Origin: a virus | Virus record (IMG/VR): IMGVR_UViG_3300036831_000043 | Location: 1-39,693 of that record | Direction: 5' to 3' (one strand) | Length of the DNA stretch: 39,693 bases | Shown: positions 1-39,693 of the stretch, in pieces | How the letters are laid out: each line of letters starts with the position of its first letter | How positions within the stretch are numbered: the stretch's first letter is position 1 | The notes under the pieces: generated by a model | Told to the model about the DNA's origin: nothing | Databases searched by the model: none | What the model saw: only the letters and a program-made list of their open reading frames with translations | Translations under genes and position numbers: made by a program

Positions 1-710
1 TGGACCCGCGCGAGTGGTTTAACCGCTTCGACATGCAGGTAAACGTAGGGCTGGGCACGGGCAACAAAGACACGGCAGTAGCCCATTTACAGCAGATTAT
101 GCAGCTGCAACAGGCAGGCATGCAGGCGGGTTTCTGCACGCCAAAGAACATGTATAACGCCGCCGCGAAACTGTGCGGCGTGCTGGGCTTCAAGAATGCG
201 GACATGTTTTTTACGGACCCTGACGACATGCCGCCGCCGCCACCGCCGCAGCCCGACCCGCAGATTGCAGCGATGCACGAACAGACACAGGCCGCGCTAC
301 AGATTGAACAGGCCAAAGACAGCACGCGCCAGGCCGACATGCAGCTACAGGCGAAACTGGACGCGGAAAAATTCACGCGCGAACAGGAACTGGACCGCCA
401 GAAAACGACGTTCAACGCCCAGCAGGATATGCAGAAAGCGCAGATGGACGACGCGCGAGCCCGCGACGAAAAGGCCGCCGACATAGCGCTACAGAAAGAG
501 GAATTAATGTTTAAGTACGGCGTCCACCCGATGCTGGAAGGCATTACTTTCATGTCGTCGTTTCACCAGGCGCAGCAGGCGATTAACGGCCAGTCTGTGA
601 CCATGCAGGGCATACCGCAGGACGCCGCATTGCAGGGGTTCCCGGTTGCCGCACCTGACGCGGCGCAAAGCGGCCCACAACCCGGAATGCCCGGCATGGG
701 GGATAACTGA
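1..710 (+). CDS. Portal protein, C-terminal part (gene continues from the window end)
   Basis: This is the end of the portal (head-tail connector) gene. The frame is open from base 3, and the same sequence occurs in frame at 39508-39693, so the two pieces form one gene of about 902 codons in a circular genome. This part has a proline run (DPDDMPPPPPPQPDPQ), then a long Gln/Glu/Lys/Ala-rich segment predicted to be helical or coiled coil, and a Gly/Pro/Met-rich tail. Portals form the dodecameric ring through which DNA is packaged and ejected; the C-terminal helices usually build the barrel inside the head. The stop TGA overlaps the ATG of the next gene. The family call rests on the N-terminal piece at 37509. 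Confidence 0.85.
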   Translation, partial: DPREWFNRFDMQVNVGLGTGNKDTAVAHLQQIMQLQQAGMQAGFCTPKNMYNAAAKLCGVLGFKNADMFFTDPDDMPPPPPPQPDPQIAAMHEQTQAALQIEQAKDSTRQADMQLQAKLDAEKFTREQELDRQKTTFNAQQDMQKAQMDDARARDEKAADIALQKEELMFKYGVHPMLEGITFMSSFHQAQQAINGQSVTMQGIPQDAALQGFPVAAPDAAQSGPQPGMPGMGDN

Positions 711-1018
711 TGGAAGCGAACGACCGCGCGAAACGCGCAAACGAAGTGGAACGCGCCGAACGCGCCCGCGCGATTCTCGAAAGCCCGCTGTTTAATGGGG
801 CATTCGACGCGGTAGAACAGGAGCTAATGACGCAATGGAAACAGAACGCCGCACTAAACCAGGACGGGCGCGAAAGGGTCTTTCTGATGGTAACGCTACT
901 GGGCCAGCTGAAACAGCACCTGACGCAGCACATAACAACCGGGGAAATGGCCCGAATCCAGCTGGCGGAACACAGAACCCTGATGGCCCGGCTTGGGCGA
1001 CATTCCACACGAACCTGA
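710..1018 (+). CDS. Hypothetical protein downstream of portal
   Basis: A 102-aa protein whose ATG overlaps the portal stop (TGATG), so translational coupling is likely. It is very rich in Ala, Glu and Arg at the N-terminus (repeated EVERAERARA-like helix), then has a hydrophobic stretch near VFLMVTLLGQLKQHL, and looks wholly helical. I do not recognise the family. Small helical proteins after the portal are common in podoviruses and are usually minor structural or assembly factors, but nothing here proves that. Its last third overlaps the next gene in another frame. Confidence 0.7.
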   Translation: MEANDRAKRANEVERAERARAILESPLFNGAFDAVEQELMTQWKQNAALNQDGRERVFLMVTLLGQLKQHLTQHITTGEMARIQLAEHRTLMARLGRHSTRT

Positions 1019-1209
1019 CGACACTGGAACAGGGCTTGCCGCCGAACGTTTTTATAACCGACGTATGGCACGAAGCCAGCCCGCCCGGCGTCACCATGCG
1101 CGTATCCAGCGGACACGGCGCGCGCATTCATGCAGGACCGCCCGCCGTGCGTCTGTCGGATGGCCGCACAATAACATTTCAGAGCAGCATTCCACCAGCA
1201 AAACGCTAG
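835..1209 (+). CDS. Hypothetical protein overlapping the previous gene
   Basis: A 124-aa ORF in a different frame that overlaps the previous gene by 184 bases. The ATG at 835 has an AGGAG 11 bases upstream, which is long spacing but usable. The first half (Pro/Gly/Asn/Ala-rich) looks low in complexity; the second half (from ATFHTNLTTL on) looks like a folded beta-rich domain with VWHEASPPGVTMRVSSGHG. No ATG offers a shorter start without overlap, so either the overlap is real or the product arises by frameshift from the upstream gene. The stop TAG is the first three bases of an 11-bp repeat unit. Function unknown. Confidence 0.6.
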   Translation: METERRTKPGRARKGLSDGNATGPAETAPDAAHNNRGNGPNPAGGTQNPDGPAWATFHTNLTTLEQGLPPNVFITDVWHEASPPGVTMRVSSGHGARIHAGPPAVRLSDGRTITFQSSIPPAKR

Positions 1210-1228
1210 CAGACTGCAACACCATAGC
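1207..1228 (+). repeat. 11-bp repeat array, 2 units
   Basis: TAGCAGACTGC followed in phase by AACACCATAGC. It matches the genome-wide unit [T/C]AGCANNNTGC and supplies the TAG stop of the preceding gene. No promoter of the usual design is visible; a terminator follows directly. Confidence 0.6.
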
Positions 1229-1230
1229 AA

Positions 1231-1253
1231 CCCGCCACCAGGCGGGTTTTTTT
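1231..1253 (+). terminator. Intrinsic terminator
   Basis: Perfect 6-bp stem CCCGCC/GGCGGG with an ACCA loop and a run of seven T. It lies between the 124-aa gene and the muramidase-like gene inside the late block, so it probably attenuates rather than ends late transcription. Confidence 0.8.
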
Positions 1254-1268
1254 ATTGGAGCGGCAACC

Positions 1269-1772
1269 GTGACGACAGCGCCCAGCCTGATAAAGATTGA
1301 ACACGCGGCAATCAACCCCGCGCTCCGGTTACTGCCCGCCGCGATGGATTCAGACCGCGCCCGCGTCATTCTGCTGGCGATTGGATTGCAGGAAAGCCAG
1401 TATCTAACCCGCGTGCAGATGGGCGGCGGCCCGGCGCGCGGTTACTGGCAGTTTGAGCGCGGAACACCCGCGACGCGCGGGGGCGTGACCGGCGTCATGC
1501 TGCACACGGCAAGCGCGGCGCACTTACTCAGCGTGTGCAATGCGCGCGGCGTGTCGTTCGATTCACTCGAAATCTGGAACGCGCTCACCTGGGACGACGT
1601 ACTGGCCGCCGCGCTCGCGCGTCTGCTGATGTGGACCGACCCGCGCACGTTGCCCGACGACGCGCCGGGCGGCTGGGATTTGTACATGCGGACCTGGCGA
1701 CCAGGCAAACCGCACCCGAACCGCTGGGCTGGGTTTTATGCCCAGGCCGTGGCAACCGTAGAACCTGACTAA
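1269..1772 (+). CDS. Lysozyme/transglycosylase-like protein
   Basis: The start is GTG at 1269, preceded by TTGGAG at good spacing just after a terminator, giving 167 aa. An N-terminal helix precedes a motif typical of lysozyme-fold lytic transglycosylases: a Glu in AIGLQESQY (about residue 41) followed by GPARGYWQFERGT (about residues 54-66), where Gly-x-x-Gln-Phe-like motifs line the substrate groove. There is no signal peptide. It lies between the portal and scaffold genes, which fits a virion-associated or lysis enzyme cleaving peptidoglycan. It is the only stand-alone endolysin candidate in the genome. The fold call is from motif reading only; the exact enzyme class is unsure. Confidence 0.6.
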   Translation: MTTAPSLIKIEHAAINPALRLLPAAMDSDRARVILLAIGLQESQYLTRVQMGGGPARGYWQFERGTPATRGGVTGVMLHTASAAHLLSVCNARGVSFDSLEIWNALTWDDVLAAALARLLMWTDPRTLPDDAPGGWDLYMRTWRPGKPHPNRWAGFYAQAVATVEPD

Positions 1773-1774
1773 CT

Positions 1775-1807
1775 GCCCGATACCCGGCGACGGATTCGGG
1801 CTTTTTT
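1775..1807 (+). terminator. Intrinsic terminator
   Basis: Stem GCCCGA (1775-1780) pairs with TCGGGC (1796-1801) and is followed by six T. It sits just upstream of the scaffold gene ribosome binding site, probably as a leaky terminator within the late operon. Confidence 0.7.
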
Positions 1808-1821
1808 GTGGAGCGTGAAAA

Positions 1822-2925
1822 ATGGGAACGGAAAACGCTAACCCGCAAGCGGGCGCGCCAACCGTGGGCGACCTCGGCGACGCATTCGGCGAAGTGGAAA
1901 AGGAAGTTACGACCCGGCCTGCAAAGGGCGCAACGCGTGGCACTGATGGAAAGTTTCAGGCCGCAGCTGCAACCAGTGACGCCGACGACGACCACGACAC
2001 CGACGACGACGACGACGCACCCGAACCCGGCAAAAAGAAGCCGGAACCCCAGCACGACGACGACGACGACGACGGCGACAACGGCCAGCAGGCAGCAGCA
2101 GCTGGCGACGAAGAAACCGGCGACGACGACGACGGCGAAGACGGCGAACACAAGCGCGCGGAAAAATTCACGCTGAAAGTAAACGGCGTATCCCGCACGC
2201 TGACACGCGAAGAAATGGAACAGGCCGCAAGCAAGGGTCTGTCCGCCCATGACCGCTGGGAAAAGGCAGCGGCCACACAGAAACAGGCTGATTCCCTGAT
2301 TGCCGCCGTGAATCAGGAACGCCAGCAGCTAGTGCAGATGTTGCAGAACGTGCAGACGCATGTACGCGCGATTATGGCGAGCGAAGGCCCGAACCTCGAT
2401 CAACTCGCGCAGACCGACCCCGCCGCATGGGTTCGACAAAAACACCTGATGGAGCAACGCCAGCAGCATCTACGCGACGCAGAGGCGGCGCAAGCCTACC
2501 TTACGAGCCAACAGACGCAGCTGGCCCAGCTCCAGCATGGGCAGTTTCTCGAAATCCAGAAGGATCGTGTACTAGAAACGATTCCCGCATGGCGCGACCC
2601 GGACAAGGCCACAAAAGGCATTACGCGCATTAATGCCCTGTTAGGTGACGCAGGATTTAGCGCGCAGGAAATCAGCGATATCAGCGACGCGCGAATTGTG
2701 CGCGTACTGCATGCCGCCGCTATCAATGCCGACAAGGCCCGCAAATATGACGAACTGAAATCGAAGGCAGGCGCCGCACAGCAACGCGTGCGCGATTTGC
2801 CGCCCGTTTCGGAACGACCCGGCACACGTCAAGCCCCGCAGAACCAGAAGGCCGAAGCGCGCAAACGCGCTGTGAAGGCATGGGACGCTAACCCCAATCT
2901 GGATAACCTTGCGCGGCTGTTCTAG
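1822..2925 (+). CDS. Scaffolding protein
   Basis: A 367-aa protein starting at ATG 1822 after GGAGCGTGAAAA. The first 115 residues are highly acidic with several Asp runs (for example QHDDDDDDGD), followed by a helical region rich in Gln, Ala, Glu and Lys (about 130-290) and a basic C-terminus (KAEARKRAVKAW). An acidic, helical protein with a basic tail directly before the major capsid gene is the usual pattern of a head scaffolding protein, which binds coat protein through its basic end during prohead assembly. The stop codon TAG forms part of the TAGGAG ribosome binding site of the capsid gene 11 bases on. The call is by position and composition; no catalytic protease motif is seen. Confidence 0.75.
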   Translation: MGTENANPQAGAPTVGDLGDAFGEVEKEVTTRPAKGATRGTDGKFQAAAATSDADDDHDTDDDDDAPEPGKKKPEPQHDDDDDDGDNGQQAAAAGDEETGDDDDGEDGEHKRAEKFTLKVNGVSRTLTREEMEQAASKGLSAHDRWEKAAATQKQADSLIAAVNQERQQLVQMLQNVQTHVRAIMASEGPNLDQLAQTDPAAWVRQKHLMEQRQQHLRDAEAAQAYLTSQQTQLAQLQHGQFLEIQKDRVLETIPAWRDPDKATKGITRINALLGDAGFSAQEISDISDARIVRVLHAAAINADKARKYDELKSKAGAAQQRVRDLPPVSERPGTRQAPQNQKAEARKRAVKAWDANPNLDNLARLF

Positions 2926-2936
2926 GAGAAACAGCA

Positions 2937-3974
2937 ATGCCCGCAAATGTATTTACGACCTCGCAGGCAGTCGGCAACCGCGAAGACCTGATTAACCGGA
3001 TTTTCCGCACGTCGCCGACAGATACGCCGTTTGTGTCGCGTATTGATCGCGTCAACGCCACCGCCGTCTGGCACGAATGGCAGCGCGACACACTGCGCCC
3101 GCCGAACCCGAACAATTCGGCGCCAGAAGGTGCAGACGCAACCTTTGCGAAACAGCAGCCGACCGAACGCCTGGGCAACCGTTGCCAGATTTTCACCGAC
3201 ACGTTTTCTATCAGCGGTACACAGGATGCAGTGGACCGCGCAGGCGGTCCCGAAGTGTCGCGGCTGAAAGCAAAAAAGGCGCTGGAAATCAAAAAGGATA
3301 TTGAAGCGGCCTGCATTTCCAACCCCGTGCAACGGATCGAAGACGCCACCGGAAACCGCATGCTGCGCGGCCTGAATGGCTGGATTGCGACCAATAACAA
3401 CATGGGCGCGGGCGGCGTCGCACCCGACCCGGCCAACAATGTTGCGCCGGTCGATGGCACGAAGCGCGATTTTTCAGAAGACCAGTTCAAAGACGCCGTT
3501 TTGCAGGCGTACCAGAACGGCGGCGATGTGCGCTTTGCAATCATGGCGCCATATCTGAAACAGGTTGCGTCGGGCTTCGAAGGTAACGTAGTGCGCAACC
3601 AGGATGTAAACGGCGTCGCCCGTGTCACGCTGAACACCGCGTTTACGTTCTATGGCTCCGACTTCGGGAATATTGAAATGGTCCCGAACCGCACCATGGC
3701 AAACGGCATTGACGACAACGTTTATGGAATCGACCCGGATTACTGGGCTGTCGCCACGCTGCGCGCATTCGAAACCGAAGAACTGGCGAAGACGGGGGAT
3801 AACACCAGTTTTCTGATGGTTTCGGAACTGACGCTACAGGCTGGCGAAGAACGCAGCAGCTTTGCCATTCGTGACCTGAACGCGACCGCGCCAGCGCTGG
3901 GCAGTCTGGCGGCCCAGCGTGCCAACGCCAACGGCAACGGCGCGCCAGCCAACGGCGACACGGCCCGCGCATAA
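2937..3974 (+). CDS. Major capsid protein (DUF5309/SU10-type)
   Basis: A 345-aa protein. The N-terminus (TTSQAVGNREDLINRIFR, then SPTDTPFVSRID and WHEWQRDTL) matches the conserved start of the DUF5309 family, whose member is the coat protein of phage SU10 and which adopts the HK97 fold. The length suits the family. It builds the icosahedral head shell. It follows the scaffold gene with a strong ribosome binding site (AGGAGAAACAGCA) and is followed at once by a strong terminator, as expected for the most highly expressed late gene. The C-terminal tail is Gly/Ala/Asn-rich and probably flexible. Confidence 0.88.
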   Translation: MPANVFTTSQAVGNREDLINRIFRTSPTDTPFVSRIDRVNATAVWHEWQRDTLRPPNPNNSAPEGADATFAKQQPTERLGNRCQIFTDTFSISGTQDAVDRAGGPEVSRLKAKKALEIKKDIEAACISNPVQRIEDATGNRMLRGLNGWIATNNNMGAGGVAPDPANNVAPVDGTKRDFSEDQFKDAVLQAYQNGGDVRFAIMAPYLKQVASGFEGNVVRNQDVNGVARVTLNTAFTFYGSDFGNIEMVPNRTMANGIDDNVYGIDPDYWAVATLRAFETEELAKTGDNTSFLMVSELTLQAGEERSSFAIRDLNATAPALGSLAAQRANANGNGAPANGDTARA

Positions 3975-3995
3975 CGTCGTTATAGCCAGTGAGGA

Positions 3996-4022
3996 AGCCC
4001 CTGGAAACAGGGGCTTTTTTTT
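3996..4022 (+). terminator. Intrinsic terminator after capsid gene
   Basis: Perfect 7-bp stem AGCCCCT/AGGGGCT, loop GGAAAC, then eight T. The T run abuts the ATG of the next gene. Confidence 0.9.
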
Positions 4023-4349
4023 ATGCCGAATCCGCCCGATGCTTTCTGGCAAGACCCTTTCTGGAATGTGCGTAACGACGTGGAATGCAATGGCCCCGAT
4101 GGGCTGGTTGTGCGCCATACAGAATGGTTTCCCGGCCTGCTGGATGCAGTTGCATATCTGCGCAATACCGGCCAGTACGGCCACAAGGATTTACCCGTGC
4201 TGGCGCATGTGCCCGGCGTGGTGGTTGAACAATGGTGCATTGACCAGCGCGTGACGTTCGACCAGTTCACGCGTGACCCGGCATTAAAGGCGCAGTTTCT
4301 GAATGACCCGGCCAACAGTCTGTTTCGTGTCAAAGGGGGCCGCGCATGA
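4023..4349 (+). CDS. Hypothetical protein after capsid gene
   Basis: A 108-aa protein of unknown family with several Trp and Pro in the first third (MPNPPDAFWQDPFWNV) and the motif VPGVVVEQWCIDQRVTFDQFTRD. Its ATG directly follows the T run of the capsid terminator and has no Shine-Dalgarno sequence, so translation would need read-through transcripts and a weak start. It overlaps the adaptor gene by 4 bases (ATGA). Its place between capsid and adaptor suggests a head or connector accessory protein. Confidence 0.7.
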   Translation: MPNPPDAFWQDPFWNVRNDVECNGPDGLVVRHTEWFPGLLDAVAYLRNTGQYGHKDLPVLAHVPGVVVEQWCIDQRVTFDQFTRDPALKAQFLNDPANSLFRVKGGRA

Positions 4350-4939
4350 CCATCGGCAACTATAGCCAGCTGCAAACGAGCATTGCGGGCTGGCTGAAAC
4401 GAACCAACCTGACCGACCGTATACCCGACTTTATCGCGCTGGCCGAAGCGCAGTTAAACCGCGACCTACGCACGCGGCAAATGTCCAGCGTGTACACGCG
4501 CACGACCGACCAGCACATTATCACTCTGCCCGACGACTATCTGGACGCGGAGAAACTGGAACTGAACGGCGACACGCTGACGTATACCGCACGCTGGAGC
4601 GCAGACAGCCCGCACCAGCGCGGCGACAATCGCCATTTTTATACGATGATCGGAAAATCTGTATGGATCATGCGCCGCGTAGAACCGCATAGCGTGTTCC
4701 GTCTTTTCTACTATCAGCGCCTGACGCCGCTATCCGATACGGAACCGCAAAACTGGCTGATTGAAGACGCGCCCGACGCGTATCTGTATGGCGCCTTGTT
4801 GCAGGCTGAACCGTATCTGAAAAACGATCAGCGCGTGCAGATATGGTCGAGCATGTACGCCAACATTATCGAAGCGATGAACAGCGGCAGCACGCGCGCC
4901 CGTTCGTCGGGTTCGGCACTGGTTGCGCGGAGTAGCTAG
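4346..4939 (+). CDS. Phage adaptor (head-tail connector) protein
   Basis: A 197-aa protein. The N-terminal segment YSQLQTSIAGWLKRTNL, then IPDFIALAEAQLNRDLRTRQM, is the typical pattern of the phage adaptor family, analogous in position to T7 gp11 or P22 gp4, which sits under the portal and attaches the tail. C-terminal residues EDAPDAYLYGALLQAEPYLKN are also typical. The family and genome position (capsid, adaptor, tail hub) agree. It starts by an ATGA overlap with the gene before. Confidence 0.82.
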   Translation: MTIGNYSQLQTSIAGWLKRTNLTDRIPDFIALAEAQLNRDLRTRQMSSVYTRTTDQHIITLPDDYLDAEKLELNGDTLTYTARWSADSPHQRGDNRHFYTMIGKSVWIMRRVEPHSVFRLFYYQRLTPLSDTEPQNWLIEDAPDAYLYGALLQAEPYLKNDQRVQIWSSMYANIIEAMNSGSTRARSSGSALVARSS

Positions 4940-4941
4940 CC

Positions 4942-6510
4942 ATGGCCAGCGCCTTTATCCCGCTTGTCGGTTTCGCGCCCGACCTCGATCCAACGACGCC
5001 TGGCGTGATTACCGCGTGTGAAATGCTGGTTCCAACACTGCGCGGCATGCGGGCGGCCGCCGCGCTTAAACCGACCGCCGAACTGCCCGCCGTGCCCGAC
5101 CTCGTAACGGGCGCCGCAACCGTCGTGCTGTTAAACGGATCGGCGCGCGCATTCGCTGGAACGCCGACGCGAATCTATGAAGCGCTCACCGATACATGGG
5201 ACGACGTAACGCGGCAGGACACCGCCGACGACGCGCTAGCCGACCCGGATTTACGCCGCGCAGGTAATCCGCTGGACGCGGCAATGGATGCAATGGCACG
5301 CGCCGCAGGCGACCCAATCGACTACACCGGCACGCCCGCGAACGTCTGGCGCTTCGCACAGATGGGCAACGCGACACTAGCGGTTAATGGCGCCGACCCG
5401 ATACAGCAGAGCATTACAGCGGGACCGTTTGAAGACATTCCCGGCGCGCCGGTTGCCCTGCTAATCGACGTAACGCAGGGCTTCGTTTTTGTCGCCAACA
5501 CGATAGACGACACATACGGCGAGCGGCCAGATTCCTGGTGGTGCAGTGCGCTGTATAACCAGGCTGACTGGGTTCCAGACATTGCCACGCAATGCGCAAC
5601 CGCCCGGCTGATTGATACCCCAGGGGCGAACACGGCATGCCGTGCGCTGGGCTCCAATATCGTGATTTACAAAGACACGTCTTTTTATTACGGCGTGTAC
5701 CAGGGGCCGCCTGTCATTTGGGGCTTTACGGTTGTGTCAAACCAGATAGGCACGCCGACACAGGAAGCCGTGGTAAGCATCGGCACGGCGCACGTTTTCC
5801 TGGGCAACGATAATTTTTATGTGTATGACGGCACGCGCCCGCAACCTATCGGCGACCCGGTTAAAGAATGGTTTTTCGCCGACCGTCTGCCTTCTGCGGA
5901 TTACGTGCTGCGCTCGATGCACGACCAGCGAAACAGCCTGGTTTACTGGTTCTATGTGTCGGTCTACTCGCCAGACGGACAGACCATAGATAGCGGCATT
6001 GTGTACAACTATCGCGCTAACAAGTGGGGGCATGTTGCCTACACGCTAGAAGCGACTTTTGAAAACATTGTTGGCCAGATGCACTGGGACGACCTGGGCA
6101 CGTTTTACGACACCTGGGACGACTTGCCCGCGATTGCGTACAACTCGCCGTTCTGGCTGTCGGCGTCGCGTCTGCCCGCGATTATCGACCACGATCATAA
6201 GGTGCAGACGTTAAACGGCGTGGCCACAAACAGCACGCTAACGACCGGCGAACTGGGCGACGACGAAGCATACACAGACCTGCAATACGTGCGGATTCGC
6301 TGCACGCAAGACCCGACAACCGGCTTCATGAGCGGGCGCCACCGCGAAACGCTGGGCAGTCTGGATTTTATGACCAGCGAAACAATCCTGTCAGACGGGA
6401 AATTTGATGTTGACGTGTCGGCGCGCTGGCATTCCGTCACGTTCGCCTTTACGGGCGACATGGAAATGCTGGGCTTTACGCCGACCGCGGTCCAGGACGG
6501 GCTAGCCTGA
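4942..6510 (+). CDS. Tail hub/nozzle-like protein
   Basis: A 522-aa protein, rich in beta strands and aromatic residues with recurring short loops (FVFVANTIDDTYGERPDSWW, IYKDTSFYYGVYQGPPVIW, NDNFYVYDGTRPQPIGDPV), as in a beta-propeller. This is the pattern of P22 gp10 / T7 gp12-type tail proteins that close the DNA channel below the adaptor. It follows the adaptor by 2 bases, with GGAG upstream. I assign it from fold impression and gene order, so the exact family is uncertain; no enzyme motif is seen. Confidence 0.62.
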   Translation: MASAFIPLVGFAPDLDPTTPGVITACEMLVPTLRGMRAAAALKPTAELPAVPDLVTGAATVVLLNGSARAFAGTPTRIYEALTDTWDDVTRQDTADDALADPDLRRAGNPLDAAMDAMARAAGDPIDYTGTPANVWRFAQMGNATLAVNGADPIQQSITAGPFEDIPGAPVALLIDVTQGFVFVANTIDDTYGERPDSWWCSALYNQADWVPDIATQCATARLIDTPGANTACRALGSNIVIYKDTSFYYGVYQGPPVIWGFTVVSNQIGTPTQEAVVSIGTAHVFLGNDNFYVYDGTRPQPIGDPVKEWFFADRLPSADYVLRSMHDQRNSLVYWFYVSVYSPDGQTIDSGIVYNYRANKWGHVAYTLEATFENIVGQMHWDDLGTFYDTWDDLPAIAYNSPFWLSASRLPAIIDHDHKVQTLNGVATNSTLTTGELGDDEAYTDLQYVRIRCTQDPTTGFMSGRHRETLGSLDFMTSETILSDGKFDVDVSARWHSVTFAFTGDMEMLGFTPTAVQDGLA

Positions 6511-6511
6511 T

Positions 6512-6793
6512 ATGCGAATCAATGAACCCCAGTTGCCCGCTCGCGGCAGCGTGGAAGACCTTACGCGAGCCCTCACCCTGGCACTGCGCGCGATTATCGG
6601 CCAGCTAAACGCCCTATCGGATGGAACGCTAAATGCCGCGACGACCGCGCAGGCCGCAGCACCGACGACCGGGCAGCACGCACGCGGCGACTTTATACGC
6701 AACACGCAGCCCGCAGGCGGGGGCGTGTTCGGCTGGGTCTGTGTCGCGTCTGGCACGCCTGGCACATGGAAACCTGTTTCGATTGGGGCATGA
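6512..6793 (+). CDS. Small putative virion protein
   Basis: A 93-aa protein that starts 1 base after the previous stop. It has an N-terminal helical segment (SVEDLTRALTLALRAIIGQLNALSDGT) suited to trimeric coiled-coil formation, a Thr/Ala-rich linker, and a C-terminal beta part ending FGWVCVASGTPGTWKPVSIG. That ending resembles the receptor or base segments of phage tail spike head-binding proteins. Function unproven; a tail or spike attachment component is an inference from position. Confidence 0.6.
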   Translation: MRINEPQLPARGSVEDLTRALTLALRAIIGQLNALSDGTLNAATTAQAAAPTTGQHARGDFIRNTQPAGGGVFGWVCVASGTPGTWKPVSIGA

Positions 6794-6794
6794 A

Positions 6795-7262
6795 ATGAGC
6801 GACCCGATAGACATTAACCGCGCCCGCGTGTCGTATCCGCGTTTTGAACTGGTGACGCTCGCGCAGCTGCGCGACGCCTGGGCATTCGTGCGGCCCGCGC
6901 TGGATACGATGGACCGGCCCGACGGCTGGCTACCCGAAGACGTTTATCTAATGCTTCGAAGTAACGGCGCCAGCCTTTACATGATTTACGACGAAACCGG
7001 CTCAAAAGCCGGTTTTTTCATTCTGCGGCTACTCCAGGACTTCGACGGCCCGCGCGTGCATATCTGGATTCTGTACGCGCATGACGCGGAATTCGACGTA
7101 ATGGCCGAATTCGATAAAGACCTGAACGAGATTGCCGCCAAAGCGGGCGCGGTTCGCCTGACGTTCGCAACGAACCGGCCTGGCTGGCACAAGCTCGCGC
7201 CGCGTTACGACTTCACGCCGCGCGAAATCATGTATGAAAAACCCGTAAAGGTGGCGTCATGA
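6795..7262 (+). CDS. GNAT-fold-like protein in tail operon
   Basis: A 155-aa protein. I chose ATG 6795 because it follows the previous stop by one base; upstream in-frame codons lie inside the previous gene. The order of beta segments (SLYMIYDETGSKAGFFILRLL, VHIWILYAHD, VRLTFATNRPGWHKL, then YDFTPREIMYEKP) resembles a GNAT N-acetyltransferase, where the last strand carries the Gly-Phe-x-Glu-x-x-x-Met-x-Lys pattern. GNAT-like proteins occur in podovirus tail clusters with no known substrate. The acetyl-CoA loop is not clearly recognisable, so activity is doubtful. A perfect intrinsic-terminator sequence lies inside the gene at 6995-7018. Confidence 0.6.
   Translation: MSDPIDINRARVSYPRFELVTLAQLRDAWAFVRPALDTMDRPDGWLPEDVYLMLRSNGASLYMIYDETGSKAGFFILRLLQDFDGPRVHIWILYAHDAEFDVMAEFDKDLNEIAAKAGAVRLTFATNRPGWHKLAPRYDFTPREIMYEKPVKVAS
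6995..7018 (+). terminator. Terminator-like hairpin inside a CDS
   Basis: Perfect 8-bp stem AACCGGCT/AGCCGGTT, tetraloop CAAA, then six T in total. It lies in frame within the GNAT-like gene, encoding ETGSKAGFF. It may attenuate transcription within the late operon or may be chance. Confidence 0.5.
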
Positions 7263-8314
7263 GTAGCGGCGGCGGCAGCAGCGGAACGCAGACCACAACG
7301 CAGGAACTGCCCAGCTGGGCGCAGCCCTACGCCCAGCAGATTCTGCAACAGGGTTCCGACCTCTCACAGCAGGCCATGCCCCAATACACCGGGCAGACTG
7401 TCGCGGGGCTGACTGATTCGCAGAACCAGGCTTTGCAGATGATCCAGCAGCAGGCCACGCAGGGCAGCAGCGCGGTTAATTCGGCGAACACCGCAGTAAC
7501 CGGCATGCTGGACAACGGCGGCAATCCCTACACGGGTTCAACCAGTAACCCGTATGCGTCGCAGACAACCGCCGTGGGCACGAATCCCTACATTGGCCAG
7601 AATCCATATCTGGCGCAACAGGTAGCGACCGCGCAGGGGCAGACCGCCGACGCGTACAACACCGGCACGGCGTCGCAGACCATGGCGCAGTTTCGCAACG
7701 CGGGCGCGTTCGGCGGTTCGGCCCAGCAGCAGTACACCAACCAGCAGAACCAGCAGCTGGGAACCCAGCTTGGGAACATTGCAACGAACATGTATGGCCA
7801 GGACTATGCGAACACCCAGCAGCTGGCACAACAGAACATTGCATTGCAGAACCAGTCGGCACAATCCGACGCGTCGCGTAATGCCCAGTACACGCTGGCA
7901 GGCCAGCAGCTGGCCAGCCAGAACGCCCAGTATGCGAACCAGAACCAGCTAAGTGCGGCAGGGCTCGCGCCCTCACTCGCGCAGGGGCAATACACAGGCG
8001 CGCAGGCATTGCTGAACGCGGGCCAGGTGCAGCAGACGCAGAACCAGAACGACCTGAACGCGCAATACCAGTCCTGGTACAACTCGGCCATGTCGCCCTA
8101 TCAGCAGCTGGGCGTTCTGCAAAGCGCGCTATCTGGCGCCATGGGCGCGGGCGCGCAGGGCGTCACCAGCAGCACCGGCACACAGGGCAGCAGTTCGACG
8201 CTTGGCGGCCTGCTGGGGGGCGCCACAACCGGCGCCGGTATCGGTTCGCTGTTCGGACCTGTCGGGACCGGCGTCGGCGGCGTAGCGGGCGGTTTAATGG
8301 GTCTGTTTTCATAG
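7259..8314 (+). CDS. Internal virion / DNA ejection protein, Gln/Asn-rich
   Basis: A 351-aa protein beginning MSSGGGSSGTQTTTQELPSW and made almost wholly of Gln, Asn, Ala, Ser, Thr, Gly and Tyr helices. It ends in a hydrophobic glycine-rich segment (LGGLLGGATTGAGIGSLFG, then a Gly/Val-rich stretch) of glycine-zipper type that could insert into membranes. Such proteins occur in BPP-1/Bcep-type podoviruses in the three-gene ejection block between tail and fibre genes. The expected role is in the channel that carries DNA through the cell envelope. It overlaps the preceding gene by ATGA. Role inferred from position and composition. Confidence 0.65.
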   Translation: MSSGGGSSGTQTTTQELPSWAQPYAQQILQQGSDLSQQAMPQYTGQTVAGLTDSQNQALQMIQQQATQGSSAVNSANTAVTGMLDNGGNPYTGSTSNPYASQTTAVGTNPYIGQNPYLAQQVATAQGQTADAYNTGTASQTMAQFRNAGAFGGSAQQQYTNQQNQQLGTQLGNIATNMYGQDYANTQQLAQQNIALQNQSAQSDASRNAQYTLAGQQLASQNAQYANQNQLSAAGLAPSLAQGQYTGAQALLNAGQVQQTQNQNDLNAQYQSWYNSAMSPYQQLGVLQSALSGAMGAGAQGVTSSTGTQGSSSTLGGLLGGATTGAGIGSLFGPVGTGVGGVAGGLMGLFS

Positions 8315-8323
8315 GGGGCCGCC

Positions 8324-9925
8324 GTGGGCATTCTGGACGCTTTACAGGGTCTGTCGGCGAACCCCGCCGCGCAGCAGGGACTGCTGGCCGCAGGGCTGGG
8401 CATGCTGTCGGCTAATCACGGCGGTAACAACCTGGGGCAGATTGTCGGCCAGGGCGGTCTGCTGGGCATGAATGCCTATTCAAGCGCGAATGAGGAAGCG
8501 ATTAAAACCGCGATGGCGCGCCAGCAGATGCAGCAGGTAGACGCAGAAACGCAGATGAAACAGCAGCAGCTGGCGCAGGCGCAACGCCAGTTCAACATGC
8601 AGCAGGGCATTCTGGAACAGACCGGTTTTTTGCCGCCCGGCACCAGCGCGGCCAGTGGTGGCATGGGCGGCAGTGGTGGCGCCGGAATGCCCGGCATGCT
8701 GTCGGCGCCAGCGGCGCCCGCCGACCCGTCAGCGCTCGGCGGCGCCATGGCAGGCGCAGGCCAGGGCACAGACGCCGCACCGATGCAGCCCGCGCAGGGG
8801 ACGCCGCAGCAGCCCGGCATGGGCGGCATGCAGCAGCAGGCCCAGCAGGCCCAGGGGCGCGGCGTGTTCGCGGGGCTGGACGACAACCAGCGGGCACAGG
8901 CCGCGCTTTCCATGGTCGGAATGAAAGACGTGGCCAGCGTGATTGCGCCCGACTTCGAAACGTTGCCCAACGGAATCCAGATCAACAAAAAGACCGGCCA
9001 GCCAACGGGCCGCACGTTCCCGGTTAGCGACAGCCAGGGGCATGCAATCCAGATGGTAGCGAACCAGAATGGCGGTTTCGATGTAGCGATTCCGAACGGT
9101 TCATTGCAGGCGTTTACCGGATTCCAGAATGCACAGGAAGCGGCGAAAGCGGGCTTTGATTTGGAGAAAAACAGCGACCAGAACGGGAACACCTACTGGA
9201 CCAGCCGCGCGAATATCCTGCAAAACCTGAACGGCGCACAGCCTGGGCTGGGCGGCGGTAACGGCGGCGGCCAGGGCGGCATGGGCCGCAGCATGGGCGG
9301 CCAGCCAGGCGCTGGCGGCAGCGGTTCGCCGATGCTGGCGGGGCTCTCACCCGCGCGCCAGGAATATCTGAACGCGACCGCGAAACAGGACGCGACCGAC
9401 ATGCACGCGCTGGACTCAGCCGCCGACGCAGCACCAACGCAGATGGCCCAATATTCGCAGCTGAAAAACGCGATTAACCAGTTTAACGCGCAGGGCGACA
9501 CGACCAGTTTGCAGGCGCTACAGGAACGGCTAAAGGGCATTATTCCCGGCTACCAGGGCGGCAGTTCCATGCAGTGGGGGCAGGTAATCCAGAACCTGGG
9601 TTCGCAGATGACCGCCGACATGCGCAGCAACCTGGGCATGACGCGCATGACAGACAGCGACCTGAAATACTTAAACGGGCTTGTCGCGGGCGCGGGCACG
9701 AACCCGACCGCCGCAGGACAGATTATTGACGCCCGTATGGCCATGCTCCAGCGCCAGCAGATGGTGCGGCAAATGGCCAGCAAATGGGAAGCCAATTACG
9801 GCCAGCTGTCGGCGCGCGACGCGAACGGCCAGCGGTTCCAGGACAAGTTACAGGACTGGAATAACCAGTACACGCTGCAATCGCAGATTAAAGCCATGCA
9901 GCAGCCGCAGCAGCAGGGGCAGTAA
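8324..9925 (+). CDS. Internal virion / DNA ejection protein
   Basis: A 533-aa protein starting at GTG 8324 after AGGGGGCCGCC. The N-terminus (MGILDALQGL, then QQGLLAAGLGMLSA) is followed by an Ala/Gln/Met-rich helix (AMARQQMQQVDAETQMKQQQ), Gly/Met/Pro-rich linkers, a more ordered middle (about residues 190-300) and a helical C-terminus. It is the second gene of the ejection block and has no membrane anchor. Low-complexity Gly-Met linkers between helical parts are typical of flexible proteins stored in the capsid. It ends directly against the next start (TAAATG). Function inferred by context. Confidence 0.62.
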   Translation: MGILDALQGLSANPAAQQGLLAAGLGMLSANHGGNNLGQIVGQGGLLGMNAYSSANEEAIKTAMARQQMQQVDAETQMKQQQLAQAQRQFNMQQGILEQTGFLPPGTSAASGGMGGSGGAGMPGMLSAPAAPADPSALGGAMAGAGQGTDAAPMQPAQGTPQQPGMGGMQQQAQQAQGRGVFAGLDDNQRAQAALSMVGMKDVASVIAPDFETLPNGIQINKKTGQPTGRTFPVSDSQGHAIQMVANQNGGFDVAIPNGSLQAFTGFQNAQEAAKAGFDLEKNSDQNGNTYWTSRANILQNLNGAQPGLGGGNGGGQGGMGRSMGGQPGAGGSGSPMLAGLSPARQEYLNATAKQDATDMHALDSAADAAPTQMAQYSQLKNAINQFNAQGDTTSLQALQERLKGIIPGYQGGSSMQWGQVIQNLGSQMTADMRSNLGMTRMTDSDLKYLNGLVAGAGTNPTAAGQIIDARMAMLQRQQMVRQMASKWEANYGQLSARDANGQRFQDKLQDWNNQYTLQSQIKAMQQPQQQGQ

Positions 9926-12607
9926 ATGGCCACACCTGACGAAATTCGCGCGTTCGCGGCGCAGTATGGACCGCTGGCCGCCGCACAGGCGCAGCGCCTG
10001 AACACCACGCCCGAAAATGTGCTTTCACAGTGGGCGCTGGAAACCGGCTATGGAAAATCCATCATTCCCGGTACAAACAACCTGGGCAACATCAAAGGCC
10101 CAGGCGTCGCGGCCACTGATAACCAGCTGGGCACGTCGGACCAGTATCGCGCGTATGACAGCCCGCAGGCGGGGGCCGCTGGTTATGGCGACTTGCTCGC
10201 GCGCAACTATCCCGGCGTGTCGGGCACGACCACGCCGCAGCAGTTCGGCCAGGCCGTGCAGGCGGGCGGCTATGCGCAAGACCCGCATTACGTCGAAAAG
10301 CTCGGCGGCGTAGCGAACACTTTGCAGCGTTATGCTAGCAATGTGCTGGGCGCCATGACGGGCAGCACGAACGCCTATGGCGACACGACGACGCCCGCCC
10401 AGCGCGCCTATTCGAACGCGGTCAATGGACCGAACCCGCCACCGTCTGCACGCGCAGGCGCAGCTGGCCAGCGCAAACCGTCCAGCGCGTCAGATGACAT
10501 TTTCGCCCCGCCACCGTGGGCCGCAAACAATGGCAACCAGACCGGCAGCGGCGGCAGCAGCGACCCCAGCGCGGCAATTTTCGCGGCGCCACCATGGGCA
10601 CAGCAGCAGGACAGCAGCGACGCGGGCGGCATGGGCTCACCAGCGGGCGCAGGCGGGGCTGGCAGCATGTCGGCAAGCCCGACACCCGCAGCCCCCGCAG
10701 CAGCGGCGCCAGCAGCCCCCAGCGGCGACGGCGCCAGCAGTTTCCTGGGCGACCTTGGGCACGCTGTCGGGCTCACTGCACGCCAGGGCGCCGAAGGGCT
10801 GGCCAGTGTCGGCGGTCTGGTAATCGACCCGGCAACGGCAGTGCTGAACAAGCTAGCCCCGTCACTGCACATTCCCACAACACAATCCAGCATGTCGCAG
10901 GCGCTGGACCGCCTGGGATTGCCGACCGAACAGACCGGAACCGAACGCGTGGTAGGCGACATAAACCGCGCCATGGCGTCGGCGGCGTCGGGCGTCGGCG
11001 TCGGGAACGTGCTGGCGGGCGCAGCGGCGCCGCTTACGGCCAGCGTCGGCCAGGCACTGGCCAGCAATGCGGGCGCGCAGGTTGCCAGCGCGGCAGGCAG
11101 TGGCGCCGGTTCGGGGCTCGCGCGTGAGGGCGGGCTGGGACCAGTCGGGCAGACTGTCGCGGGGCTTGTCGGCGCGGCCACACCAGCCGCCGCACAGGCC
11201 GCCGCCGCAGGCGCGCGGAACCTCGCGGGCGCGGGCGCCAATCTTTGGAACCGCATTACACCCGGATTCTCACCCGAAGCGGCGCAGCAGCAGGCCGCCG
11301 ACCGCGTTTTGCAGGGAATCCAGGGCGACGTAAGCGCGCGCAATGCCGCCGCCGCGAACACGGGTAATGGCCTGCTGGATGCGCTATCGGGCAATGACGA
11401 AGCATTGCGCATTGCGCGCAACATGCAGAATGCACAGCCAATCGTGCCCGGCTCGATGCCGACCGCCGCCGAAGTCGCGGAAAGCCCGACCATTTCGGCT
11501 ATCCAGAAGGCCGCAGGCAACCGGCCAGAATTCAAGATTCCGCTAACCGAACAGCAGGAAGTCAGCAACGCCGCCCGGCTGGGCCAGTTGCAGAACCTGT
11601 CGGGCGCGTCGTCGGGCGGTTCCCAGGCGCTGATGGATGCGCGCAACGCGATAACCGACCCGCTTTATGCAAGTGCCGATGAAACGGTTGTGCCAATCAG
11701 CGACACCATGCAATCGTTAATGAACCGCCCCAGCATGCAGGAAGCCATAGGGCGCGCCCGTGCGCTGGCCGCAGAGGAAAGCCGACCGTTTGATTTGACC
11801 GACGAAGCGGCGACGATCAGCGGGCGCGACGCGCACCAGATCAAAAAGGGCTTTGACGACATTCTTTACGATTCGGGCCGCACGCTGACGCCGACCCAGC
11901 GCGCCGCGATCACGAACACGCAGCAGCAGTTCCTGGGCGACCTCGAAACGCAGATTCCGGCCTATGGCCAGGCGCGCCAGGCGTTCGCAGCGGCCAGCCC
12001 GCAGATTAATTCAACGGCCATGGCCGAAGACCTGTTAGGCGACCTGAATCAAGGCGCAATGAACAGCACCGACCCGCAGATAACGTTTAACGGTTTCAAG
12101 TCAAAACTTGCCAGCTATCGGCGGCAGCAGAATTTCCCGCTGGACCCGGAAATAGACCAGGCACTCACCAACATACAGACCGATTTGCAGCGCGCCACGC
12201 GTGTTAATGCAATCAAGGCACAGGGCGCCGACACGTTTTACAACTCGGCGGCGGATAGCTGGTTTTCCAACATGACCGGCAAACAGAGCGTGCTGGGCCA
12301 GGCGGTTGCGTCGGGACTGGGCGCAGCGGGGGCCGGTTCCATGTTCGGGCCAGCGGGCGCAGCAGCGGGCGCAGTTGCAGGGCCAGTCGTCAGCGCACTG
12401 ACCGGGCGCGGCGAATCGGCCATTAACCGCGAAATAGCGCGGCTACTGCTGAACCCGAACGAGTTTGGTACGGCGCTGGAGCGTCAAGCCCTCGCCCAGC
12501 GTAGCAACATCAACCCAGCCGCTGGCGCTGTCGCACCACTCGCGCAACGGCTCGCCCGGCCCGCCGTGCTGGGCGGTCTGCTGGGGGCGCTCGGCGGCTC
12601 GCGCTGA
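9926..12607 (+). CDS. Virion-associated glucosaminidase fused to ejection protein
   Basis: An 893-aa protein. Residues 1 to about 145 form a FlgJ/GH73-like N-acetylglucosaminidase domain: the presumed catalytic Glu in SQWALETGYGKS (about residue 39), the signature NNLGNIK (51-57) and YRAYDSPQAGAAGYGDLL. A Pro/Ala/Ser-rich linker with repeats of FAPPPWA / FAAPPWA follows, then long Ala/Gly helical regions and a Gly/Ala hydrophobic stretch near the C-terminus (GLGAAGAGSMFGPAGAAAG) that may contact membrane. The likely role is local digestion of peptidoglycan during DNA ejection, as with T7 gp16. It carries two 11-bp repeat units at 10325-10346. The catalytic call is from motifs only. Confidence 0.75.
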   Translation: MATPDEIRAFAAQYGPLAAAQAQRLNTTPENVLSQWALETGYGKSIIPGTNNLGNIKGPGVAATDNQLGTSDQYRAYDSPQAGAAGYGDLLARNYPGVSGTTTPQQFGQAVQAGGYAQDPHYVEKLGGVANTLQRYASNVLGAMTGSTNAYGDTTTPAQRAYSNAVNGPNPPPSARAGAAGQRKPSSASDDIFAPPPWAANNGNQTGSGGSSDPSAAIFAAPPWAQQQDSSDAGGMGSPAGAGGAGSMSASPTPAAPAAAAPAAPSGDGASSFLGDLGHAVGLTARQGAEGLASVGGLVIDPATAVLNKLAPSLHIPTTQSSMSQALDRLGLPTEQTGTERVVGDINRAMASAASGVGVGNVLAGAAAPLTASVGQALASNAGAQVASAAGSGAGSGLAREGGLGPVGQTVAGLVGAATPAAAQAAAAGARNLAGAGANLWNRITPGFSPEAAQQQAADRVLQGIQGDVSARNAAAANTGNGLLDALSGNDEALRIARNMQNAQPIVPGSMPTAAEVAESPTISAIQKAAGNRPEFKIPLTEQQEVSNAARLGQLQNLSGASSGGSQALMDARNAITDPLYASADETVVPISDTMQSLMNRPSMQEAIGRARALAAEESRPFDLTDEAATISGRDAHQIKKGFDDILYDSGRTLTPTQRAAITNTQQQFLGDLETQIPAYGQARQAFAAASPQINSTAMAEDLLGDLNQGAMNSTDPQITFNGFKSKLASYRRQQNFPLDPEIDQALTNIQTDLQRATRVNAIKAQGADTFYNSAADSWFSNMTGKQSVLGQAVASGLGAAGAGSMFGPAGAAAGAVAGPVVSALTGRGESAINREIARLLLNPNEFGTALERQALAQRSNINPAAGAVAPLAQRLARPAVLGGLLGALGGSR
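10325..10346 (+). repeat. 11-bp repeat units inside a structural gene, 2 units
   Basis: CAGCGTTATGC then TAGCAATGTGC in exact 11-bp phase, both perfect matches to the consensus, with TGCTAGCA at the junction. They fall within the glucosaminidase gene, just after its catalytic domain. A further TAGCG-type unit lies about 14 bases upstream. This location cannot be an ordinary promoter-proximal operator. Confidence 0.55.
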
Positions 12608-12733
12608 CGCTATGCGCGGTCTGTGCAGCCAGCGCCATAGCTCGCGCAGGCCGTGGACGATCAGCGCCAGCGTGCAGGTTGTACAGAACATGATTTGTTG
12701 TGTACTCAGTTCGCCCAGGGCTTCGTTAATCAT
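12443..12733 (-). CDS. Possible antisense small membrane protein
   Basis: A 96-aa reverse-strand ORF whose first part fills the gap between the glucosaminidase and fibre genes and whose last part overlaps the glucosaminidase gene antisense by 165 bases. The N-terminus contains a possible single membrane segment (QQIMFCTTCTLALIVHGL) followed by Arg/Trp-rich residues (RELWRWLHRPR), a positive-inside pattern; 40-100 aa with one segment could suit a holin or anti-holin. There is no good Shine-Dalgarno sequence and the C-terminal half may be only a shadow. No other holin is obvious in the genome, which makes the ORF worth noting, but support is weak. Confidence 0.3.
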   Translation of the reverse strand: MINEALGELSTQQIMFCTTCTLALIVHGLRELWRWLHRPRIASARAAERPQQTAQHGGPGEPLREWCDSASGWVDVATLGEGLTLQRRTKLVRVQQ

Positions 12734-12734
12734 A

Positions 12735-12800
12735 TAGCACTCTGCCAGCATTACGCTGTCGTATTGATATCATTTCAGCAGCACACAGTTAGCACAATGC
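12735..12800 (+). repeat. 11-bp repeat array, 6 units
   Basis: Six consecutive 11-base periods upstream of the fibre gene. The best units are TAGCACTCTGC (12735), CAGCATTACGC (12746), CAGCACACAGT (12779) and TAGCACAATGC (12790); the two central ones are degenerate. One more unit (TAGCACAGTGA, 12808) follows out of phase. No TTGCAC-16-TACACT promoter is seen here. Confidence 0.75.
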
Positions 12801-12827
12801 TGCACTATAGCACAGTGAGGCTTTACC

Positions 12828-13616
12828 ATGCCTGTACCGCAAAGCTGGGACGATATTTTTACGAACCCGGCGCAGAACAGCCCGCAGGGTTCGGAACCAA
12901 TCGGCACGCAGGCCGACGACTACATACGGCAGGCGTTCGCCTTTGCAAAACAGTTACATGATGGCTGGGTTGCCGCAGATGGTTCTGTGCCCTGGACGGC
13001 TAACCAGAGCGCGGGCGCGTTCCAGCTTAAAAATCTGGCCATGGCCACCGACGCGGGCGACGCCGTAAGTCTGGCGTATCTGAACCGCCAGTTTCCGCGC
13101 GGAACCATTGTTATGTGGAACGGTACGCTGGGCACGATTCCCACTGGCTGGGTCGTCTGTGATGGCGGCAACGGCACGCCGAACCTGTTAAACCGCGTGC
13201 CATGGGGCGCCGCCGCTGATAGCCAGGTCAACACCTATGGCGGTTTCAATCTGCAAACACTGACGCCGTCACAGATGCCCGTGCATACGCACGGTTACGC
13301 CGACAACGGCCACGCACACAGCATTAGCGATTATGGCCACGTCCACCCCGTAACGGACTATGGCCACGTCCACACATTCCCGGCTGGCATTCCGGGCGCC
13401 GTCGTCGGCAACCAGCTGAACCTGTCGGGCGCGCCGAACGTGCAGGCGCTGACGCAGACCAACCCCGCCGCAAGCAATATTGCTGTCGCAATCGCGCAAA
13501 GCAATATCGTCGTCAATGGTTCGGGAATCGGCATTGCCATTCAGAACGCAGGCGGCGGCCAGGCATTCGACAACCGCCCGGCGTTCGCGTCGGTCTGGTT
13601 CATTATGAAGACCTAA
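12828..13616 (+). CDS. Tail fibre/collar-type receptor protein with HxH motifs
   Basis: A 262-aa protein. The segment FPRGTIVMWNGTLGTIPTGW followed by VVCDGGNGTPNLLNRVPWG is the phage tail-collar pattern (T4 gp12-like and microcystin-dependent-protein families). Then come HTHGY and tandem GHAH / GHVH motifs, with DYGHVH duplicated. In T4-like fibre tips, His-x-His pairs bind iron along a trimeric needle. It ends NRPAFASVWFIMKT, the usual last strand of such proteins. The N-terminal 70 residues probably attach to the tail. Likely role: receptor-binding fibre or spike tip. The 220-bp gap before it holds an 11-bp repeat array, so it may have its own control. Confidence 0.75.
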   Translation: MPVPQSWDDIFTNPAQNSPQGSEPIGTQADDYIRQAFAFAKQLHDGWVAADGSVPWTANQSAGAFQLKNLAMATDAGDAVSLAYLNRQFPRGTIVMWNGTLGTIPTGWVVCDGGNGTPNLLNRVPWGAAADSQVNTYGGFNLQTLTPSQMPVHTHGYADNGHAHSISDYGHVHPVTDYGHVHTFPAGIPGAVVGNQLNLSGAPNVQALTQTNPAASNIAVAIAQSNIVVNGSGIGIAIQNAGGGQAFDNRPAFASVWFIMKT

Positions 13617-13619
13617 GCC

Positions 13620-13949
13620 ATGCTAACCATTGCTTGCGGTTCGACGTTCCAGCTACTGGGGCGGTTTCTCTTTGATGCCGTGCCCGTCGATTCGACCGGC
13701 TGGGGGCAGGTGCGGCTAACCCTTTCCGACTTCACGGGCAACCAGTTTGCCACGCTGAATTTTGAATGGCTCGATATCACGCTGGGCATTGCTCGCGTGT
13801 GGGCCGATGACACCAGCGCCTGGCCCGTGGGCCGCGTGCGGATTGATTGCGAAGTGACAGACAGCTATGGACAGGTCATGCACGCCGTAGCCGATTATTT
13901 CCGTATGGTGGAGTCAACACTAAATGGCCGACCTCAAATTTCAGCTTGA
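13620..13949 (+). CDS. Hypothetical protein in fibre cluster
   Basis: A 109-aa beta-rich protein (STFQLLGRFLFDAVPVDSTG, then LTLSDFTGNQFATLNFEW) between two fibre genes, 3 bases after the first and overlapping the second by 26 bases. Small beta-sandwich proteins in this place are often fibre-associated or attachment proteins. I do not recognise the family; the tight spacing shows co-translation with the fibre genes. Confidence 0.65.
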   Translation: MLTIACGSTFQLLGRFLFDAVPVDSTGWGQVRLTLSDFTGNQFATLNFEWLDITLGIARVWADDTSAWPVGRVRIDCEVTDSYGQVMHAVADYFRMVESTLNGRPQISA

Positions 13950-15051
13950 TATGGACCGTACCGCCGTGCTGGAGTTAAAGCTAGGCACGTACATTCGCGG
14001 CGACCGTGGGCAACAGGGGCCGCAGGGCGAAGACGGGCCAGCGGGCACGCTGACCGACGCCGACCAGGCGACGCTACAGGATGCGATAGACGAAAGTGCA
14101 GCGAGTGCCGCCGCCGCATTGCAAAGCCAGGGGGCCGCCGCAGGGAGTGCCACCGCCGCGCAATCCAGCGCGCAACAGGCAGCGGGTTCAGTGACCGCCG
14201 CAGGCGCCAGCGCGACGCAGAGCGCGAACAGCGCGCAGCAGGCCGCACAGAGTGCGACGAGTGCCGCCGCGTCAGAAAGCGACGTAGCGCAGAGCGCGCA
14301 GACGGCGACCGCAGCGGCGACCGCAGCAGGAAACAGCCAGACCGCCGCGCACACCAGCGAAACCAACAGCGCCAACAGCGCCGCCGCCGCCCTCGCGTCG
14401 CAGAATGCCGCCGCAGGCAGCGCGACCGCAGCCGGAACCAGCGCGACCGCAGCCGGAACCAGCGCGACCAACGCAGCGGCCAGCGCGACAACCGCACAGA
14501 ATGCCAGCGGCCTGATACTGCTACAGACCCAGGGGCCGATAAACGGCGGCGCAACCCAAAACGTTTTCAATAATTTTGTTGGCCCATACGACGAATATGA
14601 AATGGTCGTTACCGGGCTGGTGGCGTATACCGACCTCTCACAGTTCATTGTGCAGTTTTCACACGACAACGGCGCGACGTTCATTAACGCGCAATATGCC
14701 TATGTGCAAATGTTTAACAGCGGCGCGACCGTCGCCGTTAATTCCCAGACTGCCCAGAACGTTATCCAGATGTGGGGCAACGTCAGCGGGATTGGCAGCG
14801 GGGCACCCTGGGGGCAGATTAACGGCATTATCCGCTTCTACAATTTTGCAGCAGCGGGAGCGACGCCCGCCCGTCTTCCCTACTGCACGTTTGACCTCGG
14901 CGGCATTGGTTCAACCGGTTCGGTTACGTCCATGAAGGGCAGCGGGGCGCTGGTTGCACTGAACGGCCAGCCTGTTAACGGAATCCGCATTGCATGCAGT
15001 GGTGAGGGATTCCAGGGGGGCACGTTGTCACTATTCGGGCGGCGGCGCTGA
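13924..15051 (+). CDS. Tail fibre protein with collagen-like and Ala-rich repeats
   Basis: A 375-aa protein. An N-terminal domain (about 1-35) is followed by a short collagen-like stretch GDRGQQGPQGEDGPAG, then about 150 residues of Ala/Ser/Thr/Gln repeats of the SAxAAAxSAxAAxxSAT type, which form long trimeric coiled coils in phage fibres, and a C-terminal beta domain (from about 195) ending LSLFGRRR. This is a typical fibre layout: tail attachment, shaft, receptor head. The DNA repeats encoding the shaft (for example around 14430-14465, a duplicated GCGACCGCAGCCGGAACCA) would allow length change by slippage. It overlaps the previous gene by 26 bases, with GGAG upstream of the ATG. Confidence 0.75.
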   Translation: MADLKFQLDMDRTAVLELKLGTYIRGDRGQQGPQGEDGPAGTLTDADQATLQDAIDESAASAAAALQSQGAAAGSATAAQSSAQQAAGSVTAAGASATQSANSAQQAAQSATSAAASESDVAQSAQTATAAATAAGNSQTAAHTSETNSANSAAAALASQNAAAGSATAAGTSATAAGTSATNAAASATTAQNASGLILLQTQGPINGGATQNVFNNFVGPYDEYEMVVTGLVAYTDLSQFIVQFSHDNGATFINAQYAYVQMFNSGATVAVNSQTAQNVIQMWGNVSGIGSGAPWGQINGIIRFYNFAAAGATPARLPYCTFDLGGIGSTGSVTSMKGSGALVALNGQPVNGIRIACSGEGFQGGTLSLFGRRR

Positions 15052-15239
15052 TGAAAACCGTTCTGCCAGCGCTCGCGCTCGCGCTCGCAGCGTGCAGTTT
15101 TTCGATTGACCCGACGCATATAACCATCGCACCGACCGAACAGACGCCGCTGATAATTGAAGACCTCGAATATGCGCTGGGTCTGCCAATGAAACCATCG
15201 GCGGACCTGGACCCTGGCCAGCCCCGTGACCGCGACTAG
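15051..15239 (+). CDS. Small lipoprotein
   Basis: A 62-aa protein. The N-terminus MKTVLPALALALAACSFSID is a lipoprotein signal peptide with lipobox LAAC, giving an exported, lipid-anchored mature peptide of about 47 residues. The ATG overlaps the fibre stop (TGATG). Its signal closely resembles that of the next gene, suggesting duplication. Phage lipoproteins at the end of late operons may be Rz1-type spanins or superinfection-exclusion factors, but the low proline content and the lack of an inner-membrane partner argue against a classical Rz1. Confidence 0.65.
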   Translation: MKTVLPALALALAACSFSIDPTHITIAPTEQTPLIIEDLEYALGLPMKPSADLDPGQPRDRD

Positions 15240-15242
15240 ACC

Positions 15243-15425
15243 ATGAAAACCGTTCTGGCCGCGCTCGCAACCCTCGCGCTAACCAGCTGCACGTTTATCT
15301 ATATCCGTGGCAACGCAAACAGCCTGGACGACGTAGGCGGGCATGGCGGCGGTCTGGAATTCTCGCAGGACCGCAAACCCCTGGCGGACCTCATACACCC
15401 GGCCACGCCCGCCACGCACCATTAG
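15243..15425 (+). CDS. Small lipoprotein, possible paralogue
   Basis: A 60-aa protein. MKTVLAALATLALTSCTFIY gives a signal peptide and lipobox LTSC; the mature part is about 45 residues, Gly/His-rich. It lies 3 bases after the other lipoprotein with nearly the same first five residues and closes the late operon. Its stop TAG overlaps the TAA stop of the convergent gene (bases 15422-15425), and no terminator is visible between them. Function unknown. Confidence 0.6.
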   Translation: MKTVLAALATLALTSCTFIYIRGNANSLDDVGGHGGGLEFSQDRKPLADLIHPATPATHH

Positions 15426-16480
15426 AGAAGCCCGCGCAATTGCAGGTTTTCGATTGTGAGGGCAGTAAGGGCGCGTTTCAGTTTGTCTATTTCCGATAGC
15501 TCGCGCGGGCCGTGCCGTTCGTGCTGGACGATTTGGGAAGTTACTTGCGCATGCTGTTCGGCTAGCGCTTCAATTTCCGGCGATACAGGCCGCGACCCGT
15601 TTGCATTCGTTCGCTTTGAAACCATTTCTTTCTGTTCCTCTATCTGTGCGGGCTTGGGCGTGCGCTTCGCAACCGCAGGCGGCGGCGTCTTCGTTTTTGA
15701 ACCGCGCCGGTTAATGCCGTAAAAGTCTTCCATTTCCAGCGCCTGTTCCGGCGTCATGAGGGTTTTTCTGTGTGCGATCCAGGCGCCGTACCCTTGCGCC
15801 TTGCTGGCGGGCTTCGGTCCCATGGTCTTTTCGGTTCGCTTGTCCAGCCCGGCAAGCCAGGGCATGCGCTGATGCAGGACCGCAGATAGCCCGCGTGGAC
15901 GGCTCGCGCCGGTTTTGTCGGTTGCCATAGATAGAACCTCGTCGTTAGATTGTTCGACCGGCTTTAATTCCGGCTCTTTGTCCAGCAGGGATACAACAGC
16001 GTCATAAACCGGATAGCCCGGTCGATACGGCCCGCTGGCGGCCTGTTCGGGTTCGGGCGGGGAACTGGACACAGCAACCGGCGCAGGGGCCGCTGGGGGC
16101 TCGCCATGCGTGACCGCGTGCAAGTCTTCGGGGTTGTCTTCGGGCAGGCCCGCATAGTCGATTGCATGCGGTTCGGGCTCGCCCTGTTCCAGCGCGCGCA
16201 CGTCGTCGGGGTTGTCTGTGGGATAGCTGTTTATCTGCGCTTTTTTCAGGGCTAACTCTAACGCCGTGGGCGGTTTGGGCTGTCGGACCTTGGGAAGTTT
16301 GAGCGTAGGCCGCGCGTCCAGATGGTTATTTTTCTGCGCTCGCGCTTTCCAGTCAATGAACGTTTGTAGCGTAATGCCCTGGGCTTTGCAGCAGTCGCGC
16401 AGACTCGCGCCAGTGCTTTCCTCGCGCATGATTTGCGTAAGGATAGAAACTTTTTGCTCTGTCGAATAGATATCCAGCAT
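15422..16480 (-). CDS. Transposase-type HTH regulator-like protein
   Basis: A 352-aa protein. I chose the ATG at 16480 because it follows AAAGGAGG at 9 bases; upstream codons lack such a site. Residues 1 to about 50 (YSTEQKVSILTQIMREE, then SLRDCCKAQGITLQTFIDWK) look like the HTH of IS3/IS66-type transposase OrfA proteins. A long Pro/Glu-rich low-complexity middle follows, then a C-terminal helix ending IDKLKRALTALTIENLQLRGLL, also OrfA-like. No catalytic transposase domain is present, so this is more likely a DNA-binding regulator. It is last in the leftward early block and has its own repeat-array promoter. A role as a lysogeny or early regulator is a guess. Confidence 0.6.
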   Translation of the reverse strand: MLDIYSTEQKVSILTQIMREESTGASLRDCCKAQGITLQTFIDWKARAQKNNHLDARPTLKLPKVRQPKPPTALELALKKAQINSYPTDNPDDVRALEQGEPEPHAIDYAGLPEDNPEDLHAVTHGEPPAAPAPVAVSSSPPEPEQAASGPYRPGYPVYDAVVSLLDKEPELKPVEQSNDEVLSMATDKTGASRPRGLSAVLHQRMPWLAGLDKRTEKTMGPKPASKAQGYGAWIAHRKTLMTPEQALEMEDFYGINRRGSKTKTPPPAVAKRTPKPAQIEEQKEMVSKRTNANGSRPVSPEIEALAEQHAQVTSQIVQHERHGPRELSEIDKLKRALTALTIENLQLRGLL

Positions 16481-16532
16481 GGTTGTTTCCTCCTTTGGGC
16501 GGCGTCGTCGTAAGTAATAGGCCATGGTTAAA

Positions 16533-16560
16533 AGTGCAGCAGAGTGCTAGCGAAGTGCAA
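16533..16560 (-). promoter_or_regulatory. Array-embedded promoter for the HTH gene
   Basis: On the reverse strand: TTGCAC (16555-16560), a 16-bp spacer containing TGCTAGC, and a weak -10 TGCACT (16533-16538). Same design as the promoters at 18172, 21195, 29468 and 30118. Confidence 0.45.
16537..16558 (+). repeat. 11-bp repeat array, 2 units
   Basis: CAGCAGAGTGC then TAGCGAAGTGC in phase. The second unit encodes the end and the stop of the small membrane protein gene on the reverse strand. Confidence 0.7.
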
Positions 16561-16693
16561 ACCAGAGAACGACAAAGATAACCGGCAGGAAAACCGCATA
16601 AATCACAGCGAACGTGCGCCGCAGACGGCGTTTCTGTCTATCCATTTCTTCCATACTCATAAAGGGCACTGGATGAAATTCTCTGTGTTTCAT
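16547..16693 (-). CDS. Small single-pass membrane protein
   Basis: A 48-aa protein starting at the ATG at 16693 after AGGTGAGCCC; longer upstream starts lack this site. A charged N-terminal half (MEEMDRQKRRLRRT) is followed by a membrane segment FAVIYAVFLPVIFVVLWFAL at the very C-terminus. It is a tail-anchored or N-in single-pass protein. Proteins of this size in phage early operons often target host envelope processes or act as holin-like factors; nothing more specific can be said. Its last codons lie inside an 11-bp repeat unit. Confidence 0.65.
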   Translation of the reverse strand: MKHREFHPVPFMSMEEMDRQKRRLRRTFAVIYAVFLPVIFVVLWFALR

Positions 16694-16697
16694 GGGC

Positions 16698-16952
16698 TCA
16701 CCTGTAGCGCAGGAATGCGGCCTGATGGACGCATTTATGACCCTTGCAGCCGCTGGCAGGGTCGAAATTGTCGCATTCGCCATTCAGCGGGATATACGCA
16801 TGTCCCATGGCTTGCGCGATAACCAGACGGGCGCGAATTTCAGGCAATAGTGATTCGTCGCAGCGGTACATATCGCAAAGAAATTCGTCAGCCTTTGCCA
16901 GCATGTCGCGCACGTTCAGGCTGATGTGGAATTCCAGCGGCTGGTTAATCAT
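16698..16952 (-). CDS. Hypothetical early protein
   Basis: An 84-aa protein. The N-terminal helical half is MLAKADEFLCDMYRCDESLL and the C-terminal half is Cys/His-rich (GECDNFDPASGCKGHKC, then H), which could bind one zinc ion. It overlaps the upstream gene by 8 bases and has no clear Shine-Dalgarno sequence, so it is probably translationally coupled. Part of the leftward early operon; function unknown. Confidence 0.6.
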   Translation of the reverse strand: MINQPLEFHISLNVRDMLAKADEFLCDMYRCDESLLPEIRARLVIAQAMGHAYIPLNGECDNFDPASGCKGHKCVHQAAFLRYR

Positions 16953-17274
16953 GTTCGCGCGCCATGGCCTGAAAAAAACACAGTAGCCGCACGTCGCGGG
17001 CTAGTGCCATGCCGGTTTCGAATGATTGGGGATTGTCGCCGAAGTGCTGGAGAACGGCGCCGGTTAGCGCCTTTTCGGGTACGGTCTGCAAGTCGCCCGC
17101 CAGGCGCGATTCAAGCCCGGCGACCGCGCCGCGCAGGAAGCTAATCCAGTCGATTGCACGCTGGACGGTTTCCCGGTCTGCTGGTCCCGCCGCGTCGCGG
17201 ATCGGCTCCAGCTGCGCGCATAGCTCCAGCACGTTTTCGACGGGGAATGATTCGCTGATATAGCCGCTAGTCAT
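16945..17274 (-). CDS. Hypothetical early protein
   Basis: A 109-aa, mostly helical protein (FPVENVLELCAQLEPIRDAA and VQRAIDWISFLRGAVAGLES) with no catalytic motif visible. It overlaps both neighbours by 8 bases, so the genes are coupled within the leftward early operon. Family not recognised. Confidence 0.6.
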   Translation of the reverse strand: MTSGYISESFPVENVLELCAQLEPIRDAAGPADRETVQRAIDWISFLRGAVAGLESRLAGDLQTVPEKALTGAVLQHFGDNPQSFETGMALARDVRLLCFFQAMAREHD

Positions 17275-17467
17275 TGGCGCCGCCGTCGTCGTTCCATGTC
17301 GTCGGGTCTATGGCGTCTTCGCGGCCCCATAAGCAAACGCCGCACAGACCGCCGTTATAGACGGTCTGCCCGGCGCGTATTCCGATCACAACAGGTTTCA
17401 GGCCGCACACCTCGCAACCGCGTTTATACGACGGTTCCCAGCTGTCTACCTTCGTTATTTCCGACAT
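17267..17467 (-). CDS. Small zinc-finger-like protein
   Basis: A 66-aa protein with two Cys-x-x-Cys pairs, CEVCG and CGVCLWG, about 20 residues apart, a layout typical of a zinc ribbon or treble-clef knuckle. It overlaps the downstream gene by 8 bases. Such short phage zinc proteins often bind nucleic acid or host proteins; the function here is unknown. The ribosome binding site is weak (GAGATT). Confidence 0.62.
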   Translation of the reverse strand: MSEITKVDSWEPSYKRGCEVCGLKPVVIGIRAGQTVYNGGLCGVCLWGREDAIDPTTWNDDGGAND

Positions 17468-17502
17468 GGCGGAATCTCGTTTGCATTGGCCCGTGTTTTG
17501 TC

Positions 17503-18111
17503 TCAGTGCATATTTTTAGCGTCGGCGGGTTGTGTCACCCGCTCAAGCGACCGGCGAAAATCCCGCAGGTATAACCGGAACGCTTCGGGGTTGCGTGCAT
17601 TCGCGGCCTGGACATAGATACGGGCTATATCATAAAAGGCAGTCGAAATTCCCGCAAGGAAAGTTGTACGCATATGGTCCCGCGCAGTTTGCGGCGTACC
17701 TTCCTGCATTATGTCGCGCTCAAACATGCGCCAGAAGTGGGCGAACCTGTCGGGGTTCCAGCCCTCGCCGAACAGTTCGTAAGCGCTGTCGTTCCGGCGA
17801 TCACTCAGCACGTTACGCGCACGTCCAGGCAGTGCTGGCGGTTCGCCCTGGGCGTCGGCGTGCATCATTGCACTGCGCCGCGTCTGCCAGGCCGCGCCCG
17901 CTTTCTGTGCGAATCTTAGGTCTTTCTCGATCCAGTCCAGAAAAGCCGGGTCTAGCATGTTGTCGTCGCGGGTTGTCGCTTCGCTGATAAGCCAGGTTAG
18001 CCGTTCGTGCATGAAGGCCGCGCCCATGACGAACGATTGATAGTCACTGTCGCGGCTGTCTTCATATTCGAACAGTTCGCGGGCTATCTCACACAGGTTT
18101 CTTTTATCCAT
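17503..18111 (-). CDS. Hypothetical early protein
   Basis: A 202-aa helical protein rich in Arg, Asp, Ala and aromatic residues (FMHERLTWLISEATTRDD, WIEKDLRFAQKAGAAW). No known motif recognised. It lies below the 6-unit repeat array and its embedded promoter, so it is probably the first gene of a sub-operon running left to 15.4 kb. AGG lies close upstream of the ATG. Confidence 0.62.
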   Translation of the reverse strand: MDKRNLCEIARELFEYEDSRDSDYQSFVMGAAFMHERLTWLISEATTRDDNMLDPAFLDWIEKDLRFAQKAGAAWQTRRSAMMHADAQGEPPALPGRARNVLSDRRNDSAYELFGEGWNPDRFAHFWRMFERDIMQEGTPQTARDHMRTTFLAGISTAFYDIARIYVQAANARNPEAFRLYLRDFRRSLERVTQPADAKNMH

Positions 18112-18131
18112 TATTGCCTGTTCCAGAATGA

Positions 18132-18197
18132 CAGCAGGCCGCTAGCATTCTGCTAGCGACCCGACAGCACAAATATAGCATTATTGCAGCACTTCGC
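18132..18197 (+). repeat. 11-bp repeat array, 6 units
   Basis: Six units in exact 11-bp phase, including TAGCATTCTGC (18143), CAGCACAAATA (18165), TAGCATTATTG (18176) and CAGCACTTCGC (18187). It spans the gap between recT and the next leftward gene and runs into the end of the recT coding sequence. Confidence 0.85.
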
Positions 18198-18199
18198 AA
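18172..18199 (-). promoter_or_regulatory. Array-embedded promoter
   Basis: On the reverse strand: -35 TTGCGA (18194-18199), 16-bp spacer, -10 TATATT (18172-18177). The start point would lie about 55 bases before the ATG of the 202-aa gene. The operator units cover both hexamers. Confidence 0.6.
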
Positions 18200-19353
18200 C
18201 GTTCCCGGTAGACCGCTTCGAGTGCTGCGCGTTCGTCTGCGCTGGCCAGTTCGCGTATTTCGTCGGCGGCAATGTCCAGCACGTCGCGCGTTTTTGCGCC
18301 CAGCAGCGCGCCGCGTATACGTTCGCCCAGGGACTGGCCCGGCATGTCGTCAAAGTCGGTTCGCAGGCTTTCCGGTTCGTCGTCCATAACCGTATTTCCA
18401 GCGCCCGCCATTTCCGGTTCGCGCTCGCGCGTGCTGTCGCCCATTTCCATATCCAGCGTCGGGCTGGGGTTGTCTTCCAGCATGAGGGCCGCCGTGTTGC
18501 CCAGTTCAATTTCGTCAGCGTTCGGCGCGCGCAGCGCGTCCATAATGACCATTTCGACCGACACGGGCAGGAATTTAAAGAGGCGACGTACAACCGTTTT
18601 CAGCGCCATTTGCTCGAAATCGGTTTTCCAGGGGCCGTCGTATTTCTCGATATCGGTTTTGTTTTTGGCAAAACTGCGATTGCGGATAACTTCGACCTCT
18701 GCACGCGACATAACCGCGAACTGGCGGCCACCGTCTTTAAGCCGGGCGACAGCGTACACGAAACGCAGATTTTCCGGCGACGTGCGGCCCGCGTTTTCCC
18801 AGTCGGGTTTATGGATCAAAGACGGTTCCAGCCCCAGCGTGCATTCGAACGCGTCGCCGACGTACACCGGCCAGGCTTCGATAGATTCAATCTGGCCGCT
18901 ACGGCGCGCTAAATCAATCATGCCGCGATAGCCTAGGATGACCGTGGCCACCGTTTCCAGCAGCACCCAGCGCGTGCCCTCTTTCTTCCAGCGGTCAAAC
19001 GGCACGATATACACATGACCCAGCGCAGAACCGGGCTCCAGCCCCAGCTGCGCGCACTGGATGACAGCGCCCAGGAAAGACTGCGGCGAACACTGCGCCA
19101 GCTTGGGCGTTTTGCGTAGTTCGGTTGTCGCAATGCGGATCAGTCTTTCCGCCGTCAGATGACGCGGCAGCGCTCGCGCAATCTGTGCCATGACCGCAGG
19201 CGACGCCAGGAATTTGGCGAGGGCGTCGGCCTGGGCGTTCGCCGTCAGCGGTACATTCTGGCCAGCGCCATTCGTACCGGCAACCGCATTCGAGATATCG
19301 GCGCCACCGTTACGGGCTTGCAGGCGCTGTTTCAGTTTTTCTGTCTGTGTCAT
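18181..19353 (-). CDS. recT: RecT-family single-strand annealing protein
   Basis: A 390-aa protein. The RecT signature runs from about residue 80 (PKLAQCSPQSFLGAVIQCAQ, then LGLEPG) through YIVPFD, VLLETVATVILGYRGMIDLA and RRSGQIESIEAWPV, to FEQMALKTVVRRLFKFLPVS. RecT binds single-stranded DNA left by an exonuclease and anneals it to complementary strands, giving phage homologous recombination and repair. The C-terminal ~120 residues are acidic and variable. Directly upstream (15 bases) lies the partner exonuclease. AAGGGGC precedes the ATG. Confidence 0.92.
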   Translation of the reverse strand: MTQTEKLKQRLQARNGGADISNAVAGTNGAGQNVPLTANAQADALAKFLASPAVMAQIARALPRHLTAERLIRIATTELRKTPKLAQCSPQSFLGAVIQCAQLGLEPGSALGHVYIVPFDRWKKEGTRWVLLETVATVILGYRGMIDLARRSGQIESIEAWPVYVGDAFECTLGLEPSLIHKPDWENAGRTSPENLRFVYAVARLKDGGRQFAVMSRAEVEVIRNRSFAKNKTDIEKYDGPWKTDFEQMALKTVVRRLFKFLPVSVEMVIMDALRAPNADEIELGNTAALMLEDNPSPTLDMEMGDSTREREPEMAGAGNTVMDDEPESLRTDFDDMPGQSLGERIRGALLGAKTRDVLDIAADEIRELASADERAALEAVYRERCEVLQ

Positions 19354-19368
19354 TTGATGCCCCTTGGA

Positions 19369-20289
19369 TTACTTGCCAGCCGCAGCTGCGGTTTCTTTAA
19401 ACTTTGCTACGCGGATATCCCAATACTCGATTGCGTCCACCGTGTACCCGGCGCGCTTGCGCTTCGCGCGCTTCATGGCCTGGCCGTCGTCAAACACCAG
19501 CTGCGCGTTTTCGCCCATTTCGGCGACCAGATGCGCTTTTGCACCCTTCGCCATGTCTTCATACATGGCCGCCTTTTCGCTGGCTTCGGTCATGACCTTA
19601 TACCAGGCTTCATGCTGGGGCGTGGCCGTGACGTGTTCGCCGTTCGTACCCGGATACAGGCGGCGCAGCGTTTCGAAAACCTTTGTATGGTTCGGGTCAA
19701 TGTCGGGGCGCAGACCCGTCAGCACATAGCCGCGCCAGAATGCGTCGGCTTCATGGCGCATAAGATCAATCAATGCGTCGTCACGTTCGACAAAATACTG
19801 TCGCAGTTCGTCGCCGACACCGGCATACACCACGCACAGTTCGCGGCCCGTGATACCTAAACCCCATTGGGTTTGGGCCAGGTAGTGAAACGGCATGCCG
19901 TCGCTTTCCTGTTCACCCCATTCTTTAGAAAGGAACGGATGCACGGTTTTAACTTCGCCATTGACCGGCACGCCGTCAACAGACGTTTCAAAGTCAATTT
20001 CTGATGCGAAAAACGGAAACTGCGAATCGACAAAGCGGCGGTTTCTGTGTTCGACCACTAACCCGAAGTCTTCGGCGGCCCAGTCCAGAATAACCGGCTC
20101 CATGCGTTTCCCGCGACGCGTGGCGAGATTATCGGAGTCGGGGCGCGTTTCCGGCTGTACCTTGTCAAGCCAGCAATCCAGGCCGCTACGGTACGGATTC
20201 ACGCCCAGGATTGCGGCAATGTCAGACCCGCCCACAAACTGGGTCCGGTCGTATTTTTCGGGGGAAATGAGAGTGGGGGCGGTTTGCAT
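19369..20289 (-). CDS. YqaJ/RecE-type exonuclease
   Basis: A 306-aa protein. I set the start at the ATG at 20289 after AGGA; the first 22 codons of the longer frame lie in the promoter. YqaJ-type nuclease motifs are present: GGSDIAAILG (20-29), RMEP with Glu64, the Asp in ASEIDFE (about 99), GEVKT with Glu112 and Lys114, and HYLAQTQWGL (about 135-144). This is the lambda-exonuclease fold that degrades one strand of double-stranded DNA and feeds single strands to RecT. It is paired with recT directly downstream. A TATACT -10 lies about 34 bases upstream of the ATG. Confidence 0.9.
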   Translation of the reverse strand: MQTAPTLISPEKYDRTQFVGGSDIAAILGVNPYRSGLDCWLDKVQPETRPDSDNLATRRGKRMEPVILDWAAEDFGLVVEHRNRRFVDSQFPFFASEIDFETSVDGVPVNGEVKTVHPFLSKEWGEQESDGMPFHYLAQTQWGLGITGRELCVVYAGVGDELRQYFVERDDALIDLMRHEADAFWRGYVLTGLRPDIDPNHTKVFETLRRLYPGTNGEHVTATPQHEAWYKVMTEASEKAAMYEDMAKGAKAHLVAEMGENAQLVFDDGQAMKRAKRKRAGYTVDAIEYWDIRVAKFKETAAAAGK

Positions 20290-20322
20290 GTTGCGTAGTC
20301 CTATGGGGTTGACAGTACGCAC

Positions 20323-20351
20323 AGTATAAAACGGAGTGTTGCAAAGTGCTA
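20323..20351 (-). promoter_or_regulatory. Promoter for exonuclease-recT
   Basis: On the reverse strand: -10 TATACT (20323-20328), a 17-bp spacer, -35 TAGCAC (20346-20351) formed by a repeat unit. The array covers the -35 region, as expected for a repressible promoter. Confidence 0.5.
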
Positions 20352-20393
20352 GCACTTTTTCAGCATAGCGCTAGCACAGTGCAACATTACAGC
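20339..20393 (+). repeat. 11-bp repeat array, 5 units
   Basis: Five units in exact phase, including TAGCACTTTTT (20350), CAGCATAGCGC (20361) and TAGCACAGTGC (20372). It lies between two leftward genes and overlaps the stop of the upstream one. Confidence 0.85.
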
Positions 20394-20764
20394 AGAGGAT
20401 GGCGGGCGTTAAAGAGGGCGACGAACGCGGTTAGGGCGTGGCCGCCGCGACCCTCGCAACCGTCCAGCGTGGCGACGAATTCGCCCCCCTGTTCGGTTAG
20501 CTCGATACCCTCGCGCCGCGCATATTCGCGGGCGTCGTTGTCGCTACAGTGCCAGGTGCGCGCCAGCTGGGCGACGTGTTCAATATCGGCGCCGCGTGCA
20601 AAGGATTCAATCAGGATTCGCCATGCGCCGCGCCGGTCGGACGGTTCGACCGGCCACCAGCATTTAACCAGGTCCGAATTTTCGAAGTCGGTAATCAGGC
20701 CCGGCGCGGCCCGTTTATAGATGACCGCGCCATTAGCGTGCAGATAATAGTAACCGGCAATCAT
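20387..20764 (-). CDS. Hypothetical early protein
   Basis: A 125-aa protein. The ATG at 20764 follows TGGAG at 7 bases, so the longer upstream frame is rejected. It begins MIAGYYYLHANGAVIYKRA and has a central WPVEPSDRRGAWRILIES, which resembles short phage proteins of unknown role in recombination clusters. No catalytic motif seen. Part of the early leftward block. Confidence 0.65.
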   Translation of the reverse strand: MIAGYYYLHANGAVIYKRAAPGLITDFENSDLVKCWWPVEPSDRRGAWRILIESFARGADIEHVAQLARTWHCSDNDAREYARREGIELTEQGGEFVATLDGCEGRGGHALTAFVALFNARHPLL

Positions 20765-20775
20765 GGCCGCTCCAG

Positions 20776-21129
20776 TTATTCCCAGTCGCGCAGCACTTCG
20801 CGGGCGTCGCAGGCCAGCGCGGCGGTTTCGTCTTCGCCGTCTATTTCCAGTTCGGCCAGTTCGACAAACCCTGCATTCATTTGGGCCATAACTTCGGCCA
20901 TGAATGCCTGCTGGCCATTCAACCATGCAGAGCGCAGTTTTTCAATCTGGCCGCTGGCGCAACCCATGCCGCAGAAAACGTCGGCGAACTGGTCAACAGT
21001 GGGATTGTTAGAAATGGCGTCGGCGCGGCTGTCGATTGCGTCGGCGCGGTTGTCGGCGCGCGATTCGGCGGCCAGGTAGCGGTTCAGGTCCGATTGCACC
21101 GGGTCAAACGCGGAATAAAGGCCAGACAT
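20776..21129 (-). CDS. Hypothetical early protein, first of leftward block
   Basis: A 117-aa acidic helical protein. The segment ESRADNRADAIDSRADAISN contains a short internal repeat (SRADxxADAI). An AGAGGAAAACGAACC leader gives a good ribosome binding site. It is the first gene after the 8-unit repeat array and its promoter, so its expression should follow that promoter. Family not recognised. Confidence 0.65.
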   Translation of the reverse strand: MSGLYSAFDPVQSDLNRYLAAESRADNRADAIDSRADAISNNPTVDQFADVFCGMGCASGQIEKLRSAWLNGQQAFMAEVMAQMNAGFVELAELEIDGEDETAALACDAREVLRDWE

Positions 21130-21143
21130 GGTTCGTTTTCCTC

Positions 21144-21231
21144 TGCTGATGCGCTAGCAGTGCGCTAGCAATGGGTTATCGAAGTGACAGCAGAATGATA
21201 ACACAGTGCTAGCAAAGTGCAACACTTTCAG
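21144..21231 (+). repeat. 11-bp repeat array, 8 units (longest)
   Basis: Eight consecutive 11-bp periods. Clear units include TAGCAGTGCGC (21155), CAGCAGAATGA (21188), TAACACAGTGC (21199) and TAGCAAAGTGC (21210). The flanking unit AACACTTTCAG (21221) recurs as AACACTTGCAG at 26139 and AACACTTTTCG at 29494. Confidence 0.9.
21195..21222 (-). promoter_or_regulatory. Main leftward early promoter, array-embedded
   Basis: On the reverse strand: -35 TTGCAC (21217-21222), a 16-bp spacer holding TGCTAGCA, -10 TATCAT (21195-21200). The operator array covers the whole promoter and extends downstream toward the first gene. Confidence 0.65.
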
Positions 21232-21332
21232 GCGAACAGACCGCCGCATGGTGAAACGGTATATGCGCCCAGGTATAGCGAAAGCGGAAATAATTGCAAG
21301 AAAAATATTCAGCTTAAATTCAGCTGAAACTA

Positions 21333-21361
21333 TTGCGTGATACGGCGTGTAAGGCTAAAAA
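21333..21361 (+). promoter_or_regulatory. Rightward promoter candidate
   Basis: TTGCGT (21333-21338), a 17-bp spacer and TAAAAA (21356-21361). Transcripts would meet the terminator at 21452 after about 85 bases, so the site could make a short RNA or be controlled by attenuation. Confidence 0.35.
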
Positions 21362-21414
21362 TAGCCGCCTATGGTGTTGCGCAAACGATTGAATGAAACG
21401 TGCGGCCCAAAAGG

Positions 21415-21452
21415 AAAAGCCCCCATTTGCTTGCAGGCGGACGGGGGCTTTT
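21415..21452. terminator. Strong bidirectional terminator
   Basis: Perfect 10-bp stem AAAAGCCCCC/GGGGGCTTTT with an 18-base loop. The A and T flanks make it work on either strand. It separates the leftward control region from the rightward replication genes. Confidence 0.85.
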
Positions 21453-21462
21453 GAACACAACA

Positions 21463-21594
21463 ACGATTCAGCGCCGGGCATGGCGTAGAACGCAGGGACG
21501 ATTCTAAATCGGTCGGTCCCGCCGTGCAACAAAAAGTGTAGACAACGCCGCTACACATGCAGGGTCTGTTCGCCAAAACGCCGTGCTGAATCGT
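21463..21594 (+). other. Inverted-repeat-rich leader or structured RNA candidate
   Basis: ACGATTCAGC (21463-21472) pairs perfectly with GCTGAATCGT (21585-21594). Inside are a GGGAC...GTCCC hairpin near 21496 and a GTGTAG/CTACAC hairpin near 21536-21556. The outer stem is followed by GTCTTTTTGAG and then the ribosome binding site of the next gene. It could be a structured 5' leader, an antisense or regulatory RNA, or part of an origin. Confidence 0.4.
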
Positions 21595-21612
21595 CTTTTT
21601 GAGAAAAAAGAA

Positions 21613-21885
21613 ATGAAACAGCAACACCTTTGCGCGCCGCGTGGCGCACTCAGCCCCGACGCGCGGGCGCTTCTGGCCGTCATGATGACCGCCGCCGCAA
21701 TGGGCCGCCTGACACACCAGGCCGCCCGCGACGCGTGCCGTCTGCCCGTTCCCGCCTACGCTTACGCGCTGGGCCAGCTGGAGCGCGCGGGCATATTGCC
21801 CCGCCTGTTTGTTTCGCGTGAAACCGTGGTTTTTACGGTCTGCGCTTGCGTCGCCTGTGCCCGGCTGGCTGGGGGCGCGCAATGA
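21613..21885 (+). CDS. Small protein upstream of putative rep gene
   Basis: A 90-aa protein. The ATG at 21613 follows GAGAAAAAAGAA. The helical region SPDARALLAVMMTAAAMGRL, then THQAARDACRLPVPAYAYAL and GQLERAGILPR, has the layout of a winged-helix DNA-binding domain (recognition helix followed by LERAGILPRLFVSRETVVF as the wing). It overlaps the putative replication gene by ATGA, so the two are co-made. A small replication or copy-control DNA-binding protein is plausible but unproven. Confidence 0.6.
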   Translation: MKQQHLCAPRGALSPDARALLAVMMTAAAMGRLTHQAARDACRLPVPAYAYALGQLERAGILPRLFVSRETVVFTVCACVACARLAGGAQ

Positions 21886-23036
21886 CCCCGCAAACCGAAC
21901 CAATCCAGATCACGATAGACCGCGACGCCCTCGCGGGTATGAACGCCGCGCAGCGTCTGCACTGGCTCGCCGAACAGGCGCACATTCCCGAAACGACCGA
22001 AGACGGCGACGAAGACGACGACGGCCCGCTAGCCGACCCGGAAACCCGCGCCGGTTACGACGCATGGCGCCAGAGCGGCCACCGTTCATTCAACATGCAC
22101 GAAGCCGAAGCCATAGCCGCCGCGCACGGCCAGCCGCTGGTGTATGGAATTTTTTGCAGCATGTTCGCCTACCGGCTGAACGGCGGCGGCGGCTGGTGGA
22201 CGAAGACCGCGCCCGATTGGTCCGACGACCTGGGCGTAGGGGTTCCGCAGTTCCGGCGCGTGCAAACGGTCATGACCAAAGGCAAATTGGTGCGCAGCAG
22301 GATAGGGCGCTGCGCGGTTGCGTCGTATCAGCTGGATTTTGATGCTTTAACAGCCCTCACATACGCCCATGGTGAGGCCATGGGGGTTGATTTTAAAGGG
22401 CTGGCGGCCCGGTTTGGCGGAAATCGTCAAACCGTGAAACAGACCCGCGAAAAGTTTCACAGTTTGGCAGAAACCGTCGAATGCTTTGACGAAAACAGTC
22501 AAACCCGTATACAGGGTAAACAAACCTTAAAACCCCCTGTGGCGCCTGTGGATAACGCAGCGCAACACGACGGCAGCAGAGAACCGGGCGAAGACGACGA
22601 AACACAGTCAAAACCTATTGGCGACGATTCGGCGATAGCGGAAAGCGAAAACGCCGAACAGATGCTAACCGCGTACTGCGAAGCGAACGGCGTCAAACAT
22701 AAGCCCATGGTCGTACATACGCACGTCACCGGACAGCGTATAACGCCCGCCGAAGCCCGCGCGCTGATTGCCAAAGCCCGCACGCTGGGCGAACCCGTAG
22801 ACAGCTGGCGATGGTTTGAAACCCATTTGCAACTGATGCGCAACCAGCGTGGAACCGACCCGCGCAACACGCCAACGGGCGGTAATGCCGACTTCACGCT
22901 AACCCGGCGTCAGCTGGCCGCGCTCGATCACGCGCAGGCACACCCGCCGAACCCGGAAGACCAGGCGCGCAGCATGGAAACGATACGCGCGGTACTGAAA
23001 CCGCATTGCAAGGCATTGACCAAGGGCAACGAATGA
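21882..23036 (+). CDS. Putative replication protein with winged-helix domain
   Basis: A 384-aa protein. I chose the ATG at 21882, which overlaps the previous stop and follows GGGGGCGCGCA. The N-terminal part is acidic; residues about 85-150 (MFAYRLNGGGGWWTKTAPDW, then SDDLGVGVPQFRRVQTVMTK, then GKLVRSR) fit the winged-helix of phage replication O/DnaD-type proteins, in which a helper helix is followed by a turn and a recognition helix. The C-terminal half contains a helical DnaT/DnaD-like stretch. It lies next to a noncoding region with inverted repeats, and no other initiator is seen, so it is my best candidate for origin recognition. A transcription regulator is the alternative. Confidence 0.5.
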   Translation: MTPQTEPIQITIDRDALAGMNAAQRLHWLAEQAHIPETTEDGDEDDDGPLADPETRAGYDAWRQSGHRSFNMHEAEAIAAAHGQPLVYGIFCSMFAYRLNGGGGWWTKTAPDWSDDLGVGVPQFRRVQTVMTKGKLVRSRIGRCAVASYQLDFDALTALTYAHGEAMGVDFKGLAARFGGNRQTVKQTREKFHSLAETVECFDENSQTRIQGKQTLKPPVAPVDNAAQHDGSREPGEDDETQSKPIGDDSAIAESENAEQMLTAYCEANGVKHKPMVVHTHVTGQRITPAEARALIAKARTLGEPVDSWRWFETHLQLMRNQRGTDPRNTPTGGNADFTLTRRQLAALDHAQAHPPNPEDQARSMETIRAVLKPHCKALTKGNE

Positions 23037-23365
23037 ACAGGCAGGAACGCAGGGCACAGCGGCGCAACGGCGCCAGCACAACCGCCGCCAAAACGGGCAT
23101 GGCGGGTTATTACGAAATGGCGATGATCGCAGGCGCCGCGATAGACGAATGCGCCGCAGAACTCAGCGCCAGCATGTCGGAAAACGAACGGAAACTGGCA
23201 ACGGCTATTTGCGTGTCGGAGCGGATCATTGACACGTTTCTAGCCGACCTCGCGCGATGCTTGCCGCCGCCGCCGCTCCAGACCGGAAAGGATTTAACCC
23301 CGATGCTGGCTGATGCCCTCGCACGGTTCATTACGCACTGGGAACTGGAAGACCGGAAACGGTAA
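23033..23365 (+). CDS. Hypothetical protein
   Basis: A 110-aa protein with a very basic N-terminus (MNRQERRAQRRNG) and a helical body (LSASMSENERKLATAICVSE). It overlaps the replication-type gene by ATGA. The basic start suggests nucleic acid contact; the family is unknown. Confidence 0.6.
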   Translation: MNRQERRAQRRNGASTTAAKTGMAGYYEMAMIAGAAIDECAAELSASMSENERKLATAICVSERIIDTFLADLARCLPPPPLQTGKDLTPMLADALARFITHWELEDRKR

Positions 23366-23530
23366 TGGACAGTCCAAAGTCTTCAGGTATCGTTAACAAA
23401 AAAATCGCTAGCAAGGGGGTAAATCGGGCGCTGGAGGGCTTGCCGACAAAATCAAGGGCTGGGGATAGCCCAAAATTTCGACGGCTCTAAAGCGCTGTAA
23501 ACGCGTTTAAACGCCATTGTGGAGGGTTGC
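23366..23530 (+). other. 165-bp intergenic region, AT-rich, one repeat unit
   Basis: Contains one isolated unit (TAGCAAGGGGG, 23409), a TTAACAAAAAAAT tract, and direct repeats AAACGC around 23500-23515 (GTAAACGCGTTTAAACGCC). No clear promoter or hairpin terminator. The A/T-rich tract downstream of the rep-like gene could belong to an origin, but nothing proves this. Confidence 0.35.
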
Positions 23531-23842
23531 ATGGCCGATTTTGTATTGTTGATTCCGAATCGTTCTGGCGAAACCGATAGCGAAATTGCATCAATGGTGC
23601 AGCACGTCCAGTTCGACGCCGACGCCATAGCCCGCGCGCTGGGCGTCCAGACGCCCGATTTGATGGGCCGCATGCTCGAAACCCTCGCGCGGGCGCTGGC
23701 CGTGGATGCGGCGCAGCTGGCCGAACGCGACATGCGCGCGAAGGGCAAAACGCTTTTTATCGACGGCGTGCCCGATGGCTGGCCGCTCCAGTACCTGGTG
23801 GCGGTTGTGGTGGGCCGCCTGTACCCGGAAAAACGGCAATGA
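23531..23842 (+). CDS. Hypothetical protein
   Basis: A 103-aa protein. GGAGGGTTGC precedes the ATG at 23531, which is why I prefer it to the in-frame ATG 12 bases earlier. It is helical (DADAIARALGVQTPDLMGRM) with a C-terminal VPDGWPLQYLVAVVVGRLYP. No motif recognised. It overlaps the next gene by ATGA. Confidence 0.65.
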   Translation: MADFVLLIPNRSGETDSEIASMVQHVQFDADAIARALGVQTPDLMGRMLETLARALAVDAAQLAERDMRAKGKTLFIDGVPDGWPLQYLVAVVVGRLYPEKRQ

Positions 23843-24189
23843 AGCGCGAACGGCTGGACTTCTGGCGCTGGATGCCGACCCTACGCGATTTGTATTTTCA
23901 CGCCGACATATTCGGCCCGAAACAGCGGCTGGTTCCGTCGTTAGCCGTGGCGCTGGAAATCTGCTACATGACCGGCGCGTTAGAGTCGCTTGGGCTCGCC
24001 ATGGGCTACCCTGGCGACGATTGCCGCGTGCGCTGCATGGCGCTACAGGCGCAGGCCGCAAAGCGGCTGGCCGAACTGCGCGAGGTGCGGTATTTTGACG
24101 AACCCGTAGCCCCGCTGAACGTCGCAAACCGCACCGTCAAATGGCGACGCAGGCAACGCGACAAGCGCTTTAAAGACCCGGAAAAATGA
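23839..24189 (+). CDS. Hypothetical protein
   Basis: A 116-aa protein with a Trp/Arg-rich start (MKRERLDFWRWMPTLRDLYF) and a strongly basic C-terminus (VKWRRRQRDKRFKDPEK). The middle is helical. Possibly nucleic-acid binding; family unknown. Translationally coupled to the gene before. Confidence 0.62.
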   Translation: MKRERLDFWRWMPTLRDLYFHADIFGPKQRLVPSLAVALEICYMTGALESLGLAMGYPGDDCRVRCMALQAQAAKRLAELREVRYFDEPVAPLNVANRTVKWRRRQRDKRFKDPEK

Positions 24190-24239
24190 TGCTGTTCCAC
24201 CCGGCCCGCACGGACCCGACATTGCTAGCAGGGGCGCAG

Positions 24240-24470
24240 ATGAAACCCGACGACGAAATATGCCGCTGGTGCAGGCACTGGGAGCGCTGGACGCCTGAAA
24301 CGGGCGGCCATATGCCCATGGAGAACGCGAGCGATTACGGCTGGTGCAGACGCTATGCGCCCCGCGCGTTTGCAGTGGACGAAGACACCGACCAGCAGGA
24401 AAAGCGCTACATGGCCGTATGGCCCGTTACCAGCCTGGCCGATACGTGCGGCGAATGGATCGTGAAATGA
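24240..24470 (+). CDS. Small cysteine-rich protein
   Basis: A 76-aa protein. I prefer the ATG at 24240 (AGGGGCGCAG upstream) to 24186, because the first 18 codons of the longer frame contain a repeat-like unit (TAGCAGGGGCG, 24226) and lack a ribosome site. CRWCRHWERW and YGWCRRYAPR, with a later TCGEW, give four or five Cys for a probable zinc or iron site. Short phage proteins with this pattern are common and uncharacterised. Confidence 0.6.
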   Translation: MKPDDEICRWCRHWERWTPETGGHMPMENASDYGWCRRYAPRAFAVDEDTDQQEKRYMAVWPVTSLADTCGEWIVK

Positions 24471-24733
24471 ATGACAACCCGAAGTGCCCGCACTGCGGCA
24501 AGGATAACGACGGCCATGCAATATTTGGCAGTCTGCTACACGTACCGCACGACGGCGACGTGTCGCTATGCGCCTATTGCGGCGGCTGTAGCGTCTTTGA
24601 GGGCGGCCAGATACGCACGCCGACCGACGACGAACAGCGCGAGCTAGACGCCGACCCGCGCTTACGCCGCGCTCGCGTAGTGCTGGCGATTATCAGCATG
24701 AGAAACGCGATTGAATGGGATACAAAACACTAG
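24467..24733 (+). CDS. Zinc-ribbon protein
   Basis: An 88-aa protein. It starts at ATG 24467, overlapping the previous stop. CPHCGKDNDG and CAYCGGCSVF give a two-knuckle zinc ribbon separated by about 27 residues, followed by an acidic helical tail. Phage zinc ribbons often bind DNA, RNA or host polymerase parts; the role here is unknown. The stop TAG is the first three bases of an 11-bp repeat unit. Confidence 0.65.
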   Translation: MNDNPKCPHCGKDNDGHAIFGSLLHVPHDGDVSLCAYCGGCSVFEGGQIRTPTDDEQRELDADPRLRRARVVLAIISMRNAIEWDTKH

Positions 24734-24752
24734 CATTGTGCTAGCATATCGC
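24731..24752 (+). repeat. 11-bp repeat array, 2 units
   Basis: TAGCATTGTGC then TAGCATATCGC in phase, followed by an offset CAGCACGCG. It lies directly upstream of the promoter at 24763. Confidence 0.75.
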
Positions 24753-24762
24753 AGCACGCGAT

Positions 24763-24790
24763 TTGCATGCACATGGAATCCGTCTATAGT
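24763..24790 (+). promoter_or_regulatory. Sigma70-like promoter
   Basis: TTGCAT (24763-24768), a 16-bp spacer and TATAGT (24785-24790), about 110 bases before the DUF2303 operon. The repeat array abuts the -35 from upstream instead of covering the spacer, so binding there could repress or activate. Confidence 0.55.
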
Positions 24791-24899
24791 TTCAAACGTT
24801 GCCCGCGTGGGGCAGTCGCAGTAACCGCAGACCAGCGCCAGCCAGAGCGCACCGCAGCACATTTGCACACAATCGCGCTCGTAACGCCATGGAGGCGCT

Positions 24900-25265
24900 A
24901 TGCGATTGTTTGCGGACGTGCTGCGCGATATGCGCGGTGGATTAAGTCATGAAGAACTCAGTACAGCACTCCAGCAGCTGGTGCGCCAGTGCTGCGAAAC
25001 GGGCCGTGGTGGCGAGATTACCTATACGCTATCCATCAAGCCCACAAAGAGCGCAGAAGCCGTCGAAATCGCCGACAAAATCGGCCTGAAAGAACCGCGT
25101 AACGAACGCGGCTCAAGCCTGTTTTTCGTTACGTCGGGCTTCGACCTCACCCGCAACAATCCGCGCCAGGAACGTCTGGACTTACGCGAAGTGCCAGCAC
25201 CAGCTGCGCCGCGCGACGTGCCGCAGGATAGCCCCGCCCCGCGTGAAGTCGGGGGCGCGCAATGA
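24900..25265 (+). CDS. Hypothetical partner of DUF2303 gene
   Basis: A 121-aa protein with GGAGGCGCT before the ATG. A helical N-terminus (HEELSTALQQLVRQCCETGR) precedes a beta segment GGEITYTLSIKPTKSAEAVE. Short genes of this type are often seen directly upstream of DUF2303 genes in phages. The C-terminus is Pro-rich and disordered. It overlaps the next gene by ATGA; function unknown. Confidence 0.68.
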   Translation: MRLFADVLRDMRGGLSHEELSTALQQLVRQCCETGRGGEITYTLSIKPTKSAEAVEIADKIGLKEPRNERGSSLFFVTSGFDLTRNNPRQERLDLREVPAPAAPRDVPQDSPAPREVGGAQ

Positions 25266-26110
25266 CCATCGACCGTGGCGCAGTACAGGAACTGATGGCG
25301 CTAAGTGTTTCGAGTCTGGAAGCACGCCGCGCGCTGGAACAGGGCATACCCTACGCGCTGGTCCCGCCAGAGTGGGACGTTAAAGCACTCGAAAACCTGC
25401 TGGAACACCCGACGCGCGTGCGCGGTACGACCAAGCTCGGCGACGCCGACAGCTTCTGCGCGTGGATCAACGAACGCAAGTTGCCTATCACGCGCGTGTA
25501 TGCCGTGAATAACCACGCGGACGGCGTGCAGTTCGTCGGCGTGCTGGATGACACACTAAGCGCAGAGGCGCCGCAGTGGGCCGAATGGCGGGCCGCGTAT
25601 CAGCCGCTTGTGTCGCCTGAATGGCAGATATGGAGCGGCATGAGCGGCAAGCGCGGCGCGCAGAAAGACTTTGCCGAATTCGTTGAAAGCAACGTGGACG
25701 ACGTTTTTAGCAGTGGCGAACATGAGCCCGTGGGCGCCGTTCTGCTGGAACTCGCGCAGGTACTGCACGCGACCATCAAGGCCGAATTTTCCAGCGCTGT
25801 GCGGCTGTCGAATGGCACGACACAGCTGCGCTACGCCGAAACCATGCAGGCCACTGGCGGCAGCGGTTCGCTGGAAGTGCCAGAAATGTTTTTCCTGTCG
25901 ATTCCGGTATTCATGGGCGGCCCACACTACAAAGTCGCAGCGCGTCTGCGCTATCGCGTGCAGGGCACGTCGTTACAGATTGGTTATGACCTGGTACGCC
26001 CGCATAAGGTAGTGGAAAAGGCCGCCGACGACATTATTGCGGTAATCACCGACAAGACCGGCATTACGCCCTATATGGGCGTGCCAGCAGGAACGCGGAC
26101 CATTCTTTAG
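25262..26110 (+). CDS. DUF2303 (YfdQ-like) protein
   Basis: A 282-aa protein. The sequence fits DUF2303: ADSFCAWINERKL near residue 65, FVGVLDD and WRAAYQPLVSPEWQIWSG, KDFAEFVESNVDDVF and the C-terminal VPEMFFLSIPVFMGG with YKVAARLRYRV. The length is typical. The family is widespread in phages and prophages near recombination or replication genes, and its biochemical role is not established. The stop TAG is shared with a repeat unit. Confidence 0.85.
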   Translation: MTIDRGAVQELMALSVSSLEARRALEQGIPYALVPPEWDVKALENLLEHPTRVRGTTKLGDADSFCAWINERKLPITRVYAVNNHADGVQFVGVLDDTLSAEAPQWAEWRAAYQPLVSPEWQIWSGMSGKRGAQKDFAEFVESNVDDVFSSGEHEPVGAVLLELAQVLHATIKAEFSSAVRLSNGTTQLRYAETMQATGGSGSLEVPEMFFLSIPVFMGGPHYKVAARLRYRVQGTSLQIGYDLVRPHKVVEKAADDIIAVITDKTGITPYMGVPAGTRTIL

Positions 26111-26149
26111 CAGTGCTAGCAGAATGGCGACATAGTGCAACACTTGCAG
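26108..26149 (+). repeat. 11-bp repeat array, 4 units
   Basis: A shortened first unit (TAGCAGTGC), then TAGCAGAATGG (26117), CGACATAGTGC (26128) and AACACTTGCAG (26139). It fills the gap between the DUF2303 gene and the next gene. Confidence 0.75.
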
Positions 26150-26158
26150 GGGGCTGTA

Positions 26159-26842
26159 ATGAACGCGAAACGCAAGGCCAAAGTACAGGAAACCGGCGAC
26201 GACCAGCTAACCGACGACGAAAACGCCGCCGCCAGCGCGCAGGGGCTGGACGCCGACAAGACCGGCGACCCGCTGGCCGCGAACGCTGAACCGCTCGCAG
26301 CTGACGCCCAGCGACCGGGCCAGGCGCCGAACCGCGACGACCCGACAGACGCCAATTTTCGTGCGTCGCAGGGCACTGGCGCGGGCACGGCTAGCGGTAC
26401 GTGGAAGCCAGCGGAACCAACGGCTGTTATGGACGGCCCAGACATACCGCAGATTCCGCTAGCCGAAGCGAAACCGGGCTATGAGACCGTCAACAGCTCG
26501 CGCGTGCCCGGCATGGGCGACCCGCAAAATGGGGTTGTGCTGGATGACTGGACGCAAAGCCCGATTGCCTGGGTTAATCCGCAGTGGCCAACGCACCAGC
26601 CGAACGACGGCCCGAACGCGGTTGCCGTGCCCGACCCTGACGCATTGCCAGAGGGCACCGACCCGGACGACGAAGCGCAGGCGCAGGCGCTGGCCCATGC
26701 ACCCGGCGCGCCGGGAAAAGACGTCGGCCCGCTATCGTTCGATGACGCGACCAGCGCAACAGGCGACACGACAGAGGGCGGCAAATACAGCGCCAACATT
26801 TTCCCGCCGAACGACCAGGCGAACGACCAGACGAACGAGTAA
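26159..26842 (+). CDS. Acidic, probably disordered protein
   Basis: A 227-aa protein starting at ATG 26159 after GCAGGGGGCTGTA. It is rich in Asp, Ala, Pro, Gly and Asn throughout, with few hydrophobic clusters and no recognisable fold except a central part around VNSSRVPGMGDPQNGVVLDD and WTQSPIAWVNPQWPTHQP. Likely unstructured; it could be a decoy or a scaffold-like protein. Function unknown. Confidence 0.62.
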   Translation: MNAKRKAKVQETGDDQLTDDENAAASAQGLDADKTGDPLAANAEPLAADAQRPGQAPNRDDPTDANFRASQGTGAGTASGTWKPAEPTAVMDGPDIPQIPLAEAKPGYETVNSSRVPGMGDPQNGVVLDDWTQSPIAWVNPQWPTHQPNDGPNAVAVPDPDALPEGTDPDDEAQAQALAHAPGAPGKDVGPLSFDDATSATGDTTEGGKYSANIFPPNDQANDQTNE

Positions 26843-26904
26843 TGATTTTCCCGTAACGGGGCTATAGCTTCGGCACGGCGTCGGCGTAGCACCCGTTAAC
26901 TTCA

Positions 26905-26946
26905 CGCCCGCACGTTACGCGATTGTGGCGCGCGGGCGCTTTTTCT
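26905..26946 (+). terminator. Terminator candidate
   Basis: 7-bp stem CGCCCGC (26905-26911) with GCGGGCG (26932-26938), then CTTTTTCTT. It lies between the acidic gene and the 50-aa gene. Confidence 0.6.
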
Positions 26947-26961
26947 TCACTGGAGGCCAGC

Positions 26962-27114
26962 ATGTTGTTACAGGTACTGAATCAGGGGGATAAAACCGTG
27001 CGCGTGATTATTGACGGCGACACGGTAAACGACGAAAAGCTAGAGCCCGGCGACACGTCTGTAATTGAAACTGTGGACGAAGGGAAAGTAGAGTTTCGGG
27101 AAATGGGCGCATAG
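26962..27114 (+). CDS. Small hypothetical protein
   Basis: A 50-aa protein starting at ATG 26962 after TGGAGGCCAGC; the longer frame upstream lies in the terminator. Beta-rich sequence (LLQVLNQGDKTVRVIIDGD and DTSVIETVDEGKVEFRE) like a small sandwich or cupin-like fragment. Family unknown. Confidence 0.62.
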   Translation: MLLQVLNQGDKTVRVIIDGDTVNDEKLEPGDTSVIETVDEGKVEFREMGA

Positions 27115-27120
27115 GCCGCG

Positions 27121-27142
27121 CAGGGGGCCGCGACGCCCCCTG
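27121..27142 (+). terminator. GC-rich hairpin without T run
   Basis: Perfect 8-bp stem CAGGGGGC/GCCCCCTG with a 6-base loop between the 50-aa gene and the DUF7694-like gene. There is no T run, so termination is doubtful; it could protect or expose mRNA. Confidence 0.45.
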
Positions 27143-27165
27143 TAAAGTCTCACCTTGGGCAGACA

Positions 27166-27567
27166 ATGCGCGACCTCTCACACCTGAACCGCTGGCGCGT
27201 GCCATTGCATGGCCAGCTGGGCGACGCACACAATGGAGCGTTCCAGCTGCGCGTGCGCCCGTCACCCGTGCGCGTGTTCGTCATTTCCAGCGACGGCGGC
27301 GGCTGGGATCATGTCAGCGTCAGCGTAGCGAACGAACGCCGCTTGCCGACGTGGGCCGAAATGCACCACGTAAAGCGGCTGTTTTTTCACGACGACGAAG
27401 CGGTAATGCAGCTGCACCCGCCCGCGTCGGAATATGTCAACAATGCCGAAGTGCTGCATATGTGGCGACCGCAGGAACTGGATTTGCCATTACCGCCGCG
27501 CTGGATGGTCGGATTACCGGGCGTCGCGCCCGCCGACATGCCGCGCATAATGGCAGCACTTCGCTAG
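27166..27567 (+). CDS. DUF7694-like phage protein
   Basis: A 133-aa protein. The segment GGGWDHVSVSVANERRLPTW, then EMHHVKRLFFHDDEAVMQLH and PPASEYVNN with a later HMWRP, matches a widespread phage family of unknown function that I know as DUF7694, in which a conserved Glu/His/Lys set and the LHPP motif suggest a small enzyme or binding fold. It ends at a repeat array (stop TAG) facing a convergent gene. Confidence 0.7.
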   Translation: MRDLSHLNRWRVPLHGQLGDAHNGAFQLRVRPSPVRVFVISSDGGGWDHVSVSVANERRLPTWAEMHHVKRLFFHDDEAVMQLHPPASEYVNNAEVLHMWRPQELDLPLPPRWMVGLPGVAPADMPRIMAALR

Positions 27568-27586
27568 CGTTCTGCTAGTCGGGGCA
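27554..27586 (+). repeat. 11-bp repeat array between convergent stops, 3 units
   Basis: CAGCACTTCGC, TAGCGTTCTGC and a degenerate TAGTCGGGGCA in phase. Both convergent genes use TAG stops made by GCTAG sequences of this array (27565-27567 forward, 27575-27577 reverse). No gene starts here, so this array is not a promoter operator. Confidence 0.75.
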
Positions 27587-27973
27587 GTGCGCGGCATTGT
27601 TGGCGGTTATGATCGCGTCAAGTCGCGCGACAGTGGCCACCACAACCGCATTCAGGTCCGCTTCGGTCTTTGCATTACTGCGCCCGTAGTCCAGCATATT
27701 GCGCAGTTCGCCCAGGCCCAGCATGACCAGCCGCAGCCTGTCGCCGTCACTGTTATACGCGGGCATGTTCCTGGCATTGTCGGCGGCGTCTTTCTGTTTC
27801 TCGATCCAGTTTTGCTGGGCGTCAACGGTCATGCAAAGGGCGCGAATTGCGCCCGCCAGCTGGTACGAATGCGCTTGCGGCCCGTGCGACGCACGCCATT
27901 TGCCCAGGGCCACAAGAATTTCAGTAGGCGACGGCGGCGGCAGTGTTTCGAAGTCAATAGTGTTATCTGTCAT
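27575..27973 (-). CDS. Hypothetical protein
   Basis: A 132-aa helical protein (PPSPTEILVALGKWRASHGP, IRALCMTVDAQQNWIEKQKD). It is last in the leftward block 30.1-27.6 kb and overlaps the DUF29 gene by 4 bases. No family recognised. Confidence 0.65.
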   Translation of the reverse strand: MTDNTIDFETLPPPSPTEILVALGKWRASHGPQAHSYQLAGAIRALCMTVDAQQNWIEKQKDAADNARNMPAYNSDGDRLRLVMLGLGELRNMLDYGRSNAKTEADLNAVVVATVARLDAIITANNAAHCPD

Positions 27974-28407
27974 GGCGAACCCGGAAAAAAATCACTGTTC
28001 ATTACGTCGTCAAACGACCAGGGGCAGACGGGCGGAAAAATGACCGGCTCCAGCCCGGTTTCATTGCTGGCCGCAACCCGCGCATATTCGTACACGTCAC
28101 CCGCGTGGAACTCGTCTTGCAGATGCCGCGCCAGCATGCCAGAACGCGCATGGCGGGCCAGCCGCTTACGCGCCACGTTGATTGTTGCACGCCAGCTGGA
28201 GGAACGGCGCACGGGCTGGGCTTGCCATTTCAGCAGGTGCATTAGCAGGTTTTCCAGATAGCTTTCGACCATGCGCTGTTCATTCTTTCCCAAGTCTTCT
28301 ATCTCGTCGGCAAGGTTAGTTAAATCCAGGTCTGACATGCGGCCAGCCCGAAGCGCGGCGGCCTGGTCGAATGCCCACTGGGCCAGGTCTGAATCGTGAG
28401 TTGTCAT
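27970..28407 (-). CDS. DUF29 family protein
   Basis: A 145-aa protein. I set the start at the ATG at 28407 after AGGGGC; the longer upstream frame runs through the lipoprotein gene. DUF29 pattern: LAQWAFDQAAALRAGRMSDL, then DLTNLADEIEDLGKNEQRMV and ESYLENLLMHLLKWQ, ending with an Arg-rich WRATINVARKRL. The length is typical. The family is common in cyanobacteria, proteobacteria and phages, with unknown biochemical function. Confidence 0.85.
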   Translation of the reverse strand: MTTHDSDLAQWAFDQAAALRAGRMSDLDLTNLADEIEDLGKNEQRMVESYLENLLMHLLKWQAQPVRRSSSWRATINVARKRLARHARSGMLARHLQDEFHAGDVYEYARVAASNETGLEPVIFPPVCPWSFDDVMNSDFFPGSP

Positions 28408-28420
28408 GGTTGCCCCTGTG

Positions 28421-28452
28421 TTGCGAAACGCTGCACAATGATAGCAGAACGC
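28421..28452 (+). repeat. 11-bp repeat array, 3 units
   Basis: TTGCGAAACGC, a 10-base unit TGCACAATGA, then TAGCAGAACGC. It lies just upstream of the DUF29 gene. The reverse strand has a TATCAT -10-like hexamer at 28438-28443 but no clear -35. Confidence 0.55.
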
Positions 28453-28472
28453 CCGCACTGGGCGGGCGACGG

Positions 28473-28706
28473 TCAATAGCAGTAATAGCCGTAGCAGCGA
28501 CGCACAGGCACGACGTAGACCGGTTCGACGTACACCGGGCGCGTGGCGGCCACCGCAGCCGCAGCGCCCAGCGTCGCAACCCCAGCGGCGGCCACCTGGG
28601 CGGCCATGGCGTTCTGTTTGGCAATGCAGCCATAGTCGTTTGAGTCGCAGAACGCGGCGCAGCCCGACAGCGACGACAGCAGGAAAAGAATGATTACAGT
28701 TTTCAT
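28473..28706 (-). CDS. Small lipoprotein
   Basis: A 77-aa protein. The signal peptide MKTVIILFLLSSLSGCAAFC has lipobox LSGC; the mature part has an Ala/Val-rich stretch (MAAQVAAAGVATLGAAAAVA) and a Tyr/Val/Pro-rich tail with two Cys (RRCYGYYC). It would be anchored to the outer or inner membrane after export. Possible superinfection exclusion role, but no direct evidence. Overlaps the upstream gene by 4 bases. Confidence 0.7.
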   Translation of the reverse strand: MKTVIILFLLSSLSGCAAFCDSNDYGCIAKQNAMAAQVAAAGVATLGAAAAVAATRPVYVEPVYVVPVRRCYGYYCY

Positions 28707-28885
28707 GATTGGTTGTAAGTGGTTTCCACACGTTCCAGCAGGGCCGCAATCTGCGGTATGGCGAAGTCGCGCGGCGTAAATCCAAGGTTGTTTTTCGTTG
28801 CTGTATCCAGCGCGGCTTTTTTGTCCATATGCAGCCGGTTTAGTGCGTCTATCAGAAACTCTAGTTCGTCGTCGTTCAGGTCCAT
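28703..28885 (-). CDS. Small hypothetical protein
   Basis: A 60-aa protein. I chose the ATG at 28885 (MDLNDDELEFLIDALNRLHM), as the longer frame crosses a terminator hairpin. Helical, acidic N-terminal half. Family unknown; coupled to the lipoprotein gene by a 4-base overlap. Confidence 0.62.
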   Translation of the reverse strand: MDLNDDELEFLIDALNRLHMDKKAALDTATKNNLGFTPRDFAIPQIAALLERVETTYNQS

Positions 28886-28907
28886 TTGTGCCACGTCTAA
28901 CCCCTCG

Positions 28908-28930
28908 AAAAAATGCCCGCTCGCGCGGGC
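28908..28930 (-). terminator. Intrinsic terminator, leftward
   Basis: Stem GCCCGC/GCGGGC (28915-28920 with 28925-28930), 4-base loop and, on the reverse strand, six T after the stem. It lies after the gene at 28938-29300. Confidence 0.8.
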
Positions 28931-28937
28931 GTGTTGT

Positions 28938-29300
28938 TTAAATCCGTTCGCGCTGTTCGTCGCACCAGTCATCAAACTGGCCGTACTGCACATAGGCCGC
29001 CGACCCATACGCGGGCCGCGCTTCGCGCCAGTGCGTTAAATCCAGCTGGCCGCCCGCGCGCTCGATACGGGCCAGCAGCTGTTCTGCGGCGCGCTGGGCC
29101 GCTTCGCGCACGTCGCCGAAGTGCCAGTAGCCGTCTTCGTCGCGCTGGGCGTCAGCGCCCGGAAAATTCGTTTCATGGCGCCAGCGGTTGCCGCTCGCGT
29201 CTTCGGCCATGACGTAATACAGTTCCGCCGTGAAATCCTGGCCGTCTTCGGTTCGGCCAGCCAGGTATAAATCCGATCCAACATCAAAAGAAAGTTTCAT
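28938..29300 (-). CDS. Hypothetical protein
   Basis: A 120-aa protein starting at the ATG at 29300, two bases after the stop of the small gene upstream. It has a beta-rich N-terminus (KLSFDVGSDLYLAGRTEDGQ, then FTAELYYVMAED), a helical middle and a C-terminus with YGQFDDWCDEQRER. Family unknown. Confidence 0.65.
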   Translation of the reverse strand: MKLSFDVGSDLYLAGRTEDGQDFTAELYYVMAEDASGNRWRHETNFPGADAQRDEDGYWHFGDVREAAQRAAEQLLARIERAGGQLDLTHWREARPAYGSAAYVQYGQFDDWCDEQRERI

Positions 29301-29302
29301 GA

Positions 29303-29440
29303 TTACCAGCCCCGCCATTCGCCGTTTTCACGGACCTGTAAAAAGGTTTGCCAGCCCCGCCCGTTCCAGTAACTGACCTCGCGCCATTCGCGCCCGTCCT
29401 GACCCGTCCAGGCCGTCGTGTATCGTGTTTCGTGTTCCAT
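29303..29440 (-). CDS. Small 45-aa protein, first of its sub-operon
   Basis: A 45-aa gene starting at the ATG at 29440 after GAGGGCGAAAA. It is rich in Trp, Arg and Gly (TAWTGQDGREWREVSYWNG, RGWQTFLQVRENGEWRGW), possibly a small beta-hairpin protein with repeated W-x-G patterns. It lies about 20 bases below the array-embedded promoter at 29468, which supports it as real. Family unknown. Confidence 0.6.
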   Translation of the reverse strand: MEHETRYTTAWTGQDGREWREVSYWNGRGWQTFLQVRENGEWRGW

Positions 29441-29467
29441 TTTTCGCCCTCGCTAACCAGTAAAGAC

Positions 29468-29495
29468 AGTGTAGCAGAATGCTAGCAAAGTGCAA
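29468..29495 (-). promoter_or_regulatory. Array-embedded promoter
   Basis: On the reverse strand: -35 TTGCAC (29490-29495), 16-bp spacer with TGCTAGCA, -10 TACACT (29468-29473). Closest match to the common promoter design, with a gene start at the right distance. Confidence 0.7.
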
Positions 29496-29504
29496 CACTT
29501 TTCG
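29472..29504 (+). repeat. 11-bp repeat array, 3 units
   Basis: TAGCAGAATGC (29472), TAGCAAAGTGC (29483) and AACACTTTTCG (29494), all in phase. A clean example of the basic operator. Confidence 0.85.
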
Positions 29505-29509
29505 ACACG

Positions 29510-29534
29510 AAAAAAAGCCCGCACAATGGCGGGC
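29510..29534 (-). terminator. Intrinsic terminator, leftward
   Basis: Stem GCCCGC/GCGGGC (29517-29522 with 29529-29534), loop ACAATG, with seven T on the reverse strand after the stem. It ends the unit of the 75-aa gene just upstream of the next array promoter. Confidence 0.82.
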
Positions 29535-29587
29535 AGAAAGCGCCCTGGCGGGCACCTGAGAGGCCGATACATACGGCCCGCACAGTG

Positions 29588-29598
29588 TAGCAGTTAGC
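29588..29598 (+). repeat. Single 11-bp repeat unit
   Basis: TAGCAGTTAGC, preceded by CACAGTG. The reverse strand reads TACACT as at other promoters, but no -35 is seen. It overlaps the end of the 75-aa gene. Confidence 0.45.
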
Positions 29599-29821
29599 GC
29601 CAGGTGCGCGCAGGCGTGGCGAACGGCTCGCGTACATACGGATTAGGCAAACCCGGATCAACCCGCACCGTAGAACCGGCTGGCATGACCTCGATTGCGT
29701 CCAGGCAGTAGCCCGCAAAATAGTTGCGTTCCAGCCAGTCGCCGTCTGGCTTCGAAGACTGGGCATTTTCGGCGCAGCAGGTACGCATGGGCGACGTTAA
29801 CGTGTCGTGAAAATGAATCAT
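29594..29821 (-). CDS. Hypothetical protein
   Basis: A 75-aa protein starting at the ATG at 29821 after CTGGAGCAAACAACC. Contains TCCAENA and a later GYCLDAIEVMPAG, so possibly metal-binding, and LPNPYVREPF. Family unknown. It lies downstream of the 72-aa gene in the leftward block from 30.1 kb. Confidence 0.62.
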   Translation of the reverse strand: MIHFHDTLTSPMRTCCAENAQSSKPDGDWLERNYFAGYCLDAIEVMPAGSTVRVDPGLPNPYVREPFATPARTWR

Positions 29822-29863
29822 GGTTGTTTGCTCCAGGTGCGGGCCGCTCGCGCGGCCCCGTGT

Positions 29864-30082
29864 TCAGCAGTCGAATTTATCCACTTTGGCCAGGGCGACA
29901 ACCTCGCCCGACAGATCACGCACGGCCACGCCGTAATCACCACTGGCCAGCAGGCTAAACGTGACCGTAAAGCGGCCTACATGGCGCGGCTCGCGTGTCT
30001 CGTTTGCCCGGCATGCGTCAAAAATTGCATTCTGTGCTTCGCCCTTGCGGACCTTGCCTTTAAGAAAACTTACGTCGTACAT
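29864..30082 (-). CDS. Hypothetical protein divergent to parA
   Basis: A 72-aa protein starting at the ATG at 30082 after AAGGGGC. A basic N-terminal half (SFLKGKVRKGEAQNAIFDAC) precedes a beta-rich C-terminal half (RFTVTFSLLASGDYGVAVRD). It is transcribed from the leftward member of the mirrored promoter pair in the 30.1-kb array. Family unknown; a regulator of the par locus is possible only by position. Confidence 0.6.
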   Translation of the reverse strand: MYDVSFLKGKVRKGEAQNAIFDACRANETREPRHVGRFTVTFSLLASGDYGVAVRDLSGEVVALAKVDKFDC

Positions 30083-30117
30083 TCTGCGCCCCTTCTGTTC
30101 GTTGATTCAGTAAACGA

Positions 30118-30145
30118 AGTGTAGCATAACAGCAGCAAAGTGCTA
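30118..30145 (-). promoter_or_regulatory. Leftward promoter of the divergent pair
   Basis: On the reverse strand: -10 TACACT (30118-30123), 16-bp spacer, -35 TAGCAC (30140-30145). The operator units cover it completely. Confidence 0.6.
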
Positions 30146-30198
30146 GCACTTTTTAATGTGTTCAGAGTGCTGTCATAACGCTAGCGCTGTGCTACACT
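30122..30198. repeat. 11-bp repeat array with dyad, 7 periods (par locus)
   Basis: Seven 11-bp periods between two divergent genes. The left part reads forward (TAGCATAACAG, CAGCAAAGTGC, TAGCACTTTTT) and the right part reads as the reverse complement (AACGCTAGCGC, TGTGCTACACT), so orientation changes near 30160. AGTGTAGCA (30118-30126) and TGCTACACT (30190-30198) form a perfect inverted repeat at the edges. Best candidate for the centromere and par operator. Confidence 0.85.
30171..30198 (+). promoter_or_regulatory. Promoter of parA-RHH operon
   Basis: TGTCAT (30171-30176), a 16-bp spacer carrying CGCTAGCG, and TACACT (30193-30198), with AGGGGCAGGA before the parA ATG at 30222. The operator covers it, which suits autoregulation by the RHH protein. 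Confidence 0.6.
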
Positions 30199-30221
30199 GA
30201 AAAAAACGAATAGGGGCAGGA

Positions 30222-30878
30222 ATGACAATCTATGTTGTCGCCCACACCAAGGGCGGAACGGGCAAGACGACGATTAGCGTCCAGACTTCGCTGGCGCTGT
30301 CACTGCTGGAGCGGCGCGTGTGGTATATCGACGGCGACAACCAGCAGACCGGTATGAAATCCATGACCATGCGCGAAACGCTGGGCAGGCGCGAACCCAT
30401 ACCGGCCAGCGCTTACCCGGACCATGCGCAGATGCGCAGCCAGGCCCGCGCGCAGGCCCGGCTGTTTGATGACACTGTGATAGATTGCGGCGGCGGCGAC
30501 AGCAAAACGCTACGCGTCGCCCTGCTGGTGGCAGACGTGCTTATCGCGCCCATGAATGTTGGAATCTATGAACTTTGGGCGCTGGAAGACCTGGAAAACG
30601 TGGTGCATGAGATCAACGCAGCGCGCGAAACCCCGCTGGTTTGCCGCTCACTGCTGAACTGTGCCGACCCGACCGACACGCCCGACAACCGCGAATGCCG
30701 CGACTACGCGCAGGAATCGGAACTGTTCGGCAACGTGTTCACCACACAGATTGCACGCCGTAAGGCTATCGGGCGCGCGAGTGCGCGCGGCCTGTCGGTT
30801 CAGGAATACACGCCACGCGACGCTAGCGCAGTGGCAGAAATTGACGGCTACATTAACGAACTTTTGAAGGTGCATTAA
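30222..30878 (+). CDS. parA: ParA-family partition ATPase (small, type Ib-like)
   Basis: A 218-aa protein. The deviant Walker A motif HTKGGTGKTT has signature Lys10 and P-loop Lys15; the A' motif is YIDGDNQQT (about 36-43) and the Walker B region is DTVIDCGGGDSK (about 84-95), followed by DVLIAPM. The protein starts directly at the ATPase fold and lacks the N-terminal HTH of type Ia ParA. Type Ib ParA proteins of this size (such as ParF) form ATP-dependent gradients on the nucleoid and move DNA bound by a small partner; operon control is left to the partner. The next gene starts directly after the stop and encodes an RHH protein. An alternative is a ParA-like helper of another process. Confidence 0.88.
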   Translation: MTIYVVAHTKGGTGKTTISVQTSLALSLLERRVWYIDGDNQQTGMKSMTMRETLGRREPIPASAYPDHAQMRSQARAQARLFDDTVIDCGGGDSKTLRVALLVADVLIAPMNVGIYELWALEDLENVVHEINAARETPLVCRSLLNCADPTDTPDNRECRDYAQESELFGNVFTTQIARRKAIGRASARGLSVQEYTPRDASAVAEIDGYINELLKVH

Positions 30879-31154
30879 ATGAACGCAACACGAAAAACCA
30901 GTGAAACCGCAACCGTTTTGCGTGCAGGCCGCAGCAAGGCTACAGTATCGAACGACGCGGCAAAGACGGCGCTTAAAACCGGCGTGAAGAAAACCGCCGC
31001 TGGCAACGCGCGCAAGCGCGAACGCGTCATGGTGAATACACCCGTGGACATGATGCCGCTGATTCGCGCCGACGCAGAGGAAACCGGCGTAACCATGTCT
31101 ACCTGGTATGTTCTGGCCGCGAAAGAAAAACTGGCAAAGGCTAACGGAAAATGA
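30879..31154 (+). CDS. Ribbon-helix-helix protein, putative centromere-binding partner
   Basis: A 91-aa protein starting at the base after the parA stop. Residues 1-47 form a basic, Ala/Thr/Lys/Arg-rich and probably flexible tail. Residues about 48-88 fit the RHH fold: strand ERVMVNTP, helix MMPLIRADAEETG, turn GVT, helix MSTWYVLAAKEKLAKAN. This layout equals that of ParG, omega and other type Ib partition proteins, where the strand pair of each dimer binds a short direct repeat and the flexible tail stimulates the ATPase. I infer that it binds the 11-bp repeats. No experiment or search supports this beyond motif and context. Confidence 0.72.
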   Translation: MNATRKTSETATVLRAGRSKATVSNDAAKTALKTGVKKTAAGNARKRERVMVNTPVDMMPLIRADAEETGVTMSTWYVLAAKEKLAKANGK

Positions 31155-31618
31155 AACCCGGCGCGCTGTTCGATTGGCTGTACGACCGCATAGGCAACCC
31201 ATACGACGCGCGCTGGACCGCCGCCCACTGCGCCAGCATGGGCGTAACGCAGGCGGCCCGTGTAGTGGGCATGCTGGCGCCCGCCGAAGCCGTCCAGGAT
31301 TACGTGCATACCGTCATGCGCGGCGAACGCGCGCTGGAGTGGTGGAAACAGGGTTTTTCCGCTGTCGGCTCACTGATGCCCATGATTTTTATGATCGCAG
31401 GCCAGTACCTGAACGGCTCCATAGGCTGGTGGATTTTTGCGGCCCAATGCGTCTGGCTGTTTCTGTGGACGTTCGTCGGTCTGCCCTGGCTGTTCTACAC
31501 GATAACCGCCCAGCAGCTGGAGCTACGCGCGAACGCGCTTACGGCCATGTGTGAAAGGAGCAACGCCACCCAGGAACAGTTAAACCGTGCGGCGCAGCGT
31601 CTGGACATGGGCGAATAA
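31151..31618 (+). CDS. Membrane protein in par operon
   Basis: A 155-aa protein. Two hydrophobic spans, about residues 74-92 (GSLMPMIFMIAGQYLNG) and 95-120 (WWIFAAQCVWLFLWTFVGLP), are linked by a tight turn, giving a hairpin membrane protein with both ends on the same side. The C-terminal helix is charged (LELRANALTAMCERSNATQE). It overlaps the RHH gene by ATGA. Possible roles: holin, or an envelope-altering protein of the prophage state; no family recognised. Confidence 0.68.
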   Translation: MKPGALFDWLYDRIGNPYDARWTAAHCASMGVTQAARVVGMLAPAEAVQDYVHTVMRGERALEWWKQGFSAVGSLMPMIFMIAGQYLNGSIGWWIFAAQCVWLFLWTFVGLPWLFYTITAQQLELRANALTAMCERSNATQEQLNRAAQRLDMGE

Positions 31619-31818
31619 TGGACCATCAAAACGACGAAACACGCCGCGTAGCCAAGGTAATGCACGCGCTCGCGCAGATTGAAGCGCTCGTAAATAATAA
31701 CGGTCTGCCCATGTACCAGCTACGCCCGCGCGTGCGCGAACAGCTGGACAATGCACGCCGCGCGCTTCTGCTGGACGACGACGGCAACCAGCGCAGCCCG
31801 AAAGGCCCGACCGCATGA
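31618..31818 (+). CDS. Hypothetical protein
   Basis: A 66-aa helical protein (RRVAKVMHALAQIEALVNNN, VREQLDNARRALLLDDD). It overlaps both neighbours (TAATG and ATGA), so it is tightly coupled in the par operon. Family unknown. Confidence 0.65.
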   Translation: MDHQNDETRRVAKVMHALAQIEALVNNNGLPMYQLRPRVREQLDNARRALLLDDDGNQRSPKGPTA

Positions 31819-32435
31819 AACAGCAACCCGACCTGAACGCACTGACGCCCGCGCAGCGCGAAAACGCGCGTAATAAGCACGTCATAACGGAAATCCTGAA
31901 CCAGCGACACTGGCCAAAACTGAACGCCCGCGCCCGCGATGCAATCGAAAATCCGGCGCTGGACGACGCCGACAAGACGCGCGCCCTGTACGCGGCAACC
32001 GCGCCGCTGGAAAAGGATATGGGCGCGTTTTCGGCGTGTCGCAAGGGCTGTTCGCATTGTTGTCATATCGCCGTGGCCGTGAATCAGGCCGAAGCGCAGA
32101 TAATCGGCGAACATATCGGCCAGCTACCCGAACACCCGGCAAACCGTGGCATGGAAGGGCGCGACGGCTTCGCCGAATTCGTGCCGCTGGGATACGAAAA
32201 CCCGTGCCCGTTTCTGGTGGATAACCAGTGCAGCATTTACGACGTTCGGCCTAGCGCGTGCCGTCTGCATTTCAGCCTGGACATTAGCCCCGATATCTGC
32301 AAACTGGACGAAGCGCGCCCCGTGCTGTTATACGGCCATATCAATATCGACATGCTGGGCGTTTATGCAGCGGGCGGCCCGCATGATTGCGTGATAGCCG
32401 ACATACGCGAATTTTTTCCGAAGGGTAAAACATGA
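31815..32435 (+). CDS. YkgJ-type Cys-cluster protein
   Basis: A 206-aa protein. The segment FSACRKGCSHCCHIAV has four Cys in the CxxxCxxCC pattern (Cys75, 79, 82, 83), and CPFLVDNQCSIYDVRPSACR (Cys131, 139, 149) completes the YkgJ/Fliy family motif, which is thought to bind zinc or an iron centre. An N-terminal helical domain of about 70 residues precedes it. The biochemical role of the family is not settled. Members appear in phages, and here the gene belongs to the par operon (ATGA overlaps on both sides). Confidence 0.82.
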   Translation: MKQQPDLNALTPAQRENARNKHVITEILNQRHWPKLNARARDAIENPALDDADKTRALYAATAPLEKDMGAFSACRKGCSHCCHIAVAVNQAEAQIIGEHIGQLPEHPANRGMEGRDGFAEFVPLGYENPCPFLVDNQCSIYDVRPSACRLHFSLDISPDICKLDEARPVLLYGHINIDMLGVYAAGGPHDCVIADIREFFPKGKT

Positions 32436-33145
32436 CAGCCAAAACCCGGAAACAGCAGGAAACCATTCTGACCGGCGCAGCTGTCGCGGCCCGCTCCATG
32501 GCAGGCGTGAAAATCTGCGGCGCGTTCGGCATGGATGACGCCGAAACGCTGGTTTTCGTCACGGTCGGCGGCGACGATTCAGGCATTACGCCGCGCCAGC
32601 TGGGCCGCGCGCTGGAGCGCGTGGGAACCAGCTTACAGGGCAAACAGAACACCGACGCAGACGTAACCATGATTCGCCGGAACGCCAACGGCGACGACGT
32701 GTTACCGCTCGATACGCCGCTGGGCGACATGGGCGCCGTGGGCGCCAGAGCCCGCACCAGCAGCGCCAGCAAACCCGGCGCCGAACCGACGATAACCGGA
32801 TTGCAGATTGTCGCCCTGCTGAAACTCGCCGAAAAGGTAGGCCGCAACCTGGGCCGCGCGCTGGCCTATAAAGACGTGCTGGGCAGCGCAGAAAAGCGGC
32901 TGAAAGAACAGGAAGAAATTTTAAAGACCGCCAAAGAGGGCAGCGACGCCAGCGCTATCTGCATGGGCGAAATCATGGCGTACCGCGTTCTGCTGGATGC
33001 GTTCGACGGCGCCATAGATTACTTTACCAGTGAGGGTTCCGGCGCCATGGAAACCCTGTCGCGCTATGTGGTAGACGAAAACATACCCGGCGTGGAAGAC
33101 GCCGCCGAAGCGCTGGTAAAAGGCAGCGAAGACGCGCCGGGCTAG
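32432..33145 (+). CDS. Hypothetical protein with coiled-coil
   Basis: A 237-aa protein. An Ala-rich N-terminal half precedes a helical region AEKRLKEQEEILKTAKEGSD that could form a coiled coil and a C-terminal part AMETLSRYVVDENIPGVEDA. No catalytic motif. Family unknown; last part of the overlapping cistron series from parA. Confidence 0.65.
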   Translation: MTAKTRKQQETILTGAAVAARSMAGVKICGAFGMDDAETLVFVTVGGDDSGITPRQLGRALERVGTSLQGKQNTDADVTMIRRNANGDDVLPLDTPLGDMGAVGARARTSSASKPGAEPTITGLQIVALLKLAEKVGRNLGRALAYKDVLGSAEKRLKEQEEILKTAKEGSDASAICMGEIMAYRVLLDAFDGAIDYFTSEGSGAMETLSRYVVDENIPGVEDAAEALVKGSEDAPG

Positions 33146-33147
33146 TC

Positions 33148-33351
33148 ATGCGCCGCGTGTTGCAGGTTAGCACCCGGAACTGGGTTGCTGGCGCAGTGTG
33201 GGAGAATGACGGCGGCGGCTGGCACTGTGTACGGGCCGCCCCGATTATTGGCTGGATGCTGAAATGCAGCGCCATAGAAGCGCGCGACCGGCTGGAACTC
33301 AGCCGCTATAAATACGAATGGTTTTACGCCGACGCCGTGCCACCTGACTGA
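33148..33351 (+). CDS. Small hypothetical protein
   Basis: A 67-aa protein starting 2 bases after the previous stop, with aromatic-rich beta segments (VSTRNWVAGAVWENDGGGWH). No family recognised. Weak ribosome site, probably coupled to the gene before. Confidence 0.58.
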   Translation: MRRVLQVSTRNWVAGAVWENDGGGWHCVRAAPIIGWMLKCSAIEARDRLELSRYKYEWFYADAVPPD

Positions 33352-33363
33352 TTAGGGGGCTGT

Positions 33364-33783
33364 ATGCGCCGTGACGATTGCACTATTGCCGACGACCTCG
33401 CAGACGCGGATTTGCACGCGCTTTGCTTGCGCTGGGCCGAATGGCACAGGGAACACGGGCTACTGGTCCCGCCGATCCCGAAAAATATCCTGGCCCGATA
33501 TCAGCCGTCCAAAGTGCGGCCCGCGCCCTATATCGGCTTTTCCCCCGCGCTGTCGCTATTCAACACGGCCATAAATGCCCAGGACGACAGCCCCGCCAAA
33601 AACGCGTTCCTGCTGTTCTACCTGGTCCCGGCGCGCAGCGTAAAGGAATCAGCCGCCGCCCTCGAAATCAGCCGCGACGGCTTTTACAGGCGCGTTCGGC
33701 GGTTCCGGCGCAAAGCCTATAACACGGCGCTGGCGCTGGAGAAATCCGCCGAATCGGCCCGCGTTCTGGCAGCGGAATGCTAG
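33364..33783 (+). CDS. HTH antiterminator-like late regulator
   Basis: A 139-aa protein. TAGGGGGCTGT precedes the ATG. The C-terminal part, FLLFYLVPARSVKESAAALE, then ISRDGFYRRVRRFRRKAYNT, is an HTH of the sigma-factor-like type seen in phage Q antitermination proteins, with a strongly basic recognition helix. The N-terminal part (LRWAEWHREHGLL) also fits that family layout. The gene lies directly before the late leader, which contains a terminator, the arrangement of Q, pR' and tR' in lambdoid phages. A transcription activator of the late promoter is the alternative. Its stop lies in a repeat unit. Confidence 0.62.
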   Translation: MRRDDCTIADDLADADLHALCLRWAEWHREHGLLVPPIPKNILARYQPSKVRPAPYIGFSPALSLFNTAINAQDDSPAKNAFLLFYLVPARSVKESAAALEISRDGFYRRVRRFRRKAYNTALALEKSAESARVLAAEC

Positions 33784-33802
33784 CATTGTGCTAGCGTTAT
33801 GA
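33770..33802 (+). repeat. 11-bp repeat array, 3 units
   Basis: CAGCGGAATGC (33770), TAGCATTGTGC (33781) and TAGCGTTATGA (33792) in phase. The first unit lies in the end of the antiterminator-like gene, the stop comes from the second, and the array stands just before the late leader. Confidence 0.75.
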
Positions 33803-33930
33803 ACGTGTAGACAGATTCTGTCTTAAAAAAGGTTTTGGGGCCAGTCTACAAAAAACCCTATTATTGCCCGTGATTCGATAGGTTGTGGCCGTGCGCCCAG
33901 CGGATTGAGTCAGACCCTTCGTTAGAATTA
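33803..33930 (+). promoter_or_regulatory. Late leader with dyad elements
   Basis: About 130 bases with AGACAG/CTGTCT (33809-33823, 3-base loop) and a wider TAGAC/GTCTA pair (33808-33812 with 33844-33848). A weak promoter TTGGGG (33835-33840), 18-bp spacer, TATTAT (33859-33864) is possible. This is where the late promoter and the antiterminator target should lie. The exact promoter is uncertain. Confidence 0.45.
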
Positions 33931-33933
33931 ATC

Positions 33934-33966
33934 GCCCGCCAGCCCTCACTGTGCGGGCTTTTTTTT
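33934..33966 (+). terminator. Late-leader terminator
   Basis: Stem GCCCGC (33934-33939) with GCGGGC (33953-33958), 13-base loop, then eight T, just before the first late gene. It would stop late transcription unless antitermination occurs. Confidence 0.8.
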
Positions 33967-33979
33967 GGGAGCGCGAACC

Positions 33980-34630
33980 ATGGCTGACCCCGTGCTTAAT
34001 TATCCGGTTACGCCCGCGAATATCACGCGCGAAGCCATTTACGCCGCCCAGCTGGCCGCCCGTGTGGCGCCGACACGCCCGCCGCTGACCCTCGCAGGCG
34101 CGACCGTGCAGGCCAGACGCGACGCGCTGGCGGCGGCGTCGTCACTGACGCCCGAACAGCGGCTGGAGATTTACCCGCAAACGATCAATGCGGAATACCT
34201 GACGCCCATGTCAACGCTGATTGCCGCAGGCGACCAGCAGGCGATGGACAATTACGGAATCTGGATCAACCCGCAAGTCGGCGACGAATTTTTACGCCGC
34301 GCCGACGCCGCCGCCAGTGCCGACAACGTACCGGCTACCATTACCGTTGGCAGCGTTTCTAACAACGTGCCCGCCGATGGGACGACCCCATGCGCTGCGA
34401 CCTTTACCGTGCGGAACGCAGCCGGTACGGCACTGCCCGGCATTGCGGTTTCGTTTACCGTGGCCAGCGCGAGCGGCAATGCACACCTGGCGGCGGCAAA
34501 CGGGACAACCGACAGCCAGGGCGTAGCAGGCGCCGCCGTGACCAATACGACCGCCGAAGACGTAACCGTGACTGCGACCGCAGGCGCGGCCACTATTACG
34601 GCTACTGCAACCTTTGTGGCGGCGTCATGA
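33980..34630 (+). CDS. Virion protein with Big_1 Ig-like domain
   Basis: A 216-aa protein starting at ATG 33980 after GGGAGCGCGAACC. Residues 1 to about 115 are helical with no known motif; residues about 120-216 form a bacterial Ig-like (Big_1/invasin) domain with VSNNVPADGTTPCAATFTVR, then the GTALPGIAVSFTVAS strand and TDSQGVAGAAVTNTTAEDVT. Ig-like domains decorate phage capsids and tails and bind loosely to cell-surface carbohydrates. It is the first late gene, ahead of the terminase, so a capsid decoration protein is a fair guess. Confidence 0.72.
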   Translation: MADPVLNYPVTPANITREAIYAAQLAARVAPTRPPLTLAGATVQARRDALAAASSLTPEQRLEIYPQTINAEYLTPMSTLIAAGDQQAMDNYGIWINPQVGDEFLRRADAAASADNVPATITVGSVSNNVPADGTTPCAATFTVRNAAGTALPGIAVSFTVASASGNAHLAAANGTTDSQGVAGAAVTNTTAEDVTVTATAGAATITATATFVAAS

Positions 34631-35175
34631 GCGGCAGCGGCGGCGCCGACGCGACCAGCGCCCAGGCGTCGGGCTTGCAGGGTCTGCTGTCGAAAATCAC
34701 GGGCGGCAGTAGTGGCGCGGGCGCGTCGCAGTTTTCCGCCGATGGTTCGGCGCCGTCACAGTTCACCATGCCAGGCGGCCAGATTCCCCAGTATCAGGGC
34801 GCGGCCATGATGCCCGCGACGCTCGGCGGCGCCCAGGGCGTGCAGGATGCGCAGAACTGGACCCAGGCCGTGCAGGATCAGAGCGGCATGAGTGCGGCCA
34901 ATATCCAGCAGCTGATGCAGGGGCTAGGCGGGACCGCAGGCGCCCTACAGGCGCCCCAGCAACAGCAGCAGATGGCACGCGCACCGGCTGGGGCTCGCGC
35001 AGGCAGTGGCCAGGCGCAGAACTTCACGCCGACCCAGTTGCAGACCATGCCGACCGGCCCGACGCAGGGCACGACCAATTTGCAAAGCCCTGTCGGCGCT
35101 TCGACCGGCCAGACGCAGGCCGTCCAGAACCTGATGCAGCTGTTAAAACTCGGCAACAGCGGGTTTCAGATTTAA
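34627..35175 (+). CDS. Gly/Gln-rich putative virion protein
   Basis: A 182-aa protein overlapping the previous gene by ATGA. Low-complexity Ser/Gly/Gln/Ala sequence, with MSGSGGADATSAQASGLQGL at the start and Gln-rich stretches (LQAPQQQQQMARAP). Composition is like the ejection proteins at 7-9 kb, so it may be a further internal virion protein or spacer. Family unknown. Confidence 0.58.
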   Translation: MSGSGGADATSAQASGLQGLLSKITGGSSGAGASQFSADGSAPSQFTMPGGQIPQYQGAAMMPATLGGAQGVQDAQNWTQAVQDQSGMSAANIQQLMQGLGGTAGALQAPQQQQQMARAPAGARAGSGQAQNFTPTQLQTMPTGPTQGTTNLQSPVGASTGQTQAVQNLMQLLKLGNSGFQI

Positions 35176-35244
35176 AGCACTCCGAACCGTTCATTTTCGC
35201 CCTACACGATACCCGGCCAGCCGGATTCGCGCGGAGAAACGACC

Positions 35245-35781
35245 ATGCCAGCACACGAACGCCGCCGTTTTGAGTACGTCACCGAACGTATGCGGCAACA
35301 GGCTACAGGCTTTGACCCGGAATTTATCGTATTTGCGCGCAAGCTCGCATTACTGGGGCTGTCGCGCCGCGAAATCGCCCGCAACCTGGGGGCGTCGCCC
35401 AATACGTTTGATATCTGGTGCAGGGATTACCCCGAATTCCGCCGCGCGCTGGACGACGGAATGGTAATTGGTGATTTTGCCGTGGTGGAAGGGCTGTTAA
35501 AGCGCTGCACCGGCTATTTCGTCAAATGCCGCGAATGGAAGGGCGGTAACGTCGTCGGCGAAAAGGAATCGTATGTGCCGCCAGAAGTCGGCGCGTGCCA
35601 GTTCTGGCTGATTAACCGCCAGCCCGACCTGTGGAAGCCGGTAACGAAGATTGAAACGGGCGCGCCGTCGTATAGCGACCTGAACGCCCGCCCGATGATC
35701 GAATATCCGCCGAAACAGCCGGAAAGTAACGAACCGATAGCTGCACCCGATGCCGCGCCGAATCCAGCCCCGCAGGAATGA
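35245..35781 (+). CDS. terS: Terminase small subunit
   Basis: A 178-aa protein with CGGAGAAACGACC upstream of the ATG. The HTH-like segment FARKLALLGLSRREIARNLG, then ASPNTFDIWCRDYPEFRRAL, is the DNA-recognition type found in phage small terminases, followed by a helix region for oligomerisation and a Pro/Ala-rich tail. It recognises packaging DNA and feeds it to the large subunit. The next gene, which overlaps by 32 bases, is the large terminase. Confidence 0.85.
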   Translation: MPAHERRRFEYVTERMRQQATGFDPEFIVFARKLALLGLSRREIARNLGASPNTFDIWCRDYPEFRRALDDGMVIGDFAVVEGLLKRCTGYFVKCREWKGGNVVGEKESYVPPEVGACQFWLINRQPDLWKPVTKIETGAPSYSDLNARPMIEYPPKQPESNEPIAAPDAAPNPAPQE

Positions 35782-37159
35782 CTGGGACGACGGCGACGAA
35801 CCGGACGGGGAAATAGCAGTACAGACCGCCTGGACGCCGACGCCGAAACAGGCTGAATACCTCGCGGCGTCTGAATTCGAAGTGCTGTACGGCGGCGCAG
35901 CTGGTGGCGGCAAAACCGACGCGCTGGTAATCGACGCCATGGGGCTATGGCAGAACGCGATTCTGCATAGCGATTACAAGGCAATCATTTTTCGCCCGAC
36001 ATACCCCGAACTGCGCGAGATTGAACAGCGCATGAGGGAAATTTACCCGCTGGCCTATCCTGGCGCGGAATTCAATAAAACCGATCACGTCTGGCACTTT
36101 CCCAGCGGCGCCGAAATATACACGTCGTATCTGGAGCGCGAGGAAGACCGCTATAACTGGCAGTCGTTCGAATTCCAGTTCATTGCATTCGAAGAACTGA
36201 CGCAGTGGCCGAACGACGTTTGTTACACGTACCTTTTTTCGCGCTTGCGCACGTCCAATCCTGATTTGCGATGCGTCATACGCGCGAACTGCAACCCAGG
36301 CGGGCGCGGTCATGCCTGGGTCCGCAAGCGCTGGGGAATCAGGGACGACGGCGGCCCGACGCTATCACGGCAGATAGTGGAACTGGCCAGCGGCGAACAG
36401 CGCACCATTTCGCGGCGGTTCATTCCGGCGCGTCTGTCTGATAACCCGTATCTTGGGGCCGACTATGAAGCGACCTTGCTATTGCTCGGCGAAATGGAGC
36501 GGCGCGCGCTGTTATCGGGACGCTGGGACGTGATAGAAATTCCCGGCGCGATTTATAAAAAGGAACTGGAAACAGCCTTTTTCCAGAATCGCATAGGCCG
36601 CGTTCCGCACGAACCGACACTGCCCGTCCATACCGTGTGGGATTTGGGCGTGGGCGACGCCACCGCCATATGGTTCTGCCAGGTTGTCGGTATGGAGCGG
36701 CGCTGTATCGACTATTACGAAATGACTGGCGAAGGGTTGCCGCACTATGCGCGCGTGCTGAAAGAGCGGGAATACAACTATGGGTTGCACTTCGCGCCGC
36801 ACGATATCGCGGTTAGGGAACTGGGCACAGGCCGCAGCCGTTTCGAAGTCGCGCAAAGCCTGGGCATTCAGTTTCAGACGACGCCGAATTTACCGCTGGA
36901 AGACGGCATACACGCGGCCCGAACCATTCTGCCCACTATCTGGTTTGACGCGGAAAAGTGCGCGCGGGGCGTCGAATGCCTGACCAATTACCGGCGCGAA
37001 TATAAAGAAAAGTATGGCGAGTTTTCGAGTCTGCCCGTGCATGACTGGGCAAGCCATGGCGCTGACGCGTTCCGCTATCTCGCGCTGGACGTGCCCATGA
37101 TGACCAACGCCACCAGCTGGGGCAGTTCGCTGAAATATCCCAAGCTCACCATTGCGTAA
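35750..37159 (+). CDS. terL: Terminase large subunit
   Basis: A 469-aa protein. ATPase motifs: an adenine-type Gln in TPKQAEYL, Walker A GGAAGGGKT (residues 48-56) and Walker B FQFIAFEE (142-149), with NCNPGG as a coupling motif. Nuclease domain: VWDLGVGDAT (Asp about 298) and HDWASHGADAFRYL (about 428-441), RNase H-like acidic sites. It cuts and pumps phage DNA into the head; the motif set suits headful packaging as well as other types. The ATG at 35750 overlaps terS and lacks a ribosome site, so coupling is likely; no alternative start fits better. Confidence 0.93.
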   Translation: MPRRIQPRRNDWDDGDEPDGEIAVQTAWTPTPKQAEYLAASEFEVLYGGAAGGGKTDALVIDAMGLWQNAILHSDYKAIIFRPTYPELREIEQRMREIYPLAYPGAEFNKTDHVWHFPSGAEIYTSYLEREEDRYNWQSFEFQFIAFEELTQWPNDVCYTYLFSRLRTSNPDLRCVIRANCNPGGRGHAWVRKRWGIRDDGGPTLSRQIVELASGEQRTISRRFIPARLSDNPYLGADYEATLLLLGEMERRALLSGRWDVIEIPGAIYKKELETAFFQNRIGRVPHEPTLPVHTVWDLGVGDATAIWFCQVVGMERRCIDYYEMTGEGLPHYARVLKEREYNYGLHFAPHDIAVRELGTGRSRFEVAQSLGIQFQTTPNLPLEDGIHAARTILPTIWFDAEKCARGVECLTNYRREYKEKYGEFSSLPVHDWASHGADAFRYLALDVPMMTNATSWGSSLKYPKLTIA

Positions 37160-37168
37160 GGGGGCTGT

Positions 37169-37321
37169 ATGTCGATTCTGGTAATCGGTCTGCTGGTTGT
37201 CGCGCTGGTTCTGCTGGTACTGGCTGGCCTGCTGGTCAAAGTACCGCGTGTAAATCTTATGGCTATCGGGCTGGCCGTGTGGGAACTGGCCGAACTGATT
37301 ATGCGCGAGCATTTGCAATGA
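37169..37321 (+). CDS. Small single-pass membrane protein
   Basis: A 50-aa protein. AGGGGGCTGT precedes the ATG at 37169. The N-terminal hydrophobic stretch MSILVIGLLVVALVLLVLAG is followed by LLVKVPRVNLMAIGLAVWEL, so it has one membrane span and perhaps a second amphipathic one. It overlaps the next gene by 4 bases. Lies between terminase and portal; holin-like or lysis-regulating function is a guess. Confidence 0.6.
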   Translation: MSILVIGLLVVALVLLVLAGLLVKVPRVNLMAIGLAVWELAELIMREHLQ

Positions 37322-37509
37322 ACCGCGCCTGGGATATCCGCATGGCCCGTATCTGGCTCGCGCAGGCCGCCGCCGTGCGCCGCTTTCCGCAACACTCGGC
37401 ATGGCATGCCAGATGCCTGCAATACGCCGCTAACCGCCGCCGTCGTGCAGCTGGCGAACCTCGCCTGTTCGGCATGGGCCAGGGCGTTCTGTTTGAGGAT
37501 ATGAAGTAA
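37318..37509 (+). CDS. Small basic protein
   Basis: A 63-aa protein starting at ATG 37318, which overlaps the previous stop; the longer frame upstream is rejected. Very basic middle (RCLQYAANRRRRAAGEPRLF). Its last base is the A of the portal ATG, a 1-base overlap (TAATG). Possibly nucleic-acid binding in packaging; family unknown. Confidence 0.6.
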   Translation: MNRAWDIRMARIWLAQAAAVRRFPQHSAWHARCLQYAANRRRRAAGEPRLFGMGQGVLFEDMK

Positions 37510-39693
37510 TGCCAACTATCAGCCAGCACGACGACGCCGAAGACGTTGAAATTACGCGCGAAACGTTCAACGAACCCCGCAGCCGCGACGCGATGGACGA
37601 CGACGAAGTACGCGGCATTACGGACAAGTTTATCCAGGAAGCGGCCAGCTTCTGTTTCGACCAGGTAGGCGCAGAGCGCAACCGCGCCATGATGTATTAC
37701 CTGGGGCTGGCCGAAGACGATTTAGCCCCGCCAGCTGTCGCCGACCGTAGCGCGGTTGTATCGACCGACGTTAGCGACACAATCGAATGGATGCTACCCG
37801 CGCTAATGTCCATTTTTACGGCGGGGCCGTCTGTGGTGGAATTCACGCCGCGCAAGGCCGACGACGAAGACGCCGCCGAACAGGCGACCGAATATTTAAA
37901 TTACGTGTTCTACCAGCAGAACCCAGGCTGGGAAGCTATCTATACGTGGTTTAAAGATGCGCTAATCCAGAAAGTCGGAATCATGAAAGTGTGGTGGGAC
38001 GACACACCGGAAACCGTCACGGAGTTTTACCGGGGGCTCACCGAAGACCAGCTCACCGACATGCTGGAAGACGACACCGTAGACCCGATAGAACACACGG
38101 CCTATCCAGACCCCGAAGCACTGCACGCCGCGCGTGCGCAGTACCAGCAGGCCGTGCAGGACTACAGCCGCCAGCAGGCCATGATTCAGACGCTGATTAG
38201 CACCGGCTGGCCAAAACAGATGGCCGAACAGGCGGCCAGTGCCGCCGTGCAACAGCGGCAATCGCCCGCGATGACCGGCGCCACACCGCCGCCGCCGCCT
38301 AAACCGAAGCCACCGCCGCCGCCGCCCCAGCAGGCCGCACCGCCGCCGCCACCAGCCGCACCAGCAGGCCCGCCACCGGGCGCAGCTGGTCCCGCTGGAC
38401 CCATGCCGCCACCGGGCGCCGCTGGGGCGCCTGGCGGCCCGATGGCAGGCCCACCGCAGCCGCCCGCACCGCCGTCACCGCCGCCGCTACTGAAAGCCCC
38501 GCAGGAACCCGACCCGGCGACGTTGCCGCAGCTGCACGACTTGCGGCTAAAACGCACCAAGGCAGGCGGGCGCGTGAAAATCGCACCCGTGCCCGGCGAA
38601 GAATTTTTGATCCACCCGGATTGCGCGACGGCGCGCGACGGTTTCACCGCGCACCGCGTCAAACGCACAATTGGCTATCTGCGCGACCGTGGTTATAAGA
38701 ACGTAGACGACATTACCAGCGACAACGCCATACCCGAAGGGCCGACCGGCGCGCAGGGCGCCATGGTCGATGCGCGCTACGCCTTGCAGAACAGCGCGGG
38801 CAGCCAGCTTTACGCCGACAACACCGGCAAGGGCGACGACAGCCAGCGCGAAGTGTGGTTAACCGAATGCTATATGCCGCTCGATGTGGACGGCGACGGC
38901 GTGCCCGAATGGCGAAAGATTACCCGCGCTGGCGACCAGCTGTTAGACAACGAAGCGATAGACGGGCCGCCCTGGGCGACGCTGTGCCCGGTTCCAATCC
39001 CGCATGTATTTTTCGGGCGTGGTGAGGCCGATTTGGCCATGCCCGCCATGCGGACCAAAACGCAGATTCTGAGAAACGCCCTCGATAACCTCGCGTTCCA
39101 GACCAACGCGCGAACATTCGCCGTGGATAACATGGTGAATCTGGACGACCTTTTGACGAACCGGCCTGGCGGCGTCGTTCGGATGAAACAGGCGGGCATG
39201 GCGGGGCCGCTCGGCTCTAACGCGGGCGACCCGGCTGTAGCAATGCAGATGCTGCAATATGCCGACGAACAGAAACAGGACGCGACGGGCGTTACGAAAT
39301 ACACGCAGGGCAGCGACGCCGACACGCTGAACAAGACCGCGACCGGCTTGCAGAACATCACTAACCGCGCTGATATGCGGGTTGAACTCGTCGCGCGGAT
39401 TTTCGCCGAAACCGGCGTTAAAGACCTGTTCTGGCTAATGCTGAAACTGTGCGCCCAGTACCAGGATAAACCGTCTGTGGTGCGGCTCACCGGCAAATGG
39501 GTTTCAGTAGACCCGCGCGAGTGGTTTAACCGCTTCGACATGCAGGTAAACGTAGGACTGGGCACAGGCAACAAAGACACGGCAGTAGCCCATTTACAGC
39601 AGATTATGCAGCTGCAACAGGCAGGCATGCAGGCGGGTTTCTGCACGCCAAAGAACATGTATAACGCCGCCGCGAAACTGTGCGGCGTGCTGG
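37509..39693 (+). CDS. Portal protein, N-terminal part (continues at base 1)
   Basis: The reading frame is open from ATG 37509 (GAGGATATGAAGTA upstream) to the window end and resumes at base 1, giving about 902 aa in all. RSAVVSTDVSDTIEWMLPAL, then MSIFTAGPSVVEF (about residues 80-112), is the conserved N-terminal pattern of P22/podovirus-type portals, and QATEYLNYVFYQQNPGWEAI follows. An unusual insertion at about residues 259-335 is dense in Pro, Gly and Ala, with runs of five or six Pro. The portal forms the DNA gate and the motor dock. The insertion should sit in an exposed loop. Confidence 0.9.
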   Translation, partial: MPTISQHDDAEDVEITRETFNEPRSRDAMDDDEVRGITDKFIQEAASFCFDQVGAERNRAMMYYLGLAEDDLAPPAVADRSAVVSTDVSDTIEWMLPALMSIFTAGPSVVEFTPRKADDEDAAEQATEYLNYVFYQQNPGWEAIYTWFKDALIQKVGIMKVWWDDTPETVTEFYRGLTEDQLTDMLEDDTVDPIEHTAYPDPEALHAARAQYQQAVQDYSRQQAMIQTLISTGWPKQMAEQAASAAVQQRQSPAMTGATPPPPPKPKPPPPPPQQAAPPPPPAAPAGPPPGAAGPAGPMPPPGAAGAPGGPMAGPPQPPAPPSPPPLLKAPQEPDPATLPQLHDLRLKRTKAGGRVKIAPVPGEEFLIHPDCATARDGFTAHRVKRTIGYLRDRGYKNVDDITSDNAIPEGPTGAQGAMVDARYALQNSAGSQLYADNTGKGDDSQREVWLTECYMPLDVDGDGVPEWRKITRAGDQLLDNEAIDGPPWATLCPVPIPHVFFGRGEADLAMPAMRTKTQILRNALDNLAFQTNARTFAVDNMVNLDDLLTNRPGGVVRMKQAGMAGPLGSNAGDPAVAMQMLQYADEQKQDATGVTKYTQGSDADTLNKTATGLQNITNRADMRVELVARIFAETGVKDLFWLMLKLCAQYQDKPSVVRLTGKWVSVDPREWFNRFDMQVNVGLGTGNKDTAVAHLQQIMQLQQAGMQAGFCTPKNMYNAAAKLCGVL
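39508..39693 (+). repeat. Terminal duplication of window bases 1-186
   Basis: Identical to bases 1-186 except at three positions: 39509 (A versus G at 2), 39557 (A versus G at 50) and 39566 (A versus G at 59). It lies within the portal gene, so it reflects a circular or permuted molecule in assembly rather than a biological terminal repeat. Confidence 0.9.

Follow-up and report, generated by a model that had tools for sequence, protein, structure and literature searches.

Phased 11-bp palindrome arrays in a podovirus-like phage and their probable link to a ParA-associated ribbon-helix-helix protein

The phage genome studied here (the window, which is the whole stretch of 39,693 nucleotides that was analysed) carries many arrays of a short palindrome repeated with a period of exactly 11 bp, and these arrays are genuine and show the conservation expected of binding sites. 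We consider it probable that they are the sites of the phage's own ribbon-helix-helix (RHH) protein, in which case a type Ib ParA-RHH centromere and operator would have been copied across a plasmid prophage genome, and the ParB-like protein would act as repressor and roadblock throughout it.

The source is a podovirus-like phage with a circular genome of about 39.5 kb, a size that follows from the 186-bp overlap (3 mismatches) between the ends of the contig. It encodes a major head protein (2937-3974), a large terminase subunit (35750-37159), RecT, a YqaJ-type nuclease and a ParA-like ATPase. A profile search of the window gave no match to Phage_integrase (tyrosine integrase) or to the serine Resolvase family, and the genome-wide search for the HTH_3 repressor family was likewise negative. 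The partition gene ParA, present together with neither a Phage_integrase nor a Resolvase match, is a trait of phage-plasmids. Conserved small proteins with no known domain are numerous in this phage.

The repeat unit, its phase and its distribution

Aligned units read TAGCA-nWn-TGC, and within an array this gives an 8-bp palindrome, TGCTAGCA, followed by a 3-bp NWN spacer; the original prediction had described an 11-mer consensus, and the repeat itself stands, while the unit is better written as TGCTAGCA plus NWN. The middle base of the spacer is A or T in 43 of 43 units, those from the window on which the position weight matrix (PWM) was trained, and in 62 of 65 units of two relatives. The strict pattern YAGCANNNTGC has 14 matches on the plus strand; when both strands are counted there are 24, where shuffles give 4.0 +/- 2.0. 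The phase is far more distinctive: pairs of PWM matches exactly 11 bp apart number 16-21, depending on the threshold, compared with 0-0.08 in 100 dinucleotide shuffles, and there are 0-2 pairs at other distances (multiples 22 and 33 excepted). The shuffled-genome count and PWM scan had been set as the check beforehand, and shuffled sequence does not match the phased arrays of the genome. Whole-genome autocorrelation run with no motif was swamped by codon periodicity.

The motif is present at all 15 places where arrays had been predicted. The relaxed count gives about 47 in-register units in 17 runs (15-17 small clusters), so that the predicted total of over 50 units would require very degenerate copies. 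The two arrays that had been singled out are correctly placed but hold fewer units than claimed, with six rather than eight scoring units in register at 21144..21231 and five rather than six at 18132..18197. Arrays are concentrated in noncoding DNA, which holds 22 of the 30 phased units (threshold 8) and makes up 6% of the genome. The proposed location in regulatory gaps is thus upheld for these units, but one gene contains an array (10.3 kb), and other arrays cover the ends of genes (at 27.55 and 33.78 kb).

Upstream of leftward genes lie array D (16537..16562; gene 15422-16525), array E (18132..18197; gene 17503-18111), which also covers the 3' end of recT, array F (20339..20398; the yqaJ-type nuclease gene) and array K (28431..28453; a DUF29 gene), which overlaps the extended -10 TGCTATCAT. 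Array G (21144..21231) precedes a leftward operon starting at 21129 and has an extended -10 embedded in it, and array L (29461..29504) carries the leftward promoter TGTTGCActtTGCTAGCAttcTGCTACACT. Array N (30118..30198), a candidate centromere conserved in both relatives, spans the parA promoter and a divergent one. Array C (12735..12818) is upstream of gene 12828-13616 and reaches its ribosome-binding region, array H (24731..24760) lies between rightward genes, and array I (26108..26142) between genes 25262-26110 and 26135-26842. Array A (1185..1228) is within the structural gene run and adjoins a terminator-like hairpin, array O (33770..33803) precedes that run and covers the 3' end of gene 33364-33783, and array M (29578..29600) is weak, with about one unit. 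Arrays B (10325..10346, within gene 9926-12607) and J (27554..27580, at the ends of two convergent genes) sit at places with no expected promoter.

Conservation and promoter register

A motif scan of viral contigs yielded two relatives (G001 and G006), syntenic with the window at about 75% nucleotide identity, and both encode the same ParA (75 and 71%) and the RHH protein. Both lie outside the training set, and the window-trained PWM detects 9 phased 11-bp pairs in one and 14 in the other. The strongest of these pairs are nearly all at junctions orthologous to arrays in the window, in a descriptive comparison for which some anchors were chosen after the arrays had been seen. Almost all orthologous junctions still carry an array in the relatives. 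Both have kept array B, the one inside a gene, whereas array J, at the convergent ends, is retained in one and lost in the other. The palindrome is conserved between the relatives, and spacers and unit numbers vary. Both relatives have recT-yqaJ arrays that are missing in the window, which shows that arrays turn over. None of the remaining records of the motif scan has a match to ParA, and one or two sites are all that most of them contain; we therefore regard them as probable chance matches. In one 14-kb contig (G010) the sites belong to repeats within the coding sequence for an unrelated protein.

For several operons the promoter is the array itself, TGTTGCA-nnn-TGCTAGCA-nnn-TGCTAnnnT, with the extended -10 in register. 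In oriented alignments, the pattern TGTTGCA-nnn-TGCTAGCA-nnn-TGnTAnnnT is found upstream of a gene in each of the three genomes at arrays L and G, and in two of them at array N (leftward). The -35-like TTGCAC agrees with the sigma-70 consensus at 3 of 6 positions, a poor match, and nearly all of the array promoters are missed when sigma-70 sites are sought by canonical -35 scoring. A register test, based on the distance from the -10 to the palindrome core, replaced that scan. Across the three genomes TGnTAnnnT lies downstream of the core at 11 bp in 17 cases, at 22 bp in five, and at 17 bp and 33 bp in one case each.

The parA-RHH operon and its distant relatives

Profiles from Pfam, PHROGs and NCBIfam identify a ParA-like Walker ATPase of 218 aa (30222..30878, plus strand). 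In Pfam it matches MipZ (1.8e-12) and also AAA_31 and CbiA, in PHROGs the ParA-like partition protein phrog_164 (4.1e-31), and in NCBIfam ParA_partition (2.5e-27, under the curated cut-off). The protein is small, with an ATPase domain that begins at residue 1-5 and no N-terminal DNA-binding domain. Directly after the parA stop begins the gene of a 91-aa, probably ParB-like protein (30879..31154, plus strand), predicted from AlphaFold and Foldseek to be RHH. The AlphaFold model, with an alignment of three sequences behind it, has an extended segment at 47-55 and helices at 56-69 and 73-88, with pLDDT 81-88 in these parts. In type Ib systems a basic, flexible tail at the N terminus acts on ParA; here the N-terminal 45 residues are modelled at low confidence as partly helical and include a conserved ETAxxLRAGR. 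Among PDB structures searched with Foldseek, RHH proteins (Arc, AmrZ, CopG) match best, none significantly (best E 0.44). Residues R49, M51 and N53 of the predicted strand are invariant across the three phages.

No family in Pfam, PHROGs or NCBIfam matches the 91-aa protein of the window, and one relative's orthologue has a weak match to a BrnA antitoxin model. A search for close protein relatives in viral contigs and the PDB found none; a weak RHH match in phage Menos was set aside, as neither arrays nor a ParA are known to accompany it. Small ParA, an RHH gene (by predicted fold) directly downstream and an array over the parA promoter are all traits of type Ib ParA-RHH systems, and the 91-aa protein is likely the binder of all arrays. 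The arrays had been described as not explained by any gene, which is correct as to coding; the parA-RHH operon is nevertheless their likely explanation.

A ParA scan of genome contigs returned distant relatives only (Oxalobacter), and ParA relatives were found in phage-plasmids, such as KS14, and in plasmids. KS14 has been shown by experiment to be a plasmid prophage (PMC3091744). Like the window, the phage-plasmids KS14, FLC5 and FLC10 and the Advenella plasmid 24p have a homologous ParA (~37-42% identity) followed by an RHH gene, and palindromes spaced 11 bp apart upstream of parA. The palindrome differs, being TGATATCA (as in KS14) or TGAATATTCA (as in the Advenella plasmid) instead of TGCTAGCA, and so does its distribution, as phased copies in KS14, FLC5 and FLC10 are confined to parA and the parA-RHH gap and the Advenella plasmid has a few dispersed copies. 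The window-trained PWM gives 0 phased pairs in KS14, FLC5, PARCL1pr, Vibrio K303 and G022. In several plasmids the record annotation labels the gene after parA as RHH. For the 160 bp upstream of parA in 17 relatives outside the phage group, the combined autocorrelation has z 7.7 at 11 bp, followed by a peak at 22 bp (z 3.6), while several of the 17 lack the 11-bp period, with z near zero or negative. A predicted recognition strand that is ISLTI-like goes with GATATC or AATATT cores, and RVMVN with GCTAGC in the window phage. This pattern, judged by eye in few groups, suggests that palindrome type and predicted RHH recognition strand may change together.

The role of the arrays

A dimeric protein that reads one palindrome per helical turn would be the natural partner of such arrays. 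Each RHH dimer would read one TGCTAGCA palindrome, and neighbouring dimers would bind cooperatively on the same DNA face, one helical turn (11 bp) apart. This agrees with the original prediction of phased sites bound on one face of the DNA by a candidate RHH protein, which is favoured by the shuffles, the conservation at orthologous positions, the promoter register and the 11-bp period at related parA-RHH operons; RHH binding itself we infer. Array N would be both autoregulatory operator and centromere moved by ParA, and copies would have been placed on many other promoters and then retained by selection. The -35-like TGTTGCA, the spacer and the extended -10 TGCTAnnnT would correspond to three successive units, and a bound array would therefore cover the promoter. 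Arrays A, B, C and J, within long transcription units, could be elongation roadblocks or extra centromere sites. The most likely role of the arrays is combined promoter repression and partition, and the outcome would be a plasmid prophage in which silencing and inheritance both depend on one protein.

Parts of this arrangement are known from other systems. The subsites to which dimers of Arc bind are separated by about one turn of the helix; Arc of phage P22 shares the predicted RHH fold and is the best structural match of the 91-aa protein (not significant), but it has one operator and no ParA partner. The repeats of R1 parC are 11 bp long. In R1 parC the RHH protein ParR binds ten short direct repeats flanking the promoter (a study cited in PMC5016525), an arrangement like that proposed here, except that the motor of this type II partition system is the actin-like ParM rather than ParA. 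Promoters overlapped by repeats are repressed when RHH ParB proteins bind there, and pSM19035 has six sites of this kind (PMC9499535, PMC4498918). The type Ib delta-omega system of pSM19035 resembles the window in its small ParA lacking a DNA-binding domain, its small RHH ParB, and its short contiguous repeat arrays over several promoters that are repressed there (PMC9499535, PMC4498918). Its repeats, however, are 7-bp non-palindromic heptads (WATCACW) at six sites (three promoters, duplicated), whereas the window has 11-bp units with an 8-bp palindrome, and some of its roughly 15 clusters, which are spread over a phage genome, fall within transcription units. The stoperators of mycobacteriophage L5 and cluster A are many genome-wide repressor sites at promoters and in short operon gaps (PMC9283540). 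Many sites at promoters and within operons are also found in the window phage, but stoperators are single 13-bp asymmetric sites, in fixed orientation with transcription, recognised by a repressor that is monomeric and has its HTH at the N terminus, in contrast to palindromic phased 11-bp arrays and an RHH candidate. The window phage joins features of the pSM19035 RHH-ParB sites with those of the genome-wide repressor sites of cluster A.

The RHH assignment is based on structure alone and many conserved small proteins lack a known domain, so the arrays could be operators of a different phage protein, a repressor or activator yet to be recognised among them, with the parA-RHH operon merely one target. 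We think this unlikely, since the 11-bp palindromic architecture recurs at distant parA-RHH operons on unrelated replicons and the palindrome type appears to shift with the predicted recognition strand. It is also improbable that the sites serve chiefly for DNA compaction or as a dispersed centromere, overlapping promoters because gaps are where sites harm no gene. Arrays within a gene and at convergent gene ends would fit such a system, as would the low constraint on noncoding gaps, but random placement in gaps would not be expected to put extended -10 elements in exact 11- or 22-bp register in three genomes.

Weak -35 elements, and arrays that reach across the promoter in the way activator sites may, are what would be seen if the repeat were a phage-specific promoter or activator element whose occupancy turns genes on, with a modified RNA polymerase as one conceivable route. 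Occlusion is favoured by the fact that the units span the -35 as well as the -10, and the scan, which covered part of the gene set, detected neither a phage RNA polymerase nor a sigma factor; we give this explanation very little weight. Slippage can enlarge tandem arrays, but it is hardly credible that these repeats lack a function and owe their spread to slippage or to mobility as a small element, because the copies have only the palindrome in common, with varying spacers, and their positions are kept across ~25% nucleotide divergence.

The reading of the arrays as sites of the phage's RHH protein can be taken a step further, to a partition protein that became an immunity repressor. The arrays would then be centromeres, core-promoter operators and roadblocks at once, controlling lysogeny, superinfection immunity and inheritance in a temperate phage without a CI-type repressor; this we propose tentatively, at somewhat less than an even chance. 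Partition and prophage repression are usually the work of separate proteins, and the comparative evidence here points to one small RHH protein for both. If this is true, plasmid incompatibility and phage immunity would be linked in one molecule. The 11-bp palindromic rule may also provide a simple centromere finder for a broad group of ParA-RHH plasmids and phage-plasmids, and the paired changes in predicted recognition strand and palindrome would offer a set of RHH-DNA specificities to test.

Contig ends and the long divergent gap

The two ends of the contig overlap by 186 bp (1-186 and 39508-39693) with 3 mismatches, and the join cuts through the portal gene. Within the long divergent gap at 21.23-21.58 kb, two copies of a ATTCAGCTGAA-like sequence lie at 21307-21329, and we regard this pair as a candidate replication origin.

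Surroundings of the RHH gene, and findings in another phage and a plasmid

Directly 3' of the RHH gene, 31151-31618 encodes a conserved protein with hydrophobic segments and without a family match. The RHH profile also weakly matches 34263-34559 of Burkholderia phage Menos (E 4e-4), an integrating P2-like phage in which no ParA was detected. In Advenella plasmid 24p, which carries parA and RHH genes, TGAATATTCA palindromes are also dispersed (17, 19795, 21880, 22566 and 22646), some of them as 11-bp pairs.

The region 3' of the 139-aa gene

Between 33364 and 33970, a conserved gene for a 139-aa protein without a family match (33364-33783) is followed by repeat array O, by a conserved element that resembles TCTACAAAA..TATTAT and by a hairpin similar to a terminator; the layout recalls the lambdoid Q/late-promoter arrangement.

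Follow-up and report, generated by a model that had tools for sequence, protein, structure and literature searches.

Type Ib partition systems have an RHH protein that binds repeats ahead of the operon and represses the operon; its flexible N-terminus, which contains an arginine finger, engages ParA (PMC5016525). The omega protein of pSM19035 uses arrays of 7-bp repeats, which overlap promoters, both in the role of parS and as operators; it stimulates its ParA only with four or more contiguous repeats (PMC9499535). The prophage of KS14 is a plasmid with a separate putative repressor, gp5 (PMC3091744).

The virus record analysed here, taken from IMG/VR and 39,693 bp long, is called the window in the following; it carries a ParA-RHH gene pair and arrays of 11-bp repeats. 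The Burkholderia plasmid prophages KS14 and FLC5 resemble it by a ParA that is about 39% identical, a small RHH gene downstream and 8-bp palindromes (TGATATCA) at 11-bp spacing before parA. Unlike the window, they have about 40 bases between parA and the RHH gene, their arrays lay only at the par locus in those stretches that were analysed, and KS14 differs further by its separate putative repressor. In delta-omega of pSM19035 the RHH repeat arrays overlap promoters and serve as operators and centromeres, a double use that we propose by analogy for the window. Yet, delta-omega has 7-bp non-palindromic repeats, separate transcription and six sites, in contrast to 11-bp palindromic units, abutting genes in one operon and about 14 arrays here. 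TP228 ParF-ParG-parH shares with the window a small ParA (the alignment with ParF is full-length), an RHH partner with an N-terminal tail, presumably flexible in the window protein, and upstream repeats, and its ParG is a weak structural match to the RHH protein of the window; unlike in the window, genome-wide arrays are not described for TP228 in the literature found. The repeats of ParR of plasmid R1 have a length of 11 bp. In ParMRC of R1 the repeats likewise flank the promoter of the par operon (PMC5016525), but ParM is actin-like and ParR carries its RHH at the N-terminus, while the window ATPase is of the ParA/MinD type; the systems are not homologous. Because ParR partners an actin-like ATPase, the likeness to ParR drawn in an earlier note on this DNA holds for the geometry of the repeats and does not extend to the system as such.

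Results

Genome and relatives

The ends of the window (1-186 and 39510-39693) overlap by 184 bp at 98.9% identity with two mismatches. The overlap indicates that the window is a phage genome, probably complete or circularly permuted, the mismatches being those of a complete genome with population variants and not of an exact terminal repeat. A nucleotide search of phage records gave no match to the window. Two close full genomes, G019 and G020, were available for comparison; these relatives of the window phage have ParA proteins 75% and 71% identical to that of the window, respectively. A tyrosine integrase, a serine resolvase, HTH_3 or an S24 repressor was found in none of the three genomes, which fits a plasmid prophage silenced by another kind of repressor. 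More distant relatives without ParA share a 139-aa gene (about 43%), terminase and capsid with the window phage. There were no TGCTAGCA arrays in the examined loci of these ParA-less relatives, and no 11-bp array of any palindromic core in the five largest of them.

Table 1. Genes and repeat arrays of the window, with positions of the counterparts in G019 and G020
Feature	Position	Strand	Basis or counterparts
4- to 5-unit array upstream of gene ending 1772	1179-1233		syntenic G019 5833 (8 units)
7-unit array upstream of tail collar gene 12828-13616	12729-12808		syntenic G019 17551, G020 9089 (6 units each)
3-unit array upstream of minus gene 16525->15422	16531-16566		syntenic G020 12607
7-unit array upstream of leftward operon starting 18111	18118-18194		syntenic G019 24930, G020 14345
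RecT	18181-19353		
YqaJ-type exonuclease	19369-20355		
5-unit array, start of exonuclease (YqaJ)/RecT operon	20336-20390		syntenic G019 27166, G020 16575
Longest array, 7-8 units, upstream of leftward operon 21129->20387	21138-21228		syntenic G019 27951, G020 17363
Replication-like gene	21846-23036		
3-unit array upstream of operon 24900->	24714-24749		syntenic G019 31355, G020 23905
4-unit array at start of gene 26135->26842	26103-26146		syntenic G019 32723, G020 25169
3-unit array between convergent gene ends	27548-27583		syntenic G019 33723
3-unit array	29466-29501	-	counterparts G019 35483, G020 28136
Left half of inverted pair before parA, 3 x 11 bp	30116-30151		conserved G019 36042-36077, G020 28918-28953
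Right half of inverted pair, 3-4 x 11 bp	30154-30200		conserved G019 36080-36126, G020 28966-29012
parA, 218-aa Walker-type ATPase without N-terminal HTH	30222-30878	+	Pfam, phrog_164, ParF profile
RHH protein, 91 aa, putative centromere-binding protein and repressor	30879-31154	+	AlphaFold2, Foldseek, orthologues
3-unit array, end of gene 33364-33783, ahead of operon 33965->	33764-33799		syntenic G019 39491, G020 31691 (6 units)
Large terminase	35750-37159		

The ParA-RHH gene pair

ParA matched MipZ (1.8e-12), AAA_31 (5e-12) and CbiA (3.4e-10) in Pfam and phrog_164, 'ParA-like partition protein', in PHROG (4.1e-31), and the motif KGGTGKTT is located at residue 10. Because the protein starts with MTIYVVAHTKGGTGKTT, an N-terminal HTH domain is absent. 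The profile of the ParA family aligned end to end with ParF (PDB 4dzz, residues 3-214). The parA stop codon TAA (30876-30878) directly abuts the ATG (30879) of the 91-aa gene; thus the gap between both genes is zero. A ParA without an N-terminal HTH and a 91-aa gene following it without a gap had been claimed in the earlier note, and both statements were borne out.

The same note regarded the 91-aa protein as an RHH protein with a basic tail and called for a structure prediction. AlphaFold2 with a family alignment of 31 members modelled residues 51-90 at a pLDDT of about 95, with a predicted fold of an extended strand followed by two helices like an RHH monomer. This model superseded a first one from 3 sequences, which was poor (pLDDT 67). 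Arc, CopG and AmrZ took the top ranks in Foldseek with prob 0.95-0.99 and E no better than 0.14, a weak E being expected for a domain so short; ParG was a weak structural match at rank 29 with E of 1.7. The N-terminal half is basic with 12 K+R vs 3 D+E in residues 1-48. Its putatively flexible tail, which was modelled at low confidence, contains a conserved ETAxxLRAGR, and R15 and R18 are invariant in the three orthologues. The predicted fold and the charge of the tail agree with the description as RHH protein.

Orthologues of the 91-aa protein are present in G019 (58% identical) and G020 (46%). No Pfam or PHROG family matched the protein in a sequence search, as a sole query against viral contigs it found nothing, the 3-member RHH alignment retrieved only G019 and G020, and a sequence profile of the RHH clade had no match in the PDB. 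By sequence the protein is tied weakly to the wider RHH family, with E = 0.0054 for the G019 orthologue and an hhalign probability of 61%.

The gene of a 155-aa predicted membrane protein with hydrophobic stretches (31151-31618), conserved in both G019 and G020, overlaps the stop codon of the RHH gene (ATGA) and may belong to the ParA-RHH cassette.

Repeat unit and arrays

The repeat unit of the window consists of the 8-bp near-palindrome TGCTAGCA plus 3 bp. Genome-wide, 10 pairs of near-copies were spaced by 11 bp and 7 by 22 bp compared with about 1-2 for other spacings. When a position matrix built from the window alone was combined with chaining at 11 bp, it called 14 arrays in the window vs 0.1 in Markov sequences. 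The same matrix called 15 arrays in G019 and 14 in G020 with a null of about 0.1 and at most 1 in random sequence. In an untrained count of 256 palindromes at periods of 8-16, TGCTAGCA at 11 bp was the commonest in the window; in G019 and G020 it was the only top entry that was not codon-periodic, i.e. not at a multiple of three. Because the matrix was trained on the window itself, the untrained count and the matrix run on G019 and G020 weigh more. Weak arrays inside genes were not counted as firm (window 23572 and 10319, G020 6480, G019 34522 and 39129).

Most arrays have 3 units. Before parA, 3 units run leftward and, after a spacer, 3-4 inverted units run rightward, all 11 bp apart. According to the earlier note the longest symmetrical array lies just before the operon. 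A symmetrical pair is indeed located there, but the longest contiguous arrays of 7-8 units are those at 12729, 18118 and 21138.

For eight sites (the parA pair and seven others) the array lay at the same place between orthologues in each of the three genomes; about five further sites were common to two of the three. G020 lacks both the array at 1179 and its gene, which supports a link between the two. The arrays are mainly non-coding with a mean coding fraction of 0.36-0.42 vs 0.82-0.90 at random positions. A gene start was found within 300 bp of 11 of the 14 arrays in the window, 11 of 15 in G019 and 12 of 14 in G020 (random about 0.4).

The sigma70 promoter score was 7.0 for array DNA vs 4.3 for other intergenic DNA. 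Several leftward arrays coincide with promoter-like hexamers, e.g. TTGCAC-16-TACAAT in G019. The array at 29466 coincides with TTGCAC (29490-29495), 16 bp and TACACT (29468-29473) on the minus strand, and its counterparts show TTGCAT-16-TACAAT (G019 35483) and TTGCAA-16-TAACAT (G020 28136). The corresponding promoter-like sequences were TTGCAC-16-TATCAT in the array at 21138 and TTGCGA-16-TATATT in that at 18118. At parA, the left half of the pair overlaps a -10-like TACACT (30118-30123, minus strand) facing the gene 29864-30082, and the right half overlaps a weak promoter-like CTGTCA (30170-30175), 17 bp and TACACT (30193-30198) facing parA. At the promoter boxes the outer units are less palindromic and approach TTGCAC and TACACT/TACAAT instead, which would be expected if one sequence served polymerase and repressor alike. 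Because most arrays lie near gene starts and several cover promoter hexamers, the arrays probably are operators as well.

On the other hand, promoter-like scores over 43 arrays were clear in about a dozen and moderate or absent in the rest, and we rejected the view that all arrays are promoters. The array at 27548 had no promoter-like hexamers and is a candidate for a pure centromere site. Could the repeats be a mere consensus of phage promoters, with -35 and -10 boxes about 22 bp apart by chance? Several arrays do coincide with TTGCAN-16-TAnnnT. Yet, arrays reach 5-8 units, one is located at convergent gene ends, many have no good promoter, and the periodicity recurs with other cores across the ParA-RHH family (see below); we consider this explanation extremely unlikely.

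Two other repeats were seen in the window. An 11-bp pair, ATTCAGCTTAA ATTCAGCTGAA (21307-21329), lies ahead of the rightward operon at 21583, which alone among the main operons lacks a TGCTAGCA array of its own; the pair is possibly a different operator. An inverted repeat, GTAGACAG...CTGTCT...AGTCTAC (33805-33850), lies between the array at 33764 and the operon that follows. L307, a fragment of another relative, has a similar TGTAGACAG...TGTCTACA at the same place and, syntenic to the 33764 site, an 11-bp array (1490-1525) with another core (about TGCNGCA).

The wider ParA-RHH family

We compared the ParA loci of plasmids, further bacterial contigs and phages, 166 in all. An RHH gene lies directly downstream of parA in 158 of them. 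The 150 bp upstream of parA were self-similar at lags of 11, 22 and 33 (0.348, 0.338 and 0.313 vs about 0.265). After dereplication at 60% ParA identity, which left 21 loci, the periodicity persisted, with 0.355 at lag 11. The usual repeated unit is an 8-bp palindrome, which varies by RHH subfamily. The core TGATATCA is paired with the RHH strand ISLTI in KS14-like loci, CGATATCG with ISLG in many Burkholderia-type phages, GGATATCC with FSVG in the Pseudomonas-type, TAATATTA with QISLT in others and TGCTAGCA with RVMVN in the window. In 18 dereplicated loci bases 1-3 of the half-site were associated with the DNA-facing strand residues while base 4 was not; because of the number of loci and the uncontrolled shared ancestry the association is only suggestive. 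A description of 11-bp arrays for this ParA-RHH family was not found in the open-licence literature.

The comparison supports the type Ib layout seen by the earlier note: the gene pair recurs in plasmids and plasmid prophages together with 11-bp-periodic palindromes upstream of parA. A search for homologous pairs with the same repeat, also suggested there, was successful for G019 and G020 with their TGCTAGCA arrays, while other subfamilies had other cores.

Like KS14-like loci the window has 8-bp palindromes at an 11-bp period before parA, with TGCTAGCA as the core. In nearly all other members, however, arrays are confined to the par locus, whereas 14-15 are dispersed in the clade of the window. 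Among about 70 loci with clear arrays that were tested, only L209 and L210, both of this clade, had two or more arrays outside the par locus.

A ParA-like gene was also present in 82 Vibrio phage records. In Vibrio phage K303 it is followed by small genes, one of them encoding 79 aa, and near-11-bp repeats are located upstream of parA.

Do the dispersed arrays belong to the RHH protein? They might be operators of another phage regulator with the ParA-RHH operon as merely one target. Examples are a 367-aa protein with an HTH_Tnp_1-like N-terminus (15422-16525) and the 139-aa protein (33364-33783). Both are conserved in G019 and G020, and the former has a weak match to a DNA-binding domain (HTH_Tnp_1, E = 2e-4). 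Yet, its best PHROG match, again weak, is a terminase small subunit (E = 0.006), the 139-aa gene is also found in distant relatives without ParA and arrays, and the wider family links 11-bp palindrome arrays to ParA-RHH loci. We consider another regulator unlikely.

A search for contigs with GCTAGCANNNTGCTAGC led to arrays in replication genes of ParA-less phages, which we judged to be a separate system met via motif selection. In L003, L005, L006, L009, L013 and L119 an O-like replication gene contains TGCTAGCA-type arrays with some 3-4 units spaced by 11 bp, often two arrays about 93-175 bp apart; these probably are origin iterons. The 4-unit TGCTAGCA arrays at 11 bp inside the O-like gene of such unrelated contigs may suggest that the arrays of the window, too, are iterons for a phage replication initiator. 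However, the contigs share no regulator, replication protein or RHH with the window in the loci examined, and they were retrieved by the motif search itself, so the likeness is a selected one. Furthermore, no array of the window lies inside its replication-like gene; the arrays are spread over gene starts. Iterons are a very unlikely explanation here.

Discussion

The locus combines several elements of a type Ib system: a small Walker-type ParA without an N-terminal HTH, an RHH gene adjoining parA as judged from gene position and predicted fold, sequence-only tests being weak, and direct and inverted repeats upstream of the operon at 30116-30200, which are conserved in two relatives. We regard it as fairly likely that this cassette is type Ib-like and that its RHH protein, bound to all arrays, acts as centromere-binding protein and genome-wide repressor. 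As for the parts of this reading, binding of the arrays by the RHH protein appears highly probable from sequence comparison, a role of the cassette in partition is likely, and use of the arrays as operators, too, is reasonably probable. Repression, stimulation of ParA and plasmid maintenance by the cassette are functions that we infer. The earlier note had proposed the 11-bp repeats as centromere-like binding sites of the RHH protein. The comparison supports the binding, in that the core varies by RHH subfamily and ParA-less relatives are array-free in the loci examined, but 'centromere' is too narrow a term.

The cassette could work as follows. An RHH dimer would bind one TGCTAGCA-like 8-bp palindrome per 11-bp unit, and the 11-bp spacing would place adjacent dimers on the same face of the helix and allow them to cooperate. 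On the inverted array before parA the RHH protein would repress its own operon and form a partition complex, in which the tails engage ParA. Sites of the RHH protein would also have spread to roughly a dozen further locations, chiefly promoter regions, and through them it would repress a large part of the phage genome. The longer arrays (12729, 18118 and 21138) and the promoter-less one at 27548 may be extra centromeres. By analogy, short arrays would be operators, and longer arrays and the inverted parA pair would be centromeres in addition. Because most arrays have 3 units and omega needs at least four, 3-unit arrays may be operators only.

Alternatively, the ParA-RHH pair could bind the arrays and yet regulate or position DNA in the lytic growth of a virulent phage instead of serving plasmid inheritance. 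There is no known lysogen, and many Vibrio phages, too, have a ParA-like gene with small genes behind it. According to a Vibrio phage survey whose text mentions ParA, the isolates studied there, which may be other phages, were predominantly virulent (PMC13230959). On the other hand, among characterised elements the closest relatives are plasmids and KS14, a plasmid prophage (PMC3091744). We hold a purely lytic role to be distinctly unlikely and favour the view that the phage probably persists as a plasmid prophage.

An extension of the partition and repressor reading, which we offer tentatively as possible but somewhat doubtful, is that the RHH protein acts as master repressor of the prophage state, instead of a repressor of CI type; the promoter-embedded arrays would then silence most promoters and act as dispersed centromeres. 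If so, a phage that loses the RHH protein would be induced and would at the same time cease to be inherited.

Compared with known ParA-RHH cassettes, the novelty is a phage-wide set of arrays on a type Ib-like cassette. The 8-bp palindrome at an 11-bp period is a cis-element common to a large family of plasmid and phage ParA-RHH loci. Its cores seem to vary in step with those residues of the RHH strand that face the DNA, so that a recognition code and incompatibility groups of plasmids built on that code can be tested directly. If our reading is right, partition and lysogeny control of a phage-plasmid would be fused in one small RHH protein, an economical way to maintain an unintegrated prophage.
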